From Clostridia bacterium (GTDB lineage: Bacteria; Bacillota; Clostridia; Oscillospirales; Acutalibacteraceae), in assembly GCA_017440965.1 (NCBI GenBank), contig JAFSGH010000044.1:1-50733 (forward strand): 50,733 nt of DNA, given 5' to 3'. The stretch's first letter is position 1, and every line of letters starts with the position of its first letter. The notes beneath the pieces are model-generated. The model was given only the letters and a program-made list of their open reading frames with translations, was not told where the DNA came from and made no database searches. Both the position numbers and the translations under genes were made by a program. Shown in pieces: positions 1-50,733 of the stretch.

Positions 1-296
1 ATCTGTGCAGCACCTGTGATCATGTTCTTGATATAGTCAGCGTGGCCGGGGCAGTCAACGTGAGCGTAGTGACGAGTATCTGTCTCGTACTCAACGTGAG
101 CTGTGTTGATCGTGATACCACGAGCTCTCTCTTCGGGAGCCTTATCGATGTTAGCGTAGTCCATGAACTCTGCGCCGCCCTTCATAGCGAGGGTCTTTGT
201 GATAGCAGCTGTAAGAGTTGTCTTACCGTGGTCAACGTGACCGATAGTACCAATGTTAACATGGGGCTTGGTTCTTTCAAATTTAGCTTTTGCCAT
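1..296 (-). CDS. tuf: Elongation factor Tu, N-terminal part (cut by window edge)
   Basis: EF-Tu is the GTPase that delivers aminoacyl-tRNA to the ribosomal A site. The minus strand encodes an N-terminus beginning [20 protein letters not shown], followed by the P-loop GHVDHGKTT, the switch I region with RGITIN, and the DCPGHADY G3 motif. The reading frame runs off the left edge after about 98 residues, so roughly three quarters of the protein is missing. The ATG at 294-296 is preceded by AGGAGG at about 7 nt. It lies 104 bp downstream of fusA, the usual str-operon order, but has its own promoter in that gap, consistent with high expression. Confidence 0.97.
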
Positions 297-341
297 GAGA
301 ATGTAACCTCCTGATTTGTTTTATAATCAATAGCATTTTCT

Positions 342-370
342 ATTTTATCAAACTACTTACAAAAATGCAA
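342..370 (-). promoter_or_regulatory. Probable sigma-A promoter of tuf
   Basis: Read on the minus strand, TTGCAT (365-370) is followed after 17 bp by TAAAAT (342-347), about 45 bp before the tuf start. It lies in the fusA-tuf gap. Found by eye; promoter activity is inferred. Confidence 0.65.
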
Positions 371-400
371 GTGTTTAATGAGATTTATTAAAAAATCTGA

Positions 401-2464
401 TTATTTTTTGCAGATTCCTTCAGCAATATTCTTGGGAACCTGAGCATAGTGGCTGGGTTCCATTACGTACTGACCTCTACCCTGAGTCTTGGAACGAAGG
501 TCTGTAGCATAACCGAACATTGAGGAAAGGGGTACATCTGCGTTAACCTGTGTTGCACCGTTACGAACCTCCTGATCACGGATCATACCGCGGCGGGAGT
601 TGATATCGCCGATAACAGAACCGAGATAATCATCGGGAATTGTAACAGCGATCTTCATGATGGGCTCCATAAGAACGGGAGCTGCCTTCTGCATAGCATC
701 CTTGAAAGCCATTGAGCCTGCAAGCTTGAAAGCCATTTCAGAGGAGTCAACCTCGTGATAGGATCCGTCATAAAGTGTAACCTTAACGTCAACAACAGCA
801 TAACCTGCGAGAACACCGTTGGAAAGAGCGCCCTTGATACCTGCTTCAACAGCGGGGATGTATTCCTTGGGAACAGCACCGCCGACAACTTCGTTGCAGA
901 ACTCAAAGCCCTTTTCGGGGTTGGGCTCGATACGAATCTTAACATGACCGTACTGACCGTGACCACCGGACTGACGAGCGAACTTTGTATCGGATTCAGC
1001 AGTCTTTGTAATTGTTTCTCTGTAAGCAACCTGAGGTGCACCGACATTAGCTTCAACCTTGAATTCACGGAGCATTCTGTCAACGATGATTTCAAGATGA
1101 AGCTCACCCATACCTGCAATGATGGTCTGGCCTGTTTCTTCATCGGTGTAGAACTTGAATGTGGGATCCTCTTCAGCGAGCTTCATAAGAGCAATACCCA
1201 TCTTCTCCTGACCGGCCTTGGTCTTGGGTTCAACGGCTACTCTGATAACGGGCTCGGGGAATTCCATCTGCTCAAGAATAATAGGATGCTTTTCATCGCA
1301 AAGGGTATCACCGGTAGTTGTATTCTTAACACCAACGATAGCACAGATATCACCGCAGTAGCACTGCTCAAGGTCAGCTCTGTGGTTTGCGTGCATCTGG
1401 AGAATACGGCCGAGTCTTTCGGTCTTACCCTTTGTTGAGTTGTATGCGGAAGTACCGGCAACTGCTATACCGGAGTAAACTCTTGTGAAGCAAAGCTTAC
1501 CTACGAAGGGGTCAGTTGCAATCTTGAATGCAAGAGCAGACAAGGGAGCATCGTCGGATACTTCGCGTTCTACCTCATCACCTGTATCGGGATCGATACC
1601 CTTAACAGCACCGACATCGAGGGGTGAAGGCATATAATCGACAACTGCATCAAGAAGCTTCTGAACGCCTCTGTTACGGTATGATGTACCGCAAACAACG
1701 GGAACCATCTCGTTAGCGAGTGTTGCTTTTCTTATACAGTCCTTAATTTCCTGAACATCGAGGTCACCTGTTTCGAAATACTTCTCCATAAGTGCTTCGT
1801 CCTGTTCAGCAACATGCTCGAGGAGCTCTAAACGATACTGTTCTGCAAGCTCCATCATATCTTCGGGAATGTCAACAACTTCAGTCTTAAGACCTTCTTT
1901 GTCGTCATATATGGTTGCGTTCATTTCTACGAGGTCAATAATGCCCTTGAAATCAGCTTCTGCACCGATGGGCAGCTGAATCGGAACAGCATTACACTTA
2001 AGTCTGTCCTTCATCATAGCCACAACATTGTAGAAGTTTGCACCCATAATGTCCATCTTGTTGACATATACCATTCTGGGAACACGGTACTTATCAGCCT
2101 GACGCCAAACTGTTTCAGACTGAGGCTCAACGCCGCCCTTTGCACAGAGAACTGTAACGGAACCGTCAAGAACTCTAAGTGAACGCTCAACTTCAACTGT
2201 GAAGTCAACGTGGCCGGGAGTGTCGATAATATTAACGCGGTGACCCTTCCAGAAGCATGTAGTAGCAGCAGAAGTAATTGTAATACCTCTTTCCTGCTCC
2301 TGTGCCATCCAGTCCATTGTTGCTGCACCGTCATGTGTTTCACCAAGCTTGTGGTTAATTCCGGTGTAGAAAAGGATTCTTTCTGTTGTAGTGGTCTTAC
2401 CGGCGTCGATATGAGCCATAATACCGATATTTCTTGTTAATTCAAGTGATACCTGTCTAGGCAT
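401..2464 (-). CDS. fusA: Elongation factor G
   Basis: EF-G is the translocation GTPase, which also takes part in ribosome recycling. The 687-residue protein begins [20 protein letters not shown] with the P-loop [13 protein letters not shown], then RGITITSA (switch I), DTPGHVDF (G3) and NKMD (G4), followed by domains II-V, including GHGQYGHV in domain IV. Length is normal for the family. An in-frame ATG lies four codons upstream (2474-2476), but it sits inside the GGAGGA that serves as the ribosome binding site of the ATG at 2462-2464, and the family N-terminus matches the downstream start. It lies 45 bp downstream of rpsG in the str operon. Confidence 0.97.
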
Positions 2465-2509
2465 AATGTCCTCCATAAAAATCTACAAGATAAAAAGTAA
2501 TTGGGCAGA

Positions 2510-3010
<501 letters not shown>

Positions 3011-3040
3011 TTAGGTACTCGAGTGACAAATCCCGTTGCG

Positions 3041-3093
3041 CCAATGAAAAGTTTTTGATCAAGCCTTACGCTATATATAAAAACTTACATTGG
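3041..3093 (-). promoter_or_regulatory. Long imperfect hairpin in the rpsL-rpsG intercistronic region
   Basis: On the minus strand CCAATGTAAGTTTTT is followed by a 22-nt loop and then AAAAACTTTTCATTGG, giving a stem of about 15 bp with one imperfect step. It occupies the middle of the 167-bp gap between rpsL and rpsG, has no U-tract after it, and lies 60 nt before the rpsG start. The position is the one used by S7 in E. coli for translational feedback, so an S7-binding or processing site is a reasonable guess. The function is inference. Confidence 0.45.
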
Positions 3094-3147
3094 TGAATAA
3101 TTCAACCTGCAAGAAGATTTTGTCTTAACGATAGTTTTTGCAAGGGC

Positions 3148-3567
3148 TTATTTCTTTGCCTTTGCTTTCTTTGTTCCGTACTTGGAACGGCTCTGCATTC
3201 TGCCGTTAACGCCCTGAGCATCAAGTGTTCCGCGGACGATGTGGTAACGTACACCGGGAAGGTCTTTAACTCTTCCGCCTCTTATAAGAACAACTGAGTG
3301 TTCCTGAAGATTGTGGCCGACACCGGGAATGTAAGCAGATACTTCGATACCGTTGGTAAGACGGACTCTGGCAAGCTTTCTCAGAGCAGAGTTGGGCTTC
3401 TTAGGTGTATCAGTTTTAACAACTGTGCAAACACCACGCTTCTGGGGAGAGTTATGATCAGTCATAACATTCTTGTGGGAGTTAAGACCCTTTCCGAGAG
3501 CGGGAGCCTTTGACTTCTTCTCAAGAGACTTTCTGCTGTTGCGAACAAGCTGGTTAAAGGTTGGCAA
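3148..3567 (-). CDS. rpsL: 30S ribosomal protein S12
   Basis: S12 sits at the decoding centre and controls translational accuracy. The 139-residue protein reads (M)[19 protein letters not shown], contains [15 protein letters not shown] and [20 protein letters not shown], and ends in a Lys-rich tail. The lysines corresponding to the streptomycin-sensitive positions ([18 protein letters not shown]) are wild type. The start is a TTG (3565-3567): AAGGAGG lies about 9 nt upstream and the family begins immediately with PTFNQL, while the upstream ATG at 3603 would add 12 residues across the ribosome binding site. It is the first gene of rpsL-rpsG-fusA. Confidence 0.97.
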
Positions 3568-3601
3568 GTCTTCGCACCTCCTTATGGAATTATTATATAT
3601 C

Positions 3602-3631
3602 AAAAAAGGGAAATATCATGCGATATTTCCC
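3602..3631 (-). terminator. Intrinsic terminator/attenuator-like hairpin in the rpsL leader
   Basis: On the minus strand GGGAAATATC-GCAT-GATATTTCCC is a perfect 10-bp stem with a 4-nt loop followed by six T. It lies downstream of a good promoter (3665-3694) and 35 bp upstream of the rpsL start. It can end rpoC read-through, but it would also cut transcripts from the rpsL promoter after about 55 nt. Confidence 0.75.
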
Positions 3632-3664
3632 TGATTGATCCAAAATAACATCGCACAGTTGTCA

Positions 3665-3694
3665 ATTTTAACACTAAATGTACCCGTTTGTCAA
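3665..3694 (-). promoter_or_regulatory. Probable promoter of the rpsL-rpsG-fusA unit
   Basis: On the minus strand a consensus TTGACA (3689-3694) is followed after 18 bp by TAAAAT (3665-3670). It sits between the rpoC stop and the hairpin at 3602-3631. Confidence 0.65.
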
Positions 3695-3742
3695 CACCTT
3701 TTACAAAGAAAATACATTATTTTCGTTAAAATTATCCAAACT

Positions 3743-6700
3743 TTATTCTGCGTCTGTTGTTTCGTCTGAATTTTTTATGATTTCAACATTAGAATAGCAT
3801 CTCATACCCGTTCCGGAAGGAAGAAGCTTACCGATGATAACATTTTCCTTAAGACCGAGAAGAGGATCGACCTTACCCTTGATGGCAGCGTCGGTAAGAA
3901 CTCTTGTTGTTTCCTGGAAGGATGCAGCTGAAAGGAAGGAGTCTGTTGCAAGAGAAGCCTTTGTGATACCGAGAAGTACGGGCTCACAGGTTGCTTCCAT
4001 TGCTACTGAGCCTTCAGCCTCAGCCTTTGCTCTTACTGCAGCATTTGCCTTCTTGAAATCTGTCTTTTCAACTACTGCACCGGGAAGAAGATCTGTCATA
4101 CCTGCTTCAATGACCTTGACCTTACGCATCATCTGACGGACAATAACCTCGATGTGTTTATCGTTAACATCAACACCCTGTGTACGGTATGTTCTCTGAA
4201 CTTCACGGATAAGATAATTGTGCACAGCCTCAACGCCGAGGATCTCAAGAACATCATGGGGATTAACTGAGCCTTCAGTAAGCTCTCTGCCCTTTTCTAC
4301 TACATCGCCTTCAACAACTGTGCGTCTGTAGCCGTAAGGAATCGTATATTCGTCTCTGCCCTCTTCGCCGGAGATAACGATATTCTGTGCACCCTTCTTG
4401 CCTTCTGCAAAAGCAACTGTACCGCCGATCTTGGCAAGGATTGCAAGCGTCTTGGGCTTTCTTGCTTCAAAAAGCTCTTCAACTCTGGGAAGACCCTGTG
4501 TAATATCAGCTGTGGTAGTAACACCACCGGTATGGAACGTTCTCATGGTAAGCTGTGTACCGGGCTCACCAATGGACTGAGCAGCAATGATACCTACTGC
4601 TTCACCGATGGATACAGAACGGCCTGTTGCAAGGTTCTTACCGTAGCATCTTCTGCAGACACCCTGAGCAGCATCGCAGGTAAGAAGAGAACGGATAGTA
4701 ACCTTCTTAAAGCCGGCTTCAACGATCTTTGTTGCATCGGCTTCGGTAAGCATATGATCATTATCCATAATAAGCTCACCGTTTTCATCCTTAAGGTCGT
4801 GAAGCAGATATCTGCCGGTAAGTCTCTCAACAAGACCTTCGATTACATTATCCTCATCACCGAAAATATCGGAAACCTCAAGTCCCTCTGTGCAGCCGCA
4901 ATCGTCCTCGCGGATAATAACCTCCTGGGAAACGTCAACAAGTCTTCTTGTAAGATAACCTGAGTCAGCTGTTCGAAGAGCCGTATCAGCAAGTCCCTTA
5001 CGGGCACCACGGGATGAAATGAAGTATTCAATAATATTAAGACCTTCTCTGTAGTTAGCCTTAATGGGAATTTCGATCGTCTGACCTGATGTATTAGCAA
5101 TAAGACCACGCATACCTGCCAACTGGTTCAGCTGTGATGCACTTCCTCGAGCACCGGAGTCGATCATCATGTGTATGGGGTTGTGGTTTGTGTCGAGATT
5201 ATTCTTAAGCTCAGCAGAAACCTTGTTTGTACATTCTGTCCAGACCTTGATAACTGCGCTGGAACGGTCAGTATCACTGTAAAGACCTCTGCGGTAATAT
5301 TTCATTATCTCATCGATCTTTGCCTGTGCCTCAGCAAGGTATTCCTTCTTCTTTTCAGGAATGATAGCATCGAAAACAGAAACCGTGATACCGCTTCTGG
5401 TTGAATATCTGTATCCCTGATTCTTGATCTTATCAAGAACATCAGCAGCAATATTCGTGCCGTGTACGGCAATACACTTTTCAATTATTCTTCCGAGGCT
5501 CTTCTTTTCAACAAGGAAGTCAACCTCCATTGCAACCATGCTTGCAGGATCTGAGGGATCTCTCTTAACAAATCCGAGGTCCTGAGGAACAGGTCTGTTG
5601 AAAATAACCTTACCGAGAGTGGTGGGAATGATTGCAGTATATTCCTTTCCGTCTACTTCCTTTATGAAACGGATCTTAATGGGAGCGTGAAGACCGAGAT
5701 CTCCTTCCTCATAAGCCATAACTGCTTCATTCTCATCTTTATATACATGTCCTGCACCGGGCTCGTTTTCTCTTACAGTAGTAAGATAGTATGAACCGAG
5801 GACCATATCCTGTGTGGGAACTGTAACAGGCTTACCGTCTGAGGGTTTCAGAAGGTTATTTGCAGCAAGCATAAGGAATCTTGCTTCAGCCTGTGCTTCT
5901 GCTGAAAGAGGTACGTGAACAGCCATCTGGTCGCCGTCGAAGTCAGCATTGAAGGCCGTACATACAAGAGGATGAAGCTTAATAGCTCTACCCTCAACAA
6001 GGATGGGCTCGAATGCCTGAATACCGAGTCTGTGAAGAGTAGGAGCTCGGTTAAGCATAACGGGGTGGTCCTTGATCACAACCTCAAGAGCATCCCATAC
6101 CTTGGGACCTGCCTGATCGACCATCTTTCTTGCATTCTTGATATTTATAGCATCCTTGCTCTTAACAAGACACTTCATTACAAAGGGCTTGAAAAGCTCA
6201 AGAGCCATTTCCTTGGGAAGACCGCACTGGTAGATCTTAAGCTCGGGACCTACAACAATAACGGAACGGCCTGAATAGTCAACTCGCTTACCAAGAAGGT
6301 TCTGACGGAAGCGTCCTTGCTTACCCTTAAGCATATCGGAAAGGGATTTGAGAGGTCTGTTATTGGGACCTGTTACGGGACGGCCTCTTCTGCCGTTATC
6401 TATAAGTGCGTCAACAGCCTCCTGAAGCATTCTCTTCTCGTTCTTGACAATTATATCGGGAGATCCGAGCTCGATAAGCTTCTTAAGTCTGTTATTTCTG
6501 TTTATTACTCGTCTGTAGAGATCATTAAGGTCGCTTGTTGCAAATCTGCCGCCGTCAAGCTGAACCATAGGACGGATATCCGGGGGAATTACGGGAATAA
6601 CATCAAGGATCATCCATTCGGGGCGGTTGCCTGAAGCACGGAAGGCTTCAACTACCTCAAGACGCTTGAGAAGGCGGGCCTTCTTCTGTCCTACAGCAGT

Positions 6701-7333
6701 CTCAAGCTCTGCACGAAGCTCCTCAGCAAGCTTTTCAACATCGATCTCAGCAAGAAGCTCCTTGATTGCCTCTGCACCCATTTTGGCAACAAATGCATCG
6801 GAATCATACTTTTCTACAAGATCGTCATATTCCTTATCGGAAATTATCTGATACTTTGTAAGAGGTGTATCCCCCTCATCAATAACAATGTATTTTGCAT
6901 AATAGAGAACCTTGTCAAGATCTCTGGGAGAGATATCAAGCATAAGGCCTATTCTTGAAGGAATACCCTTAAAATACCATATATGAGATACGGGACAAGC
7001 AAGCTCGATATGCCCCATTCTCTCACGGCGTACCTTTGCCTTTGTAACCTTAACACCGCAGCGTTCGCATATCTTTCCCTTGAAACGGATCCTCTTATAC
7101 TTACCGCAATGACATTCCCAGTCCTTTGTGGGTCCGAAGATCTTTTCACAGAAAAGACCTTCCTTTTCGGGCTTCAGGGTTCTGTAATTTATAGTTTCGG
7201 GCTTTTTTACTTCACCGTAAGACCATTCTCTGATCTTCTCGGGTGAAGCAAGGCCTACTTTAATGGACTCAAAATTGAGCTCATTATAGTTTTCTTCTGT
7301 ATATCTTTTAACAGTTACTGCACCTTCGCTCAT
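3743..7333 (-). CDS. rpoC: RNA polymerase beta' subunit
   Basis: The largest RNA polymerase subunit (1196 aa). The N-terminal zinc-binding domain shows [20 protein letters not shown], the clamp and rudder region follows, and the catalytic Mg-binding loop [16 protein letters not shown] is intact. The second zinc site is CGCTEG...[13 protein letters not shown], and the trigger-loop/bridge-helix region contains [25 protein letters not shown] split by no indels. Length is typical of Firmicutes. The start at 7331-7333 has GGAG 10 nt upstream, and the gene follows rpoB after 29 bp, so the two are co-transcribed. Confidence 0.98.
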
Positions 7334-7362
7334 TTATCAGCAGCTCCTTCTTTTCTTATTAA

Positions 7363-10300
7363 TCAGAATTCTTCGCCATCATCATAGCCATCGGGCATAA
7401 ATGAACTGTCATCATCAAATCCGAAGGGATCACCCTCATCGAAATCAGCACCGAAAGAGCCGGAGCCCATAAAGGGATCATCCTCATCCTCAACGGATTC
7501 AATTCCGTAGCCGGATGCATTTTCCATATCATTGACAGTTTCAAATTCCTCACCCTCTGTGAAGGGGATGTCTTCAGTTTCATCGAAATCCTGCTTAAGG
7601 TCTATCTCTATGCCTTCATCATCAAATACAGATACATCAAGAGCAAGAGACTGAAGCTCCTTAACAAGAACCTTGAAGCTTTCGGGGATACCGGGCTTAG
7701 GCACGTTCTGTCCCTTTACAATAGCTTCATAAGTCTTTACACGTCCGACGATATCGTCAGACTTAACAGTAAGGATCTCCTGAAGAGTATATGCTGCACC
7801 GTAAGCTTCAAGAGCCCAGACTTCCATTTCACCGAAACGCTGTCCGCCAAACTGAGCCTTACCGCCCAGAGGCTGCTGAGTAACAAGTGAATAGGGGCCT
7901 GTTGAACGGGCATGTATCTTATCATCTACCAAGTGATGGAGCTTTAAGAAGTACATAACACCGACTGTTACGGGATTATCAAACTTCTGACCGGTTCTGC
8001 CGTCGTAAAGATCGACCTTACCGTCTTCTCTGAGACCTGCTTCCTTGAGACACTCTACGATATCATTTTCGTGAGCACCGTCAAATACGGGAGTCATTAT
8101 CTTCCATCCGAGCTCTCTGCAAGCACGTCCGAGGTGAACCTCAAGCACCTGTCCGATATTCATTCGGGAAGGAACGCCGAGGGGATTAAGAACAATATCA
8201 AGAGGAGTACCGTCTGAAAGGAAGGGCATATCCTCCTGAGGAAGAATTCTTGAAACAACACCCTTGTTTCCGTGACGACCTGCCATCTTATCGCCGACAG
8301 AGATCTTTCTCTTCTGTGCGATATAGCAGCGTACTACCTTATTTACACCGGGGCTCAATTCATCACTGTTAGCTCTTGTGTAAACTTCAACATCAACAAC
8401 GATACCGTATGCACCGTGAGGAACCTTAAGAGAGGTGTCTCTTACTTCTCTTGCCTTTTCACCGAAGATAGCACGGAGAAGTCTCTCTTCTGCAGTAAGC
8501 TCAGTCTCACCCTTAGGTGTTACCTTACCTACAAGAATATCACCGGAGCGTACCTCAGCACCTATACGGATAATACCTTCTTCATTAAGATCCTTAAGAG
8601 CATCGTCACCTACATTGGGAATATCTCTTGTGATCTCTTCCGGTCCGAGCTTTGTTTCTCTTGCTTCTATTTCATACTTTTCAATATGAATTGAAGTATA
8701 AACATCATCACGGACGATCTTTTCATTTACAAGAACTGCGTCCTCGTAGTTGTAGCCTTCCCATGTCATAAAGCCGATAAGGGCATTCTTACCGAGGGAG
8801 ATCTCGCCGCCGCTTGTTGCGGGACCGTCAGCAATAACATCACCCTTAACGAGTCTGTCGCCGACATTTACAATAGGTCTCTGGTTTATGCAGGTACCCT
8901 GATTGGAGCGCATAAACTTGAGAAGTGAGTATGTTTCAACGGAACCGTCTTCTGCGGTAACCTCAACACTGTCAGCGGATACTCTTGTTACCGTACCGTC
9001 CTTTTCACAAAGAACGCATACACCTGAGTCACAGGCTGACTTATATTCCATACCTGTTCCGACGATGGGAGATTCCGTTCTGAGAAGCGGAACTGCCTGA
9101 CGCTGCATGTTTGCACCCATAAGTGCTCGGTTTGCGTCGTCGTTTTCAAGGAAGGGGATCATTGCAGTTGCAACGGATACAACCATACGGGGGGATATAT
9201 CCATATAATCAGCTGCATTTCTTTCAATTTCAACAAAGTCATCTCTGTAACGGGCAATAACTCTTTCATTTGCGAAAAGACCGTCTTCTGTAAGAGGCTC
9301 GTTAGCCTGAGCAACTCTGTATTCGTCTTCCATATCGGCTGTCATATAGACAACCTCATCAAGCACCTTACCGGTCTGCTTATCAACCTTACGGAAGGGA
9401 GCTTCAATAAAGCCGTACTTATTGATTCTTGCGAAGGTTGCAAGAGAAGAAATAAGTCCGATGTTGGGACCTTCGGGAGATTCAATGGGACACATACGGC
9501 CGTAGTGGCTGTAGTGAACGTCACGGACCTCGAAGCCTGCACGGTCTCTTGAAAGACCTCCGGGACCGAGGGCTGAAAGACGGCGCTTATGAGTAAGCTC
9601 TGCAAGAGGATTGGACTGATCCATAAACTGTGAAAGAGGAGATGAGCCGAAGAATTCCTTAACAACAGCAAGCACAGGTCTTATATTGATAAGAGACTGA
9701 GGAGTGATCTTATCAAGCTCCTGAGTGTGTATGGACATTCTTTCACGGACAACTCTTTCAAGTCTTGTAAATCCGATGCGGAACTGATTCTGAAGCAACT
9801 CGCCTACAGAACGGATACGACGGTTGCCGAGATGGTCGATATCATCAAGGCTGCCTATATTATAAGCAACACAGTTAAGATAGTTGATGGATGCAAATAT
9901 ATCAGCAATTGTGATGTGCTTGGGAATAAGATCGTCACACTTTTCAGCAAGAAGTTCGGAAAGCATCTCCTTGTCCCCTGCTGCCTCATCAAGGATCTCC
10001 ATAAGCACCTTAAAGCTGACCTTTTCATTTATACCGAGCTCTTCAAGCTCTTCAACCGTAAATTCGGGAAGGAATTCATAAGGCTCAACCATTCCGTTGG
10101 AGATGACCTTGATCTCTACGCCTTCCATATCAACATAAGCAACGCTTACACCTGCCTGCTCGATCTCATAAGCAAGCTCCTTTGTTACCTTTGTACCGGC
10201 TTCAGCTATTACTTCCCCTGTAACAAGAGAAACAACAGGCTGAGCAAGAACCTGATAACGGAGTCTGTCGGAAATAGCAAGCTTCTTGTTATATTTATAT

Positions 10301-11118
10301 CTGCCGACTCTTGAAAGATCATAACGGTGCTCATCAAAGAAAAGTCCGCTGAGGTGAGACTGAGCAGTCTCAACCGTGGGAGGCTCACCGGGACGAAGCT
10401 TCTTATAAACATCAATAAGAGCTTCCTCCGTGTTTCTTGTTGTATCCTTCTCAAGAGTTGCAAGAATTCTGGGATCTGCACCGAAGAAATCAGTGATCTC
10501 AGTGTTGGAGCCGAGTCCCAATGCTCTTATAAATGTAGTAATGGGAAGCTTTCTGTTCTTGTCGATTCTGACACTGAAAACATTATTCTGATCGGTCTCA
10601 TATTCAAGCCATGCACCGCGGTTAGGAATGATAGTTGAGGTAAAAAGCTTCTTACCTGTCTTATCGCGGCTCATATCATAATATACACCGGGAGAACGAA
10701 CAAGCTGTGAAATAATAACTCTTTCGGCACCGTTTATAACAAATGTACCGCTTTCGGTCATCTTCGGGAAGTCACCCATATATATTTCATTAATTTTGAT
10801 TTCGCCGGTTTCCTTGTTAAGAAGACGAGCAGTCACAATAAGGCGTACCGCATATGTTGCGTCACGCTCTTTGCATTCCTTTACAGAATACTTGGGAGTA
10901 TCCTCCATGTGATAATCGATAAAATCAAGAACAAGATTTCCTGTGTAGTCCGTGATCTCATCAATATCTCTGAACACCTCTCTGAGTCCTACCTCGAGAA
11001 ACCAATTATATGAGTTCTTCTGTACCTCGATCAGGTTGGGCATTTCCATAACCTCATTAATCTTGGCAAAACTCATACGGGTATTTCTACCCAGCTTTAC
11101 GGGTTTCACATTCACCAT
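7363..11118 (-). CDS. rpoB: RNA polymerase beta subunit with an acidic C-terminal tail
   Basis: The beta subunit of RNA polymerase, 1251 aa from the ATG at 11116-11118. Recognisable blocks are the rifampicin-region motif [20 protein letters not shown] with [12 protein letters not shown], the catalytic-face motif [10 protein letters not shown], and the C-terminal [20 protein letters not shown]. The last 80 or so residues are a Gly/Asp/Glu-rich low-complexity tail ([10 protein letters not shown]..., [21 protein letters not shown]) beyond the conserved end of the family. An upstream in-frame start would add 20 hydrophobic residues; the ATG used here begins [14 protein letters not shown], as expected, with GGAG 11 nt upstream. 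No rplJ/rplL precedes it: the neighbour is the divergent spoIIID gene. Confidence 0.98.
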
Positions 11119-11271
11119 GCGCTCTTCACTCCGTTCTTTTAATATACAATATTGCAAAAACAAAAATGCGGAATACACAAAAAATATGCGTTTTCTGCCC
11201 TCTTTTTGATATGATTGACCATTGCAAAAAAATGGCAGAGGATATGTGTATCCATTATAATGCAGTGTACT

Positions 11272-11300
11272 ATATTACACTAAATCTTTCCCGATGTCAA
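11272..11300 (-). promoter_or_regulatory. Probable rpoBC promoter
   Basis: On the minus strand TTGACA (11295-11300) is followed after exactly 17 bp by TAATAT (11272-11277). Transcription from here would give a leader of about 150 nt. The leader holds a short hairpin (GGATA...TATCC) and a run of seven T at about 11226-11232, but no convincing riboswitch. Confidence 0.65.
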
Positions 11301-11360
11301 TATATTATGAAAAAGATTTTTAAGTTTTTTCTTATTATTTTATTTGACATATCATTCAGT

Positions 11361-11389
11361 GAATTTTACGGAATTTCCGTTCATATAAT
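11361..11389 (+). promoter_or_regulatory. Sigma-E-like sporulation promoter of spoIIID, with a 13-bp palindrome in its spacer
   Basis: GAATTTT (11361-11367) and CATATAAT (11382-11389) are separated by 14 bp. They resemble the mother-cell sigma-E consensus (KMATATT, then CATACAMT after 13-15 bp). In Bacillus subtilis spoIIID is transcribed by sigma-E. The spacer is occupied by the perfect palindrome ACGGAA-T-TTCCGT (11368-11380), a possible regulator site. Based on consensus comparison by eye. Confidence 0.5.
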
Positions 11390-11419
11390 TTACTGATATA
11401 TCTGACTGGAGGTATTTTG

Positions 11420-11683
11420 GTGAACACTTTTTCAGACAGCCGTGCCGTTGAGCTCGGTGAATACATCGTAAAAAACAAAGCAACCGTCCGTGCTGCAGCT
11501 GAGGTATTCGGCATTTCAAAATCAACTGTACATACAGATGTGACGGGAAGACTGAAAAAAATAGATCCTTCCCTTTTTTATTCTGTCCGAGAGGTCCTTG
11601 ATGTAAACAAGGCACAAAGACATATACGCGGCGGACTTGCAACAAAAGAAAAGTATCTGAAGGAAAAAGTACACAGCAAATAA
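11420..11683 (+). CDS. spoIIID: Sporulation transcriptional regulator SpoIIID
   Basis: SpoIIID is the small mother-cell DNA-binding protein that activates or represses sigma-E-regulon genes and helps switch on sigK. The 87-residue protein has the family pattern: Y-I-V-KNKATVRAAAEVFGISKS (helix-turn-helix, about residues 18-40), STVHTDVTGRL, then a basic C-terminal part with RHIRGGLATKEKYLKEK. The GTG at 11420 has GGAGG 7 nt upstream; a TTG one codon earlier is only 4 nt from it. Its presence indicates an endospore former. It is divergent from rpoB. A consensus promoter for the next gene overlaps its end. Confidence 0.93.
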   Translation: MNTFSDSRAVELGEYIVKNKATVRAAAEVFGISKSTVHTDVTGRLKKIDPSLFYSVREVLDVNKAQRHIRGGLATKEKYLKEKVHSK

Positions 11684-11712
11684 TTGACATAAAACAATTT
11701 CTCCTGTATAAT
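11684..11712 (+). promoter_or_regulatory. Consensus sigma-A promoter
   Basis: TTGACA (11684-11689), 17 bp, TATAAT (11707-11712): both hexamers match consensus perfectly. It begins directly after the spoIIID stop and drives the small gene at 11745. Confidence 0.85.
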
Positions 11713-11744
11713 TTAGAAAACTTCATTTTCACGGGAGAGTCTGT

Positions 11745-12056
11745 ATGTTCGGCTTCAAGAAAAAAAACAAAAAAAAGAAAAAAACACCGACCGAGCGTTT
11801 TTTGTCGCTGAAAGCAAATGATGTTCAGATCGAGGCGATCAATTTTTCACTTACAAAGAACCAAGACGGCTCCCCGCGGCTTGAGGTCAGAACAAAAGAT
11901 GTCTGCGAGGCCCTTCACTATGAGCATATTGATTTTGAGCTCAAAACCTCTGTGAAAATGCTTCGCGTAGGAGCAGTTTTCAAGGAAGCCGTAAATGAAA
12001 AGCATTTCAAGCTTTATATTTTCGATGTAGATGATTATAATCAGTATTATATATAA
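11745..12056 (+). CDS. Small protein of unknown function with a poly-Lys N-terminus
   Basis: I do not recognise the family. The 103-residue protein starts with an intensely basic segment (12 Lys in the first 15 residues, MFGFKKKNKKKKKTP), which is likely to bind nucleic acid, ribosomes or acidic membranes. The rest is a mixed alpha/beta sequence ending in aromatic and acidic residues (FDVDDYNQYYI). GGGAGAG precedes the ATG at about 5 nt, a perfect consensus promoter lies 33 bp upstream, and a strong terminator follows at once, so this is a monocistronic and probably well expressed vegetative gene. Confidence 0.8.
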   Translation: MFGFKKKNKKKKKTPTERFLSLKANDVQIEAINFSLTKNQDGSPRLEVRTKDVCEALHYEHIDFELKTSVKMLRVGAVFKEAVNEKHFKLYIFDVDDYNQYYI

Positions 12057-12063
12057 TAAACAG

Positions 12064-12097
12064 AAACAGATGCTGTTTTTTCGCAGCATCTGTTTTT
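12064..12097 (+). terminator. Intrinsic terminator
   Basis: AAACAGATGCTG and CAGCATCTGTTT form a perfect 12-bp stem around an 8-nt loop, followed by a T-run (12093-12097). It ends the gene at 11745. The opposite strand has a weaker T-rich flank, so it may also serve the convergent gene at 12161. Confidence 0.85.
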
Positions 12098-12160
12098 ATT
12101 TATACTGTGTTTTGTCTGTCAAAAAGAAATCCTTATATGTATACCTGAAGAAGCTTTTGC

Positions 12161-14353
12161 TTATATCTCTTCAAGACCTACGGCACATCTCAACACAAGT
12201 CTTGCATCTGCAGAGGATATATCTCCGCTGTAATCCACATCTGAAAGCATATCGGTAAACTCATCGGGAATCTCAAGACCTACAGCTCTCCTGAGCACAT
12301 ATCTTGCATCAGCCGAGGAAACAGTTTTATCTTCATCAACATCCCCCGGCTTATACATTTCCGCATCAAGCAGGCACAGTGAGTAGAGCAGATTCTTGGC
12401 ATTGCCGTACTGAAAATATCCGTCCTCGACCTTGATATAATATGCTCCGGGTTCAAGATCTATATCCTTAAGCACTGTTTTCGAGCTTGTTGCCCATGTA
12501 TTAAAGCTAAGCACCTCTTTGATCTCATTGCCGAAGCTGTATACCGTAACAGTCCATCTTATGTTTTCACTGTCCCTGAGAGGATTGGTAAACACAAGAT
12601 CCGTTCTTCCGCGGGATGCTATATTCACCCTGTAAAAATCGGCATCGCGACCGTCGGAAAGATAACCGTGATAAATATCAGAGCTGTTGATAACATCAGC
12701 CTTTGAAAAATCTCCGTTATCCTCGCTTTCGTAAAAATCAGTCGGAGTAAAAACAGTTTTTATCTTATATTCAACATTATTCACATTGCCGTAGCCGTGA
12801 TAACCGTCATTTACAACAATATAATAGAGCCCCGGCTCAACACCCATTTCCGGCAACGATTTTTTACTGTTGGTTGCACTGAGCGTCTGATAGTGAATGG
12901 TGTCATAAGAATCAGTAAGTCTCACTACGGATATATCCCAACGCGCATTATCGTCATTCTTTACCGGATTGAAAAAATCTATCTGAATACAGCCCTTCTC
13001 CTTTATATTAAGAACGAAGCAGTCCTTGTCGTCTCCGCTGTTAAGATATCCGCCGTACTCCTCCCCTGCGACAATCGGATTTGCCGTTTCGTAGGAGTTA
13101 TTTTTCTCATATTCCCAATGCTCTGTTGCGGTAAAGGTCGTTTTGAGCATATATACTGCATTGCTGACATTTCCGTATCTGTGATAACCGTCACTGATAC
13201 ATATATAATATGTTCCGGATTCAAGTCCCATTTTCGGAAGAGATTTTTTTGCCGTTTTTGCATATAAGGTCTGAGCGTGTATTTCCTCATAAGACTCGGA
13301 AAGCTTTATCACGGAGATATGCCAGCGGCAATTGTCGGAATTGATTATGGCATTTGAGAATTCAATTTCAATATAACCCTTCTCAGCAACGGTAAATTCA
13401 AAATAATCACTGTCATTGCCGCTGTTGAGATAGCCGCCGTATTCCTCGCCTAAGACTATAGGGTTAGCAGCTTCATATGAGCCGTTTTTTTCATATTCCC
13501 ATTTATCTGTTGCCGTAAATGCGACCTTAAGCTTATATTCCTCATTATTGACGTTTCCGTAGCCGTGATAGCCGTCACTTATACATATATAGTATGTTCC
13601 CGGCTCAAGTCCCATTTCCGGAAGCGTCTTCTTTGCCGTGGTTGCATATAAGCTCTGTGCGTGTATCTCCTCATAAGACTCGGCAAGCTTTATCACGGAA
13701 ATATGCCAGCGGCAATTATCCGAATTGATCACGGGATTTGCAAACTCGATTTTTATATATCCCTTTTTATCAACACTCAGCTTAAAATAATCCTTATCCG
13801 AGCCGCTGTTAAGACAGCCGCCGTATCCCTCTGAAAATGCTATGTCATCTGCAGCAGCATAGGAATCATTACCCTCAGTCTCGTAAAACGCAGTTGCGGT
13901 AAAATCTGCTCTGACACCGTAGGTTACATTTTTCACGATTCCGTATCCGTAATAACCGTCACTGACACAAATGTAATATGTACCCATATCAACACCTATT
14001 TTCGGAAGGCTTGTACTGACGGTATTTCCTTTTGCAGTATAAGAATGAACAATCTCTGCCGTGTCCTTAAGACAATATACATTTATTGCCCAGGCGGCAT
14101 TGGAATTTGACTGCAAGGGATTCGTAAACTTTATTTCAATATATCCGGGCTTTGTTATTTCAAGCCGGTAATAATCCTTATCAGCACCGTCAGAGAGACT
14201 GCCGTTTATTAGTACGCCCGTCTCAACAGCATTTGCTGTTGCTTCATTATTATTGCTTTCGGTTTCAGTTACAGATGCCAGGGAAAGCATATTGAACGAA
14301 AGCATCGAAAAAATCATTGCCGTGCAGATAAGCAATGCGATAAGCCTTTTCAT
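12161..14353 (-). CDS. Secreted protein of five 128-residue repeats with a C-terminal type I dockerin
   Basis: Exported protein of 730 aa. Residues 1-26 form a signal peptide (KR, hydrophobic core, LSLA|SV). Five tandem repeats begin at residues 29, 157, 285, 413 and 541, each exactly 128 residues long, with the pattern E-N-S-Y-AN, GGYLNSG-D-DYF, KGYIEIEF and GTYYICISDGYHGYGN. This resembles pre-peptidase C-terminal (PPC-like) beta-sandwich domains. Residues 670-730 carry two dockerin segments (GDVDEDKTVSSADARYVLRR; SDVDYSGDISSADARLVLRC), whose Asp/Ser positions fit Ca-binding loops. No catalytic domain is visible. Dockerins bind cohesins of scaffoldins, so the protein is probably displayed on a cell-surface complex; its ligand is unknown. 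RBS AAGGA precedes the ATG. Confidence 0.88.
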   Translation of the reverse strand: MKRLIALLICTAMIFSMLSFNMLSLASVTETESNNNEATANAVETGVLINGSLSDGADKDYYRLEITKPGYIEIKFTNPLQSNSNAAWAINVYCLKDTAEIVHSYTAKGNTVSTSLPKIGVDMGTYYICVSDGYYGYGIVKNVTYGVRADFTATAFYETEGNDSYAAADDIAFSEGYGGCLNSGSDKDYFKLSVDKKGYIKIEFANPVINSDNCRWHISVIKLAESYEEIHAQSLYATTAKKTLPEMGLEPGTYYICISDGYHGYGNVNNEEYKLKVAFTATDKWEYEKNGSYEAANPIVLGEEYGGYLNSGNDSDYFEFTVAEKGYIEIEFSNAIINSDNCRWHISVIKLSESYEEIHAQTLYAKTAKKSLPKMGLESGTYYICISDGYHRYGNVSNAVYMLKTTFTATEHWEYEKNNSYETANPIVAGEEYGGYLNSGDDKDCFVLNIKEKGCIQIDFFNPVKNDDNARWDISVVRLTDSYDTIHYQTLSATNSKKSLPEMGVEPGLYYIVVNDGYHGYGNVNNVEYKIKTVFTPTDFYESEDNGDFSKADVINSSDIYHGYLSDGRDADFYRVNIASRGRTDLVFTNPLRDSENIRWTVTVYSFGNEIKEVLSFNTWATSSKTVLKDIDLEPGAYYIKVEDGYFQYGNAKNLLYSLCLLDAEMYKPGDVDEDKTVSSADARYVLRRAVGLEIPDEFTDMLSDVDYSGDISSADARLVLRCAVGLEEI
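12361..14269 (-). repeat. Five in-frame tandem repeats, period 384 bp
   Basis: Repeat boundaries fall at 14269, 13885, 13501, 13117 and 12733, reading down the minus strand. Units 2 and 3 are the most alike: the segment encoding NSDNCRWHISVIKL followed by ESYEEIHAQ is almost unchanged between them. This indicates recent internal duplication, while units 1 and 5 have diverged. Confidence 0.85.
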
Positions 14354-14420
14354 AAATACCCGTCCTTAAAAAGTTTTCTTAAGCCAATGTTACCATACAA
14401 AGCTCTGCTTTTCAACACAG

Positions 14421-14454
14421 AAAAAAACAGCATTGACCGGCAACGCTGTTTTTT
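14421..14454 (-). terminator. Terminator of the MarR/ABC exporter operon
   Basis: On the minus strand AAAAACAGCGTTG and CAATGCTGTTTTT pair, with one G-T wobble, around CCGGT. The stem is followed by more T. It lies 7 bp after the stop of the exporter gene ending at 14461. Confidence 0.8.
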
Positions 14455-14460
14455 CAGGAA

Positions 14461-16446
14461 TTATTCTAATTCAAAAGCACCCGTATAGAGCTTATAATAT
14501 GTTCCCTTCTGAGCAATAAGCTCGTCGTGGCTTCCTCTTTCAATTATCCTGCCGTGATCAAGCACCATTATGGCATCGGAATTTCTGACAGTTGAAAGAC
14601 GGTGAGCAATAACAAATACCGTTCTGCCCTTCATAAGAGCATCCATACCGCGCTGAACGAGCAGCTCCGTTCTCGTATCAATTGATGATGTAGCCTCATC
14701 AAGTATCATAACGGGCGGATCGGCAACAGCAGCTCTTGCAATAGACAGAAGCTGACGCTGTCCCTGTGAAAGATTTGCACCGTTGGAGGTAAGCTCGGTA
14801 TTATATCCGTCCGGAAGTCTCATAATAAAATCGTGTGCATTGGCAAGCTTTGCGGCCTGTATGCATTCTTCATCCGTCGCATCGAGCTTTCCGTATCTTA
14901 TATTCTCCATTACTGTTCCCGTAAAGAGATTTGTATCCTGCAAAACGATACCGAGGCTTCGTCTGAGATCTGCCTTTTTGATCTTATTGATATTGATACC
15001 GTCATATCTTATCTTTCCGTCTGCGATATCATAAAAGCGGTTGATAAGATTTGTGATAGTCGTCTTTCCTGCACCCGTAGCACCGACAAACGCGACCTTC
15101 TGACCGGGCTTTGCATAAAGCGAGACATCTCTTAAAACAGGCTTACCCTCTTCATATTCAAAGTCCACCTCATTCAGCACGACATCGCCTTTAAGCTCCG
15201 TATAAGAAACACTGCCGTCTGCAGAATGCGGATGCTTCCATGCCCAGTGTCCCGTATGCTCACTGCATTCGGTTACGACACCGTTTTCGATCTTGGCATT
15301 TACAAGTGTAACATATCCGTCATCTGTCTCGGGCTCACTGTCAATAACCGAAAAGATCCTGCCTGCACCTGCCATAGCCATTGCAATTGCATTGATCTGC
15401 TGTGATGCCTGATTTACCATTCCCGTAAACTGCTTTGTCATACCGAGATATGAAGCAACAACGGAAATGGCAAGAGGAGCGGCAATGCTTCCCGCCGTAA
15501 CGATATTCTGAATTGAGATATTCGGAAGCCTTCCGTCGGAAACAATAAGAATACCACCCACAAAGGCTGTTACAACATAAAGGATGTTGCCTATATTATT
15601 CATAATAGGTCCGAAAACATTACCGAAGATATTTGCCTTTTCGACATTTCTGAAAAGCTCCTCGTTGACTCTGTCGAAGTCCTCCTTTGAGGCGTCCTCG
15701 TGACAGAAGACCTTTATAACCTTCTGTCCGTTCATCATCTCTTCCGCAAAGCCCTCCATTTTACCTACAGCCTGCTGCTGCTTCATAAAGAACTTTGCTG
15801 AATTTCCGCCGACAAACTTTGTTACCCTGAACATTGCAATGACACCGACTATCACAACGACCATAAGTGACACGCTGAAATATATCATAACGCAAACAAG
15901 GAACATAAGGGTTACAACTGCAGATATTATACTGGGAATACCCTGAGAAATAAGCTGACGGAGAGTATCTATATCATTGGTATAATAGCTCATTATATCG
16001 CCGTGGTTATTTGCATCAAAGAATTTTACGGGCAGATCCTGCATTCTTTCGAACATTCTTTTACGCATCTTATCAAGGAAGCCCTGTGTTGCAATTGCAA
16101 CGAGCTGTTGCTGAAGAATGGATGCCGTAAGTCCGACAAGGTAAATACATACCATTGTTATAAGTGCGGAAATGACCTCGGGATAAACCGTCTGCCAGGC
16201 ATCAGCGAGGGAAACTGTTTTTGCTATCTCAATACCCTTTACGATAATGGAAGTGATGTTTTCAATATAAATGGCAGGCATAACGCCGACAACAGCGGAT
16301 ACTATTATACATATAACAGTAAGGACTATATGCACAGGATAATCGTGAATAAGATATTTAAGCATCCTTCCGAGCACCTTAGGATCGACTCCCCTGCCGT
16401 GAGGACCGCCTGCTCCCTTCATAGGGGGCTTTTTCATTTTACTCAC
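14461..16446 (-). CDS. Multidrug-type ABC exporter, subunit with the canonical ATPase site
   Basis: Half-transporter of 661 aa: an exporter-type six-helix membrane domain (about residues 35-330) followed by an ATPase domain. That domain has Walker A GATGAGKTT, Q-loop, signature LSQGQ, Walker B VMILDEATSSID with the catalytic Glu, and the switch His in IAHRLSTV. An insertion of about 60 residues between the two domains contains a Trp/His-rich stretch (TGHWAWKHPH). The GTG at 16444-16446 is chosen because AGGTG lies 6 nt upstream; it overlaps the stop of the partner gene by 8 bp, implying translational coupling. An ATG three codons later is the alternative. With its partner it should form a heterodimer of the BmrCD/LmrCD/TM287-288 kind. 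Confidence 0.92.
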   Translation of the reverse strand: MSKMKKPPMKGAGGPHGRGVDPKVLGRMLKYLIHDYPVHIVLTVICIIVSAVVGVMPAIYIENITSIIVKGIEIAKTVSLADAWQTVYPEVISALITMVCIYLVGLTASILQQQLVAIATQGFLDKMRKRMFERMQDLPVKFFDANNHGDIMSYYTNDIDTLRQLISQGIPSIISAVVTLMFLVCVMIYFSVSLMVVVIVGVIAMFRVTKFVGGNSAKFFMKQQQAVGKMEGFAEEMMNGQKVIKVFCHEDASKEDFDRVNEELFRNVEKANIFGNVFGPIMNNIGNILYVVTAFVGGILIVSDGRLPNISIQNIVTAGSIAAPLAISVVASYLGMTKQFTGMVNQASQQINAIAMAMAGAGRIFSVIDSEPETDDGYVTLVNAKIENGVVTECSEHTGHWAWKHPHSADGSVSYTELKGDVVLNEVDFEYEEGKPVLRDVSLYAKPGQKVAFVGATGAGKTTITNLINRFYDIADGKIRYDGININKIKKADLRRSLGIVLQDTNLFTGTVMENIRYGKLDATDEECIQAAKLANAHDFIMRLPDGYNTELTSNGANLSQGQRQLLSIARAAVADPPVMILDEATSSIDTRTELLVQRGMDALMKGRTVFVIAHRLSTVRNSDAIMVLDHGRIIERGSHDELIAQKGTYYKLYTGAFELE

Positions 16447-18181
16447 TGTCATCACCTGCCTTACACTGTATCTCATAAGCTTCCTTATATATGCTGTTAT
16501 TCTCAACAAGCTCACTGTGAGTACCGACACCATCTATCATACCGTTATTCATAACGATGATCTTATCGGCATCCTGAACGGAGGAGATTCTCTGGGCAAT
16601 TATTATTTTCGTTGTGCCGGGTATCTCCTCTCGGAAGGCTTTTCTTATGAGCGCATCCGTTTTTGTATCGACTGCAGAGGTCGAATCGTCAAGTATCAGT
16701 ATTTTCGGCTTCTTAAGAAGCGCTCTTGCGATACAAAGGCGCTGCTTCTGACCGCCTGAGACATTGGCACCGCCCTGCTCAATATATGTATCGTATTTAT
16801 CCGGAAAGCTCTCGATAAATTCCTTTGCCTGAGAAAGCTCACAGATGCGTTCTATCTCCTCATCCGTAGCATCGGGATCACCCCAGCGGAGATTCTCCTT
16901 GATGGTTCCCGAGAAAAGAACATTTTTCTGAAGAACGACGGAAACCTCATTACGAAGAGCCTTTATATTATAATCTCTTACATCAACACCGCCGACCTTG
17001 ACCGTTCCTTCAGTGGCGTCATAAAGACGGGATATAAGCTGGATAAGCGTTGTTTTTGATGAACCGGTGGAGCCGATAATACCCACTGTCTCTCCCGAGG
17101 AAATATGAAGATTGATATCGGAAAGTGCATAGTTTTCAGCCGCAGCGGAATACTTGAAGCTGACATCACAGAAATCTATGCTTCCGTCTGCTATCTCCTT
17201 AACAGCATTGTCCTTTTCCTTTATGTCGGGAGTCTCCGTGAGCACCTCTGTAATTCTCTTTGTTGATGCAACAGCCATTGTTATCATAACAAATATCATA
17301 GAAAGCATCATAAGAGACATAAGCACCTGCATGGAATAGGTTATCATGCTTGAAAGAGTACCCACATCAAGATATGTGCCGCCGCTTGTAACAACAAGCT
17401 TTGCAGTAAAGAACGATATCAGAAGCATTGAGGTGTACATAGCAACCTGCATAAGAGGACCGTTCATAACGATTATTCTTTCAACATGGGTGAAATCGTC
17501 TCTTATATCCTCTGATGCCGCTGCAAATTTCTTTTTCTCATATCCCTCTCTTACAAAGCTCTTTACAACACGCATACCTTTGATATTTTCCTGAACGGAA
17601 TTGTTAAGCTTATCGTACTTCTTAAACACAGCTCTGAACAGCGGAAGAGCCTTCAGACCTATTGCAAGAAGTCCTGCGCCGAGAGCCGGTGCGATAAATA
17701 CGAATATCAGGCTGAGCTTCTTTCCCACAACAGCAGACATAACAGTTGCAAATATCAGCATAAGAGGAGCTCTTACCGCAGTTCTTATTATCATCATAAA
17801 AGCCATCTGCACATTATTTATGTCCGTTGTAAGCCTTGTAACAAGCGAAGAAGTGCTGAAACGGTCGATATTTGAGAAGGAAAACTCCTGTATCTTATAA
17901 AAAATATCGTGTCTCAGATTCTTTGCAAAGCCTGCAGAGGCGGTAGCCGCCGTCTTTCCTGCCAGAACTCCGAAAAATAAGGATGTGAATGCCATTATAA
18001 CAAGCATAAGTCCGTATTTTATAATATCGGACATTTCACAGCCTGCATTGATAGAATTGATAAGTCTTGCCGTTATAACGGGAATTATACACTCGCAGAC
18101 GACCTCGCCGATCATAAGAACAGGCGTAAGGACCGTCTGTTTTTTGTATTCCCTTATACAGCCGAACAGCCTTTTTATCAT
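16439..18181 (-). CDS. Multidrug-type ABC exporter, subunit with a degenerate ATPase site
   Basis: Half-transporter of 580 aa, with a six-helix exporter domain (about 1-310) and an ATPase domain (about 330-575). The nucleotide-site residues are partly non-canonical. Walker A reads GSTGSSKTT, Walker B ends ILILDDSTSAVD with Asp in place of the catalytic Glu, and the switch region reads IIAQRISSV with Gln in place of His. The signature VSGGQKQR is intact. This is the usual arrangement in heterodimeric exporters, where one composite site is non-hydrolysing. The ATG has GGGAGG 8 nt upstream. It follows the MarR gene by 19 bp and overlaps the partner gene. Confidence 0.92.
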   Translation of the reverse strand: MIKRLFGCIREYKKQTVLTPVLMIGEVVCECIIPVITARLINSINAGCEMSDIIKYGLMLVIMAFTSLFFGVLAGKTAATASAGFAKNLRHDIFYKIQEFSFSNIDRFSTSSLVTRLTTDINNVQMAFMMIIRTAVRAPLMLIFATVMSAVVGKKLSLIFVFIAPALGAGLLAIGLKALPLFRAVFKKYDKLNNSVQENIKGMRVVKSFVREGYEKKKFAAASEDIRDDFTHVERIIVMNGPLMQVAMYTSMLLISFFTAKLVVTSGGTYLDVGTLSSMITYSMQVLMSLMMLSMIFVMITMAVASTKRITEVLTETPDIKEKDNAVKEIADGSIDFCDVSFKYSAAAENYALSDINLHISSGETVGIIGSTGSSKTTLIQLISRLYDATEGTVKVGGVDVRDYNIKALRNEVSVVLQKNVLFSGTIKENLRWGDPDATDEEIERICELSQAKEFIESFPDKYDTYIEQGGANVSGGQKQRLCIARALLKKPKILILDDSTSAVDTKTDALIRKAFREEIPGTTKIIIAQRISSVQDADKIIVMNNGMIDGVGTHSELVENNSIYKEAYEIQCKAGDDSE

Positions 18182-18200
18182 TTTCTTTCCTCCCTCAGTA

Positions 18201-18638
18201 TTATTTAAGATCTACATTTACATTTTCAAGCATTCGCTTAATAAACCCGATAAGAAGCTGCTTTTCTTCATCAGAGAAGCCGCTTACAAGCTGAGCCTCA
18301 TAATGTTCAATATGCTTTTTCATCTCATCCTCACAGCATTTTGCTTTTTCCGTAAGGAGAATATTTCTGAAGCGCCTGTCATTCTCATCTGCAAAACAAA
18401 TGATAAAGTCTTTCGCATCAAGCCGTGATATGATTCCCGACACGGTTGCGTGAGACAATTCAAACTTCTTCTCAATGTCTCTGTGACAGATATTCTCTCC
18501 CTGATGCTTTGCTATATAATGAAGCACGAAAAGCTGTGCAGGTGTCAGTCCCATACTGCTTGCTTTTTCCGAATGAAGCTGTTCAAATTCCTTATTGAGC
18601 AGCTTTATCAGCGGACCGATATGACAAAGCTCATTCAC
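18201..18638 (-). CDS. MarR-family transcriptional regulator
   Basis: DNA-binding repressor of 145 aa with a winged helix-turn-helix: GLTPAQLFVLHYIAKHQGEN, DIEKKFELSHATVSGIISRL (recognition helix), then a wing with DENDRRFRNILLTEKA. Its gene heads the exporter operon, so it probably senses a toxic compound and derepresses the exporter and itself. I choose the GTG at 18636-18638 because AAAGGAG lies 8 nt upstream and the family fold begins there; an upstream ATG would add 34 hydrophobic residues read through the promoter. A near-perfect 22-bp palindrome lies just upstream. Confidence 0.92.
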   Translation of the reverse strand: MNELCHIGPLIKLLNKEFEQLHSEKASSMGLTPAQLFVLHYIAKHQGENICHRDIEKKFELSHATVSGIISRLDAKDFIICFADENDRRFRNILLTEKAKCCEDEMKKHIEHYEAQLVSGFSDEEKQLLIGFIKRMLENVNVDLK

Positions 18639-18659
18639 ATATATTTCTCCTTTCACCAA

Positions 18660-18681
18660 AATATGTTGCACGCTACATATT
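18660..18681 (-). promoter_or_regulatory. Probable MarR operator: 22-bp palindrome upstream of the regulator gene
   Basis: The half-site AATATGTTGC (18660-18669) and GCTACATATT (18672-18681) are inverted with a 2-bp centre and 9 of 10 positions matching. It lies 22 bp before the regulator's start codon and overlaps a plausible -10 (TAATAT on the minus strand) preceded at 17 bp by TTGTGC. Autoregulation is inferred from position and symmetry, as is usual for MarR proteins. Confidence 0.65.
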
Positions 18682-18748
18682 ATCACAAAAAGAACCCCCG
18701 CACAATACTTTTTTACGAGATTTTTTGTGCGGAAGTACAAGTTATTTT

Positions 18749-19213
18749 TCAGTTTACATTTCCGTAGGGCGGATTGCTTTTATACTCGATAAAAACTCTG
18801 ACATTGAATTTCAGACCGCATCTGGGACACTTTGTTATATGCTTTCCCTTTATCCTTTTAAGCCTCAGCTTTGCAGAGCACTTTGGACATTTTTTATAGA
18901 TATAGTTTTTGTCGCGTATGTTTTTTGTTTTGGCATCAAGCACAGGAATTATTCTGCTTCTTATTCTCAGATACTTTTCATTTTCAAGAGTTCTTTTTCC
19001 GATATTTCTCGAAAGTATCCTGAAAAAGGCAAATATATAGAAAAAGGTATTAAGTCCCGAGCATATATAGTAAGGAATATGTGAGGGAAGAAAACGCAGG
19101 AACATGCAAAGCACCGCCATCACAAGTCCCGCGGTCATAAGAAAGCTGCTGAACTGATCAAAGCCGTACCTTCCGTACATAAACCTGTATAATTTTTCCT
19201 TAAAGCTGTTCAT
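18749..19213 (-). CDS. Small membrane protein with a C-terminal zinc ribbon
   Basis: I do not recognise a named family. The 154-residue protein has two predicted membrane helices (about residues 24-40 and 45-66), then a basic segment and a zinc ribbon: KKCPKCSAKLRLKRIKGKHI followed by TKCPRCGLKF (two CPxC knuckles, about residues 109-135). The topology suggests a cytoplasmic zinc ribbon tethered to the membrane. The gene lies 21 bp downstream of the J-domain gene, which in turn overlaps the DUF5685-like gene, so the three form one transcription unit. RBS AAAGGA lies 12 nt before the ATG. Confidence 0.8.
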   Translation of the reverse strand: MNSFKEKLYRFMYGRYGFDQFSSFLMTAGLVMAVLCMFLRFLPSHIPYYICSGLNTFFYIFAFFRILSRNIGKRTLENEKYLRIRSRIIPVLDAKTKNIRDKNYIYKKCPKCSAKLRLKRIKGKHITKCPRCGLKFNVRVFIEYKSNPPYGNVN

Positions 19214-19234
19214 AAATTACATTATCCTTTCGTA

Positions 19235-19906
19235 TCAGCAGCAGAAAATAAACGGCATTCCCCCGCCGGAGCAACCGCCGCAGAGAGTACACAGAAGATC
19301 TGCAAGACAGCACCACATACAAGCCTTTGACATCCTGAAGCTCGGTCTTCCGTAAGAGGTGCTTGTTTCTCCGTAAGAATTACCCGCATTGGAAAGTCTG
19401 TTATAAAGTGTCCTGTAATCCTCATTATACGGCTCTTTTTCGCAGGCTATTCTTGCATGCTCAAGGGCAGTAATCATATTACCGACACCGTAATTGGCAA
19501 CGGCGCTGAAATAGTACCATCTTCCGTTACGAGTGGCAATTACCGATAAAAGAGACAGCGCCTGACGGTATCTTCCACTGTTAAGAAGGACTCTTACGGA
19601 TTCCATTCTTGAGGCATCGTCACTGCCGTAGGAGCTACCCGAAGTATGATCCGCTCCGAAGCCCCCGAAGGGATTGCCGTAGGAGTACGGACCGCTCTGA
19701 CCGTAGGTGCCAGACGAATTCGGAGTATATCCGTTTTTTATCTGATCGTAGGCAGCATTGATCTCACTCATTTTTTCTGCAGCCGCCGCATCTCCGGGAT
19801 TAAGATCGGGATGGTATTTCTTTGCAAGCTTTCTGTATGCTTTTGTTATATCTTCCTCGGATGAACCACGCGGCACTCCGAGAATATCATATGGATCTCT
19901 GTTCAC
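19235..19906 (-). CDS. J-domain (DnaJ-like) protein with a Cys-rich tail
   Basis: Residues 1-60 are a J-domain ([20 protein letters not shown] ... KYHPDLNPG) with the catalytic HPD at 32-34, which stimulates Hsp70/DnaK ATPase. It lacks the Gly-Phe/zinc-finger/substrate domains of DnaJ; a Gly/Ser/Tyr-rich linker (about 60-100) leads to a TPR-like helical pair ([36 protein letters not shown]). The last 30 residues are dominated by Cys and Gly ([17 protein letters not shown]... FIFCC), suggesting metal binding, lipidation or membrane insertion. The start overlaps the stop of the upstream gene by 4 bp (ATGA). It is a client-specific co-chaperone by architecture; the client is probably a product of the same operon (inference). 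Confidence 0.88.
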
Positions 19907-20712
19907 TTTTTATTACCTTTCTTCCGGGAATCATATCCTGTCCATACTCCCGAAAAAAGAATATTCTCAATTATTTCTTTATCCTGCTTTATGCTGAGTG
20001 CATTGTATTTCTCCACGCAATCCGCCATTATCATTCTGAGGACAGGCTCAATATCATTAAAGCTGTAACAAACAAAGGGATTATATTTCTTTTTCCTGAT
20101 ATCGCTTTTAAGATCGACTGCGGCATCAATAACATAAATAAATTTTCCCAGTGCAAAGCCGAAATCATAAAGCTTCTGCTGTTCCGTAAAATCTCCGTGA
20201 GCAAAAATACTGCCCAGGAGCCGCCCGAAAATATCTGAAGGAATATCAGGCACAAGGATTCCGTTTTTCTCCACCTGAGCCAATTCGGCGAGACACTTTT
20301 TTATACCTTCACACTGCTTCGGATAACATTTTGATATTCGTTCGACCTCTTTTTTAAATAAAAGAGATTTTGCGAATGCATCAACGGACTTATCATCCTG
20401 CCAGTCATCAAGATATTTATAATATGCTAAAGCAATATTCATATCTGCCGCATAGGAGGTGTATTTATTGCGAAGATATTTTCTTTTCTTTGAGGGGTAT
20501 ACGGGACATCTGCCTGAGGTCTCCGTATAGTATTCACCGCTTACGGCAGAAAGCACTATTGCAAGAAAAACAAGATCGTAGGTCAAGGTCATTCTGCACT
20601 TAAAACCTCTGTCCTTACCGAGATCCTCACAAAGTCCGCAGTATACTGCCTTATATCTTATACGCTGCGCTTCCGTAAGCTTTTCAGGATTTGCCACAAC
20701 AAAGCCGAACAC
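19903..20712 (-). CDS. DUF5685-like protein with isoprenoid-synthase-like Asp motifs
   Basis: A 269-residue mostly helical protein. I believe it belongs to the uncharacterised DUF5685 family (N-terminus [26 protein letters not shown]). Two acidic motifs stand out: LDDWQDD (residues 101-107), and [20 protein letters not shown] (193-212), which parallels the second Asp-rich motif of squalene/phytoene synthases (D-x3-D followed by R/K and YLP). The motifs are about 94 residues apart, closer than in authentic synthases. Four Cys (25, 28, 39, 69) could bind metal. The start is a GTG with GGAGG 7 nt upstream and a promoter 50 bp further up. It is the first gene of the operon with the J-domain and zinc-ribbon proteins. 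The enzymatic role is hypothesis. Confidence 0.7.
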
Positions 20713-20764
20713 TGTCCCACCTCCGCAAAAAAATGATAAAGCCGCTCTCTTAAAATTATCTTTA

Positions 20765-20794
20765 ATTTTACCATATTATTCCGATTATATGCAA
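20765..20794 (-). promoter_or_regulatory. Probable promoter of the DUF5685/J-domain operon
   Basis: On the minus strand TTGCAT (20789-20794), 18 bp, TAAAAT (20765-20770). Confidence 0.55.
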
Positions 20795-20852
20795 GACATT
20801 TTTAATAAGTATACAAACATATCCCCATAAAACAGATATTATCAAAAAATCC

Positions 20853-20880
20853 TTGCAATTTTATTATTTTACAGTATAAT
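20853..20880 (+). promoter_or_regulatory. Probable promoter of fba
   Basis: TTGCAA (20853-20858), 16 bp, TATAAT (20875-20880), 34 bp before the aldolase start. Confidence 0.7.
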
Positions 20881-20914
20881 TGTATTGTTATAAAATTAAC
20901 GGAGGTTGAAAATA

Positions 20915-21778
20915 ATGTTAGTATCAGCAAAAGACATGCTTAATAAAGCAAAGGCCGGCAAATATGCAGTCGGTCAGTTCAACATCAATAATCTTGAATG
21001 GACAAAGGCTATCCTTCTCACAGCACAGGAATTAAACTCCCCTGTTATCCTCGGTGTTTCCGAAGGTGCAGCAAAGTATATGTGCGGCTTCAACACTATC
21101 GTAGGTATGGTAAACGGTATGCTTGAGACCCTTAACATCACCGTTCCCGTTGCTCTTCATCTTGACCACGGTTCATATGACGGTGCATATGCCGCAATGA
21201 ACGCAGGTTTCTCATCCGTTATGTTCGACGGCTCACACTATGCAATCGATGAAAACATTGCAAAGACAAAGCAGATCATTGCAGACGCAGATGCAAAGGG
21301 CATTTCAGTTGAAGCTGAAGTCGGTGCTATCGGCGGTGAAGAAGACGGTGTTGTAGGCGGCGGTGAGGTTGCTGATCCCGCAGAATGCAAGATGATCGCT
21401 GACCTCGGTGTTACAATGCTTGCTGCAGGTATCGGTAATATCCACGGTAAGTATCCCGAAAACTGGGCAGGTCTTAACTTTGATGTTCTTGCAAAGATCC
21501 AGGAGCAGACAGGCACAATGCCCCTCGTTCTTCACGGCGGCACAGGTATCCCTGAGGAAATGATCAAGAAGGCTATATCTCTCGGTGTTTCAAAGATCAA
21601 TGTTAACACAGAATGCCAGCTTACATTTGCTGCTGCAACAAGAGAATACATAGAAGCAGGCAAGGACCTTCAGGGCAAGGGCTTTGACCCCAGAAAGCTC
21701 CTCGCTCCCGGCGTAGAAGCTATCAAGGCTACTGTTAAGGAAAAGATGGAGCTCTTCGGTTCCGTCAACAAGGCTTAA
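20915..21778 (+). CDS. fba: Class II fructose-1,6-bisphosphate aldolase
   Basis: Zinc-dependent glycolytic/gluconeogenic aldolase (fructose-1,6-bisphosphate to DHAP plus glyceraldehyde-3-phosphate), 287 aa. The catalytic Asp and zinc ligand lie in ALHLDHGSYDGA, the second and third zinc His in IGNIHGKYP and LVLHGGTGIPEE, and the phosphate/DHAP-binding end in SKINVNTECQ. An EAEVGAIGGEEDG loop is intact. The ATG at 20915 has GGAGG 9 nt upstream; a TTG three codons earlier abuts that site and is rejected. The Cys-rich protein gene follows after 3 bp, so the pair is co-transcribed. Confidence 0.96.
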   Translation: MLVSAKDMLNKAKAGKYAVGQFNINNLEWTKAILLTAQELNSPVILGVSEGAAKYMCGFNTIVGMVNGMLETLNITVPVALHLDHGSYDGAYAAMNAGFSSVMFDGSHYAIDENIAKTKQIIADADAKGISVEAEVGAIGGEEDGVVGGGEVADPAECKMIADLGVTMLAAGIGNIHGKYPENWAGLNFDVLAKIQEQTGTMPLVLHGGTGIPEEMIKKAISLGVSKINVNTECQLTFAAATREYIEAGKDLQGKGFDPRKLLAPGVEAIKATVKEKMELFGSVNKA

Positions 21779-21781
21779 GCT

Positions 21782-22237
21782 ATGACAGAGCACAGCCGTA
21801 AGGCTGTTGAGCTTTTCAGAAGCGGCTATAACTGCTCTCAGGCAGTATTTGCGGCTTTTTCCGATGTTACGGGAATCGACGAAAAGACTTCCGTAAAAAT
21901 GGCTTCTCCTTTCGGCGGAGGTCTCGGAAGACTGAGAGAAATCTGCGGCGCAGTAAGCGGTATGTCACTTGCTGCAGGCTGTCTTTGGGGATATGATGAT
22001 ACAGAAAACAAGGATGCAAAAACCGAACACTATGCACTTATTTCAGGCATGGCAAAGGATTTTGCTGAGGTTTTCGGTTCATACATCTGTAAGGATATCC
22101 TTGCAATAAAAACCACGGAATACTCCCCCGTTGCAGAAAACCGCACGCCTGAGTTTTACGCTCTGCGCCCTTGTGAACGCTGTGTAGCCGTTGCTGCTGA
22201 AATTCTCGATAAACGAATCGAACAGACAAAAAAATAA
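21782..22237 (+). CDS. C_GCAxxG_C_C-type putative redox protein
   Basis: A 151-residue cytoplasmic protein of the Cys-rich C_GCAxxG_C_C family, annotated in general as putatively redox active; no reaction is established. Conserved elements: GYNCSQAVF near the N-terminus, FGGGLGRLREICGAVSGMSL (the CGAxxG element) at about residues 44-63, a Cys in GCLWG, then Cys in GSYICKDIL and the RPCERCV pair near the C-terminus. It follows fba by 3 bp with only a weak ribosome binding site, suggesting translational coupling. Its stop codon TAA is also the first three bases of a dispersed repeat. Confidence 0.85.
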   Translation: MTEHSRKAVELFRSGYNCSQAVFAAFSDVTGIDEKTSVKMASPFGGGLGRLREICGAVSGMSLAAGCLWGYDDTENKDAKTEHYALISGMAKDFAEVFGSYICKDILAIKTTEYSPVAENRTPEFYALRPCERCVAVAAEILDKRIEQTKK

Positions 22238-22343
22238 GAAAAAATCTTACGATTTGTCAACCCCCTACCCCCAATCTGGGGCTGTAGGTGTTTCTTGTTA
22301 TAAGCAAAATTGCTCACATTGCGAGCAATTTCCTATATAATAA
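22235..22343 (+). repeat. Dispersed intergenic repeat, copy 1
   Basis: About 108 bp: TAAGA-n-TCTTA, then CGATTTGTCAACCCCC, a C-run/G-run hairpin (CCCCAATCTGGGG), GGTGTTTCTTGTTATAAGC, the hairpin TTGCTC-ACATTGC-GAGCAA, and TTTCCTATATAATA. The first TAA is the stop codon of the preceding gene. The orientation matches copies 2 to 5. Confidence 0.85.
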
Positions 22344-22348
22344 AACAT

Positions 22349-22387
22349 ATCCGAGGCTCACAAAAAATGTCAGCCTCGGATGTTTTT
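22349..22387 (+). terminator. Terminator hairpin after repeat copy 1
   Basis: ATCCGAGGCT (22349-22358) and AGCCTCGGAT (22372-22381) form a 10-bp stem followed by GTTTTT. It is bracketed by a 15-bp direct repeat, CTATATAATAAAACA (22333-22347 and 22388-22402). It probably ends the fba transcript. Confidence 0.75.
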
Positions 22388-22458
22388 CTATATAATAAAA
22401 CAAATCACAAAGTTACATCAAAAAAAGTGCCGTACATTTTGTTAAAATGCAGGACTTC

Positions 22459-22487
22459 TTGTTTTTTCAGTATCTCTGTGATAAAAT
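22459..22487 (+). promoter_or_regulatory. Probable promoter of nnr
   Basis: TTGTTT (22459-22464), 17 bp, TAAAAT (22482-22487), 30 bp before the start codon and downstream of the terminator. Confidence 0.55.
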
Positions 22488-22517
22488 ATAAGTGATAAAA
22501 CACTAAGGAGAATTTGT

Positions 22518-24035
22518 ATGCAGATACTTTCACCTGATGAAATAAGAAAAGCGGAAGATAACGAAAACGGCAAGGGACTCACATATGAAGAGATGATGGA
22601 AAATGCGGGGACAGGCTGTGCCGGGCATATTCTGTCGCATTATCCCGATAAACAGAATATCGTTATTCTTTGCGGAAAAGGCAAAAACGGCGGAGACGGC
22701 TTTGTTATTGCAAGAAAGCTTTTTGAAGCAAGTAAATCTGTCAGTGTGATAACTGTTTTCAATTCTCCTTCAGATGAGCTTTCAGAAAAAAACAAAAAGA
22801 GAATTGACGACTGTGTCAATATTTTTGACGGCAGCACGGTAAGCCGTAAGACTTTATCGCTGATTGAAGAGGCCGATTTGATAATTGAAGCCGTATTCGG
22901 CATCGGCTTCAGAGGTGAAATGCCCGAAAACATAAAAAGGCTTTTTGCGGCAGCAAACAAAAGTAACGCTGTAAGAATCGCAATTGATATTCCCGGCGGT
23001 CTTTCGGAAAACGCAGTGAATGCAGACGATTGCTTTACAGCTGATGAAACACTTTCAATGCTATGCTTCAAAAAAGAGCATATATATAAGCCGTTCAGTG
23101 ACAAATGCGGTCTTGTCACGGTAATCCCCATAGGCTTTGTCTGCCCCGAAAGCAAGCTTAATTCTGCTTGTATTACGGAAATAAAGAATATGCTTCCCCA
23201 CCGTCCCTTTGATTCAAATAAGGGAACCTTCGGGAAGGCACTTGTTATTTCCGGCAGTTACAAAATGCCCGGAGCTGCAATCATTGCCGCCAAAGCAGCT
23301 CTTTCTACGGGAGCAGGTCTTACTGCTCTTGCTTTTCCCGATCGTATCTATAATACCGTAACATCTCATCTTACAGAATGCGTGTTCCGTCCTCTTCGAT
23401 CCGACTCAGACGGCTGTCTGTCGGCAGAGTATGAACTGTATGACGATATAAAGAGCGACGAATATTCAGCAATCGCAATAGGCCCGGGGCTTTCTGTCTG
23501 CAACGGTGCAGAAAAACTGTTAAGATCGCTGCTTCTGAATTATAAAGGCAAGCTTATTATTGATGCAGACGGAATAAATATAATTTCCCGTAATATAAAT
23601 TTACTGAAGGAGTCCGAGGCAAAAATAATAATGACTCCCCATCCGGGAGAAATGTCAAGACTTACAGGCTTATCGGTAAAAGAGATCAATTCCCGCCGTG
23701 AAGCAGTTGCAGAAGAATTTGCAAAACAGTATAATGTAACGCTTCTTCTTAAGGGTGCAAATACGGTAATTGCTTCTCCCGACGGAAGGCTTTATATCAA
23801 TCCCACAGGCTGTTGCGCACTTTCAAGAGGCGGAAGCGGAGATCTTCTGACAGGCATTATCGTCTCTCTTGCCGCACAGGGGCTTTCCTGTAAGGATGCC
23901 GCGGCAGCAGGTGCATTCATTCACGGACTTGCAGGCGAAACAGCCCAAAGCCTGTTTACCTCCTATTGTGCAACCGTTGAAAGAATATACGATTGCATAC
24001 CGAAGGCTCTTTCAGAAATACTTTCGGGACAGTGA
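22518..24035 (+). CDS. nnr: Bifunctional NAD(P)H-hydrate repair enzyme (epimerase/dehydratase)
   Basis: Repairs hydrated NADH/NADPH. The N-terminal YjeF-type domain (about 1-205) epimerises R- and S-NAD(P)HX; the C-terminal ribokinase-like domain (about 215-500) dehydrates S-NAD(P)HX using ADP. Visible motifs: CGKGKNGGDGFVIARKL (52-68), AVFGIGFRGE and AIDIPGGLS in the N-domain; KGTFGKALVISGSYKMPGAA, TPHPGEMSRLTG and the catalytic GGSGDLLTGII in the C-domain. At 505 aa it is full length. AAGGAG lies 7 nt before the ATG. A lipoprotein gene follows after 4 bp. The enzyme suits an organism that depends on nicotinamide redox balance. Confidence 0.95.
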   Translation: MQILSPDEIRKAEDNENGKGLTYEEMMENAGTGCAGHILSHYPDKQNIVILCGKGKNGGDGFVIARKLFEASKSVSVITVFNSPSDELSEKNKKRIDDCVNIFDGSTVSRKTLSLIEEADLIIEAVFGIGFRGEMPENIKRLFAAANKSNAVRIAIDIPGGLSENAVNADDCFTADETLSMLCFKKEHIYKPFSDKCGLVTVIPIGFVCPESKLNSACITEIKNMLPHRPFDSNKGTFGKALVISGSYKMPGAAIIAAKAALSTGAGLTALAFPDRIYNTVTSHLTECVFRPLRSDSDGCLSAEYELYDDIKSDEYSAIAIGPGLSVCNGAEKLLRSLLLNYKGKLIIDADGINIISRNINLLKESEAKIIMTPHPGEMSRLTGLSVKEINSRREAVAEEFAKQYNVTLLLKGANTVIASPDGRLYINPTGCCALSRGGSGDLLTGIIVSLAAQGLSCKDAAAAGAFIHGLAGETAQSLFTSYCATVERIYDCIPKALSEILSGQ

Positions 24036-24039
24036 TAAT

Positions 24040-24549
24040 GTGAATCGTTTTTCAGCATCTGTAATATCCGTTATACTTATTTTGTGCTTAATGTCCTCCT
24101 GCGGGAATGAAAGCTCGGCAAGCCTTTTGACACCGCAAGGCAGCTTTTCCGTACATATGAAAGCAAAAAAAGGAGAAGCTCTGTTTGAAGCGGATATAGA
24201 TTGCTTTTCATATAACGATATTACACTTACCTTTACCTATCCCGAAGAGCTGTCGGGATTTGCAGTTTCATCCTCAGAGAATGCATATATCATCAACATT
24301 TTCGGTGTAAATGATATAATGTCAGAGGAAGAAATCAGCAAAACCTCTTTGCTGAACATTCTTTTCAATACGATCAGAATATCAGTTTTTTCAAATCACG
24401 GACAATTCAAAAAAGCTGACTCAGGCTTTTCGGCGGCTCTTACAGTTGATGATATCCCAATAAGCGTGACATTTTCCGAGGACGGATATCTTACATCCAT
24501 ATCAGCGGAAGCTATCAATTTTTCTGCTGAGTTTCAAAAATCAGGTTGA
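24040..24549 (+). CDS. Predicted lipoprotein, unknown function
   Basis: A 169-residue protein starting at GTG 24040, 4 bp after nnr. The N-terminus VNRFSASVISVILILCLMSS followed by Cys is a type II signal peptide with lipobox LMSSC (lipidated Cys at residue 21). The mature part is beta-rich, with KKGEALFEADIDCFSYNDIT, TFTYPEELSGF and GYLTSISAE. I do not recognise the family. The frame stays open far upstream inside nnr, but the lipobox fixes the start. There is no strong Shine-Dalgarno, so translation is probably coupled to nnr. The -35 of the alaS promoter overlaps its stop codon. Confidence 0.78.
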   Translation: MNRFSASVISVILILCLMSSCGNESSASLLTPQGSFSVHMKAKKGEALFEADIDCFSYNDITLTFTYPEELSGFAVSSSENAYIINIFGVNDIMSEEEISKTSLLNILFNTIRISVFSNHGQFKKADSGFSAALTVDDIPISVTFSEDGYLTSISAEAINFSAEFQKSG

Positions 24550-24574
24550 CAAAACCGAAAAAAAACAATATACT
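24546..24574 (+). promoter_or_regulatory. Promoter of the alaS T-box transcript
   Basis: TTGACA (24546-24551), 17 bp, TATACT (24569-24574). The -35 overlaps the preceding stop codon. It starts a leader of about 260 nt ahead of alaS. Confidence 0.8.
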
Positions 24575-24581
24575 TCTTTTG

Positions 24582-24815
24582 TAATATATTTTGCAATGGT
24601 ACAGTTAATAAAAGCTTCAGGTCTCCTCAGAGAGAAAACGGTCGGTGCAAGTTTTCGGGATCGGTTTTTATATGCCGCTGTACGGCATCAGGATGATGAA
24701 TTCTGCGTAATTTCTGCGTTAAAGGATATTGAGGGGTGCTTGGCACAATTCGGGTGGTACCGCGGCGAAAGCCGTCCCGAGTATGTGACAGGTGTCTTTT
24801 TTTGTTACGGTAAAA
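24582..24815 (+). promoter_or_regulatory. T-box leader controlling alaS
   Basis: T-box leaders bind uncharged cognate tRNA (here tRNA-Ala, inferred from the downstream gene) and switch from terminator to antiterminator. The AGAGAG element of stem I is at about 24631, followed by CGGTCGGTGCAAG (distal loop). The T-box core GGGTGGTACCGCGG is at about 24751-24764 and pairs into an antiterminator with GCCGTCCCG. The terminator end is a T7 run at about 24798, preceded by only a short GACA/TGTC stem. I could not assign the Ala specifier codon with confidence. Confidence 0.88.
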
Positions 24816-24842
24816 AAATCAGATAAAGGACAGTGAAAAAAA

Positions 24843-27473
24843 ATGGAATGGACAGGACTTAACGAGATACGCGAAAAGTATCTCAGATTCTTTGAATCAA
24901 AAGAACATCTCAGACTCCCCAGCTTTTCCCTTATCCCTCAGGGGGATAAGAGCCTTCTGCTTATAAATGCAGGTATGGCACCTATGAAAAAGTATTTCAC
25001 AGGTGAGGTTACTCCTCCCTCAAAAAGAGTTACCACCTGTCAGAAGTGTATCAGAACTCCCGATATCGAAAGAGTCGGCAAGACCTCCCGTCACGGCACC
25101 TTCTTTGAAATGCTCGGCAATTTCTCATTCGGTGATTATTTCAAGCACGAGGCAACAAAATGGGCTTGGGAATTCTGCACAGAGGTTATGGAAATGCCCG
25201 TCGACAAATTATGGATAAGCATATTTGAGGAAGACGATGAAGCATTCGACATCTGGACAAAAGAGGTAGGCGTTTCTCCCGACAGAATAGTAAGACTCGG
25301 AAGAGAGGATAATTTCTGGGAGCACGGAGCAGGCCCCTGCGGTCCCTGCTCAGAGATCCACTTTGACAGAGGTGCGGAAAACGGCTGCGGCAGTCCTGAC
25401 TGTAAGGTAGGCTGTGACTGTGACAGATTCGTTGAATTCTGGAATCTTGTTTTCACGCAGTTTGAAAATGACGGTAACGGCAATTATACACGCCTTAAGA
25501 ATCCCAATATCGATACAGGTATGGGACTTGAAAGACTTGCCTGTATTTCTCAGGGTGTCGCAAATCTCTTTGAGGTCGATACCATCCAGAACATTATGAA
25601 ACACATAATGGAAATAGCAGGTGTAAAATACCACGAAAACGAAAAAAGCGATGTGTCGCTCCGTGTTATAACCGATCACATCAGAAGCACGACTATGATG
25701 ATCTCCGACGGCGTTATGCCCTCAAATGAAGGCAGAGGCTATGTTCTCAGAAGACTTTTAAGACGCGCAGCCCGTCACGGAAGACTTTTAGGTATTGACA
25801 GACCTTTCCTTTCAGAGGTTTGCGAAACAGTTATCAAGGAAAGCGGTGCCGCTTATCCTCAGCTTACTGAAAAGAAGGATTATATTCTCAAAATAATTGC
25901 TATCGAAGAAGAGAATTTCAACAAGACAATTGACTCAGGACTGAGACTCCTTGAAGAGATGATAGCAGGCTCTGACGGAAAATGCCTCAGCGGCGACGAT
26001 GCATTCAAGCTTTCAGACACCTTCGGCTTCCCTCTTGACCTTACAAGAGAGATCCTTGAGGAAAAGGGAATGAGCGTCGATGAGGACAGATTCAATGAGC
26101 TTATAAAGATCCAGAAGGAAACGGCAAGAAATGCCCGTAAGGATGCAGGTGCCGATGCATGGAAAAATTCTTCCGCTTCTCTTAAGGGTATTCCCGAAAC
26201 GGTATTTACAGGCTATGACAGCATAAACGGTAACGGCAAGGTGCTTGCTATACTCACCTCCTCCGGTGAAACAGCAGAAAACATCGGCGAAGGCGAAGAG
26301 GCTGTTCTTATTCTTGATTCCACATCCTTCTATGCAGAAGGCGGCGGACAGTGCGGTGACAAGGGTACAATAAAAAATTCCGCATTCTCCTTCAAGGTCA
26401 ATGACACAACAAAGAATAACGGCGGAATATTCTTCCATAAAGGCGTAGTTGAAAGCGGAATCGTTTCTGTCGGAGAGGAAGCACAGACCTTCGTCTGCGA
26501 ATCATTCAGAGAAGCAGTAAAGAGAAATCACACATCGGCTCATCTTCTTCAGGCTGCTCTCAGAAGCACGCTCGGCTCACATGTTGAGCAGGCAGGTCAG
26601 CTTGTAAACGAAGCTGTTATGAGATTTGACTTCACACACTTCTCCGCTCTTACTTCCGAAGAGCTCTTAAAGATCGAAAAAGATGTAAATGCAGTTATCC
26701 TTTCTGCACTTTCAGTTGAAAGCTCAGAAAAGACTCTTGCAGAAGCAAAGGCTATGGGTGCTATGGCTCTCTTCGGAGAAAAATACGGCGACACCGTTAG
26801 AGTAGTTAACGCAGGCGGCTATTCTCTTGAGCTCTGCGGCGGTACTCATACAGAGAACACCGGAAAAATAGGTATGTTCAAAATAGTATCCGAAAGCTCC
26901 GTTGCATCAGGTGTCAGAAGAATTGAAGCAGTTACGGGACTTAACGCATTAAGTTATGTAAATGAGCTTAATAATTCTCTTCAGAAGACTGCCGCAGTTC
27001 TTAAGTGCTCCGCTTCTGCGGTTGCAGACAAGGCTCTGGCTCTTTCCAACGAGCTCAAGGCAAAGGACAAGCAGATAGAAAAGCTCAATTCCGAGCTTGC
27101 TTCTGCAAAGGCTGCAGATCTCTTTACAAAGGTCGGAGAATTTAACGGTATAACCGTACTTACTGCCGATCTCGGTGAAGCAGATGCAAATGCTCTCAGA
27201 ACGATGCTCGACTCCTCAAAGGCCGATGACAGCATAATAGTTGTTGCAGGCAAGAATTCGGAAAAGGGTACCTGCTCATTTGCCTGTGCCTGCGGCAAGG
27301 AAGCAATTGCAAAGGGTGCTCACGCAGGTAATATCGTAAGAGAAACAGCAAAAATTGCAGGCGGTGCAGGAGGCGGAAAGCCTGATTCTGCAATGGCAGG
27401 CGGTAAGGATATAACAAAAATATCAGAGGCTCTCGCAGCTGTAAGCGGTATAGCTGAAGCCCTGATAAAATAA
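24843..27473 (+). CDS. alaS: Alanyl-tRNA synthetase
   Basis: Charges tRNA-Ala; full length at 876 aa. The class II catalytic core begins MEWTGLNEIREKYLRFFESK with motif 1, motif 2 in RTPDIERVGKTSRHGTFFEM, and motif 3 in TGMGLERL. The C-terminal editing domain has the zinc ligands HTSAHLL and CGGTH, and the C-Ala domain ends with GGAGGGKPDSAMAGG. A Cys-rich insert CGSPDCKVGCDC occurs in the catalytic domain (about residues 182-193). The ribosome binding site is AAAGGA, 11 nt before the ATG. Controlled by the T-box upstream; a HIT-family gene follows after 12 bp. Confidence 0.97.
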   Translation: MEWTGLNEIREKYLRFFESKEHLRLPSFSLIPQGDKSLLLINAGMAPMKKYFTGEVTPPSKRVTTCQKCIRTPDIERVGKTSRHGTFFEMLGNFSFGDYFKHEATKWAWEFCTEVMEMPVDKLWISIFEEDDEAFDIWTKEVGVSPDRIVRLGREDNFWEHGAGPCGPCSEIHFDRGAENGCGSPDCKVGCDCDRFVEFWNLVFTQFENDGNGNYTRLKNPNIDTGMGLERLACISQGVANLFEVDTIQNIMKHIMEIAGVKYHENEKSDVSLRVITDHIRSTTMMISDGVMPSNEGRGYVLRRLLRRAARHGRLLGIDRPFLSEVCETVIKESGAAYPQLTEKKDYILKIIAIEEENFNKTIDSGLRLLEEMIAGSDGKCLSGDDAFKLSDTFGFPLDLTREILEEKGMSVDEDRFNELIKIQKETARNARKDAGADAWKNSSASLKGIPETVFTGYDSINGNGKVLAILTSSGETAENIGEGEEAVLILDSTSFYAEGGGQCGDKGTIKNSAFSFKVNDTTKNNGGIFFHKGVVESGIVSVGEEAQTFVCESFREAVKRNHTSAHLLQAALRSTLGSHVEQAGQLVNEAVMRFDFTHFSALTSEELLKIEKDVNAVILSALSVESSEKTLAEAKAMGAMALFGEKYGDTVRVVNAGGYSLELCGGTHTENTGKIGMFKIVSESSVASGVRRIEAVTGLNALSYVNELNNSLQKTAAVLKCSASAVADKALALSNELKAKDKQIEKLNSELASAKAADLFTKVGEFNGITVLTADLGEADANALRTMLDSSKADDSIIVVAGKNSEKGTCSFACACGKEAIAKGAHAGNIVRETAKIAGGAGGGKPDSAMAGGKDITKISEALAAVSGIAEALIK

Positions 27474-27485
27474 AGGAGAATCGCA

Positions 27486-27824
27486 ATGGATTGTATTTTC
27501 TGTAAAATAGCAAACGGCGAAATACCTTCTGCAAAGGTATATGAGGATGACAAGATCCTCGCCTTTAAGGATCTCGATCCTCAGGCTCCCGTTCATATTC
27601 TCGTGATCCCAAAGGAGCATATAAAGTGGGCTTATGACATCAATGAAGAAAACAGCAGTATCATATCCCATATTTTTACAAAAATTCCTCTCATAGCAAA
27701 GGAGCAGGGATTGGAAAACGGCTTCAGGATAGTAAACAACTGCGGCGAATCAGCAGGTCAGAGTGTACATCATATACACTTCCACCTTCTCGGCGGCAGA
27801 GACTTCACCTGGCCTCCCGGCTAA
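27486..27824 (+). CDS. HIT-family nucleotide hydrolase
   Basis: A 112-residue histidine-triad protein of the Hint/PKCI branch: N-terminal MDCIFCKIANGEIPSAKVYE and catalytic HHIHFHLLGG near residue 94. Members hydrolyse adenosine 5'-phosphoramidates and, in the case of Hint, aminoacyl-adenylates. Its position 12 bp downstream of alaS, in the same T-box-controlled transcript, suggests clearing of stray alanyl-AMP (inference). AAAGGAG precedes the ATG. A strong terminator follows. Confidence 0.93.
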   Translation: MDCIFCKIANGEIPSAKVYEDDKILAFKDLDPQAPVHILVIPKEHIKWAYDINEENSSIISHIFTKIPLIAKEQGLENGFRIVNNCGESAGQSVHHIHFHLLGGRDFTWPPG

Positions 27825-27835
27825 TAAATACCTCG

Positions 27836-27872
27836 GGCGCTGTGTCACAAGGACACAGCGCCTGTTTTATTT
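27836..27872 (+). terminator. Terminator of the alaS-HIT transcript
   Basis: GGCGCTGTGTC and GACACAGCGCC form a perfect 11-bp stem with a 5-nt loop, followed by TGTTTTATTT. Confidence 0.88.
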
Positions 27873-28040
27873 GCCTTGCAGTGGCTGTTATCACTTTTTT
27901 AGCAACATAAATTTCTTCAGGAAGCTTCGCGTACCCTTTTGTAGTTATCCATTTTCAGCTTCAGATAAAGACTTTTGCTGTCACTCTTTTCAGTCCGCTT
28001 CATATTATGGTATTGAAAGCAACGAAAGGAGGTTGGATAT

Positions 28041-28187
28041 ATGTTTTTTGGTAACGGATGCAACAGTTATTGGATTCTCTTCATCATCCTCATTCTCGTT
28101 CTCACCGGCGATAACGGATGCTGTAACAACCAGAACAACTGCGGCTGTAGCTGCAATCAGAACAACTGCGGCTGTGGCTGTAACTGA
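28041..28187 (+). CDS. 48-residue Cys-rich single-helix microprotein
   Basis: A short gene with a textbook AGGAGG 8 nt before the ATG. The peptide has a short head (MFFGNGCNSY), one hydrophobic helix (WILFIILILVLTG, residues 11-23), then a tail made almost wholly of Cys, Gly, Asn and Gln: CCNNQNNCGC, SCNQNNCGCGCN (ten Cys in 22 residues). The tail contains an imperfect NQNNCGC repeat. The layout resembles the small hydrophobic sporulation/spore-coat peptides (YjcZ-like) of Firmicutes, and the spoIIID gene shows the organism can sporulate, but I cannot name a family. A CATATTAT element about 30 bp upstream resembles a late-sporulation -10. Metal binding or disulfide cross-linking is possible. 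Confidence 0.7.
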   Translation: MFFGNGCNSYWILFIILILVLTGDNGCCNNQNNCGCSCNQNNCGCGCN

Positions 28188-28286
28188 TTTCTGAAAAACA
28201 GTCTGCCTGCTGTCGGCAGAATAGACAGTCTGATGTAAAAAACTCCAATAATCTTTTATATTATCGGAAGTAATTTCCGTAATGAA

Positions 28287-28334
28287 AAAAAGCACCCGAA
28301 AAGGGAGCTTATTGCTCCTTTTTCGGGTGAAAAT
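28287..28334. terminator. Bidirectional terminator between the microprotein and the TetR gene
   Basis: CACCCGAAAAGGGAGC and GCTCCTTTTTCGGGTG pair around TTATT, with A-rich and T-rich flanks that serve both strands. The stem includes the last codons of the convergent TetR gene. Confidence 0.75.
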
Positions 28335-28911
28335 CATTATTCAGAATATTATCCTTTTCAGAGAAAAGAACTGCTCTTTTTACGCCCTGCATCATTATCG
28401 TCGTAATAAGTCCCGCAACCTCTTTTGGGGGAAGACGGTTTTCCTTATTAAGCCACAGCCACAGTATATTTGCGACTCCTGCAGAAATAAACTGGGCGCA
28501 GTACATTGAAAGCTCTGTCCCGCTTTCATAGCCAATGAAATTACCTACGATCCTTGTAAGCCTCTCACCTATACTTATATTTCCCTTATCACTCAGAAGA
28601 ACAAGAAACAGCTCTCTGTTATTCTCAGCATATGTAAGCATCTCTGCAATAACATCGGTATTACTTGACCTCAGTGACCGATGTTTTCCTATTATCTGAT
28701 TGACATCCTTGGAAATATCGTTAATTATATCATTATACAAATCGACCGGAGAGTCATAATGATGATAAAAGGTGCTTCTGTTTATATCAGCAAGCTCACA
28801 AAGCCTCTTAATGCTTATCTCATGCAAGGGCTTTGTGTGCATAGAATCTATAAGAGCTTCCTTAAGTATCTTTTTTGTCATCTTAACACGGCGGTCTTCT
28901 GCATTGGGCAT
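28309..28911 (-). CDS. TetR/AcrR-family regulator
   Basis: A 200-residue transcriptional regulator. The N-terminal helix-turn-helix reads TKKILKEALIDSMHTKPLHE, ISIKRLCELADINRSTFYHH and YDSPVDLYNDI, the pattern of TetR proteins of the Dha-type/SACE-like group. The C-terminal ligand domain is helical and ends in FSEKDNILNNDFHPKKEQ. The ATG at 28909-28911 has AAGAGG 7 nt upstream; a TTG six codons earlier overlaps that site and is rejected. No target gene is adjacent in the same direction; the promoter region has an inverted repeat suited to autoregulation. Confidence 0.88.
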   Translation of the reverse strand: MPNAEDRRVKMTKKILKEALIDSMHTKPLHEISIKRLCELADINRSTFYHHYDSPVDLYNDIINDISKDVNQIIGKHRSLRSSNTDVIAEMLTYAENNRELFLVLLSDKGNISIGERLTRIVGNFIGYESGTELSMYCAQFISAGVANILWLWLNKENRLPPKEVAGLITTIMMQGVKRAVLFSEKDNILNNDFHPKKEQ

Positions 28912-28942
28912 AAAAATACCTCTTTTCAACGAAGTTTATTAT

Positions 28943-29021
28943 ATTATACATTCTCTTTTCATAAAAAGCAACACCGTGTATATTTTTCAGCAATATGCAC
29001 AACAACAGATATTGTGTTGCT
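28943..29021 (-). promoter_or_regulatory. Promoter of the TetR gene with inverted repeats
   Basis: On the minus strand TTGCTT (28966-28971), 17 bp, TATAAT (28943-28948). Overlapping the -35 are ACAC-C-GTGT, and AGCAACAC (28967-28974), which is repeated inverted as GTGTTGCT at 29014-29021. Either could be the regulator's operator; this is inference. Confidence 0.5.
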
Positions 29022-29140
29022 TCAGAAAATTCACAAATAAAAGGTCTTTCAATAACATTTTATCGTTGCATTCAGACATTCTGATAATTAAATTATATTT
29101 TTCAGTTCACTTTTAAGATTTTTGTTGTATAATAGGCTTA

Positions 29141-29249
29141 TAAGAAAATATCTTACGATTTGTCAACCCCCTGCCCCCAATCTTGGGGGCTGTAGGTGTT
29201 TCTTGTTATAAGCTAAATTGCTCACAACGCGAGCAATTTCCTATATAAT
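29141..29249 (+). repeat. Dispersed intergenic repeat, copy 2
   Basis: A complete copy: TAAGA/TCTTA end, TTGTCAACCCCC, perfect CCCCC-AATCTT-GGGGG hairpin, TTGTTATAAGC, hairpin TTGCTC-ACAACGC-GAGCAA (loop differs from copy 1, stem does not), and CTATATAAT. It ends 23 bp before the start codon of the alarmone synthetase. Confidence 0.85.
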
Positions 29250-29272
29250 GAAAAAGAAAGGTATTACTGAAA

Positions 29273-29941
29273 ATGAACGATAACAATTCACAAAAGAGCT
29301 TCAGCTTACTTTTTGATGAGGATAAAATAAAGGCATCCACTCCTTTTATACATGAATATGAAAAGCTGATGGCATATTACCGATGTGCCATTATGGAAAT
29401 TGAAACAAAATTCAATGTCCTTAATCAGGAATTCTCCCTAAGATATGACAGAAATCCCATCAGCTCGATAAAAAGCAGATTAAAGACGCCCCGCAGTGTA
29501 ATAGAAAAGCTTGAAAGACTTGATAAGGCTTTTACAATAGAAAACATAGAAAGCTACCTTAATGATGTTGCAGGCATAAGAGTGGTATGCTCATTCCCGA
29601 ATGATGTATATCTTCTGGCAAACGCACTTTTGGGACAAGACGATATAACGCTCATAAGAGAGAAGGATTATATAAAGAATCCGAAAGACAACGGCTACAG
29701 AAGTCTTCATCTTATAGTCACCGTTCCGATTTTCCTTGCAAGTGAAAAAAGACTTATGAAGGCAGAAATACAGCTGCGCACGATCGCAATGGATGTCTGG
29801 GCAAGCCTTGAGCATCAGCTTAAATACAAAAAGGATATCCCCTTCACATCCGATATGGAAAACGAGCTTCTTTACTGCGCAAAGCTCAGCTCAGAGCTTG
29901 ATACAAGAATGGATAACCTCAGAAAACTGACAAACAACTAA
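29273..29941 (+). CDS. Small alarmone synthetase (RelA/SpoT synthetase domain only)
   Basis: A 222-residue (p)ppGpp synthetase of the RelQ/RelP type, with neither hydrolase nor regulatory domains. Motifs: SSIKSRLKTPRSVIEKL (ATP-binding Arg/Lys, residues 64-80), NDVAGIRVVCSF (Asp 98, Mg binding), KDYIKNPKDNGYRSLHLIV (G-loop with substrate-stacking Tyr, 131-149), AEIQLRTIAMDVWASLEHQL (ExQ catalytic element, 164-183). It makes alarmone from ATP and GDP/GTP and tunes growth under stress. A repeat copy sits immediately upstream; a GAAAGG Shine-Dalgarno lies about 11 nt before the ATG. Confidence 0.93.
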   Translation: MNDNNSQKSFSLLFDEDKIKASTPFIHEYEKLMAYYRCAIMEIETKFNVLNQEFSLRYDRNPISSIKSRLKTPRSVIEKLERLDKAFTIENIESYLNDVAGIRVVCSFPNDVYLLANALLGQDDITLIREKDYIKNPKDNGYRSLHLIVTVPIFLASEKRLMKAEIQLRTIAMDVWASLEHQLKYKKDIPFTSDMENELLYCAKLSSELDTRMDNLRKLTNN

Positions 29942-29977
29942 AAAAATCCCGTGCATAAGCGCGGGATTTTTCACTTT
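29942..29977. terminator. Bidirectional terminator between the alarmone synthetase and argF
   Basis: AAAAATCCCG and CGGGATTTTT pair around TGCATAAGCG, with A- and T-runs on both sides, directly between the two convergent stop codons. Confidence 0.85.
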
Positions 29978-29979
29978 TT

Positions 29980-30966
29980 TTATTTAAGTGTAGCTAACAT
30001 AACAGCCTTTATTGTGTGCATACGGTTTTCTGCTTCCTTGAATACAACGGAAGCACTGCTTTCGAATACATCATTTGTGACTTCAAAGGCATCCATACCG
30101 AATTTTTCGCCCATTTCCTTACCGACCTGAGTTTTATGATCGTGATAAGAAGGAAGGCAGTGCATAAAGATACAGCCATCACCTGCTATATCCATTTTCT
30201 CCTTATTGACCTGATAGGGAGTAAGCTCCTTTACTCTTTCCTCCCATACCTCAATAGGCTCGCCCATTGATACCCATACATCCGTACAGATAACATCAGC
30301 ACCCTTGCAGGCAACCTTGGGATCCTCTTCAAAATGAAGTGCAGCTCCTGTTTCTTTAGCTATCTCCTCACATTTTGCAACAAGGGATGCATCTGGGAAA
30401 TATTTTTTCGGTGCACAGGCTGTAAAATCAAGTCCCATTTTTGCACAACCGATCATAAGTGAATTTCCCATATTATAACGGGCATCACCCATATATACAA
30501 ACTTTATCCCCTTAAGTCTTCCGAAATGCTCCTTTATGGTAAGAAGATCTGCAAGAATCTGAGTGGGATGATATTCATTTGTAAGTCCGTTCCATACAGG
30601 GACAGAAGAATACTCTGCAAGCTCTTCTACTATTTCCTGACCGTAGCCTCTGTATTCTATGCCGTCAAAAATACCGCTGAGAACTCTTGCTGTATCGGCA
30701 ATGCTTTCTTTTTTTCCTATCTGTGAGCCTGAGGGATCAAGATAAGTAGTGCCCATACCGAGATCGTGTGCAGCAACCTCAAAGCTTGATCTTGTTCGTG
30801 TGCTTGTTTTTTCAAAAATCAAAGCAACATTTTTACCTCTGAGCTCATCGTGAAGGATTCCGTTTTTCTTCTTTGTCTTAAGCTCAGCGGAAAGCTCGAG
30901 CAGATATTCTATCTCTTCAGGGGTAAAATCCAATAATGTTAAAAAATCTCTTCCTTTAAGATCCAT
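29980..30966 (-). CDS. argF: Ornithine carbamoyltransferase
   Basis: Makes citrulline from ornithine and carbamoyl phosphate. The 328-residue protein has the carbamoyl-phosphate motif STRTRSSFE (about residue 55), [18 protein letters not shown], the ornithine-loop DVWVSMGEP, and the Cys loop HCLPSYHD. The common form is HCLPAFHD, so two positions differ conservatively. The ATG follows the argD stop by 2 bp and uses GAGGT within the argD end. It is the last gene of the arginine operon. An anabolic role is inferred from context rather than a catabolic arcB role; no arcA or arcC is nearby. Confidence 0.96.
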
Positions 30967-30968
30967 AA

Positions 30969-32135
30969 TTATACCTCACAGGCTTTCTTTAATACTTTAA
31001 CGGCTTTTTCAATAAGCTCATCGGGAATATTAAGTGCAGGCAGAAGCCTTACCTTTGTTTTTGCCTTAAGCACAAGAACACCGTTATCCATACACTCTTT
31101 TATTACATCGGCGGCGTTCTTTTCAGTCTCAATACCTATCATAAGTCCCATACCGCTGACACTCTTTATTCCGGAGGCATTCTGTAATTCACTGAAGATA
31201 TAAGCTGACTTCTTTTTTACATCTGCAAGCAGCTCATCATCTATTCTTGAAAGAATGCTGACAGCACCTGCACAGCAGACGGGGTTTCCGCCGAAGGTAG
31301 AGCCGTGATCAGACGCACCGAGCACAGCCTTTGTCTTTTCTCCGAAAAGCGTTGCACCGAGAGGAAGTCCTCCGCCGAGTCCCTTAGCAGTCGATACGAT
31401 ATCGGGAGAAATACCGAAATTCATATAGCAGTAAAGCTCACCGCATCTGCCGTTTCCGCACTGCACCTCATCGCAGATAAGAATTATATCTTCCTTTTCA
31501 CATATCTCTGCAATTGTCTTTACGAATTCCGCGTTGAGTGCGGCAACTCCGCCCTCACCCTGCACGCATTCGATCATAATTGCGGCAACCTTATTATCCG
31601 CAACCATTTTTCTGATACCATCACAGTCATTTACATCGGCATACAAAAAGCCTTCTGTAAGAGGAAGAAAGTCCTTATGGAAAACATCCTGTCCCGTTGC
31701 GGCAAGAGTGGTAACGGTTCTTCCGTGGAAGCTGTTTTTGAGAGTTATAATATTATAATACTCTCCGCCTTTCTTTTCAAAGGCATATTTTCTTGCAGTT
31801 TTGATTGCACACTCATTTGCCTCCGCACCGGAATTTGAAAAGAATACCTTTTTCATACCCGTCTTTTCGCAGAGCATCTGAGCAAGCTCAACGCAAGGAG
31901 AGGAATAGTAAAGATTGGATGTATGCTGAAGAGTTGCCGCCTGGTCAGCAACTGCCTTCTGCCACTTACCGTCTGCTATTCCGAAAGCAGTTACGGCAAT
32001 TCCCGAGCCGAGATCAATATATTCCTTGCCGTTTTCATCATATACAAGAGAACCCTTTCCCTTTACAAGCTGGAGAGGAAATCTTGCATATGTATTTGCA
32101 ACATATTCATTATCAAGTGCTTTTATATTACTCAT
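30969..32135 (-). CDS. argD: Acetylornithine aminotransferase
   Basis: PLP-dependent conversion of N-acetylglutamate semialdehyde to N-acetylornithine. The 388-residue protein has [19 protein letters not shown], the His/Gly motif [18 protein letters not shown], and the Schiff-base Lys in [14 protein letters not shown]. The start is placed at the ATG 32133-32135 ([16 protein letters not shown]), with a second ATG directly before it; AGGTG lies 5-8 nt upstream. It overlaps the argB stop by 8 bp, indicating translational coupling. The long upstream extension in the same frame is inside argB and not coding. Confidence 0.95.
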
Positions 32136-32997
32136 CATTTTCACCTGCCGTAAACATAGTTCCCATACCTTCATCAGTAAGAGTTTCAATAAGTATTGAA
32201 TGAGGAACTCTGCCGTCTATTATAAACACCTTTTTCACACCCCAGCTGAGCGCATCCATACAGCACTGTGCCTTGGGGATCATTCCGTCCTTTATAACGC
32301 CTTCATCTATCAGCTGCTGTGCCTCTTTTGCGGTAAGAGATGATATAAGAGAAGCGGGATCGTTCTTATCTCTTAATATACCCGATATATCAGTCATTGA
32401 AATAAGACTTTCCGCACCGAGAGCACCTGCAATTTTTGCGGCTGCGGTATCTGCATTTATATTATAAATATTTCCCTCACTGTCACAGCCGACTGTTGAA
32501 ATGATCGGGATATATCCCTTTTCAAGAGAATCCTCGATAATTTCGGGATTGATATTTGTAATATTTCCGACAAAGCCTAATTTTTCGTTTTTCATTTCGG
32601 CTTCGATCATATGACCGTCAACACCTGAAAGACCGATAGCCTTTCCGCCCTTCTGCTCGATCATATTGACAAGACCTTTATTTATTTTGCCTGAAAGCAC
32701 CATAAGCACTATCTGTGCAGTTTCCTCATCAGTAACCCGAAGACCGTCAACAAAGACAGTTTCCTTGCCGACCTTGGCAAGCATTTCCGTTATTTCGGGA
32801 CCGCCTCCGTGAACAAGCACTACCTTTACACCGATAAGATTAAGAAGCACCATATCACGCATTACGGAATCCTTGAGCTCACCGTTTATCATAGCATTAC
32901 CGCCGTATTTTACAACAAGCACTTTTCCGCGGTATTTGAGTATATAAGGCAGAGCCTCAACTATGACCTCTGCACGGCTTGAATTTGAAATGTCCAT
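32128..32997 (-). CDS. argB: Acetylglutamate kinase
   Basis: Phosphorylates N-acetylglutamate. The 289-residue amino-acid-kinase fold shows VVKYGGNAMI, VLVHGGGPEITEML, GLSGVDGHMIEAE, NINADTAAAKIAGAL and an MTDISGILRDK element. It retains an N-terminal helix before KYRGKVLVVKYGG, as in arginine-sensitive (hexameric) kinases, so feedback inhibition by arginine is plausible. The ATG is preceded by GAGGAG that overlaps the argJ stop (TGAGGAG). Overlaps argD downstream. Confidence 0.96.
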   Translation of the reverse strand: MDISNSSRAEVIVEALPYILKYRGKVLVVKYGGNAMINGELKDSVMRDMVLLNLIGVKVVLVHGGGPEITEMLAKVGKETVFVDGLRVTDEETAQIVLMVLSGKINKGLVNMIEQKGGKAIGLSGVDGHMIEAEMKNEKLGFVGNITNINPEIIEDSLEKGYIPIISTVGCDSEGNIYNINADTAAAKIAGALGAESLISMTDISGILRDKNDPASLISSLTAKEAQQLIDEGVIKDGMIPKAQCCMDALSWGVKKVFIIDGRVPHSILIETLTDEGMGTMFTAGENDE

Positions 32998-33009
32998 ATT
33001 TTAATCTCC

Positions 33010-34224
33010 TCAGGTTCTGTAATCACCGTTGATCTTCACATAATCATATGTAAGATCACAGCCCCAGGCTGCGGAGGAATACTCTCCATCATTAAGATCG
33101 ACCTTTATTTCGATCTCCTTTTCAAGAAGGATCTCCTTTGCCTTTTCCTCACTGAATTCAATTCCCGCACCGTTCTTGCAAACCTCTACGGTGCCCTTTG
33201 AGGATATAAATGCAACATCGATCTTTGTAACATCAACATCTGCGCCCGAATATCCGATAGCACAAAGCACTCTGCCCCAGTTTGCATCGGCACCGAACAT
33301 CGCAGCCTTAGTAAGAGATGAGCAGATAACACTCTTGGCTACTGTTTTTGCGATTTCTTTTGTTTTTGCACCGCTTACCTTACATTCAAGAAGCTTGGTT
33401 GCGCCTTCGCCGTCACCTGCTATGCATCTGCAAAGGTAAACTGTTACAGTATTGAGGGCCTTCATAAATGCATTAAAATCTTCACCCTCAGCAATTATCT
33501 CTTCATTTCCTGCCATACCGTTTGCGAGAACGGATACCATATCATTAGTAGAGGTATCACCGTCAACGCTTACCATATTAAACGTCTCGGATATATCATT
33601 TTTAAGTGCCTTACTGAGCATCTCACTGCTTATGGCACAGTCAGTTGTAATAAAAACAAGCATTGTAGCCATATTGGGATGTATCATACCCGAGCCCTTT
33701 GCTATGCCGCCGATAGTACAGGTCTTACCGCCGGCAGTAAATTCAACAGCGATCTCCTTGAGTGCCGTATCAGTCGTCATTATACCCTCTGCTGCCTCCT
33801 GAGAGTTATTTCCGAGTGCACCGACAAGCTGCTTCATCCCGTTTTTAATGGGAGTAATATCAAGAGTCTGTCCGATAACACCGGTAGAAGCAACGATAAC
33901 ATCCTTTTCGGAAATACCAAGCTCCTCTGCAACAAGCTTACACATAGCCTCTGCTTTTTCGATGCCGTCAGCATTACAGGTATTGGCATTTCCCGAATTG
34001 CAGATAACAGCCTGAGCCTTACCGTCACTGATATTGCTTTTTGTTACGGTAAGAGGAGCACCCTTTACGAGATTGGTAGTATAAACTGCAGCCGCATTTG
34101 CCTTTACCTCGCTTACGATAAGTGCAAGGTCTCTTTTAGTTTTATTCTTTCTGATACCGCAGTGTATACCGCTTGCTTTATATCCTTTTGCGGCACATAC
34201 GCCGCCTGAAACTGTCTTTAACAT
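33010..34224 (-). CDS. argJ: Glutamate N-acetyltransferase / amino-acid acetyltransferase (ornithine acetyltransferase)
   Basis: Recycles the acetyl group from acetylornithine to glutamate and often also uses acetyl-CoA. The 404-residue precursor self-cleaves before the nucleophilic Thr in GIMTTDTALKE (about residue 180). Other elements: ICNSGNANTCN, ASTGVIGQ, KGSGMIHPNMATML. The ATG at 34222-34224 (MLKTVSGGV) has AGGAG 8 nt upstream; an in-frame start 19 codons earlier would run into argC and lacks a site. It lies 5 bp after argC. With ArgJ and no argA/argE in the operon, the cyclic pathway is indicated. Confidence 0.96.
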   Translation of the reverse strand: MLKTVSGGVCAAKGYKASGIHCGIRKNKTKRDLALIVSEVKANAAAVYTTNLVKGAPLTVTKSNISDGKAQAVICNSGNANTCNADGIEKAEAMCKLVAEELGISEKDVIVASTGVIGQTLDITPIKNGMKQLVGALGNNSQEAAEGIMTTDTALKEIAVEFTAGGKTCTIGGIAKGSGMIHPNMATMLVFITTDCAISSEMLSKALKNDISETFNMVSVDGDTSTNDMVSVLANGMAGNEEIIAEGEDFNAFMKALNTVTVYLCRCIAGDGEGATKLLECKVSGAKTKEIAKTVAKSVICSSLTKAAMFGADANWGRVLCAIGYSGADVDVTKIDVAFISSKGTVEVCKNGAGIEFSEEKAKEILLEKEIEIKVDLNDGEYSSAAWGCDLTYDYVKINGDYRT

Positions 34225-34229
34225 ATTTT

Positions 34230-35156
34230 TCACTCCTGAAGTCCGTATGAGGGGGCAAGTCCCAGGACTATATTCAAACATTCAATTGCCGCTCCCGAAG
34301 CACCCTTGCCGAGATTATCGTATACTGCCTCAAGCGTCATTCTCTCTTCGTTACCGTATACACCTACGGTCATAGTATCCTTAAAGGAAAAGCTTGCCGC
34401 GGATAAGAAACCGCCCTGATCAAAGCTGTCCTTAAAGCCTACCATTCCCCAATTGTATTTTTCCTTATAGATCTTTCTGATATCATCAATACTGCCGTTG
34501 ATATCCTTGCCGAAAAGAGGCACGGTCACCGCCATTCCAGAATAGAAATCTCCGACAACGGGAACAAACACGGGGAAATCGGAAATCCCCGTAACAGCCT
34601 TCATCTCCTTAAGATGCTTATGCTGTTGGGTAAGACCGTAAATTCTCGGAGCTGAGAGAAGAGCATCTCTTTCATCGCTCTCATACTCCCCTATCATCTT
34701 TTTGCCGCCGCCTGAATATCCGGTCAGCGAAAAACAGCTGAAAGCACTGTCGGGTGATACGACACCCTTTTCAATAAGAGGATATATAAGGGCAATAAAG
34801 CCGCTGGCGTGACATCCCGGCACTGCTATTCTGTGTGAGGACTTTATTCTTTTAAGATGCTTTTCAGAAAGCTCCGGGAAGCCGTATGCCCAGCTTTCGT
34901 CCGTTCTGTGTGCGGTAGAGGTATCAATAACAACGGTGGTGTCATTTTCAATAAAGCTTACAGCCTCTCTTGCAGCATCATCAGGAAGACATAAAAATGC
35001 GATATCGGCACTGTTTATGGCCTCCTTTCTGTATAAAGCATCCTTTCTTTTATCATCACTTAATGTGATAAGCTCAATATCTTTTCTTTCGGAAAGCCTT
35101 TCGTGGATACGAAGTCCCGTCGTGCCTGCCGAACCGTCAATGAATACCTTTTTCAT
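34230..35156 (-). CDS. argC: N-acetyl-gamma-glutamyl-phosphate reductase, short (type 2) form
   Basis: Reduces N-acetylglutamyl phosphate with NADPH. At 308 residues this is the short class: nucleotide-binding IDGSAGTTGLRIHERL at the N-terminus, the catalytic Cys in AVPGCHASGF (about residue 115), then the His in LTQQHKHLKEM. The longer (about 345-aa) type 1 enzyme is usual in Bacillus. The start at 35154-35156 overlaps argH by 20 bp, with AAGGA inside argH about 11 nt upstream. Confidence 0.93.
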   Translation of the reverse strand: MKKVFIDGSAGTTGLRIHERLSERKDIELITLSDDKRKDALYRKEAINSADIAFLCLPDDAAREAVSFIENDTTVVIDTSTAHRTDESWAYGFPELSEKHLKRIKSSHRIAVPGCHASGFIALIYPLIEKGVVSPDSAFSCFSLTGYSGGGKKMIGEYESDERDALLSAPRIYGLTQQHKHLKEMKAVTGISDFPVFVPVVGDFYSGMAVTVPLFGKDINGSIDDIRKIYKEKYNWGMVGFKDSFDQGGFLSAASFSFKDTMTVGVYGNEERMTLEAVYDNLGKGASGAAIECLNIVLGLAPSYGLQE

Positions 35157-36528
35157 TTGATAAAAATTCCTTAACCTGTGCGATTTGTGTTTTTACGGAT
35201 TCTATACCTGTTCCGCCTGCGGATATTCTCAGATTGACACAGTTTTCAAGGTCAATTGCCTTATAAAGATCACTGTCAAAATGAGAATCAAATTCCTTAT
35301 ATTTTTCAAGAGGAATATCCTCAAGTATTGTATTATTCTGTACCGAGTAGCCTACTATCTGACCAACGATCTTATAAGCAGCTCTGAAGGGAAGGCCTTT
35401 TCCTACAAGATAATCGGCAAGATCAGTTGCATTTATAAAGCCTTTCTGAGCTGCCTTTTTCATATTTTCGGGAATAGGCTTCATAGTATCAAGCATGGGA
35501 ATAAATACGGAAAGACATTTTTTAACAGTCTCAATACTGTCAAATACTGCTTCCTTATCCTCCTGCATATCCTTATTGTAAGCAAGAGGCAAGCCCTTTA
35601 ATGTGGTAAGCAGAGCCATCAGATCGCCGTATACTCTGCCTGTCTTTCCTCTTACAAGCTCTGCCATATCGGGATTCTTCTTCTGAGGCATTATGCTTGA
35701 GCCGGTGGTATATGAATCATCAAGCTCAATGAATTTGAACTCCCAGCTTGACCAGAGGATTATCTCCTCGGAAAAACGGGAAAGATGCATCATAATAACA
35801 GAGAAAGCACTCATAAGCTCAATACAGTAATCACGGTCCGAAACACCGTCAAGCGAATTTAACATAATTCCATCAAAACCGAGAGCCTTTGCAGTCATCA
35901 TACGGTCAGTGGGATAGGTAGTACCTGCAAGTGCACAGCAGCCGAGAGGTGAATAATTCATTCTGCTGAGTGCATCCTTAACTCTTCCCGTATCTCTCAT
36001 AAACATCATTGCGTATGCAAGAAGATGCTGACCGAAGGTTATAGGCTGAGCCCTCTGAAGATGGGTATAGCCCGGCATTATAACACCGGCATTTTCCTCT
36101 GCCTTTTTTACTATAGTCTCAATTATCGAATATAAAAGAGAAAGCAGCTGCTGAGACTCATCACGAAGATACAGTCTCAGATCGAGTGCGACCTGATCAT
36201 TTCTGCTTCTTGCTGTATGAAGCTTCTTTCCCACATCTCCTATACGGGATGTAAGAACAGCCTCAACAAACATATGTATATCCTCCGCATTTTCATCAAT
36301 GGGAAGAGCACCGCTTTCTATATCATCAAGAACAGTCTGCAGACCGTCTATGATCTGCAGACTTTCGTTTTCGGAAATGATATTACAAGCGGCAAGCATA
36401 GCTGCATGCTCCATAGAGCCTTTGATATCCTGTTTGTACATCTTGCAGTCGAAATGTATTGATGAATTGAAATCATCCGCCTCTTTATTGAGAGCCTTTT
36501 CGAATCTGCCTGCCCACATTTTTTCCAT
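35137..36528 (-). CDS. argH: Argininosuccinate lyase
   Basis: Cleaves argininosuccinate to arginine and fumarate. The 463-residue protein carries the fumarase/aspartase-superfamily signature GSSIMPQKKNPD (about residue 280), plus N-terminal MWAGRFEKALNKEADDFNSS, HTARSRNDQVALDLRLYLR and MPGYTHLQRAQPITFGQH. TGAGGAA, overlapping the argG stop, provides the ribosome binding site; the genes are 10 bp apart. Its end overlaps argC. Confidence 0.97.
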   Translation of the reverse strand: MEKMWAGRFEKALNKEADDFNSSIHFDCKMYKQDIKGSMEHAAMLAACNIISENESLQIIDGLQTVLDDIESGALPIDENAEDIHMFVEAVLTSRIGDVGKKLHTARSRNDQVALDLRLYLRDESQQLLSLLYSIIETIVKKAEENAGVIMPGYTHLQRAQPITFGQHLLAYAMMFMRDTGRVKDALSRMNYSPLGCCALAGTTYPTDRMMTAKALGFDGIMLNSLDGVSDRDYCIELMSAFSVIMMHLSRFSEEIILWSSWEFKFIELDDSYTTGSSIMPQKKNPDMAELVRGKTGRVYGDLMALLTTLKGLPLAYNKDMQEDKEAVFDSIETVKKCLSVFIPMLDTMKPIPENMKKAAQKGFINATDLADYLVGKGLPFRAAYKIVGQIVGYSVQNNTILEDIPLEKYKEFDSHFDSDLYKAIDLENCVNLRISAGGTGIESVKTQIAQVKEFLSNEKGIH

Positions 36529-36538
36529 TATTTATTCC

Positions 36539-37768
36539 TCAGTTCAGATTATTCTTTGCCTTCATCTTTGCATATACCTTGGTGGGAAGACCGTAAAGGT
36601 TTATAAATCCTGCCGAATCAGCCTGATTGTATACATTGTCCTCATCAAAGGTTGCGATCTCGGGATCATAAAGTGAATAGGGAGAGGTTACACCTGCATT
36701 TATCATATTACCCTTGTAAAGCTTAAGAGTAACATCACCTGTTACTGTCTTCTGAGTAGTCTTTACAAAGCTGAGAATTGCTTCTGTAAGAGGAGTAAAC
36801 CACTGTGCTGTGTAAACAAGCTCTGCAAGCTTCTGAGCAACAAGTGCCTTATAGTGAGAGGTTTCCTTATCAAGAGTGATAGACTCAAGAACCTCGTGTG
36901 CCTTATAAATGATAGCTCCGCCGGGAGTCTCATATACACCGCGGCACTTCATACCGACAAGTCTGTTTTCTACGATATCAAGAAGACCGATACCGTTTGC
37001 TCCGCCAAGCTCGTTAAGCTTTGTCACGATTGCTACACTGTCCATTTCAACGCCGTCAATTGCGGTGGGGACACCCTTTTCAAAGTGGATCTTGACATAA
37101 GTGGGCTTATCGGGAGCCATTTCGGGTGAAACGCCCATCTCAAGGAAGCCGGGCTTATTATACTGAGGCTCATTTGCGGGATCCTCAAGATCAAGTCCCT
37201 CGTGGGAAAGATGCCAGATGTTCTTATCCTTGGAATAATTTGTCTCACGGTTTATCTTAAGAGGAACATTGTGTGCCTCTGCATATTCGATCTCTTCCTC
37301 TCTGCTCTTTATGTCCCACTCTCTCCAGGGAGCGATAATGGGCATATCGGGAGCAAATGCCTTGATTGCAAGCTCGAATCTTACCTGGTCGTTACCCTTA
37401 CCTGTGCAGCCGTGGCAGATAGCATCTGCGCCTTCCTTAAGAGCAATCTCAGCAATTCTCTTTGCAATAGGGGGACGGGCAAAAGCTGTACCGAGAAGAT
37501 AATCCTCATACTTTGCGCCTGCCTGAACACAGGGGAAAACATAATCTTCAATAAATTCCTTTGTAAGATCTTCAATATAAAGCTTTGATGCACCTGTCTT
37601 GAGAGCCTTTTCCTCAAGTCCCTCAAGCTCATCAGCCTGACCTACATTACCGGAAACTGCAATGACCTCACAGTTATTGTAATTTTCCTTAAGCCAGGGA
37701 ATAATGATCGATGTATCAAGACCGCCTGAATATGCAAGCACTACCTTTTTGATTTTTGACTTATCCAT
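36539..37768 (-). CDS. argG: Argininosuccinate synthase
   Basis: ATP-dependent condensation of citrulline and aspartate. The 409-residue protein has the PP-loop [28 protein letters not shown], and APWREWDI. It is the first gene of the operon, with GGAGG 8 nt before the ATG and a promoter/operator region directly upstream. The order argG-argH-argC-argJ-argB-argD-argF supplies all steps from glutamate to arginine except carbamoyl phosphate synthesis. Confidence 0.97.
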
Positions 37769-37785
37769 TGTATTTTCCTCCGAAA

Positions 37786-37843
37786 TTCGAATTTATATTC
37801 ATTTGATATGCATAACTATACATCATTATATTTATTTTGTCAA
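37786..37843 (-). promoter_or_regulatory. Arginine operon promoter overlapped by two tandem ARG boxes
   Basis: On the minus strand TTGACA (37838-37843), 17 bp, TATAGT (37815-37820). Two ARG-box-like 18-mers follow. Box 1 (37786-37803, AATGAATATAAATTCGAA on the minus strand) matches 17 of 18 positions of the general consensus WNTGAATWWWWATTCANW. Box 2 (37807-37824) matches about 15 and covers the -10. The boxes are 3 bp apart, the spacing typical for a bound ArgR/AhrC hexamer. Arginine-dependent repression is inferred; no argR gene is in the window. Confidence 0.8.
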
Positions 37844-37947
37844 GCATCTTCAAAAACATTTTTATTTTATGTGTACTTGCATAGTTTATTATATAAAGAA
37901 TAAATAATTATGTTCATTTCGCACAACTCCCACCATATACACCGAGT

Positions 37948-37993
37948 TGCATATTATATGCATTTATACATTTTCTATGCATAAAAATTCTAT
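37948..37993. promoter_or_regulatory. Further ARG-box-like palindromes between argG and the redox operon
   Basis: TGCATAT-T-ATATGCA (37948-37962) is a perfect 15-bp palindrome; TATGCATAAAAATTCTAT (37976-37993) matches about 16 of 18 ARG-box positions. They lie 105-150 bp upstream of the arg promoter's -35 and 80-125 bp before the plus-strand redox operon. They could be distal ArgR sites for looping or could regulate the divergent operon. The rest of the 37769-38073 gap is AT-rich, with no clear promoter found for the plus-strand operon. Confidence 0.45.
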
Positions 37994-38073
37994 CTCTTTT
38001 TTTGAAACTTTATGTGGCAATCATCCGATAAATATGATAAAATATATATAATTGATTTTAAGGAGAGATTATT

Positions 38074-38562
38074 ATGTGTGAGAATTGCGGAAACAGCGAT
38101 CTCAGCCTGCTGAACGATATATTCGCAAAAATGGCTGAAAATGGCGATAATCTTATAACTGTTTTACAAAAGGCTCAGGAAATCTACGGATATCTTCCCA
38201 CAGATGTGCTTTACGAGATTGCAGAAAAAACAGGTGCATCCCCTGCTAAAGTTATAGGAGTTGCAACCTTTTATACGCAATTCAGGCTGAAAAAGGTCGG
38301 AAAATATCTGATCCTTCTCTGCAAAGGAACCGCCTGCCATGTAAACGGTGCAGACGGCATTGAAAAGGCTATATGCGAGGAATTAAAGATAAAAGACGGT
38401 GACACAACAGAGGACGGGCTGTTTTCACTTAAGACAGTGGCCTGTCTCGGTTGCTGCAGTCTTTCCCCCGTAATGATGATAAATGAAGAAACCTACGGCT
38501 CACTGACTCCTGCAAGGACAGTGGAAATTTTACGAGAGATCAGAAGGAGAGAAGAAGCATGA
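38074..38562 (+). CDS. NuoE/HydC-like [2Fe-2S] subunit
   Basis: A 162-residue thioredoxin-fold ferredoxin subunit of flavin-Fe-S complexes. An N-terminal helical region with GYLPTDVLYEIAEKTGASPA and GVATFYTQFRL is typical of NuoE. The cluster ligands are C83 and C88 (LLCKGTACHVNG) and C124 and C128 (VACLGCCSLSP). It passes electrons between the NADH/flavin subunit and its partners. GGAGAG lies about 7 nt before the ATG. It overlaps the next gene by 4 bp (ATGA). A short N-terminal MCENCG pair is additional. Corresponds to the small subunit of HydABC- or Stn-type enzymes. Confidence 0.92.
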   Translation: MCENCGNSDLSLLNDIFAKMAENGDNLITVLQKAQEIYGYLPTDVLYEIAEKTGASPAKVIGVATFYTQFRLKKVGKYLILLCKGTACHVNGADGIEKAICEELKIKDGDTTEDGLFSLKTVACLGCCSLSPVMMINEETYGSLTPARTVEILREIRRREEA

Positions 38563-40307
38563 GAATAGTAATCGGTGAAGGCTCCTGCGGTATTGCCGCG
38601 GGTGCATCAAAGGTACACGAAAGGCTCTCACTTGCTCTTAAGGATACAGACATAAATATCGGCATTGCCGGCTGTATCGGTATGTGCTTTCTTGAACCTA
38701 TTATTGATATTTATGACGGAAAGCTTCTCCTTAAAAGACTTGTAAGAGTGTCTCCCGACAGTGCAGAGGAAATAGCTGAAGCTCTGAAGAATAATGATCT
38801 TTCTGCATTGGATAAGCTTGAAATATCCGAAAGCGACAGCGTATTTCTTAAAAAGCAGACAAGAATAGCACTTCGCCGTTGCGGACTCATAGATCCCGAA
38901 AGCATTGACGCATACACCTCAGACGGCGGCTATACCGCCCTTAAAAAGGTGCTTACGGAAATGTCCCCCGAGGATGTAATAGAGGAAATAAAGATATCGG
39001 GACTTGCAGGAAGAGGCGGTGCAGGCTTCCCCACCTGGTTTAAGTGGAATGCGGCAAGAAGATCTCAGGGCGAAGAAAAATACCTTATCTGTAACGCAGA
39101 TGAGGGCGATCCCGGTGCGTTTATGGACAGAGCTGTCATTGAAAGCGATCCTCATACGCTTATTGAGGGTATGCTTATAGGTGCATATGCAATAGGCGCA
39201 CAAAATGCTTATGTATATGTTCGTGCAGAATATCCTCTTGCAATAGTAAGACTTCAGAAGGCTATAAACGAAGCCACTGAAAAGGGCTATCTCGGAAAAA
39301 ATATCCTCGGAACAGATTTCTCCTGCTTCCTTAAAATTAAAGCCGGAGCAGGTGCATTCGTCTGCGGCGAGGAGACGGCACTTATAGAATCCCTTGAAGG
39401 CAAACGCGGTATGCCCCGTCTCAAGCCTCCCTTCCCTGCGGAAAAGGGCTATGAAAATAAGCCTTCAAACATAAATAATGTTGAGACCTTTGCAAATGTT
39501 TCCTGGATAATCGAAAACGGCGGAAAAGCCTTCAGTGCCATGGGAACAGAAAACAGCAAGGGCACAAAGGTTTTTGCGCTCACAGGCAAAATAAAAAGAG
39601 GCGGTCTTGTTGAAATACCTATGGGACTTACTCTTCGTGAGGTAATATACGATATCGGCGGCGGAATAAGAGATGACAAGGAATTCAAGGCTGTTCAGCT
39701 GGGCGGTCCCTCAGGCGGATGTATTCCGAAGGAGCTTCTTGACACAGTAATCGATTACAAGGCACTCTCCGCTACAGGTGCTATAATGGGTTCAGGCGGT
39801 ATGGTCGTTATGGATGAAGGCACCTGTATGGTCAATATGGCACGCTTCTTCCTCGATTTCACAACCAAAGAATCCTGCGGTAAATGTGTTCATTGCAGGA
39901 TCGGAACAAAGAGAATGTTTGAGATCCTTACCCGTATAACCGAAGGAAACGGCAAGGATGGAGACATTGAGCTTCTTGAAGAGCTTTGCGACGGCATCCG
40001 CTCAGGTGCATTATGCGGTCTCGGTCAGACAGCACCGAATCCCGTTCTTACAACAATTAAATATTTCAGGAATGAATATGAAGCACACATAAACGAAAAG
40101 CGTTGCCCTGCAGGTGAATGTGCAGCACTCAGAACTTATGTCATAGACAAAGACAAATGCAAGGGATGTACGCTCTGTGCAAAGAAATGTCCCGTTAATG
40201 CAATAAGCGGCACTGTAAAGGAAGCACACATAATTGATACAGATAAATGCATAAAATGCGGTCAGTGCAAGGATGTCTGCCGCTTTGGTGCAGTAGAAGT
40301 AAGGTAA
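38559..40307 (+). CDS. NuoF/HydB-like NAD(H)- and FMN-binding subunit with extra ferredoxin domain
   Basis: A 582-residue flavoprotein. An N-terminal thioredoxin-like [2Fe-2S] segment (GEGSCGIAAGA; AGCIGMCFLEP) is followed by the NuoF core: GLAGRGGAGFPTWFKW (FMN/NADH, 148-163), ICNADEGDPGAFMDR (177-191), AGAFVCGEETALIESLEG, the SLBB region and the [4Fe-4S] site SCGKCVHCRIGTKRM plus the later Cys in ALCGLGQ. The C-terminus is a two-cluster ferredoxin (CKGCTLCAKKCP; CIKCGQCKDVCR). This is the domain order of bifurcating HydB subunits. It is 13 bp upstream of the GltD-like gene and is co-transcribed with both neighbours. Confidence 0.94.
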   Translation: MRIVIGEGSCGIAAGASKVHERLSLALKDTDINIGIAGCIGMCFLEPIIDIYDGKLLLKRLVRVSPDSAEEIAEALKNNDLSALDKLEISESDSVFLKKQTRIALRRCGLIDPESIDAYTSDGGYTALKKVLTEMSPEDVIEEIKISGLAGRGGAGFPTWFKWNAARRSQGEEKYLICNADEGDPGAFMDRAVIESDPHTLIEGMLIGAYAIGAQNAYVYVRAEYPLAIVRLQKAINEATEKGYLGKNILGTDFSCFLKIKAGAGAFVCGEETALIESLEGKRGMPRLKPPFPAEKGYENKPSNINNVETFANVSWIIENGGKAFSAMGTENSKGTKVFALTGKIKRGGLVEIPMGLTLREVIYDIGGGIRDDKEFKAVQLGGPSGGCIPKELLDTVIDYKALSATGAIMGSGGMVVMDEGTCMVNMARFFLDFTTKESCGKCVHCRIGTKRMFEILTRITEGNGKDGDIELLEELCDGIRSGALCGLGQTAPNPVLTTIKYFRNEYEAHINEKRCPAGECAALRTYVIDKDKCKGCTLCAKKCPVNAISGTVKEAHIIDTDKCIKCGQCKDVCRFGAVEVR

Positions 40308-40320
40308 GGAGGAAGATAAG

Positions 40321-42351
40321 ATGTCAGACACAGTAAAGCTCATAATTGACGGCAAGGAAATAACTGCTTCATCAGAGGATACTATACTTCTTGCTGCAGA
40401 AAAAAACGGCATTGAGATCCCCAATCTCTGCTATCTTAAGGAAATGTCTCCTTACGGTGCCTGCGGAATGTGTGTGGTCGAGGCAGAAGGAAGTCCCAAG
40501 CTTTTAAGAGCCTGCTCTGCAAAGGTCGCAGAGGGTATGGTCATAAATACTATGGGCGAAAGAGCTCTTAAGGCAAGAAAGATCGCACTCGAGCTTATCA
40601 TGGGTGACCATAAGGGCGATTGCATAGGTCCCTGTAAGCTTAACTGCCCCGCACATACTGACTGTCAGAAGTATGTAAAGGAAATATCAGACGGCGATTA
40701 CGAGGGTGCCGTCAGAACAATAAAGGATGTAATTCCCCTTCCCGCCTCAATCGGCAGAGTCTGTCCCCATCCCTGCGAAACAGCCTGCAGAAGACAGTTC
40801 GTTGAAGAGCCTATATCAATAGCCTATCTTAAGGCATTCGCAGCAGATGAGATATTAAAAAGCGGAAAGCATATAATTCCCGAAAAGAAAGCCTCAACAG
40901 GAAAAACTGTCGCGATCATCGGCGGAGGTCCGGCAGGTCTTTCAGCCGCAGTAAAGCTTGCGGAAAACGGACATTCGGTTTCTGTATATGATAAGATGCC
41001 GAAAATGGGCGGTATGCTCAGATACGGTATTCCCGAATACCGTTTGCCGAAAAAGGTGCTTGATGCGGAAATTGCCGAGATCGAAATGCTCGGTGTTAAG
41101 ATGGTTAATAATATCACCATCGGCAAAGATATAACTCTCTCAGAGATCAGAGAAAAATATGATGCCGTGCTTATTGCAAACGGCGCCTGGAAGAGCAGCT
41201 CCATAAGATGTCCCGGAGAAGATCTTGAGGGTGTATTCGGAGGTATTGATTTCTTAAGAGCAGTTGCTCTCGGCGAAAGTCCCGCAATCGGTAAGAAAAC
41301 CGCCATCGTCGGCGGCGGAAACACCGCAATGGACGCCTGCAGAACTGCAGTAAGACTCGGAGCTGAAGAAGTAAGCATCATTTACAGAAGAACAAGAGAC
41401 GAAATGCCTGCCGAGGATATCGAAATTGAAGAAGCTATGGAGGAAGGCGTAAATTTCCGTTTCCTTACAAATCCCGCTGAAATTATCGGAAAAGACGGAA
41501 AGGTCTGCGCCGTAAAGCTTCAGGTAATGAAGTTAGGCGAGCCTGACGAAAAGGGCAGACGCTCCCCCGTTCCCGTAGAGGGCGAATTTATCACCCTTGA
41601 GCTTGATTCAATTATTATTGCCGCCGGTCAGAAAAACGATCCTGCAGGCTTTGAGGATATTGCAACCACAAAATGGGGCACGATTTCAGCAGATGAGATC
41701 ACCTACGCAACCTCACTTCTCGGTGTATTTGCTGCAGGCGACACAACAAACAGCGGTGCATCTATCGCAATTAAAGCTATAGCTGAAGCAAATGAAGCTG
41801 CTAAATTCATTGATGCATATCTTGAAGGAATCGAAATTCCTTATAAGAAGGCGGTAATTTCCGAAATCGATCCCACTGAGGATATGTTCACTGAATACGA
41901 AAAATATCCGAGGATCAGAATGCCTCAGCGTGCTCCCGAGGACAGAAGAAATGACTTCACGGAAATAAATCTCGGTCTTACTCCCGAAGAAGCAAAAGCC
42001 GAAGCAAAGCGTTGCCTCTCCTGCGGATGTCACGATTACGGACACTGTAAGCTTATTAAATATGCCGACAGCTACTGTACAGACTGCAAGCGTCTCAAGG
42101 GCGAGTACCACGAGGGCTTCAAAGAGACAAGACTTGAGGTCATTGCAAGAGATCAGCATAAATGCATTCTCTGCGGTCTTTGCGTAAGAACCTGCGAAGA
42201 AATTGCAAAGAAAGGCATTCTCGGCTTAGTCGGCAGAGGCTTTGATACCGTTATCCGTCCCGAATTCCGAAATACCGATATTGCATCTATCTGTGCATCC
42301 TGTAAAAAATGTGCACAGGTTTGTCCTACCGGTGCACTCAGAATTCTCTGA
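40321..42351 (+). CDS. GltD/NfnB-like NAD(P)H:acceptor flavoprotein fused to ferredoxin domains
   Basis: A 676-residue fusion. Residues 1-80 form a NuoG/HydA-type [2Fe-2S] ferredoxin (ligands C37, C48, C51, C65). Residues 97-160 carry a GltD-like Fe-S region (CIGPCKLNCP; GRVCPHPCETAC). Residues 195-500 are the FAD/NADPH oxidoreductase: AIIGGGPAGLSAAVKLAENG, RYGIPEYRLP, AIVGGGNTAMDACRTAVRLG, GVFAAGDTTNSG. The C-terminus adds a Cys-rich segment and a two-[4Fe-4S] domain (CILCGLCVRTC; CASCKKCAQVCP). No H-cluster motifs are present, so it is not a hydrogenase. With the two preceding subunits it matches the architecture known from the Sporomusa-type (Stn) electron-bifurcating transhydrogenase. RBS AAGGAGG; terminator follows. 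Confidence 0.88.
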   Translation: MSDTVKLIIDGKEITASSEDTILLAAEKNGIEIPNLCYLKEMSPYGACGMCVVEAEGSPKLLRACSAKVAEGMVINTMGERALKARKIALELIMGDHKGDCIGPCKLNCPAHTDCQKYVKEISDGDYEGAVRTIKDVIPLPASIGRVCPHPCETACRRQFVEEPISIAYLKAFAADEILKSGKHIIPEKKASTGKTVAIIGGGPAGLSAAVKLAENGHSVSVYDKMPKMGGMLRYGIPEYRLPKKVLDAEIAEIEMLGVKMVNNITIGKDITLSEIREKYDAVLIANGAWKSSSIRCPGEDLEGVFGGIDFLRAVALGESPAIGKKTAIVGGGNTAMDACRTAVRLGAEEVSIIYRRTRDEMPAEDIEIEEAMEEGVNFRFLTNPAEIIGKDGKVCAVKLQVMKLGEPDEKGRRSPVPVEGEFITLELDSIIIAAGQKNDPAGFEDIATTKWGTISADEITYATSLLGVFAAGDTTNSGASIAIKAIAEANEAAKFIDAYLEGIEIPYKKAVISEIDPTEDMFTEYEKYPRIRMPQRAPEDRRNDFTEINLGLTPEEAKAEAKRCLSCGCHDYGHCKLIKYADSYCTDCKRLKGEYHEGFKETRLEVIARDQHKCILCGLCVRTCEEIAKKGILGLVGRGFDTVIRPEFRNTDIASICASCKKCAQVCPTGALRIL

Positions 42352-42366
42352 TAACAAAAAAAATAC

Positions 42367-42397
42367 GACAAGATCTGTCTCAGGTCTTGTCTTTTTT
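42367..42397 (+). terminator. Terminator of the redox operon
   Basis: GACAAGATCTG and CAGGTCTTGTC pair, with one mismatch, around TCT. The stem is followed by six T and begins 16 bp after the stop codon. Confidence 0.85.
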
Positions 42398-42447
42398 GTT
42401 GATTTGGTTTTTTCAATATGCTAAAATATTTTATGATCTTATAAAAA

Positions 42448-42549
42448 AGCATTCTGCTTCACCCCCCCCGTCCCCCAATCTTGGGGGCGAAAAGGTGTTT
42501 TTTGTTATAAGCAAAATTGCTCACATTGCGAGCAATTTCCTATATAATA
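42448..42549 (+). repeat. Dispersed intergenic repeat, copy 3 (tandem with copy 4)
   Basis: It starts AGCATTCTGCTT rather than TAAGA/TCTTA, a variant 5' end shared with copy 5. It then has CCCCCCCCGTCCCCCAATC with TTGGGGG, TTGTTATAAGC, TTGCTC-ACATTGC-GAGCAA and CCTATATAATAA. Its end runs directly into copy 4. Confidence 0.85.
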
Positions 42550-42657
42550 AGAAAAAATCTTACGATTTGTCAACCCCCTACCCCCAATCTTGGGGGCTAT
42601 AGGTGTTTCTTGTTATAAGCTAAATTGCTCACATTGCGAGCAATTTCCAATATAATA
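42548..42657 (+). repeat. Dispersed intergenic repeat, copy 4
   Basis: A complete copy with the TAAGAAAAAATCTTA 5' end, CCCCC-AATCTT-GGGGG hairpin, TTGTTATAAGC, TTGCTC-ACATTGC-GAGCAA and AATATAATA. It ends 19 bp before the start codon of the NifU-C-like gene, so the gene's ribosome binding site lies immediately after the repeat. Confidence 0.85.
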
Positions 42658-42675
42658 AAAAAGGATGATACACTA

Positions 42676-42909
42676 ATGAAGGATTATATCAACAATGTGC
42701 TCTCTCCCCTTTTACAGGGTGACGGCGGATATATTGAGTATCTGAATGAAAATAAAGATGAGATAACCGTCCTTGCAAGAGGCGAATGCTCTAAATGTGC
42801 TAAGCTTGAAAAATGCCTTATATGGTGCGAAGACCGAATATTAAAAGAAAAAAACAGAAAGGTCAGACTCACGGCAATAAGAAAAAAGCCGTTCTTCTGG
42901 GATAAGTGA
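42676..42909 (+). CDS. Small NifU-C-like protein with extra Cys
   Basis: A 77-residue protein. The pattern VLSPLLQGDGGYIEYLNENK, then ITVLARGECSKC, follows the C-terminal domain of NifU/NfuA Fe-S scaffold proteins (P-x-L-x2-DGG ... V-x-L-x-G-x-C-x2-C). Instead of the usual SS-T segment it continues AKLEKCLIWCEDRI, giving four Cys (CxxC plus CxxxC), and a basic tail. It may bind or transfer an Fe-S cluster; this is inference from a weak resemblance. The ATG at 42676 has AAGGA 9-10 nt upstream. It precedes the mannosidase by 8 bp, so the two are probably co-transcribed from the region of the repeats. Confidence 0.72.
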   Translation: MKDYINNVLSPLLQGDGGYIEYLNENKDEITVLARGECSKCAKLEKCLIWCEDRILKEKNRKVRLTAIRKKPFFWDK

Positions 42910-42917
42910 GGTAAGCT

Positions 42918-45857
42918 ATGGCACATATAAAGGTTGTAAGACGCTCAATGCGTCCTGAGGAATATATAGAATTAAGATACGGCTGGCTCAAAAACAGCAT
43001 TTATTCAAAAATGTACGAGCTGTCTCCCGTTTATATAAAAGAGGCTCATCAGATCAGCGAAAATGAATATGAGTTTTACGACAGCGATTACAGACTTCTT
43101 TCGGTGGGTGACACCTTCTATTCCCCTGACGGAAGTGCTTTCCTGAAATGCAAATGTGAGATCCCCGAAGAGCTTATCGGAAAGGATTACTGCTTTTATT
43201 TCAAGACCGCCAGTGAAATGATAGTAAAAATCAACGGAAAATACGCGGGCGGTGTTGATCCCAACCGTGAAAGGATTCCTGCCTCTGAATTTGTGACGGG
43301 AAACAAAATATTCATCGAAACAGAGGGCTTTAACCGTTCAAAGCCTGATGATGAAAGAAATCCCGAAACTCTTGCAAGACGCGGCTGCAGACAGGAATTC
43401 ACAGGCTTATTCCTTACAACAGTTAACAAAAATATACAGTCTCTCTGTTATGATCTTGAAATATTCACTGATATAATTTCAAGCGGACAGTTTAACGAAG
43501 AGTATACCTCGATTCTGATATCAAGACTTGATAAGGCACTTAATCTTATTGATTATGACAACATAACCGAAGTGGATGCAAAAAAAGCAATTGATTATAT
43601 TGAAGAGCATATTTATGCCGATAAAACATACCGTTCATCAGGCAAGGTTGCTCTTGTGGGACATTCTCATCTTGATATAGCATATTACTGGAGAAGAATA
43701 CACGCGGTTCAGAAGAATATGCGTACCGTTCTCATTCAGATGCGTCTTATGGATAAGTATCCCGATTTCAGATATGCGCATACTCAGGGATATACATATG
43801 AAACACTTGAAAAATACTATCCCGAGGTATTTGAAGAATTAAAGCAAAAAATAAAAGAGGGCAGATTTGAAATTGTCGGAGCAATGTATGTTGAGCCCGA
43901 CTGTAATGTACCCTCCGCCGAAAGTCTCATAAGACAATGCCTTTACGGTCAGCATTATTTTCGTGACAAGTTCGGGATCACCGTGGACTCCTGCTTTCTC
44001 CCCGATGTTTTCGGAAACTCATGGATACTGCCGCAGATATTAAAGAAGAGCGGTGTAAACTATTTCATTTCAAACAAAATGAGTACATGGAATGACACAA
44101 ACCGCTTCCCTCACAATAATTTTATCTGGAGAGGAGCTGACGGCAGCGAGGTCTACGCTTCAGTCCCTCCCACACATTTTATCACATGGAACGAACCGTC
44201 TCAGATCGTCGAAAACTGGGAGGCTTTTCAGGATAAGCACACAGATACGGAAACTCTCTCTATGTTCGGCTACGGTGACGGAGGCTCAGGTGCAACCGAG
44301 GAAATGATAGAGCTTATGCACCGATTTGACAAGCTTTCCGTTATGCCTGAGACAAGGCATATTACTGTAAAGGAATTTCTGCACGATAATTTCAATGAAG
44401 CTCACCATTTTGATGTTTGGGACGGAGAATTGTATCTTGAAATGCACAGAGGTACATTTACGACAAAATCCGATATCAAAAAATACAACAGAAGGCTGGA
44501 AAATAAATTCCGTCTCTGCGAAATGCTTTCAGTCCTGAGGGCAAAAGAAGGAAAAATTTATCCTGAAGAAAAAATAAGAGAGCTTTACAAAAAGCTTCTT
44601 ATAAATCAGTTCCACGATATACTCCCAGGCAGCCATATAACTCCTGTTTTCCGCGACTGCATAAAGGACTATAAGGAAATAGAGGCAGAGCTTGACAGTA
44701 TTATTTCCGTCGGAGATACATACTTCAATCCCCTCAATATCGAAAGACAAGGTGTTGAGTTCATTGAAGATAAAAACGGCAGTTTTGTAAGAGAAGGCAA
44801 AAAAGGTGATTACCGCAAAACGGATTTCGCTCCCCTTTCTTCAGGTAAAATCAATAAAGACTCAGATGCAGTATGGCTTTCTGTTAACGAAAACACTATC
44901 GAAACTCCGTTTTATAGAATTTCTTTTGCAGAAGACGGAAGTATAGTATCATTGTTTGACATTATTCTTGACAGAGAATTCACTGACGGAGATTTCAATA
45001 AGCTCAAATTCTACGATGACCGTCCCGGTGTATATGATGCCTGGGATATACTTCCTGATTACAAGAACAAGGAAATACCGTTAGCCGTCACCGAGCGCTT
45101 ACACCTTGTTTTCAGTGATAGCGAAACAGCAGAATTCAGTGTTACACAAAGCACAGAGAAAAGCACCTGGCAGAGAAAGATCCGTCTTTTCAGGAATTCA
45201 AGAAAAATCGAGGTAGAAAACATTGTAGACTGGCACGAAATCCATAAGCTGATGAAGGTTGCCTTTAATTGCAATATTCTTACCCGTGAGCTTACCTGTG
45301 ATACCTCTGCAGGATATATCAAGCGTGAAATGCACCGCAACACCTCCTGGCAGCAGGCAAGATTTGAATGCTGTCACCATAAATGGTTTGATGTTTCAGA
45401 GGCTGATGCAGGTATCGCAGTTATCAATGACTGCAAATACGGTGTCGGTGTTTCGGATAAGGAGATCACTCTTTCGCTTCTTCGAGCAACCGAACGCCCC
45501 GATCCGCTGTCTGACCTCGGAGCACACAATTTCACCTATGTTATTCTTCCTCACGGAGAATTTTCTTACGGCGAAATAAATAATGAAGCTCTTATATTCA
45601 ATAATCCCCTTATTCTTACAGATAATTTATCTGTACCTGAGGAATGGTGCGCTGACAAAAAGCTCATTCTTCAGAGTGTAAAAAAGGCTGAAAAATCAGA
45701 TATGACCGTGCTTCGATTTGTTGAAACAAACGGTTCAAGAGGTAAAATAAGCTTCAAAAACAAGGTAAAGCTTCTTAATATGCTTGAGGATGTCATTGAA
45801 GAAACAGATACAATAATTTACAAGCCCTTTGAGATCATCACAATAGGCACGGACTAA
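42918..45857 (+). CDS. GH38 alpha-mannosidase
   Basis: A 979-residue retaining alpha-mannosidase, probably cytoplasmic (no signal peptide). An N-terminal beta domain (1-240) precedes the catalytic domain: GHSHLDIAYYW (zinc ligands His and Asp, 248-258), YVEPDCNVPSAESLIRQ (325-340), and nucleophile D363 in FLPDVFGNSWILPQIL. The zinc His HDILPGSH is further on. The C-terminal beta-sandwich region runs from about 620 to the end. The substrate class is alpha-mannosides such as host N-glycan or yeast-mannan fragments (inference). GAGGT lies 6 nt before the ATG. It ends at a bidirectional terminator. Confidence 0.94.
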   Translation: MAHIKVVRRSMRPEEYIELRYGWLKNSIYSKMYELSPVYIKEAHQISENEYEFYDSDYRLLSVGDTFYSPDGSAFLKCKCEIPEELIGKDYCFYFKTASEMIVKINGKYAGGVDPNRERIPASEFVTGNKIFIETEGFNRSKPDDERNPETLARRGCRQEFTGLFLTTVNKNIQSLCYDLEIFTDIISSGQFNEEYTSILISRLDKALNLIDYDNITEVDAKKAIDYIEEHIYADKTYRSSGKVALVGHSHLDIAYYWRRIHAVQKNMRTVLIQMRLMDKYPDFRYAHTQGYTYETLEKYYPEVFEELKQKIKEGRFEIVGAMYVEPDCNVPSAESLIRQCLYGQHYFRDKFGITVDSCFLPDVFGNSWILPQILKKSGVNYFISNKMSTWNDTNRFPHNNFIWRGADGSEVYASVPPTHFITWNEPSQIVENWEAFQDKHTDTETLSMFGYGDGGSGATEEMIELMHRFDKLSVMPETRHITVKEFLHDNFNEAHHFDVWDGELYLEMHRGTFTTKSDIKKYNRRLENKFRLCEMLSVLRAKEGKIYPEEKIRELYKKLLINQFHDILPGSHITPVFRDCIKDYKEIEAELDSIISVGDTYFNPLNIERQGVEFIEDKNGSFVREGKKGDYRKTDFAPLSSGKINKDSDAVWLSVNENTIETPFYRISFAEDGSIVSLFDIILDREFTDGDFNKLKFYDDRPGVYDAWDILPDYKNKEIPLAVTERLHLVFSDSETAEFSVTQSTEKSTWQRKIRLFRNSRKIEVENIVDWHEIHKLMKVAFNCNILTRELTCDTSAGYIKREMHRNTSWQQARFECCHHKWFDVSEADAGIAVINDCKYGVGVSDKEITLSLLRATERPDPLSDLGAHNFTYVILPHGEFSYGEINNEALIFNNPLILTDNLSVPEEWCADKKLILQSVKKAEKSDMTVLRFVETNGSRGKISFKNKVKLLNMLEDVIEETDTIIYKPFEIITIGTD

Positions 45858-45895
45858 AAAAATAAGCTCCCCGAAAGGCTCGGGGAGCAATTTTT
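45858..45895. terminator. Bidirectional terminator between the mannosidase and the phosphoesterase
   Basis: GCTCCCCGA and TCGGGGAGC pair around AAGGC, with an A-run before and TTTTTATTT after. Confidence 0.9.
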
Positions 45896-45900
45896 ATTTA

Positions 45901-47061
45901 TCAGAACATTGCTTTTATTGTTGCAAAAATCATCTTGAACCAAGCAACAAACTTTGTAAGATCATCAGTTGTTCTTGAATATGCCTGATATCTGTAAAGA
46001 GCTGCTTCGTCATCACCGTAGACATCGAAGTAACCTTCTACATATGTCTCATAATTTTCGGGATCGTTTTCATCAATAACAAATACGCGGGAGCCTACTG
46101 TCTCATCGTTATAAGAGCTGAAGCCGACACCGGGAGTGTTTACAATATCAATACCCTCATAAGGAACAACAAAGTTGTTAACATGATCGTGTCCTGATAC
46201 TGTTGCAAACACATCACCCTGCTGTTTGAAGGCTGCAAACTGACCGTTGTTGTAGTTGGGAGGACAGGGACTCTCGTGAAGATGACCTTCAACGCCTTCG
46301 GGAAGAGTAAGATATTTATCTCCGCGTGAAATGGATTCGGGAGTACCTGCTTCACATTCTGCAAGAGCATCAAAAATCTCAGGAACAATAATGTGCTGGA
46401 AGTTGATTGAGGGAACGGGATTGCCACCGTTGAGCGCCTTAAGCTCATTCGACTTTTCAACATACCATGCAATCTGCTCTTTTGTGGTGCATGCATAACC
46501 GCCAAGATCATTTTCGGTATTATATGTGCCGGAGTCTGTCATCCAGATATTGAATGCAATTCTTGTTCCGTCGGAAGAAACAACGGGAATATTATATGTG
46601 CCGACACCGGGAATGCTGTCGCCTTCATTGTAACCGACAAAGCAGTCATAGGACTCATAGACAGACATCTGAAAGTCCTTGTCAGCAAATTCACTTTCAT
46701 CATCATGATTTCCGAAAACAGCAGCTGTGGGAACACCTGCTTTTTCAAAAATGCTCATAAATTCATTTATTGCTGCACGGGTAATTACCTTTGTATTAGT
46801 GCTTCCGCCTGAAATATTATCACCTGTAAGCACAACAAGGTCAGGCTGTACCTTTGCCAATGTGTCCTGAAGGAGCTTCTTTGTGATAGTCATAAGAGGA
46901 TATCCGTCCTGAATATCAGCAAACTGTAAAATTGTAAATTTGCCGTCATCTCCGAAACGAAGCGTATTGTCCTTTTCCTGTGCTGATACAACAAGTGACA
47001 TTACACCAAACAGCATAAGAGCACTTAAAATAACAGCAAGAATTTTCTTTGTTCTGTTCAT
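45901..47061 (-). CDS. Secreted calcineurin-like metallophosphoesterase
   Basis: A 386-residue exported protein. Signal peptide residues 1-27 (MNRTKKILAVILSALMLFGV, cleavage near VSA|QEK). Metallophosphoesterase motifs: LQFADIQDG (D49; Gln where most families have the metal His), LTGDNISGG (80-86), FGNHDDE (116-122), and the C-terminal SGHDHVN. The closest resemblance is to the bacterial Dcr2/PAP-like group of phosphodiesterases and phosphatases. The last 20 residues are hydrophobic and amphipathic (KFVAWFKMIFATIKAMF) and may associate with the membrane. The ATG at 47059-47061 is preferred over one 21 codons upstream because the signal peptide starts there and AAGAG precedes it. Confidence 0.9.
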   Translation of the reverse strand: MNRTKKILAVILSALMLFGVMSLVVSAQEKDNTLRFGDDGKFTILQFADIQDGYPLMTITKKLLQDTLAKVQPDLVVLTGDNISGGSTNTKVITRAAINEFMSIFEKAGVPTAAVFGNHDDESEFADKDFQMSVYESYDCFVGYNEGDSIPGVGTYNIPVVSSDGTRIAFNIWMTDSGTYNTENDLGGYACTTKEQIAWYVEKSNELKALNGGNPVPSINFQHIIVPEIFDALAECEAGTPESISRGDKYLTLPEGVEGHLHESPCPPNYNNGQFAAFKQQGDVFATVSGHDHVNNFVVPYEGIDIVNTPGVGFSSYNDETVGSRVFVIDENDPENYETYVEGYFDVYGDDEAALYRYQAYSRTTDDLTKFVAWFKMIFATIKAMF

Positions 47062-47095
47062 TGTTATCTCTTCTTTCTTAATAATTTGTGTAATT

Positions 47096-47124
47096 ATATT
47101 AGCATAAACTATATTTTTTTTCAA
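47096..47124 (-). promoter_or_regulatory. Probable promoter of the phosphoesterase gene
   Basis: On the minus strand TTGAAA (47119-47124), 17 bp, TAATAT (47096-47101). Confidence 0.55.
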
Positions 47125-47131
47125 TGTTTAA

Positions 47132-47160
47132 TTGCATTTTTTGTAAAAAAGATATATTAT
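47132..47160 (+). promoter_or_regulatory. Probable promoter of the deacetylase-like gene
   Basis: TTGCAT (47132-47137), 17 bp, TATTAT (47155-47160). Its -35 is 8 bp from the -35 of the divergent promoter, so the two genes share one control region. Confidence 0.55.
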
Positions 47161-47187
47161 GAAAAAAAAGACTATGGGGACAAGGCT

Positions 47188-48729
47188 ATGAAAAATATTA
47201 TTAATATTATCAATTTTGCAAGAAAATGCGAGCCCAGATCCGAAGATGACAGTTTTCTTTTTTCAACAACCAAAGAGGAATTAGAGCTCTGCAGAAAATA
47301 TAATTTTCCGTCTACCGTGCTTCTGCAATATGATGCTCTCATTGACGATGAATATATTGATTTATTAAAAAATTATCAGAACAATATTGAAATAGGTCTT
47401 TGGTTCGAGGTAGTAGAGCCGCTTACCGAAGCTGCGGACATTCCCTGGAAGGGCAGATTTCCTTGGGACTGGCACAGTGATGTAGGCTTTTCAGTCGGTT
47501 ACACCCCAGAGGAACGAATAAAGCTTATTGATGAGGCTTTCGGAAAATTCAAGGAGATATTCGGATACTATCCTGACTCCTGCGGCTCCTGGCATATAGA
47601 TGCATATTCTCTTGATTATATGTATAAGACCTACAATATCACAGCCTCTTGCAACTGTAAGGAGCAATACGGTACAGACGGCTATACTATCTGGGGCGGT
47701 ATATATTCGGGAGCCTACTATCCCTCGAAATACAATATGCTCTGCCCTGCAACCACTACCGAAAATCAGATAAATGTCCCCGTTTTCAGAATGCTCGGTG
47801 CTGACCCTATATATCAATATGATATGAATATCGGTTCCCCTGATGCCGTTCAGCATGTCACCTCTCTTGAGCCGGTATACGGAAATTCAGGCTGTAACGA
47901 AAATTGGGTAAGCTGGTATCTTAAAGAAAATTTCAACGGCAAGGGCATTTCTATGTCTTATACACAGACAGGTCAGGAAAATTCCATGGGATGGAAGGAT
48001 ATTTCCAAGGGACTTCCGATGCAGTTTGATATCATTGATAAAATGAAAAAAAAAGGAGAAATAGAACTTCTCACACTTAAAGACAGCGGAGTATGGTTTA
48101 AGGAAAATTATGAATTCACACCGCCTCAGGCTCAGATGTTTGATTCGGATATAAATGATAACAGATATAAAACCGTATGGTATAACTGCAAAAACTACAG
48201 AGTTAATGTCTTGTACGAAAAAGGCAGGATATGGATCAGAGATCTTTACTGCTTCAATGAGCTGTTCAAAGAAAAGTATATTTATTGCCGCGAAGACAGT
48301 CATAACTGCTCATATTATACACTGCCCGTTGTTGACGGCTTCAGATTCAGCGACAGGAACACACGAGCAGGCTTATATTTTATGCACAACGATCACGAAA
48401 TAAGCTTTTCTTCTCCTTGGCGAACATTCACAAAAGACAGCACCGCAAATATTTATCTTGGCGAAGAGCTTAAGATAACTGCCGATGAAAAGTGTATCAG
48501 CATCAGATGCAGCAAGAAAAACTGGCATATGAGCTGTATTAATTCCGAAAATGCCGTCCTTCCGTATTTAACGGCGGAAAACAAAACGCTTGAAATGAAT
48601 TTCCGCTATTTCGGAGATGAGGACTTCTTCTATAGTCTGAAGCTCGACAAAGGTTATTTCAGAATAAGCAAAAACGGATTTATGATGTTCCCTGAAGACG
48701 GAGAAATCAAAATAGCGTTCCGAATTTAA
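47188..48729 (+). CDS. Polysaccharide-deacetylase-like (beta/alpha)-barrel protein
   Basis: A 513-residue cytoplasmic protein. The N-terminal 300 residues look like a NodB/glycoside-hydrolase-type barrel: INIINFARKCEPRSEDD, strand FPSTVLLQYDAL, NIEIGLWFEVVEP, WHSDVGFSVGYTPEERIKLI, and FGYYPDSCGSWHIDAYSLDY. The Asp/His pairs could bind metal. The rest (about 330-513) is a beta-rich accessory domain. I think it falls in a deacetylase-like family of unknown substrate (possibly the DUF3863/3864 type), but cannot prove this. The start at 47188 uses GGGGA 7 nt upstream; the open frame 34 codons further up has no site. Proximity to GH38 and a phosphoesterase suggests glycan processing. Confidence 0.7.
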   Translation: MKNIINIINFARKCEPRSEDDSFLFSTTKEELELCRKYNFPSTVLLQYDALIDDEYIDLLKNYQNNIEIGLWFEVVEPLTEAADIPWKGRFPWDWHSDVGFSVGYTPEERIKLIDEAFGKFKEIFGYYPDSCGSWHIDAYSLDYMYKTYNITASCNCKEQYGTDGYTIWGGIYSGAYYPSKYNMLCPATTTENQINVPVFRMLGADPIYQYDMNIGSPDAVQHVTSLEPVYGNSGCNENWVSWYLKENFNGKGISMSYTQTGQENSMGWKDISKGLPMQFDIIDKMKKKGEIELLTLKDSGVWFKENYEFTPPQAQMFDSDINDNRYKTVWYNCKNYRVNVLYEKGRIWIRDLYCFNELFKEKYIYCREDSHNCSYYTLPVVDGFRFSDRNTRAGLYFMHNDHEISFSSPWRTFTKDSTANIYLGEELKITADEKCISIRCSKKNWHMSCINSENAVLPYLTAENKTLEMNFRYFGDEDFFYSLKLDKGYFRISKNGFMMFPEDGEIKIAFRI

Positions 48730-48824
48730 AAGGTTTCTTAAAAGTTTTACATTTTATTCTGAAGATAAATCAACTTACCTGAACAAACAAATTGTTGATA
48801 ATACTCTTAACTGTTAATCACAAT

Positions 48825-48874
48825 GACAGCCGCATACGGCGAGTGCCTTAAGGACACTTACCGATGCGGCTGTC
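48825..48874. terminator. Long hairpin between convergent genes
   Basis: GACAGCCGCAT (48825-48835) and ATGCGGCTGTC (48864-48874) form a perfect 11-bp stem with a partly self-paired interior (AGTG...CACT). The following T-run is weak on the plus strand (TGTTTATT), and on the minus strand the stem is followed by ATTGTGATT. Probably a shared terminator. Confidence 0.6.
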
Positions 48875-48883
48875 TGTTTATTA

Positions 48884-49567
48884 CTATTCTTTTATTAAGG
48901 AATACTCACCGTTTCTGAGAATAGATGCAAGCTCTTCAGATGTAATAATTCTTTTATCTGTAATTATTCCGCCGTGCGACAAAACATGAGAAAGATGCGC
49001 ATCTGCACCCGATGTCAGAATAAGATTATTGCGAGTAGCGGCATATTTCTCTGCAAGCTCATTTTCATCCGGCAAATTTCCGAAATTAAATACTTCTATA
49101 CCGTCAACAAATTGTTCAGGCAAAGGTCCGAAGTCCGGCATATAGCTTCTTTGCCTGAAGGGATGAGCCTGAATTATTATAACTCCGAGCGCTGACAATG
49201 TTTTATACCATATCTCTGGACTTTTTTCCTTAAGCTCCGGATGAGAATAAAGCATTTCAGGAGTTAGTCCGTAACAAAGGATTTCTTTCCCGGAGCCGAC
49301 ATGCTCTTCTATACCGAAAAGAATATTTATTCCGTATTTTTCTGCGGCTTTACAGCATTCAAGATAATCCTTTTCATAAAAGCTTATAAATTTTTTCCAC
49401 GGAAGCTCCCTGTCAATTCCGCAATTTCCGTTATAAAAATGATTTGTCAGCACACAGCCGGCATAACCGGCTTCATGCAAGCCTCTGATAAGATCATAAG
49501 GCTTTATCCGACCGCAGTGACTGCAGGGAGATGTATGACAATGCATCTGATATTTAAATTCAGCCAT
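48884..49567 (-). CDS. PHP-domain metal-dependent phosphoesterase
   Basis: A 227-residue PHP-superfamily protein, as in histidinol phosphatases and 3',5'-nucleotide phosphatases. Metal-binding motifs in order: YQMHCHTSPCSHCG (HxH, residues 7-20), TNHFYNG, GIEEHVGSG, IQAHPFRQRS, and TSGADAHLSH. It lacks the C-terminal extension of the larger nucleotidases. The substrate is unknown. The ATG at 49565-49567 has AAAGGTG 5 nt upstream; an earlier in-frame ATG would add a 20-residue extension over that site. Convergent with the deacetylase-like gene. The 49568-49711 gap contains a GAAAGC-GT-GCTTTC inverted repeat and otherwise nothing I recognise. Confidence 0.85.
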   Translation of the reverse strand: MAEFKYQMHCHTSPCSHCGRIKPYDLIRGLHEAGYAGCVLTNHFYNGNCGIDRELPWKKFISFYEKDYLECCKAAEKYGINILFGIEEHVGSGKEILCYGLTPEMLYSHPELKEKSPEIWYKTLSALGVIIIQAHPFRQRSYMPDFGPLPEQFVDGIEVFNFGNLPDENELAEKYAATRNNLILTSGADAHLSHVLSHGGIITDKRIITSEELASILRNGEYSLIKE

Positions 49568-49711
49568 ATTAACACCTTTTTTCAGTTTATTTGCAAATAA
49601 CATCAACAAGATGCTTTCGCAGAGCACATCTTCCGGGAAAGCGTGCTTTCATCGAAGATATAAATAATTTATTTCTTTACAAAAAAATATTCAGGCAAAA
49701 CTACTAAACGC

Positions 49712-50221
49712 TCATTTTAGCTCGATCCAAAAGCGCATCATTTCTTTTCCCTCAAATTCAACTGTGTTTTCAAGCACTCCGCCGTTTGATACTATTGTTT
49801 TCATAGAGGGAATATTAGTTTTATTGCAGCACATGAGTACTCGGGGTATTCCCAGCTTTTTACATTCATCAAGCGCTAAAGCAACAAGCTTCGTACCATA
49901 ACCCTTTCTTCGCTCAGAAGGTCTTACACCGTCTCCGATATGCCCCACGCCCTGAAGAAGCCTTTCATTGAGATAATGACGGATATTACATGCGCCAATA
50001 AAAATATTTCTTTCATCATCATAAAGAAAAAAAGTAGAATCAGGTACAAGCCTGCTATCTCTCTCTTTAATTTCAAGCTCAGAAAGATACTTTTCTTTAT
50101 TATGATAGTCATTCTTCACAATAGCATATGGAACGACGCTTTCTTCTGCAGCTGTCCATTCATCCAGCATATCAATAAGAAGATCAAAATTATCCTTATT
50201 CAGTTTCACAAGCCGCAGCAT
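49712..50221 (-). CDS. GNAT-family N-acetyltransferase
   Basis: A 169-residue acyltransferase. The acetyl-CoA-binding motif A is VGHIGDGVRPSERRKGYGTK (pyrophosphate-binding RRKGYG), followed by LVALALDECKKLGIPRVLMC and NIPSMKTIVSNGG (motif B). The layout matches the large group of uncharacterised GNATs close to Yhfo/RimJ-like proteins; the substrate is unknown. AAGGAG lies 9 nt before the ATG at 50219-50221; the in-frame ATG nine codons upstream overlaps this site and is rejected. Confidence 0.88.
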   Translation of the reverse strand: MLRLVKLNKDNFDLLIDMLDEWTAAEESVVPYAIVKNDYHNKEKYLSELEIKERDSRLVPDSTFFLYDDERNIFIGACNIRHYLNERLLQGVGHIGDGVRPSERRKGYGTKLVALALDECKKLGIPRVLMCCNKTNIPSMKTIVSNGGVLENTVEFEGKEMMRFWIELK

Positions 50222-50297
50222 ATCCTCACTCTCCTTGACAAAACTCACAATTCAACATACATTTTCACGTATCGTGCATTCTTTCCTAAACTACAAG

Positions 50298-50394
50298 AGC
50301 ATTCTGCTTTAACAATGTGTTCACGATCTTGTGGATTAAAAGGTGATTTTTGCTATAGGCGAAACTGCTCACTTTGCAAGCAATTTACTATAAA
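50298..50394 (+). repeat. Dispersed intergenic repeat, decayed copy 5
   Basis: It starts AGCATTCTGCTT like copy 3, but the C-run hairpin is lost (TTCACGATCTTGTGGAT in its place). AAAGGTGATTTTTGCTATAGGC, CTGCTCACTTTGCAAGCAATTT and ACTATAAA correspond to the rest. Both hairpins are weakened, so this looks like an old or inactivated copy. It lies between the GNAT gene and the rRNA terminator. Confidence 0.7.
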
Positions 50395-50410
50395 AAAAGA
50401 ATTAAATAAA

Positions 50411-50440
50411 AAAACAAAAAACCGTGTATAAACACGGTTT
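50411..50440 (-). terminator. Terminator of the rRNA operon
   Basis: On the minus strand AAACCGTGT and ACACGGTTT pair around TTAT, followed by TTTTGTTTTTTTATTT. It lies about 65 nt after the 23S rRNA end. Confidence 0.85.
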
Positions 50441-50504
50441 ACTTTCAATTATCAGAAATACACCCTCAAAACTGAACAATGAGTGAAGAAGAACCAAGTA
50501 AAGA

Positions 50505-50733
50505 GGTCAAGCCCTCGACCTATTAGTACTGCTTAACTGAACACATCACTGTGCTTACATACGCAGCCTATCAACCTCGTAGTCTACAAGGGGTCTTACT
50601 AGCTTACGCTATGGGATATCTAATCTTGGAGATGGCTTCACGCTTAGATGCTTTCAGCGTTTATCCAATCCGCACTTAGCTACTCGGCCATGCCACTGGC
50701 GTGACAACCGATGCACCAGAGGTGCGTCCATCC
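50505..50733 (-). rRNA. 23S ribosomal RNA, 3' end (partial)
   Basis: The minus strand reads the conserved 3'-terminal part of 23S rRNA, including the region ending GTACTAATAGGTCGAGGGC then TTGACC. The gene continues beyond the right edge. The 3' end is placed at about 50505 by pairing with the expected GGTCAAG-type 5' end. No 5S rRNA gene or tRNA is recognisable in the 50222-50504 interval downstream. Confidence 0.95.

Follow-up and report, generated by a model that had tools for sequence, protein, structure and literature searches.

RUP and Correia elements are bacterial MITEs featuring terminal inverted repeats and target duplications. The BOX elements of Streptococcus pneumoniae are modular, with modules that are optional and may be repeated. 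PATE (IS200/IS605) and REP/RAYT elements transpose as single strands, carry a hairpin near the end and leave no target duplication, while group IIC introns target terminator stem-loops. Terminal inverted repeats and a target duplication are also described for MITEPsy1 in PMC3189936. For Helitrons, PMC5876387 describes single-strand transposition, a hairpin near the end, no target duplication, head-to-tail arrays and A/T insertion, and a structured DNA target of group IIC introns is mentioned in PMC10190682.

The intergenic repeats of a Clostridia bacterium described here are very probably, judging from their sequence, non-autonomous miniature derivatives of an IS91-family element, i.e. of a transposon with an HUH/Y2 single-strand transposase of the rolling-circle type. 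They resemble the IS91 family (IS91, IS801, IS1294, ISCR) in the partner transposase, as classified by NCBIfam and Pfam, in structured ends with no inverted repeats seen, and in a target preference on the right-end side; no target duplication longer than 2 bp was seen at the repeats. Different from these elements, the repeats are gene-less, their site is mostly T|AAAA beside a hairpin, and the autonomous clade carries a second small acidic frame. Like RUP, Correia elements and MITEPsy1, the repeats are short, many-copy, non-autonomous and mostly intergenic, but neither terminal inverted repeats nor a target duplication were seen in them, and their partner is an HUH element. The modular build recalls BOX in layout only, and for the repeats a transposon family with the same ends was found. 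Non-autonomous Helitrons, PATE and REP/RAYT share with the repeats a hairpin near the end, a probable single-strand transposition and no visible target duplication, and Helitrons also the head-to-tail arrays; all of them belong to other transposase groups with other ends, and the Helitron target lies between an A and a T. Group IIC introns have a similar target choice next to a terminator stem-loop but are retroelements with RNA and reverse transcriptase, unrelated to the repeats.

Copies, modules and hairpins

The window, meaning the whole stretch analysed, comprises 50,733 nt from a Clostridia bacterium (Acutalibacteraceae; GCA_017440965.1, contig JAFSGH010000044.1, positions 1-50,733 of the forward strand). 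All five same-orientation copies listed by the first-pass annotation are present on the + strand, its starts being off by 1-5 bases.

22236..22341, +, copy 1, subtype A (module 1A + module 2)
22349..22387, +, intrinsic-terminator-like hairpin ATCCGAGGCT..AGCCTCGGAT with T-run, directly 3' of copy 1; seen in the sequence, with counterparts in three congeners
29142..29249, +, copy 2, subtype A, 23 bases 5' of a RelA/SpoT-domain gene (ATG start; 29273-29941)
29173..29190, +, hairpin 2 of copy 2, GCCCCCA-ATCT-TGGGGGC, part of the left end
29215..29239, +, hairpin 3 of copy 2, AAATTGCTC..GAGCAATTT, part of the right end; relatives show compensatory changes
29240..29249, +, right terminal sequence of copy 2, CCTATATAAT; counterpart in autonomous elements CCTATAAAG
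42443..42548, +, copy 3, subtype B, unit 1 of a head-to-tail pair
42549..42656, +, copy 4, subtype A, unit 2 of the pair, 19 bases 5' of the ATG at 42676
50293..50396, +, copy 5, subtype B, degenerate

The distances of copies 2 and 4 bear out the claim that two copies stop 19-23 bp before a start codon. At the left junction of copy 1, T|AA closes the upstream frame (21782-22237) as its TAA stop codon, and a hairpin (50419-50440) lies beyond the right end of copy 5.

The repeats are ~105-110 bp long, are modular with three hairpins, and in some cases stand head to tail. A short A-run, hairpin 1, TCAAC, a C-run and hairpin 2 (CCCCC/GGGGG; the CAATCTTG hairpin) make up the left end; hairpin 3 followed by TTTCCTATATAAT (TTTCCTATA) makes up the right end. 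As annotated, TTGTCAACCCCC occurs in copies 1, 2 and 4; it is absent from copies 3 and 5, which form a second subtype with a different left part. Of the 80 distinct units, 75 were aligned, the five others being interrupted or partial copies. The stems of two of the three hairpins covary between subtypes. In copy 2 the loop does change from ACATTGC to ACAACGC as reported, and the selection on structure proposed from it gains support from compensatory changes in hairpin 3 and whole-stem replacement in hairpin 1. Judged by eye on the alignment, there is no complementarity between the left end (AAGAAAAAATCTTACG or AAAAAAGCATTCTGC) and the right end (CCTATATAAT), in line with the earlier remark on the lack of an obvious terminal inverted repeat; like those of IS91-type elements, the ends are built on hairpins.

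The annotation had named a handful of copies without counterparts in relatives as a refutation; a large family with copies in congeners was found instead. When copy 2 was searched by blastn against the 2.28-Mb assembly it comes from, at least 53 matches at E<=10 were obtained (best non-self E 1.3e-48; 40 of the 65 candidates were scored). A covariance model, for which 148 of the 1121 candidates were scored and E-values are rough, gave at least 102 matches at E<=0.01. The copy number is far beyond chance. The model detected copies in 14 of the 26 genomes of the genus and in two of 148 sampled family members outside it, overturning the genus restriction hinted at by blastn (0/33 genomes outside the genus).

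Ends shared with IS91-type transposons

No transposase of the IS91 kind was seen in the window, as the first reading had claimed; the partner-type element of this genome resides on another contig (C84:18963-20138). It encodes an IS91-family transposase (NF033538 score 301.7, cut-off 125; PF04986 and PF14319) combining, as in IS91, HUH and Y2 motifs with a zinc-binding N-terminus. Its left end comes directly after the internal TTGTTAT, at the junction inside a repeat remnant that is truncated at the 5' side. The right flank of this element lies outside the assembly. In the clade, the catalytic motif YxGRY was found in 81 of 82 protein frames and WNPHIH in 82/82; the latter count is in part circular, since KWNPHIH had served as one of two patterns in the search. 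Clade elements have differing structured ends and no terminal inverted repeats, as judged by eye. A scan of viral contigs yielded three loci.

The end structures recur in these autonomous elements. Of the 80 autonomous loci, 72 entered the left-end test; 68 of the 72 show a TCAAC/TCAGC motif, and in 65 of the 68 a hairpin precedes it. At the other end, TTTCCTATA was located no more than 600 nt past the transposase at 63 of the 80 loci. The right end reads GAGGAATTTCCTATAAAG in the own-genome element versus GAGCAATTTCCTATATAAT in the repeats, and autonomous relatives mostly carry TTTCCTATAAAG where the repeats carry the closing TATATAAT. Aligned to the IS91-clade left end found in Ca. Galacturonibacter, module 1 of subtype A scored 29 (500 letter shuffles: mean 7.1, max 13) and subtype B scored 23 (shuffle max 12). 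Both repeat ends are thus homologous to those of an autonomous IS91 element. The left end of the own-genome element matched the repeats with scores of 15 and 17 (shuffle max 14), more weakly than the distant relatives did.

A relative of the transposase was encoded in just three of the 26 genus genomes, one being a C-terminal fragment, and an NF033538 match was found in just two. None was detected in the congeners G013, G015 and G018 despite 71, 33 and 16 model matches, nor in G096 and G174 outside the genus, where the control genomes of that search gave no signal either; copies are therefore often without a visible partner, and in most genomes with copies no partner gene is visible. Such partnerless copies, a point against the IS91 reading, may be like old miniature elements, or something else may move them.

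Repeats of Lachnospiraceae bacterium A2 form, on sequence grounds, a second such miniature family. This genome holds 28 left-end matches, and among 13 loci viewed, eight have TTTCCTATA 127-176 nt further on, with left ends sharing letters with the A2 autonomous copy. In the other four genomes viewed, all 17 left ends lead into transposase frames and no miniature form was seen.

Target preference and empty sites

Repeats and the autonomous clade share a site preference: T|AAAA with a terminator-like hairpin after it. A hairpin occurs within 20 nt to the right of the right end in 42/56 autonomous and 41/63 miniature flanks, as opposed to 4/52 and 8/61 when the same test was placed 200 nt further out. 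The autonomous count leaves out 24 of the 80 loci, 17 without the right-end motif and seven with the motif cut by a contig end or N or oddly placed; the miniature count started from 76 distinct right flanks, from which 13 were removed as tandem, with at least one other tandem row (L003) staying in. Among 82 miniature insertions (83 blocks, one dropped for a short flank), the hairpin is on the right side in 51 and on the left in 11; 31 lack a right-side hairpin by the hairpin test used. It accompanies 30 of 47 T|AAAA insertions versus 68 of 331 other intergenic T|AAAA sites. Some clade right flanks begin with GAAC or CAAG, the tetranucleotides known from IS91.

Mobility is supported by presence and absence at orthologous sites of the two window insertions compared: copy 1 is absent in G013, G015 and G018, all three having a terminator-like hairpin at the orthologous place, and copies 3/4 are absent in G013 and G018. 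No target duplication longer than 2 bp was found at the repeats; a duplication of 1-2 bp (T, AT or TA) is possible, because the element itself ends in AT. At the autonomous loci L113 and L119 the bases differ between the two flanks. The T|AA at both junctions prompted consideration of an IS630/Tc1-type TA duplication, which is not supported, as no inverted repeats were seen.

The joined junction reads TAA at 64 of 83 sites and forms the in-frame stop of the upstream frame at 20; 15 sites lie inside a called frame. Orientation to genes is mixed among the 83 blocks (22 convergent; other classes 19, 15 and 10). One point counting against the IS91 reading is that IS91 is under-represented between convergent genes in a large survey, according to PMC9208149.

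Transposition model, alternatives and meaning

We infer transposition of the repeats by the IS91-type transposase family, together with the strand chemistry and the ends at which it starts and finishes; the sequences showed no excision, circle or new insertion. The transposase would act in trans and nick the right end of the repeat; one strand would be peeled off until halted at the left-end hairpins, and would then enter a T|AAAA target, with its joint after the T and before the AA, favourably at A-runs that flank an intrinsic-terminator hairpin on its 5' side. Such an insertion would be expected to leave no target duplication. Copies already in place themselves offer target-like T|AAG/T|AAA, both at their left end and at the internal junction TTAT|AAGC; this would account for the head-to-tail arrays and the duplicated modules. 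The element tends to land just before transcription stop signals, with probably little disturbance of genes.

Of the three proposals of the first-pass annotation, the non-autonomous mobile element stands, now with an IS91-type partner family, while structured RNA moves down to a minor alternative and the portable promoter is not supported as what the element is. It appears very unlikely that the repeats are a conserved family of structured RNAs or regulatory elements (3' UTR, 5' UTR, processing or termination signal) spread through usefulness. Copies 1-4 do fold better than shuffles (z -3.5 to -4.2; copy 5 does not, z -0.28), and some copies have a stop codon on one side and a terminator-like hairpin on the other, or precede a ribosome-binding site, as such a family might. 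The minus strand of two tested copies, however, folds equally well or better (z -4.3 and -6.5), as expected for DNA hairpins, and the covariation of the hairpins does not favour RNA because a transposon end needs hairpins too. The mixed gene orientation, the coincidence of repeat ends with transposon ends and the empty sites in congeners also speak against it, and an Rfam scan of the window matched LSU rRNA solely, with no family at gathering score on the copies.

A portable promoter or insulator, in which the right end (CTCACA-N17-TATAAT) or the outward-read left end (TTGACA-N18-TATTAT) drives the neighbours, is very improbable. A consensus scan of 42400-42720 did yield five promoter-like sites versus 1.0 (sd 1.1) in shuffles, including two CTCACA-17-TATAAT and one minus-strand TTGACA-18-TATTAT (11/12 matches), and the oriIS end of ISCR1 holds outward promoters, as stated in PMC13393415. 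The closing TATATAAT is nevertheless the transposon right end; since TTTCCTATAAAG mostly takes its place in autonomous relatives, TATAAT is not a conserved core. With a hairpin directly after 51/82 insertions, a right-end transcript would often end at once, and TTGACA is a subtype A feature inside the conserved left-end TCAAC. RNA or promoter roles are possible as side effects. Very unlikely, too, is a miniature of another single-strand transposon (IS200/IS605-type palindrome elements, REP/RAYT) with IS91-like ends by convergence: that group shares the hairpin ends, the lack of inverted repeats, the short 5' target and the lack of duplication, yet both ends and the compound target match the IS91 clade at the level of letters, and in one genome the second miniature family has its left end in common with an autonomous IS91 copy.

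For the preferred miniature IS91 element, the IS91 link gives the repeat family an origin, exact ends and a target rule, all testable, where high-copy intergenic repeats of gut Clostridia easily stay unexplained. Our literature search turned up neither miniature families derived from IS91 nor IS91 elements that target terminators. Whether a Clostridia-wide IS91-type clade and at least two derived miniature families choose their target by DNA structure, namely a single-stranded terminator hairpin with insertion at T|A-run, is an evenly balanced proposition. If the terminator hairpin itself is recognised, this would be a clear bacterial case of structure-guided targeting by a single-strand transposon. 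It would provide an HUH counterpart of group IIC introns and a safe-harbour strategy sparing stop codon and terminator, and would help explain how dozens of copies are carried in a 2.3-Mb genome with little damage.

Copies, modules and hairpins of the repeat family

The window, contig C19 of an assembly of 2.28 Mb in 86 contigs, carries five copies of the repeat:

22236-22341, plus strand, copy 1
29142-29249, plus strand, copy 2
42443-42548, plus strand, copy 3, subtype B, first of a head-to-tail B-A pair
42549-42656, plus strand, copy 4, subtype A, second of that pair
50293-50396, plus strand, copy 5, degenerate subtype B

The right part is common to both subtypes and the left part differs, subtype A starting with T|AAGAAAAAATCTTACGATTTGTCAACCCCC and subtype B with T|AAAAAAGCATTCTGCTTCAACCCCC. 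Blastn with copy 2 gave at least 53 matches in the same genome, G000 (40 of 65 candidates scored), and a covariance model trained on 75 of 80 distinct units gave at least 102 at E ≤ 0.01 (148 of 1121 candidates scored; E-values rough). The distribution is patchy: model matches occurred in 14 of 26 genomes of the genus (102 in G000, 71 in G013, 33 in G015, 16 in G018, 12 each in G021 and G017, fewer in the rest, with a single weak match apiece in G022 and G025), and 11 of 25 congeners were positive by blastn. Outside the genus, none of 33 genomes was positive by blastn, and the model detected 2 of 148 (G096 with 12 matches, G174 with 3), two of the 150 sampled genomes having turned out to belong to the genus.

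The units are built from module 1, of type A, B or other left-hairpin types and ending in TTGTTAT, and module 2, AAGCTAAATTGCTC..TATATAAT. Besides head-to-tail full units, module 2 is repeated by itself on contigs C65, C16 and C27, module 1 follows module 1 on C34 and C65, and an extra third module of about 38 bp stands between modules 1 and 2 in ten copies from relatives. The flanks of 96 units read AT on the left in 67 and AA on the right in 90.

Hairpin 3, in the right-end part, is paired in 98.7% of cells, as against only 25-50% in slid controls. Both-side changes are found at 3 of 8 pairs, reached by 10 of 500 shuffles, and in 19 cells versus 2.8 in shuffles, figures inflated by the kinship of the sequences, while pair types show no excess (4 versus 4.5). 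The stem of hairpin 1 is swapped as a whole between types and yet kept (AAATC/GATTT, AAGCA/TGCTT, TCGTC/GACGA, TGCC/GGCA, and ACGCC/GGCGT in G096), 4 of 75 units being stemless by the test used and some having three pairs only; the autonomous elements, which carry a transposase gene, have AAGTGTC/GACACTT and AATAGGC/GCCTATT. Since the minus strands of copies 2 and 3 fold as well as or better than the plus strands, DNA hairpins fit better than one RNA.

Several further features were observed. An outward TTGACA-N18-TATTAT (11 of 12 matches; 42573-42544, minus strand) runs from the left end of copy 4 into the terminal part of copy 3, and TTGACA is directed outward in this genome's subtype A copies. 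The window closes within a 23S rRNA gene on the minus strand (50503-50733), and copy 5 is located downstream of that gene's 3' end. At 12391-14008, an internal repeat of five copies at 384-bp spacing lies within a 730-aa minus-strand frame.

A probable IS91-family partner and its relatives

On contig C84 of the same genome, a 5'-truncated module 1A at position 18829 gives way, precisely at its internal TTGTTAT|AA, to the left end of a probable partner element, AAAAAATTGTCTTCGACAAATCATTACCCCCCTGCCCCCTCAATCATGAGGGGG, with the layout of the repeats. Downstream, an open reading frame of 392 aa matches IS91-family domains (PF04986, E 1.2e-40; PF14319, E 6.1e-22; NF033538, E 6.7e-90), and beyond it come a small acidic frame and, at the contig end, CGAGGAATTTCCTATAAAG. 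Insertion of the partner into a repeat remnant is likely rather than proven, because its right flank is unassembled. The small acidic frame (..PPEGMTSEDIRxMSxDDLLDMDYFL..EGFYIF) stands 3' of the IS91 transposase at L040:3334-3513 and in the 80 autonomous loci L101-L180, with its PPEG/PPDG motif in 71 of the 80; the L040 protein had no match in Pfam or NCBIfam.

Relatives of the transposase were found in 3 of 26 genomes of the genus. In G023, the public MAG 'Oscillospiraceae bacterium HAN078', whose stretch of 2716 bases matches the beginning of L103 without a difference, the right end ..AAATTTCCTATAAAGC is followed by a hairpin; in G006 the match covers the C-terminal part alone (residues 321-392), and the right end of this fragment adjoins an A-run and a hairpin. 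A scan of GTDB representatives yielded 363 relatives, the best 80 of which are mostly titled Lachnospiraceae or genera of that family.

Left ends at 34 autonomous loci read (T)AAAAA or GAACAAAG, a hairpin, approximately TTCAACTCCCC and approximately CCCCTCAATCTTGAGGGG; module 1A aligned with one of them at a score of 29, the maximum of 500 shuffles being 13. Right ends carry TTTCCTATA, mostly TTTCCTATAAAG, in 63 of 80 loci. The search detected 28 left ends in Lachnospiraceae bacterium A2, and 8 of the 13 loci viewed have TTTCCTATA 127-176 nt beyond the left end, so a miniature form is present there too; one is the autonomous element, whose left end has nearly identical letters, and four are ambiguous. 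In four other genomes, all 17 left ends viewed were autonomous, with no miniature form.

Short elements ending in TTTCCTATA or similar were also observed at L250 (G006:C38), in the L098 flank and at L157, L161 and L173, with palindromic right ends (TATAGGAA..TTTCCTATA) and, in some, GC-rich left parts (AAAACGGCTTCGCCGT); they may represent additional miniature families within this clade. The same clade was seen outside Clostridia at L126 (Streptococcus caballi) and L113 (a Bacteroidales MAG; misbinning possible), and on contigs called viral (L181-L183).

Target sites and empty sites

Of the flanks beyond the right end, 42 of 56 from autonomous and 52 of 63 from miniature elements contain an A-run (≥4), compared with 1 of 52 and 0 of 61 for controls 200 nt further on. 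A hairpin, for which no T-run was required, starts within 20 nt of the right end in 42 of 56 autonomous and 41 of 63 miniature flanks (controls, 4 of 52 and 8 of 61). Among miniature insertions, the hairpin is on the right in 51 of 82 and on the left in 11 of 82 (Fisher p ~1e-10), and at T|AAAA sites it accompanies 30 of 47 insertions versus 68 of 331 other intergenic sites (p ~4e-9), target sites being partly dependent as some genomes are related. Selection against harmful insertions could hardly produce the right/left asymmetry alone, and it is not fully separable from target choice.

Joining the flanks produces TAA at 64 of 83 sites; at 20 of 83 the junction is an in-frame stop of a same-strand frame, versus 16 of 245 other intergenic TAAA[AG], with frames called on length alone; 15 of the 83 sites fall inside a called frame. 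Neighbouring genes are convergent at 22, (-,-) at 19, (+,+) at 15 and divergent at 10, with one or both sides open at 17.

Orthologous sites were compared for copy 1 and copies 3/4. G013, G015 and G018 have no repeat at the copy 1 site, where a terminator-like hairpin and T-run follow the orthologous gene end by about 20 bases or less. G006 has a different insert of a few hundred bases inside a terminator-like hairpin (L247, G006:C41), parts of which resemble the start of contig C2 of G000. The copies 3/4 pair is absent from G013 and G018, and other sequence occupies the gap in G018 and G006.

A second multicopy element, with ends CAATGTCATTAAGTTAA, occurs in both orientations in G000, mostly at contig ends (loci L254, L255, L256, L258, L259, L041, L045, L042). 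It lies inside hairpin 2 of the repeats at 8 of 10 distinct junctions, two of which may be opposite flanks of a single insertion, as though CCCCCAATCT were its target; its gene was not found in the fetched stretches.

Proposed mobilisation and its novelty

The repeats are very probably non-autonomous miniature IS91-type elements, our confidence being slightly tempered by the number of left-end hairpins, by a motif count that is partly circular and by the lack of assembled sequence to the right of the partner. PMC13393415 and PMC5876387 describe the HUH transposase of IS91-type elements as starting at oriIS and ending at terIS. By analogy, the repeats would be mobilised in trans as single strands joining at T|AA, a strand chemistry that we infer, and terminator hairpins, when exposed, may draw in or orient the transposition complex. 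Existing copies would supply fresh T|AA targets at the left end and internally, and hence arrays and module mixtures. No IS91 gene was found in several copy-rich genomes, whose assemblies are incomplete to differing degrees, which points to loss after spread or to an unseen partner.

IS91 elements are known, and other single-strand transposons have known miniature derivatives. Among the matches listed in the open-access literature there was no report of IS91-derived miniature elements, of IS91 or any other insertion sequence targeting terminators, or of such repeats in these bacterial families. According to PMC9208149, IS91 is, across all genomes, under-represented between convergent genes; the habit of inserting beside terminators may therefore be special to this IS91 clade.
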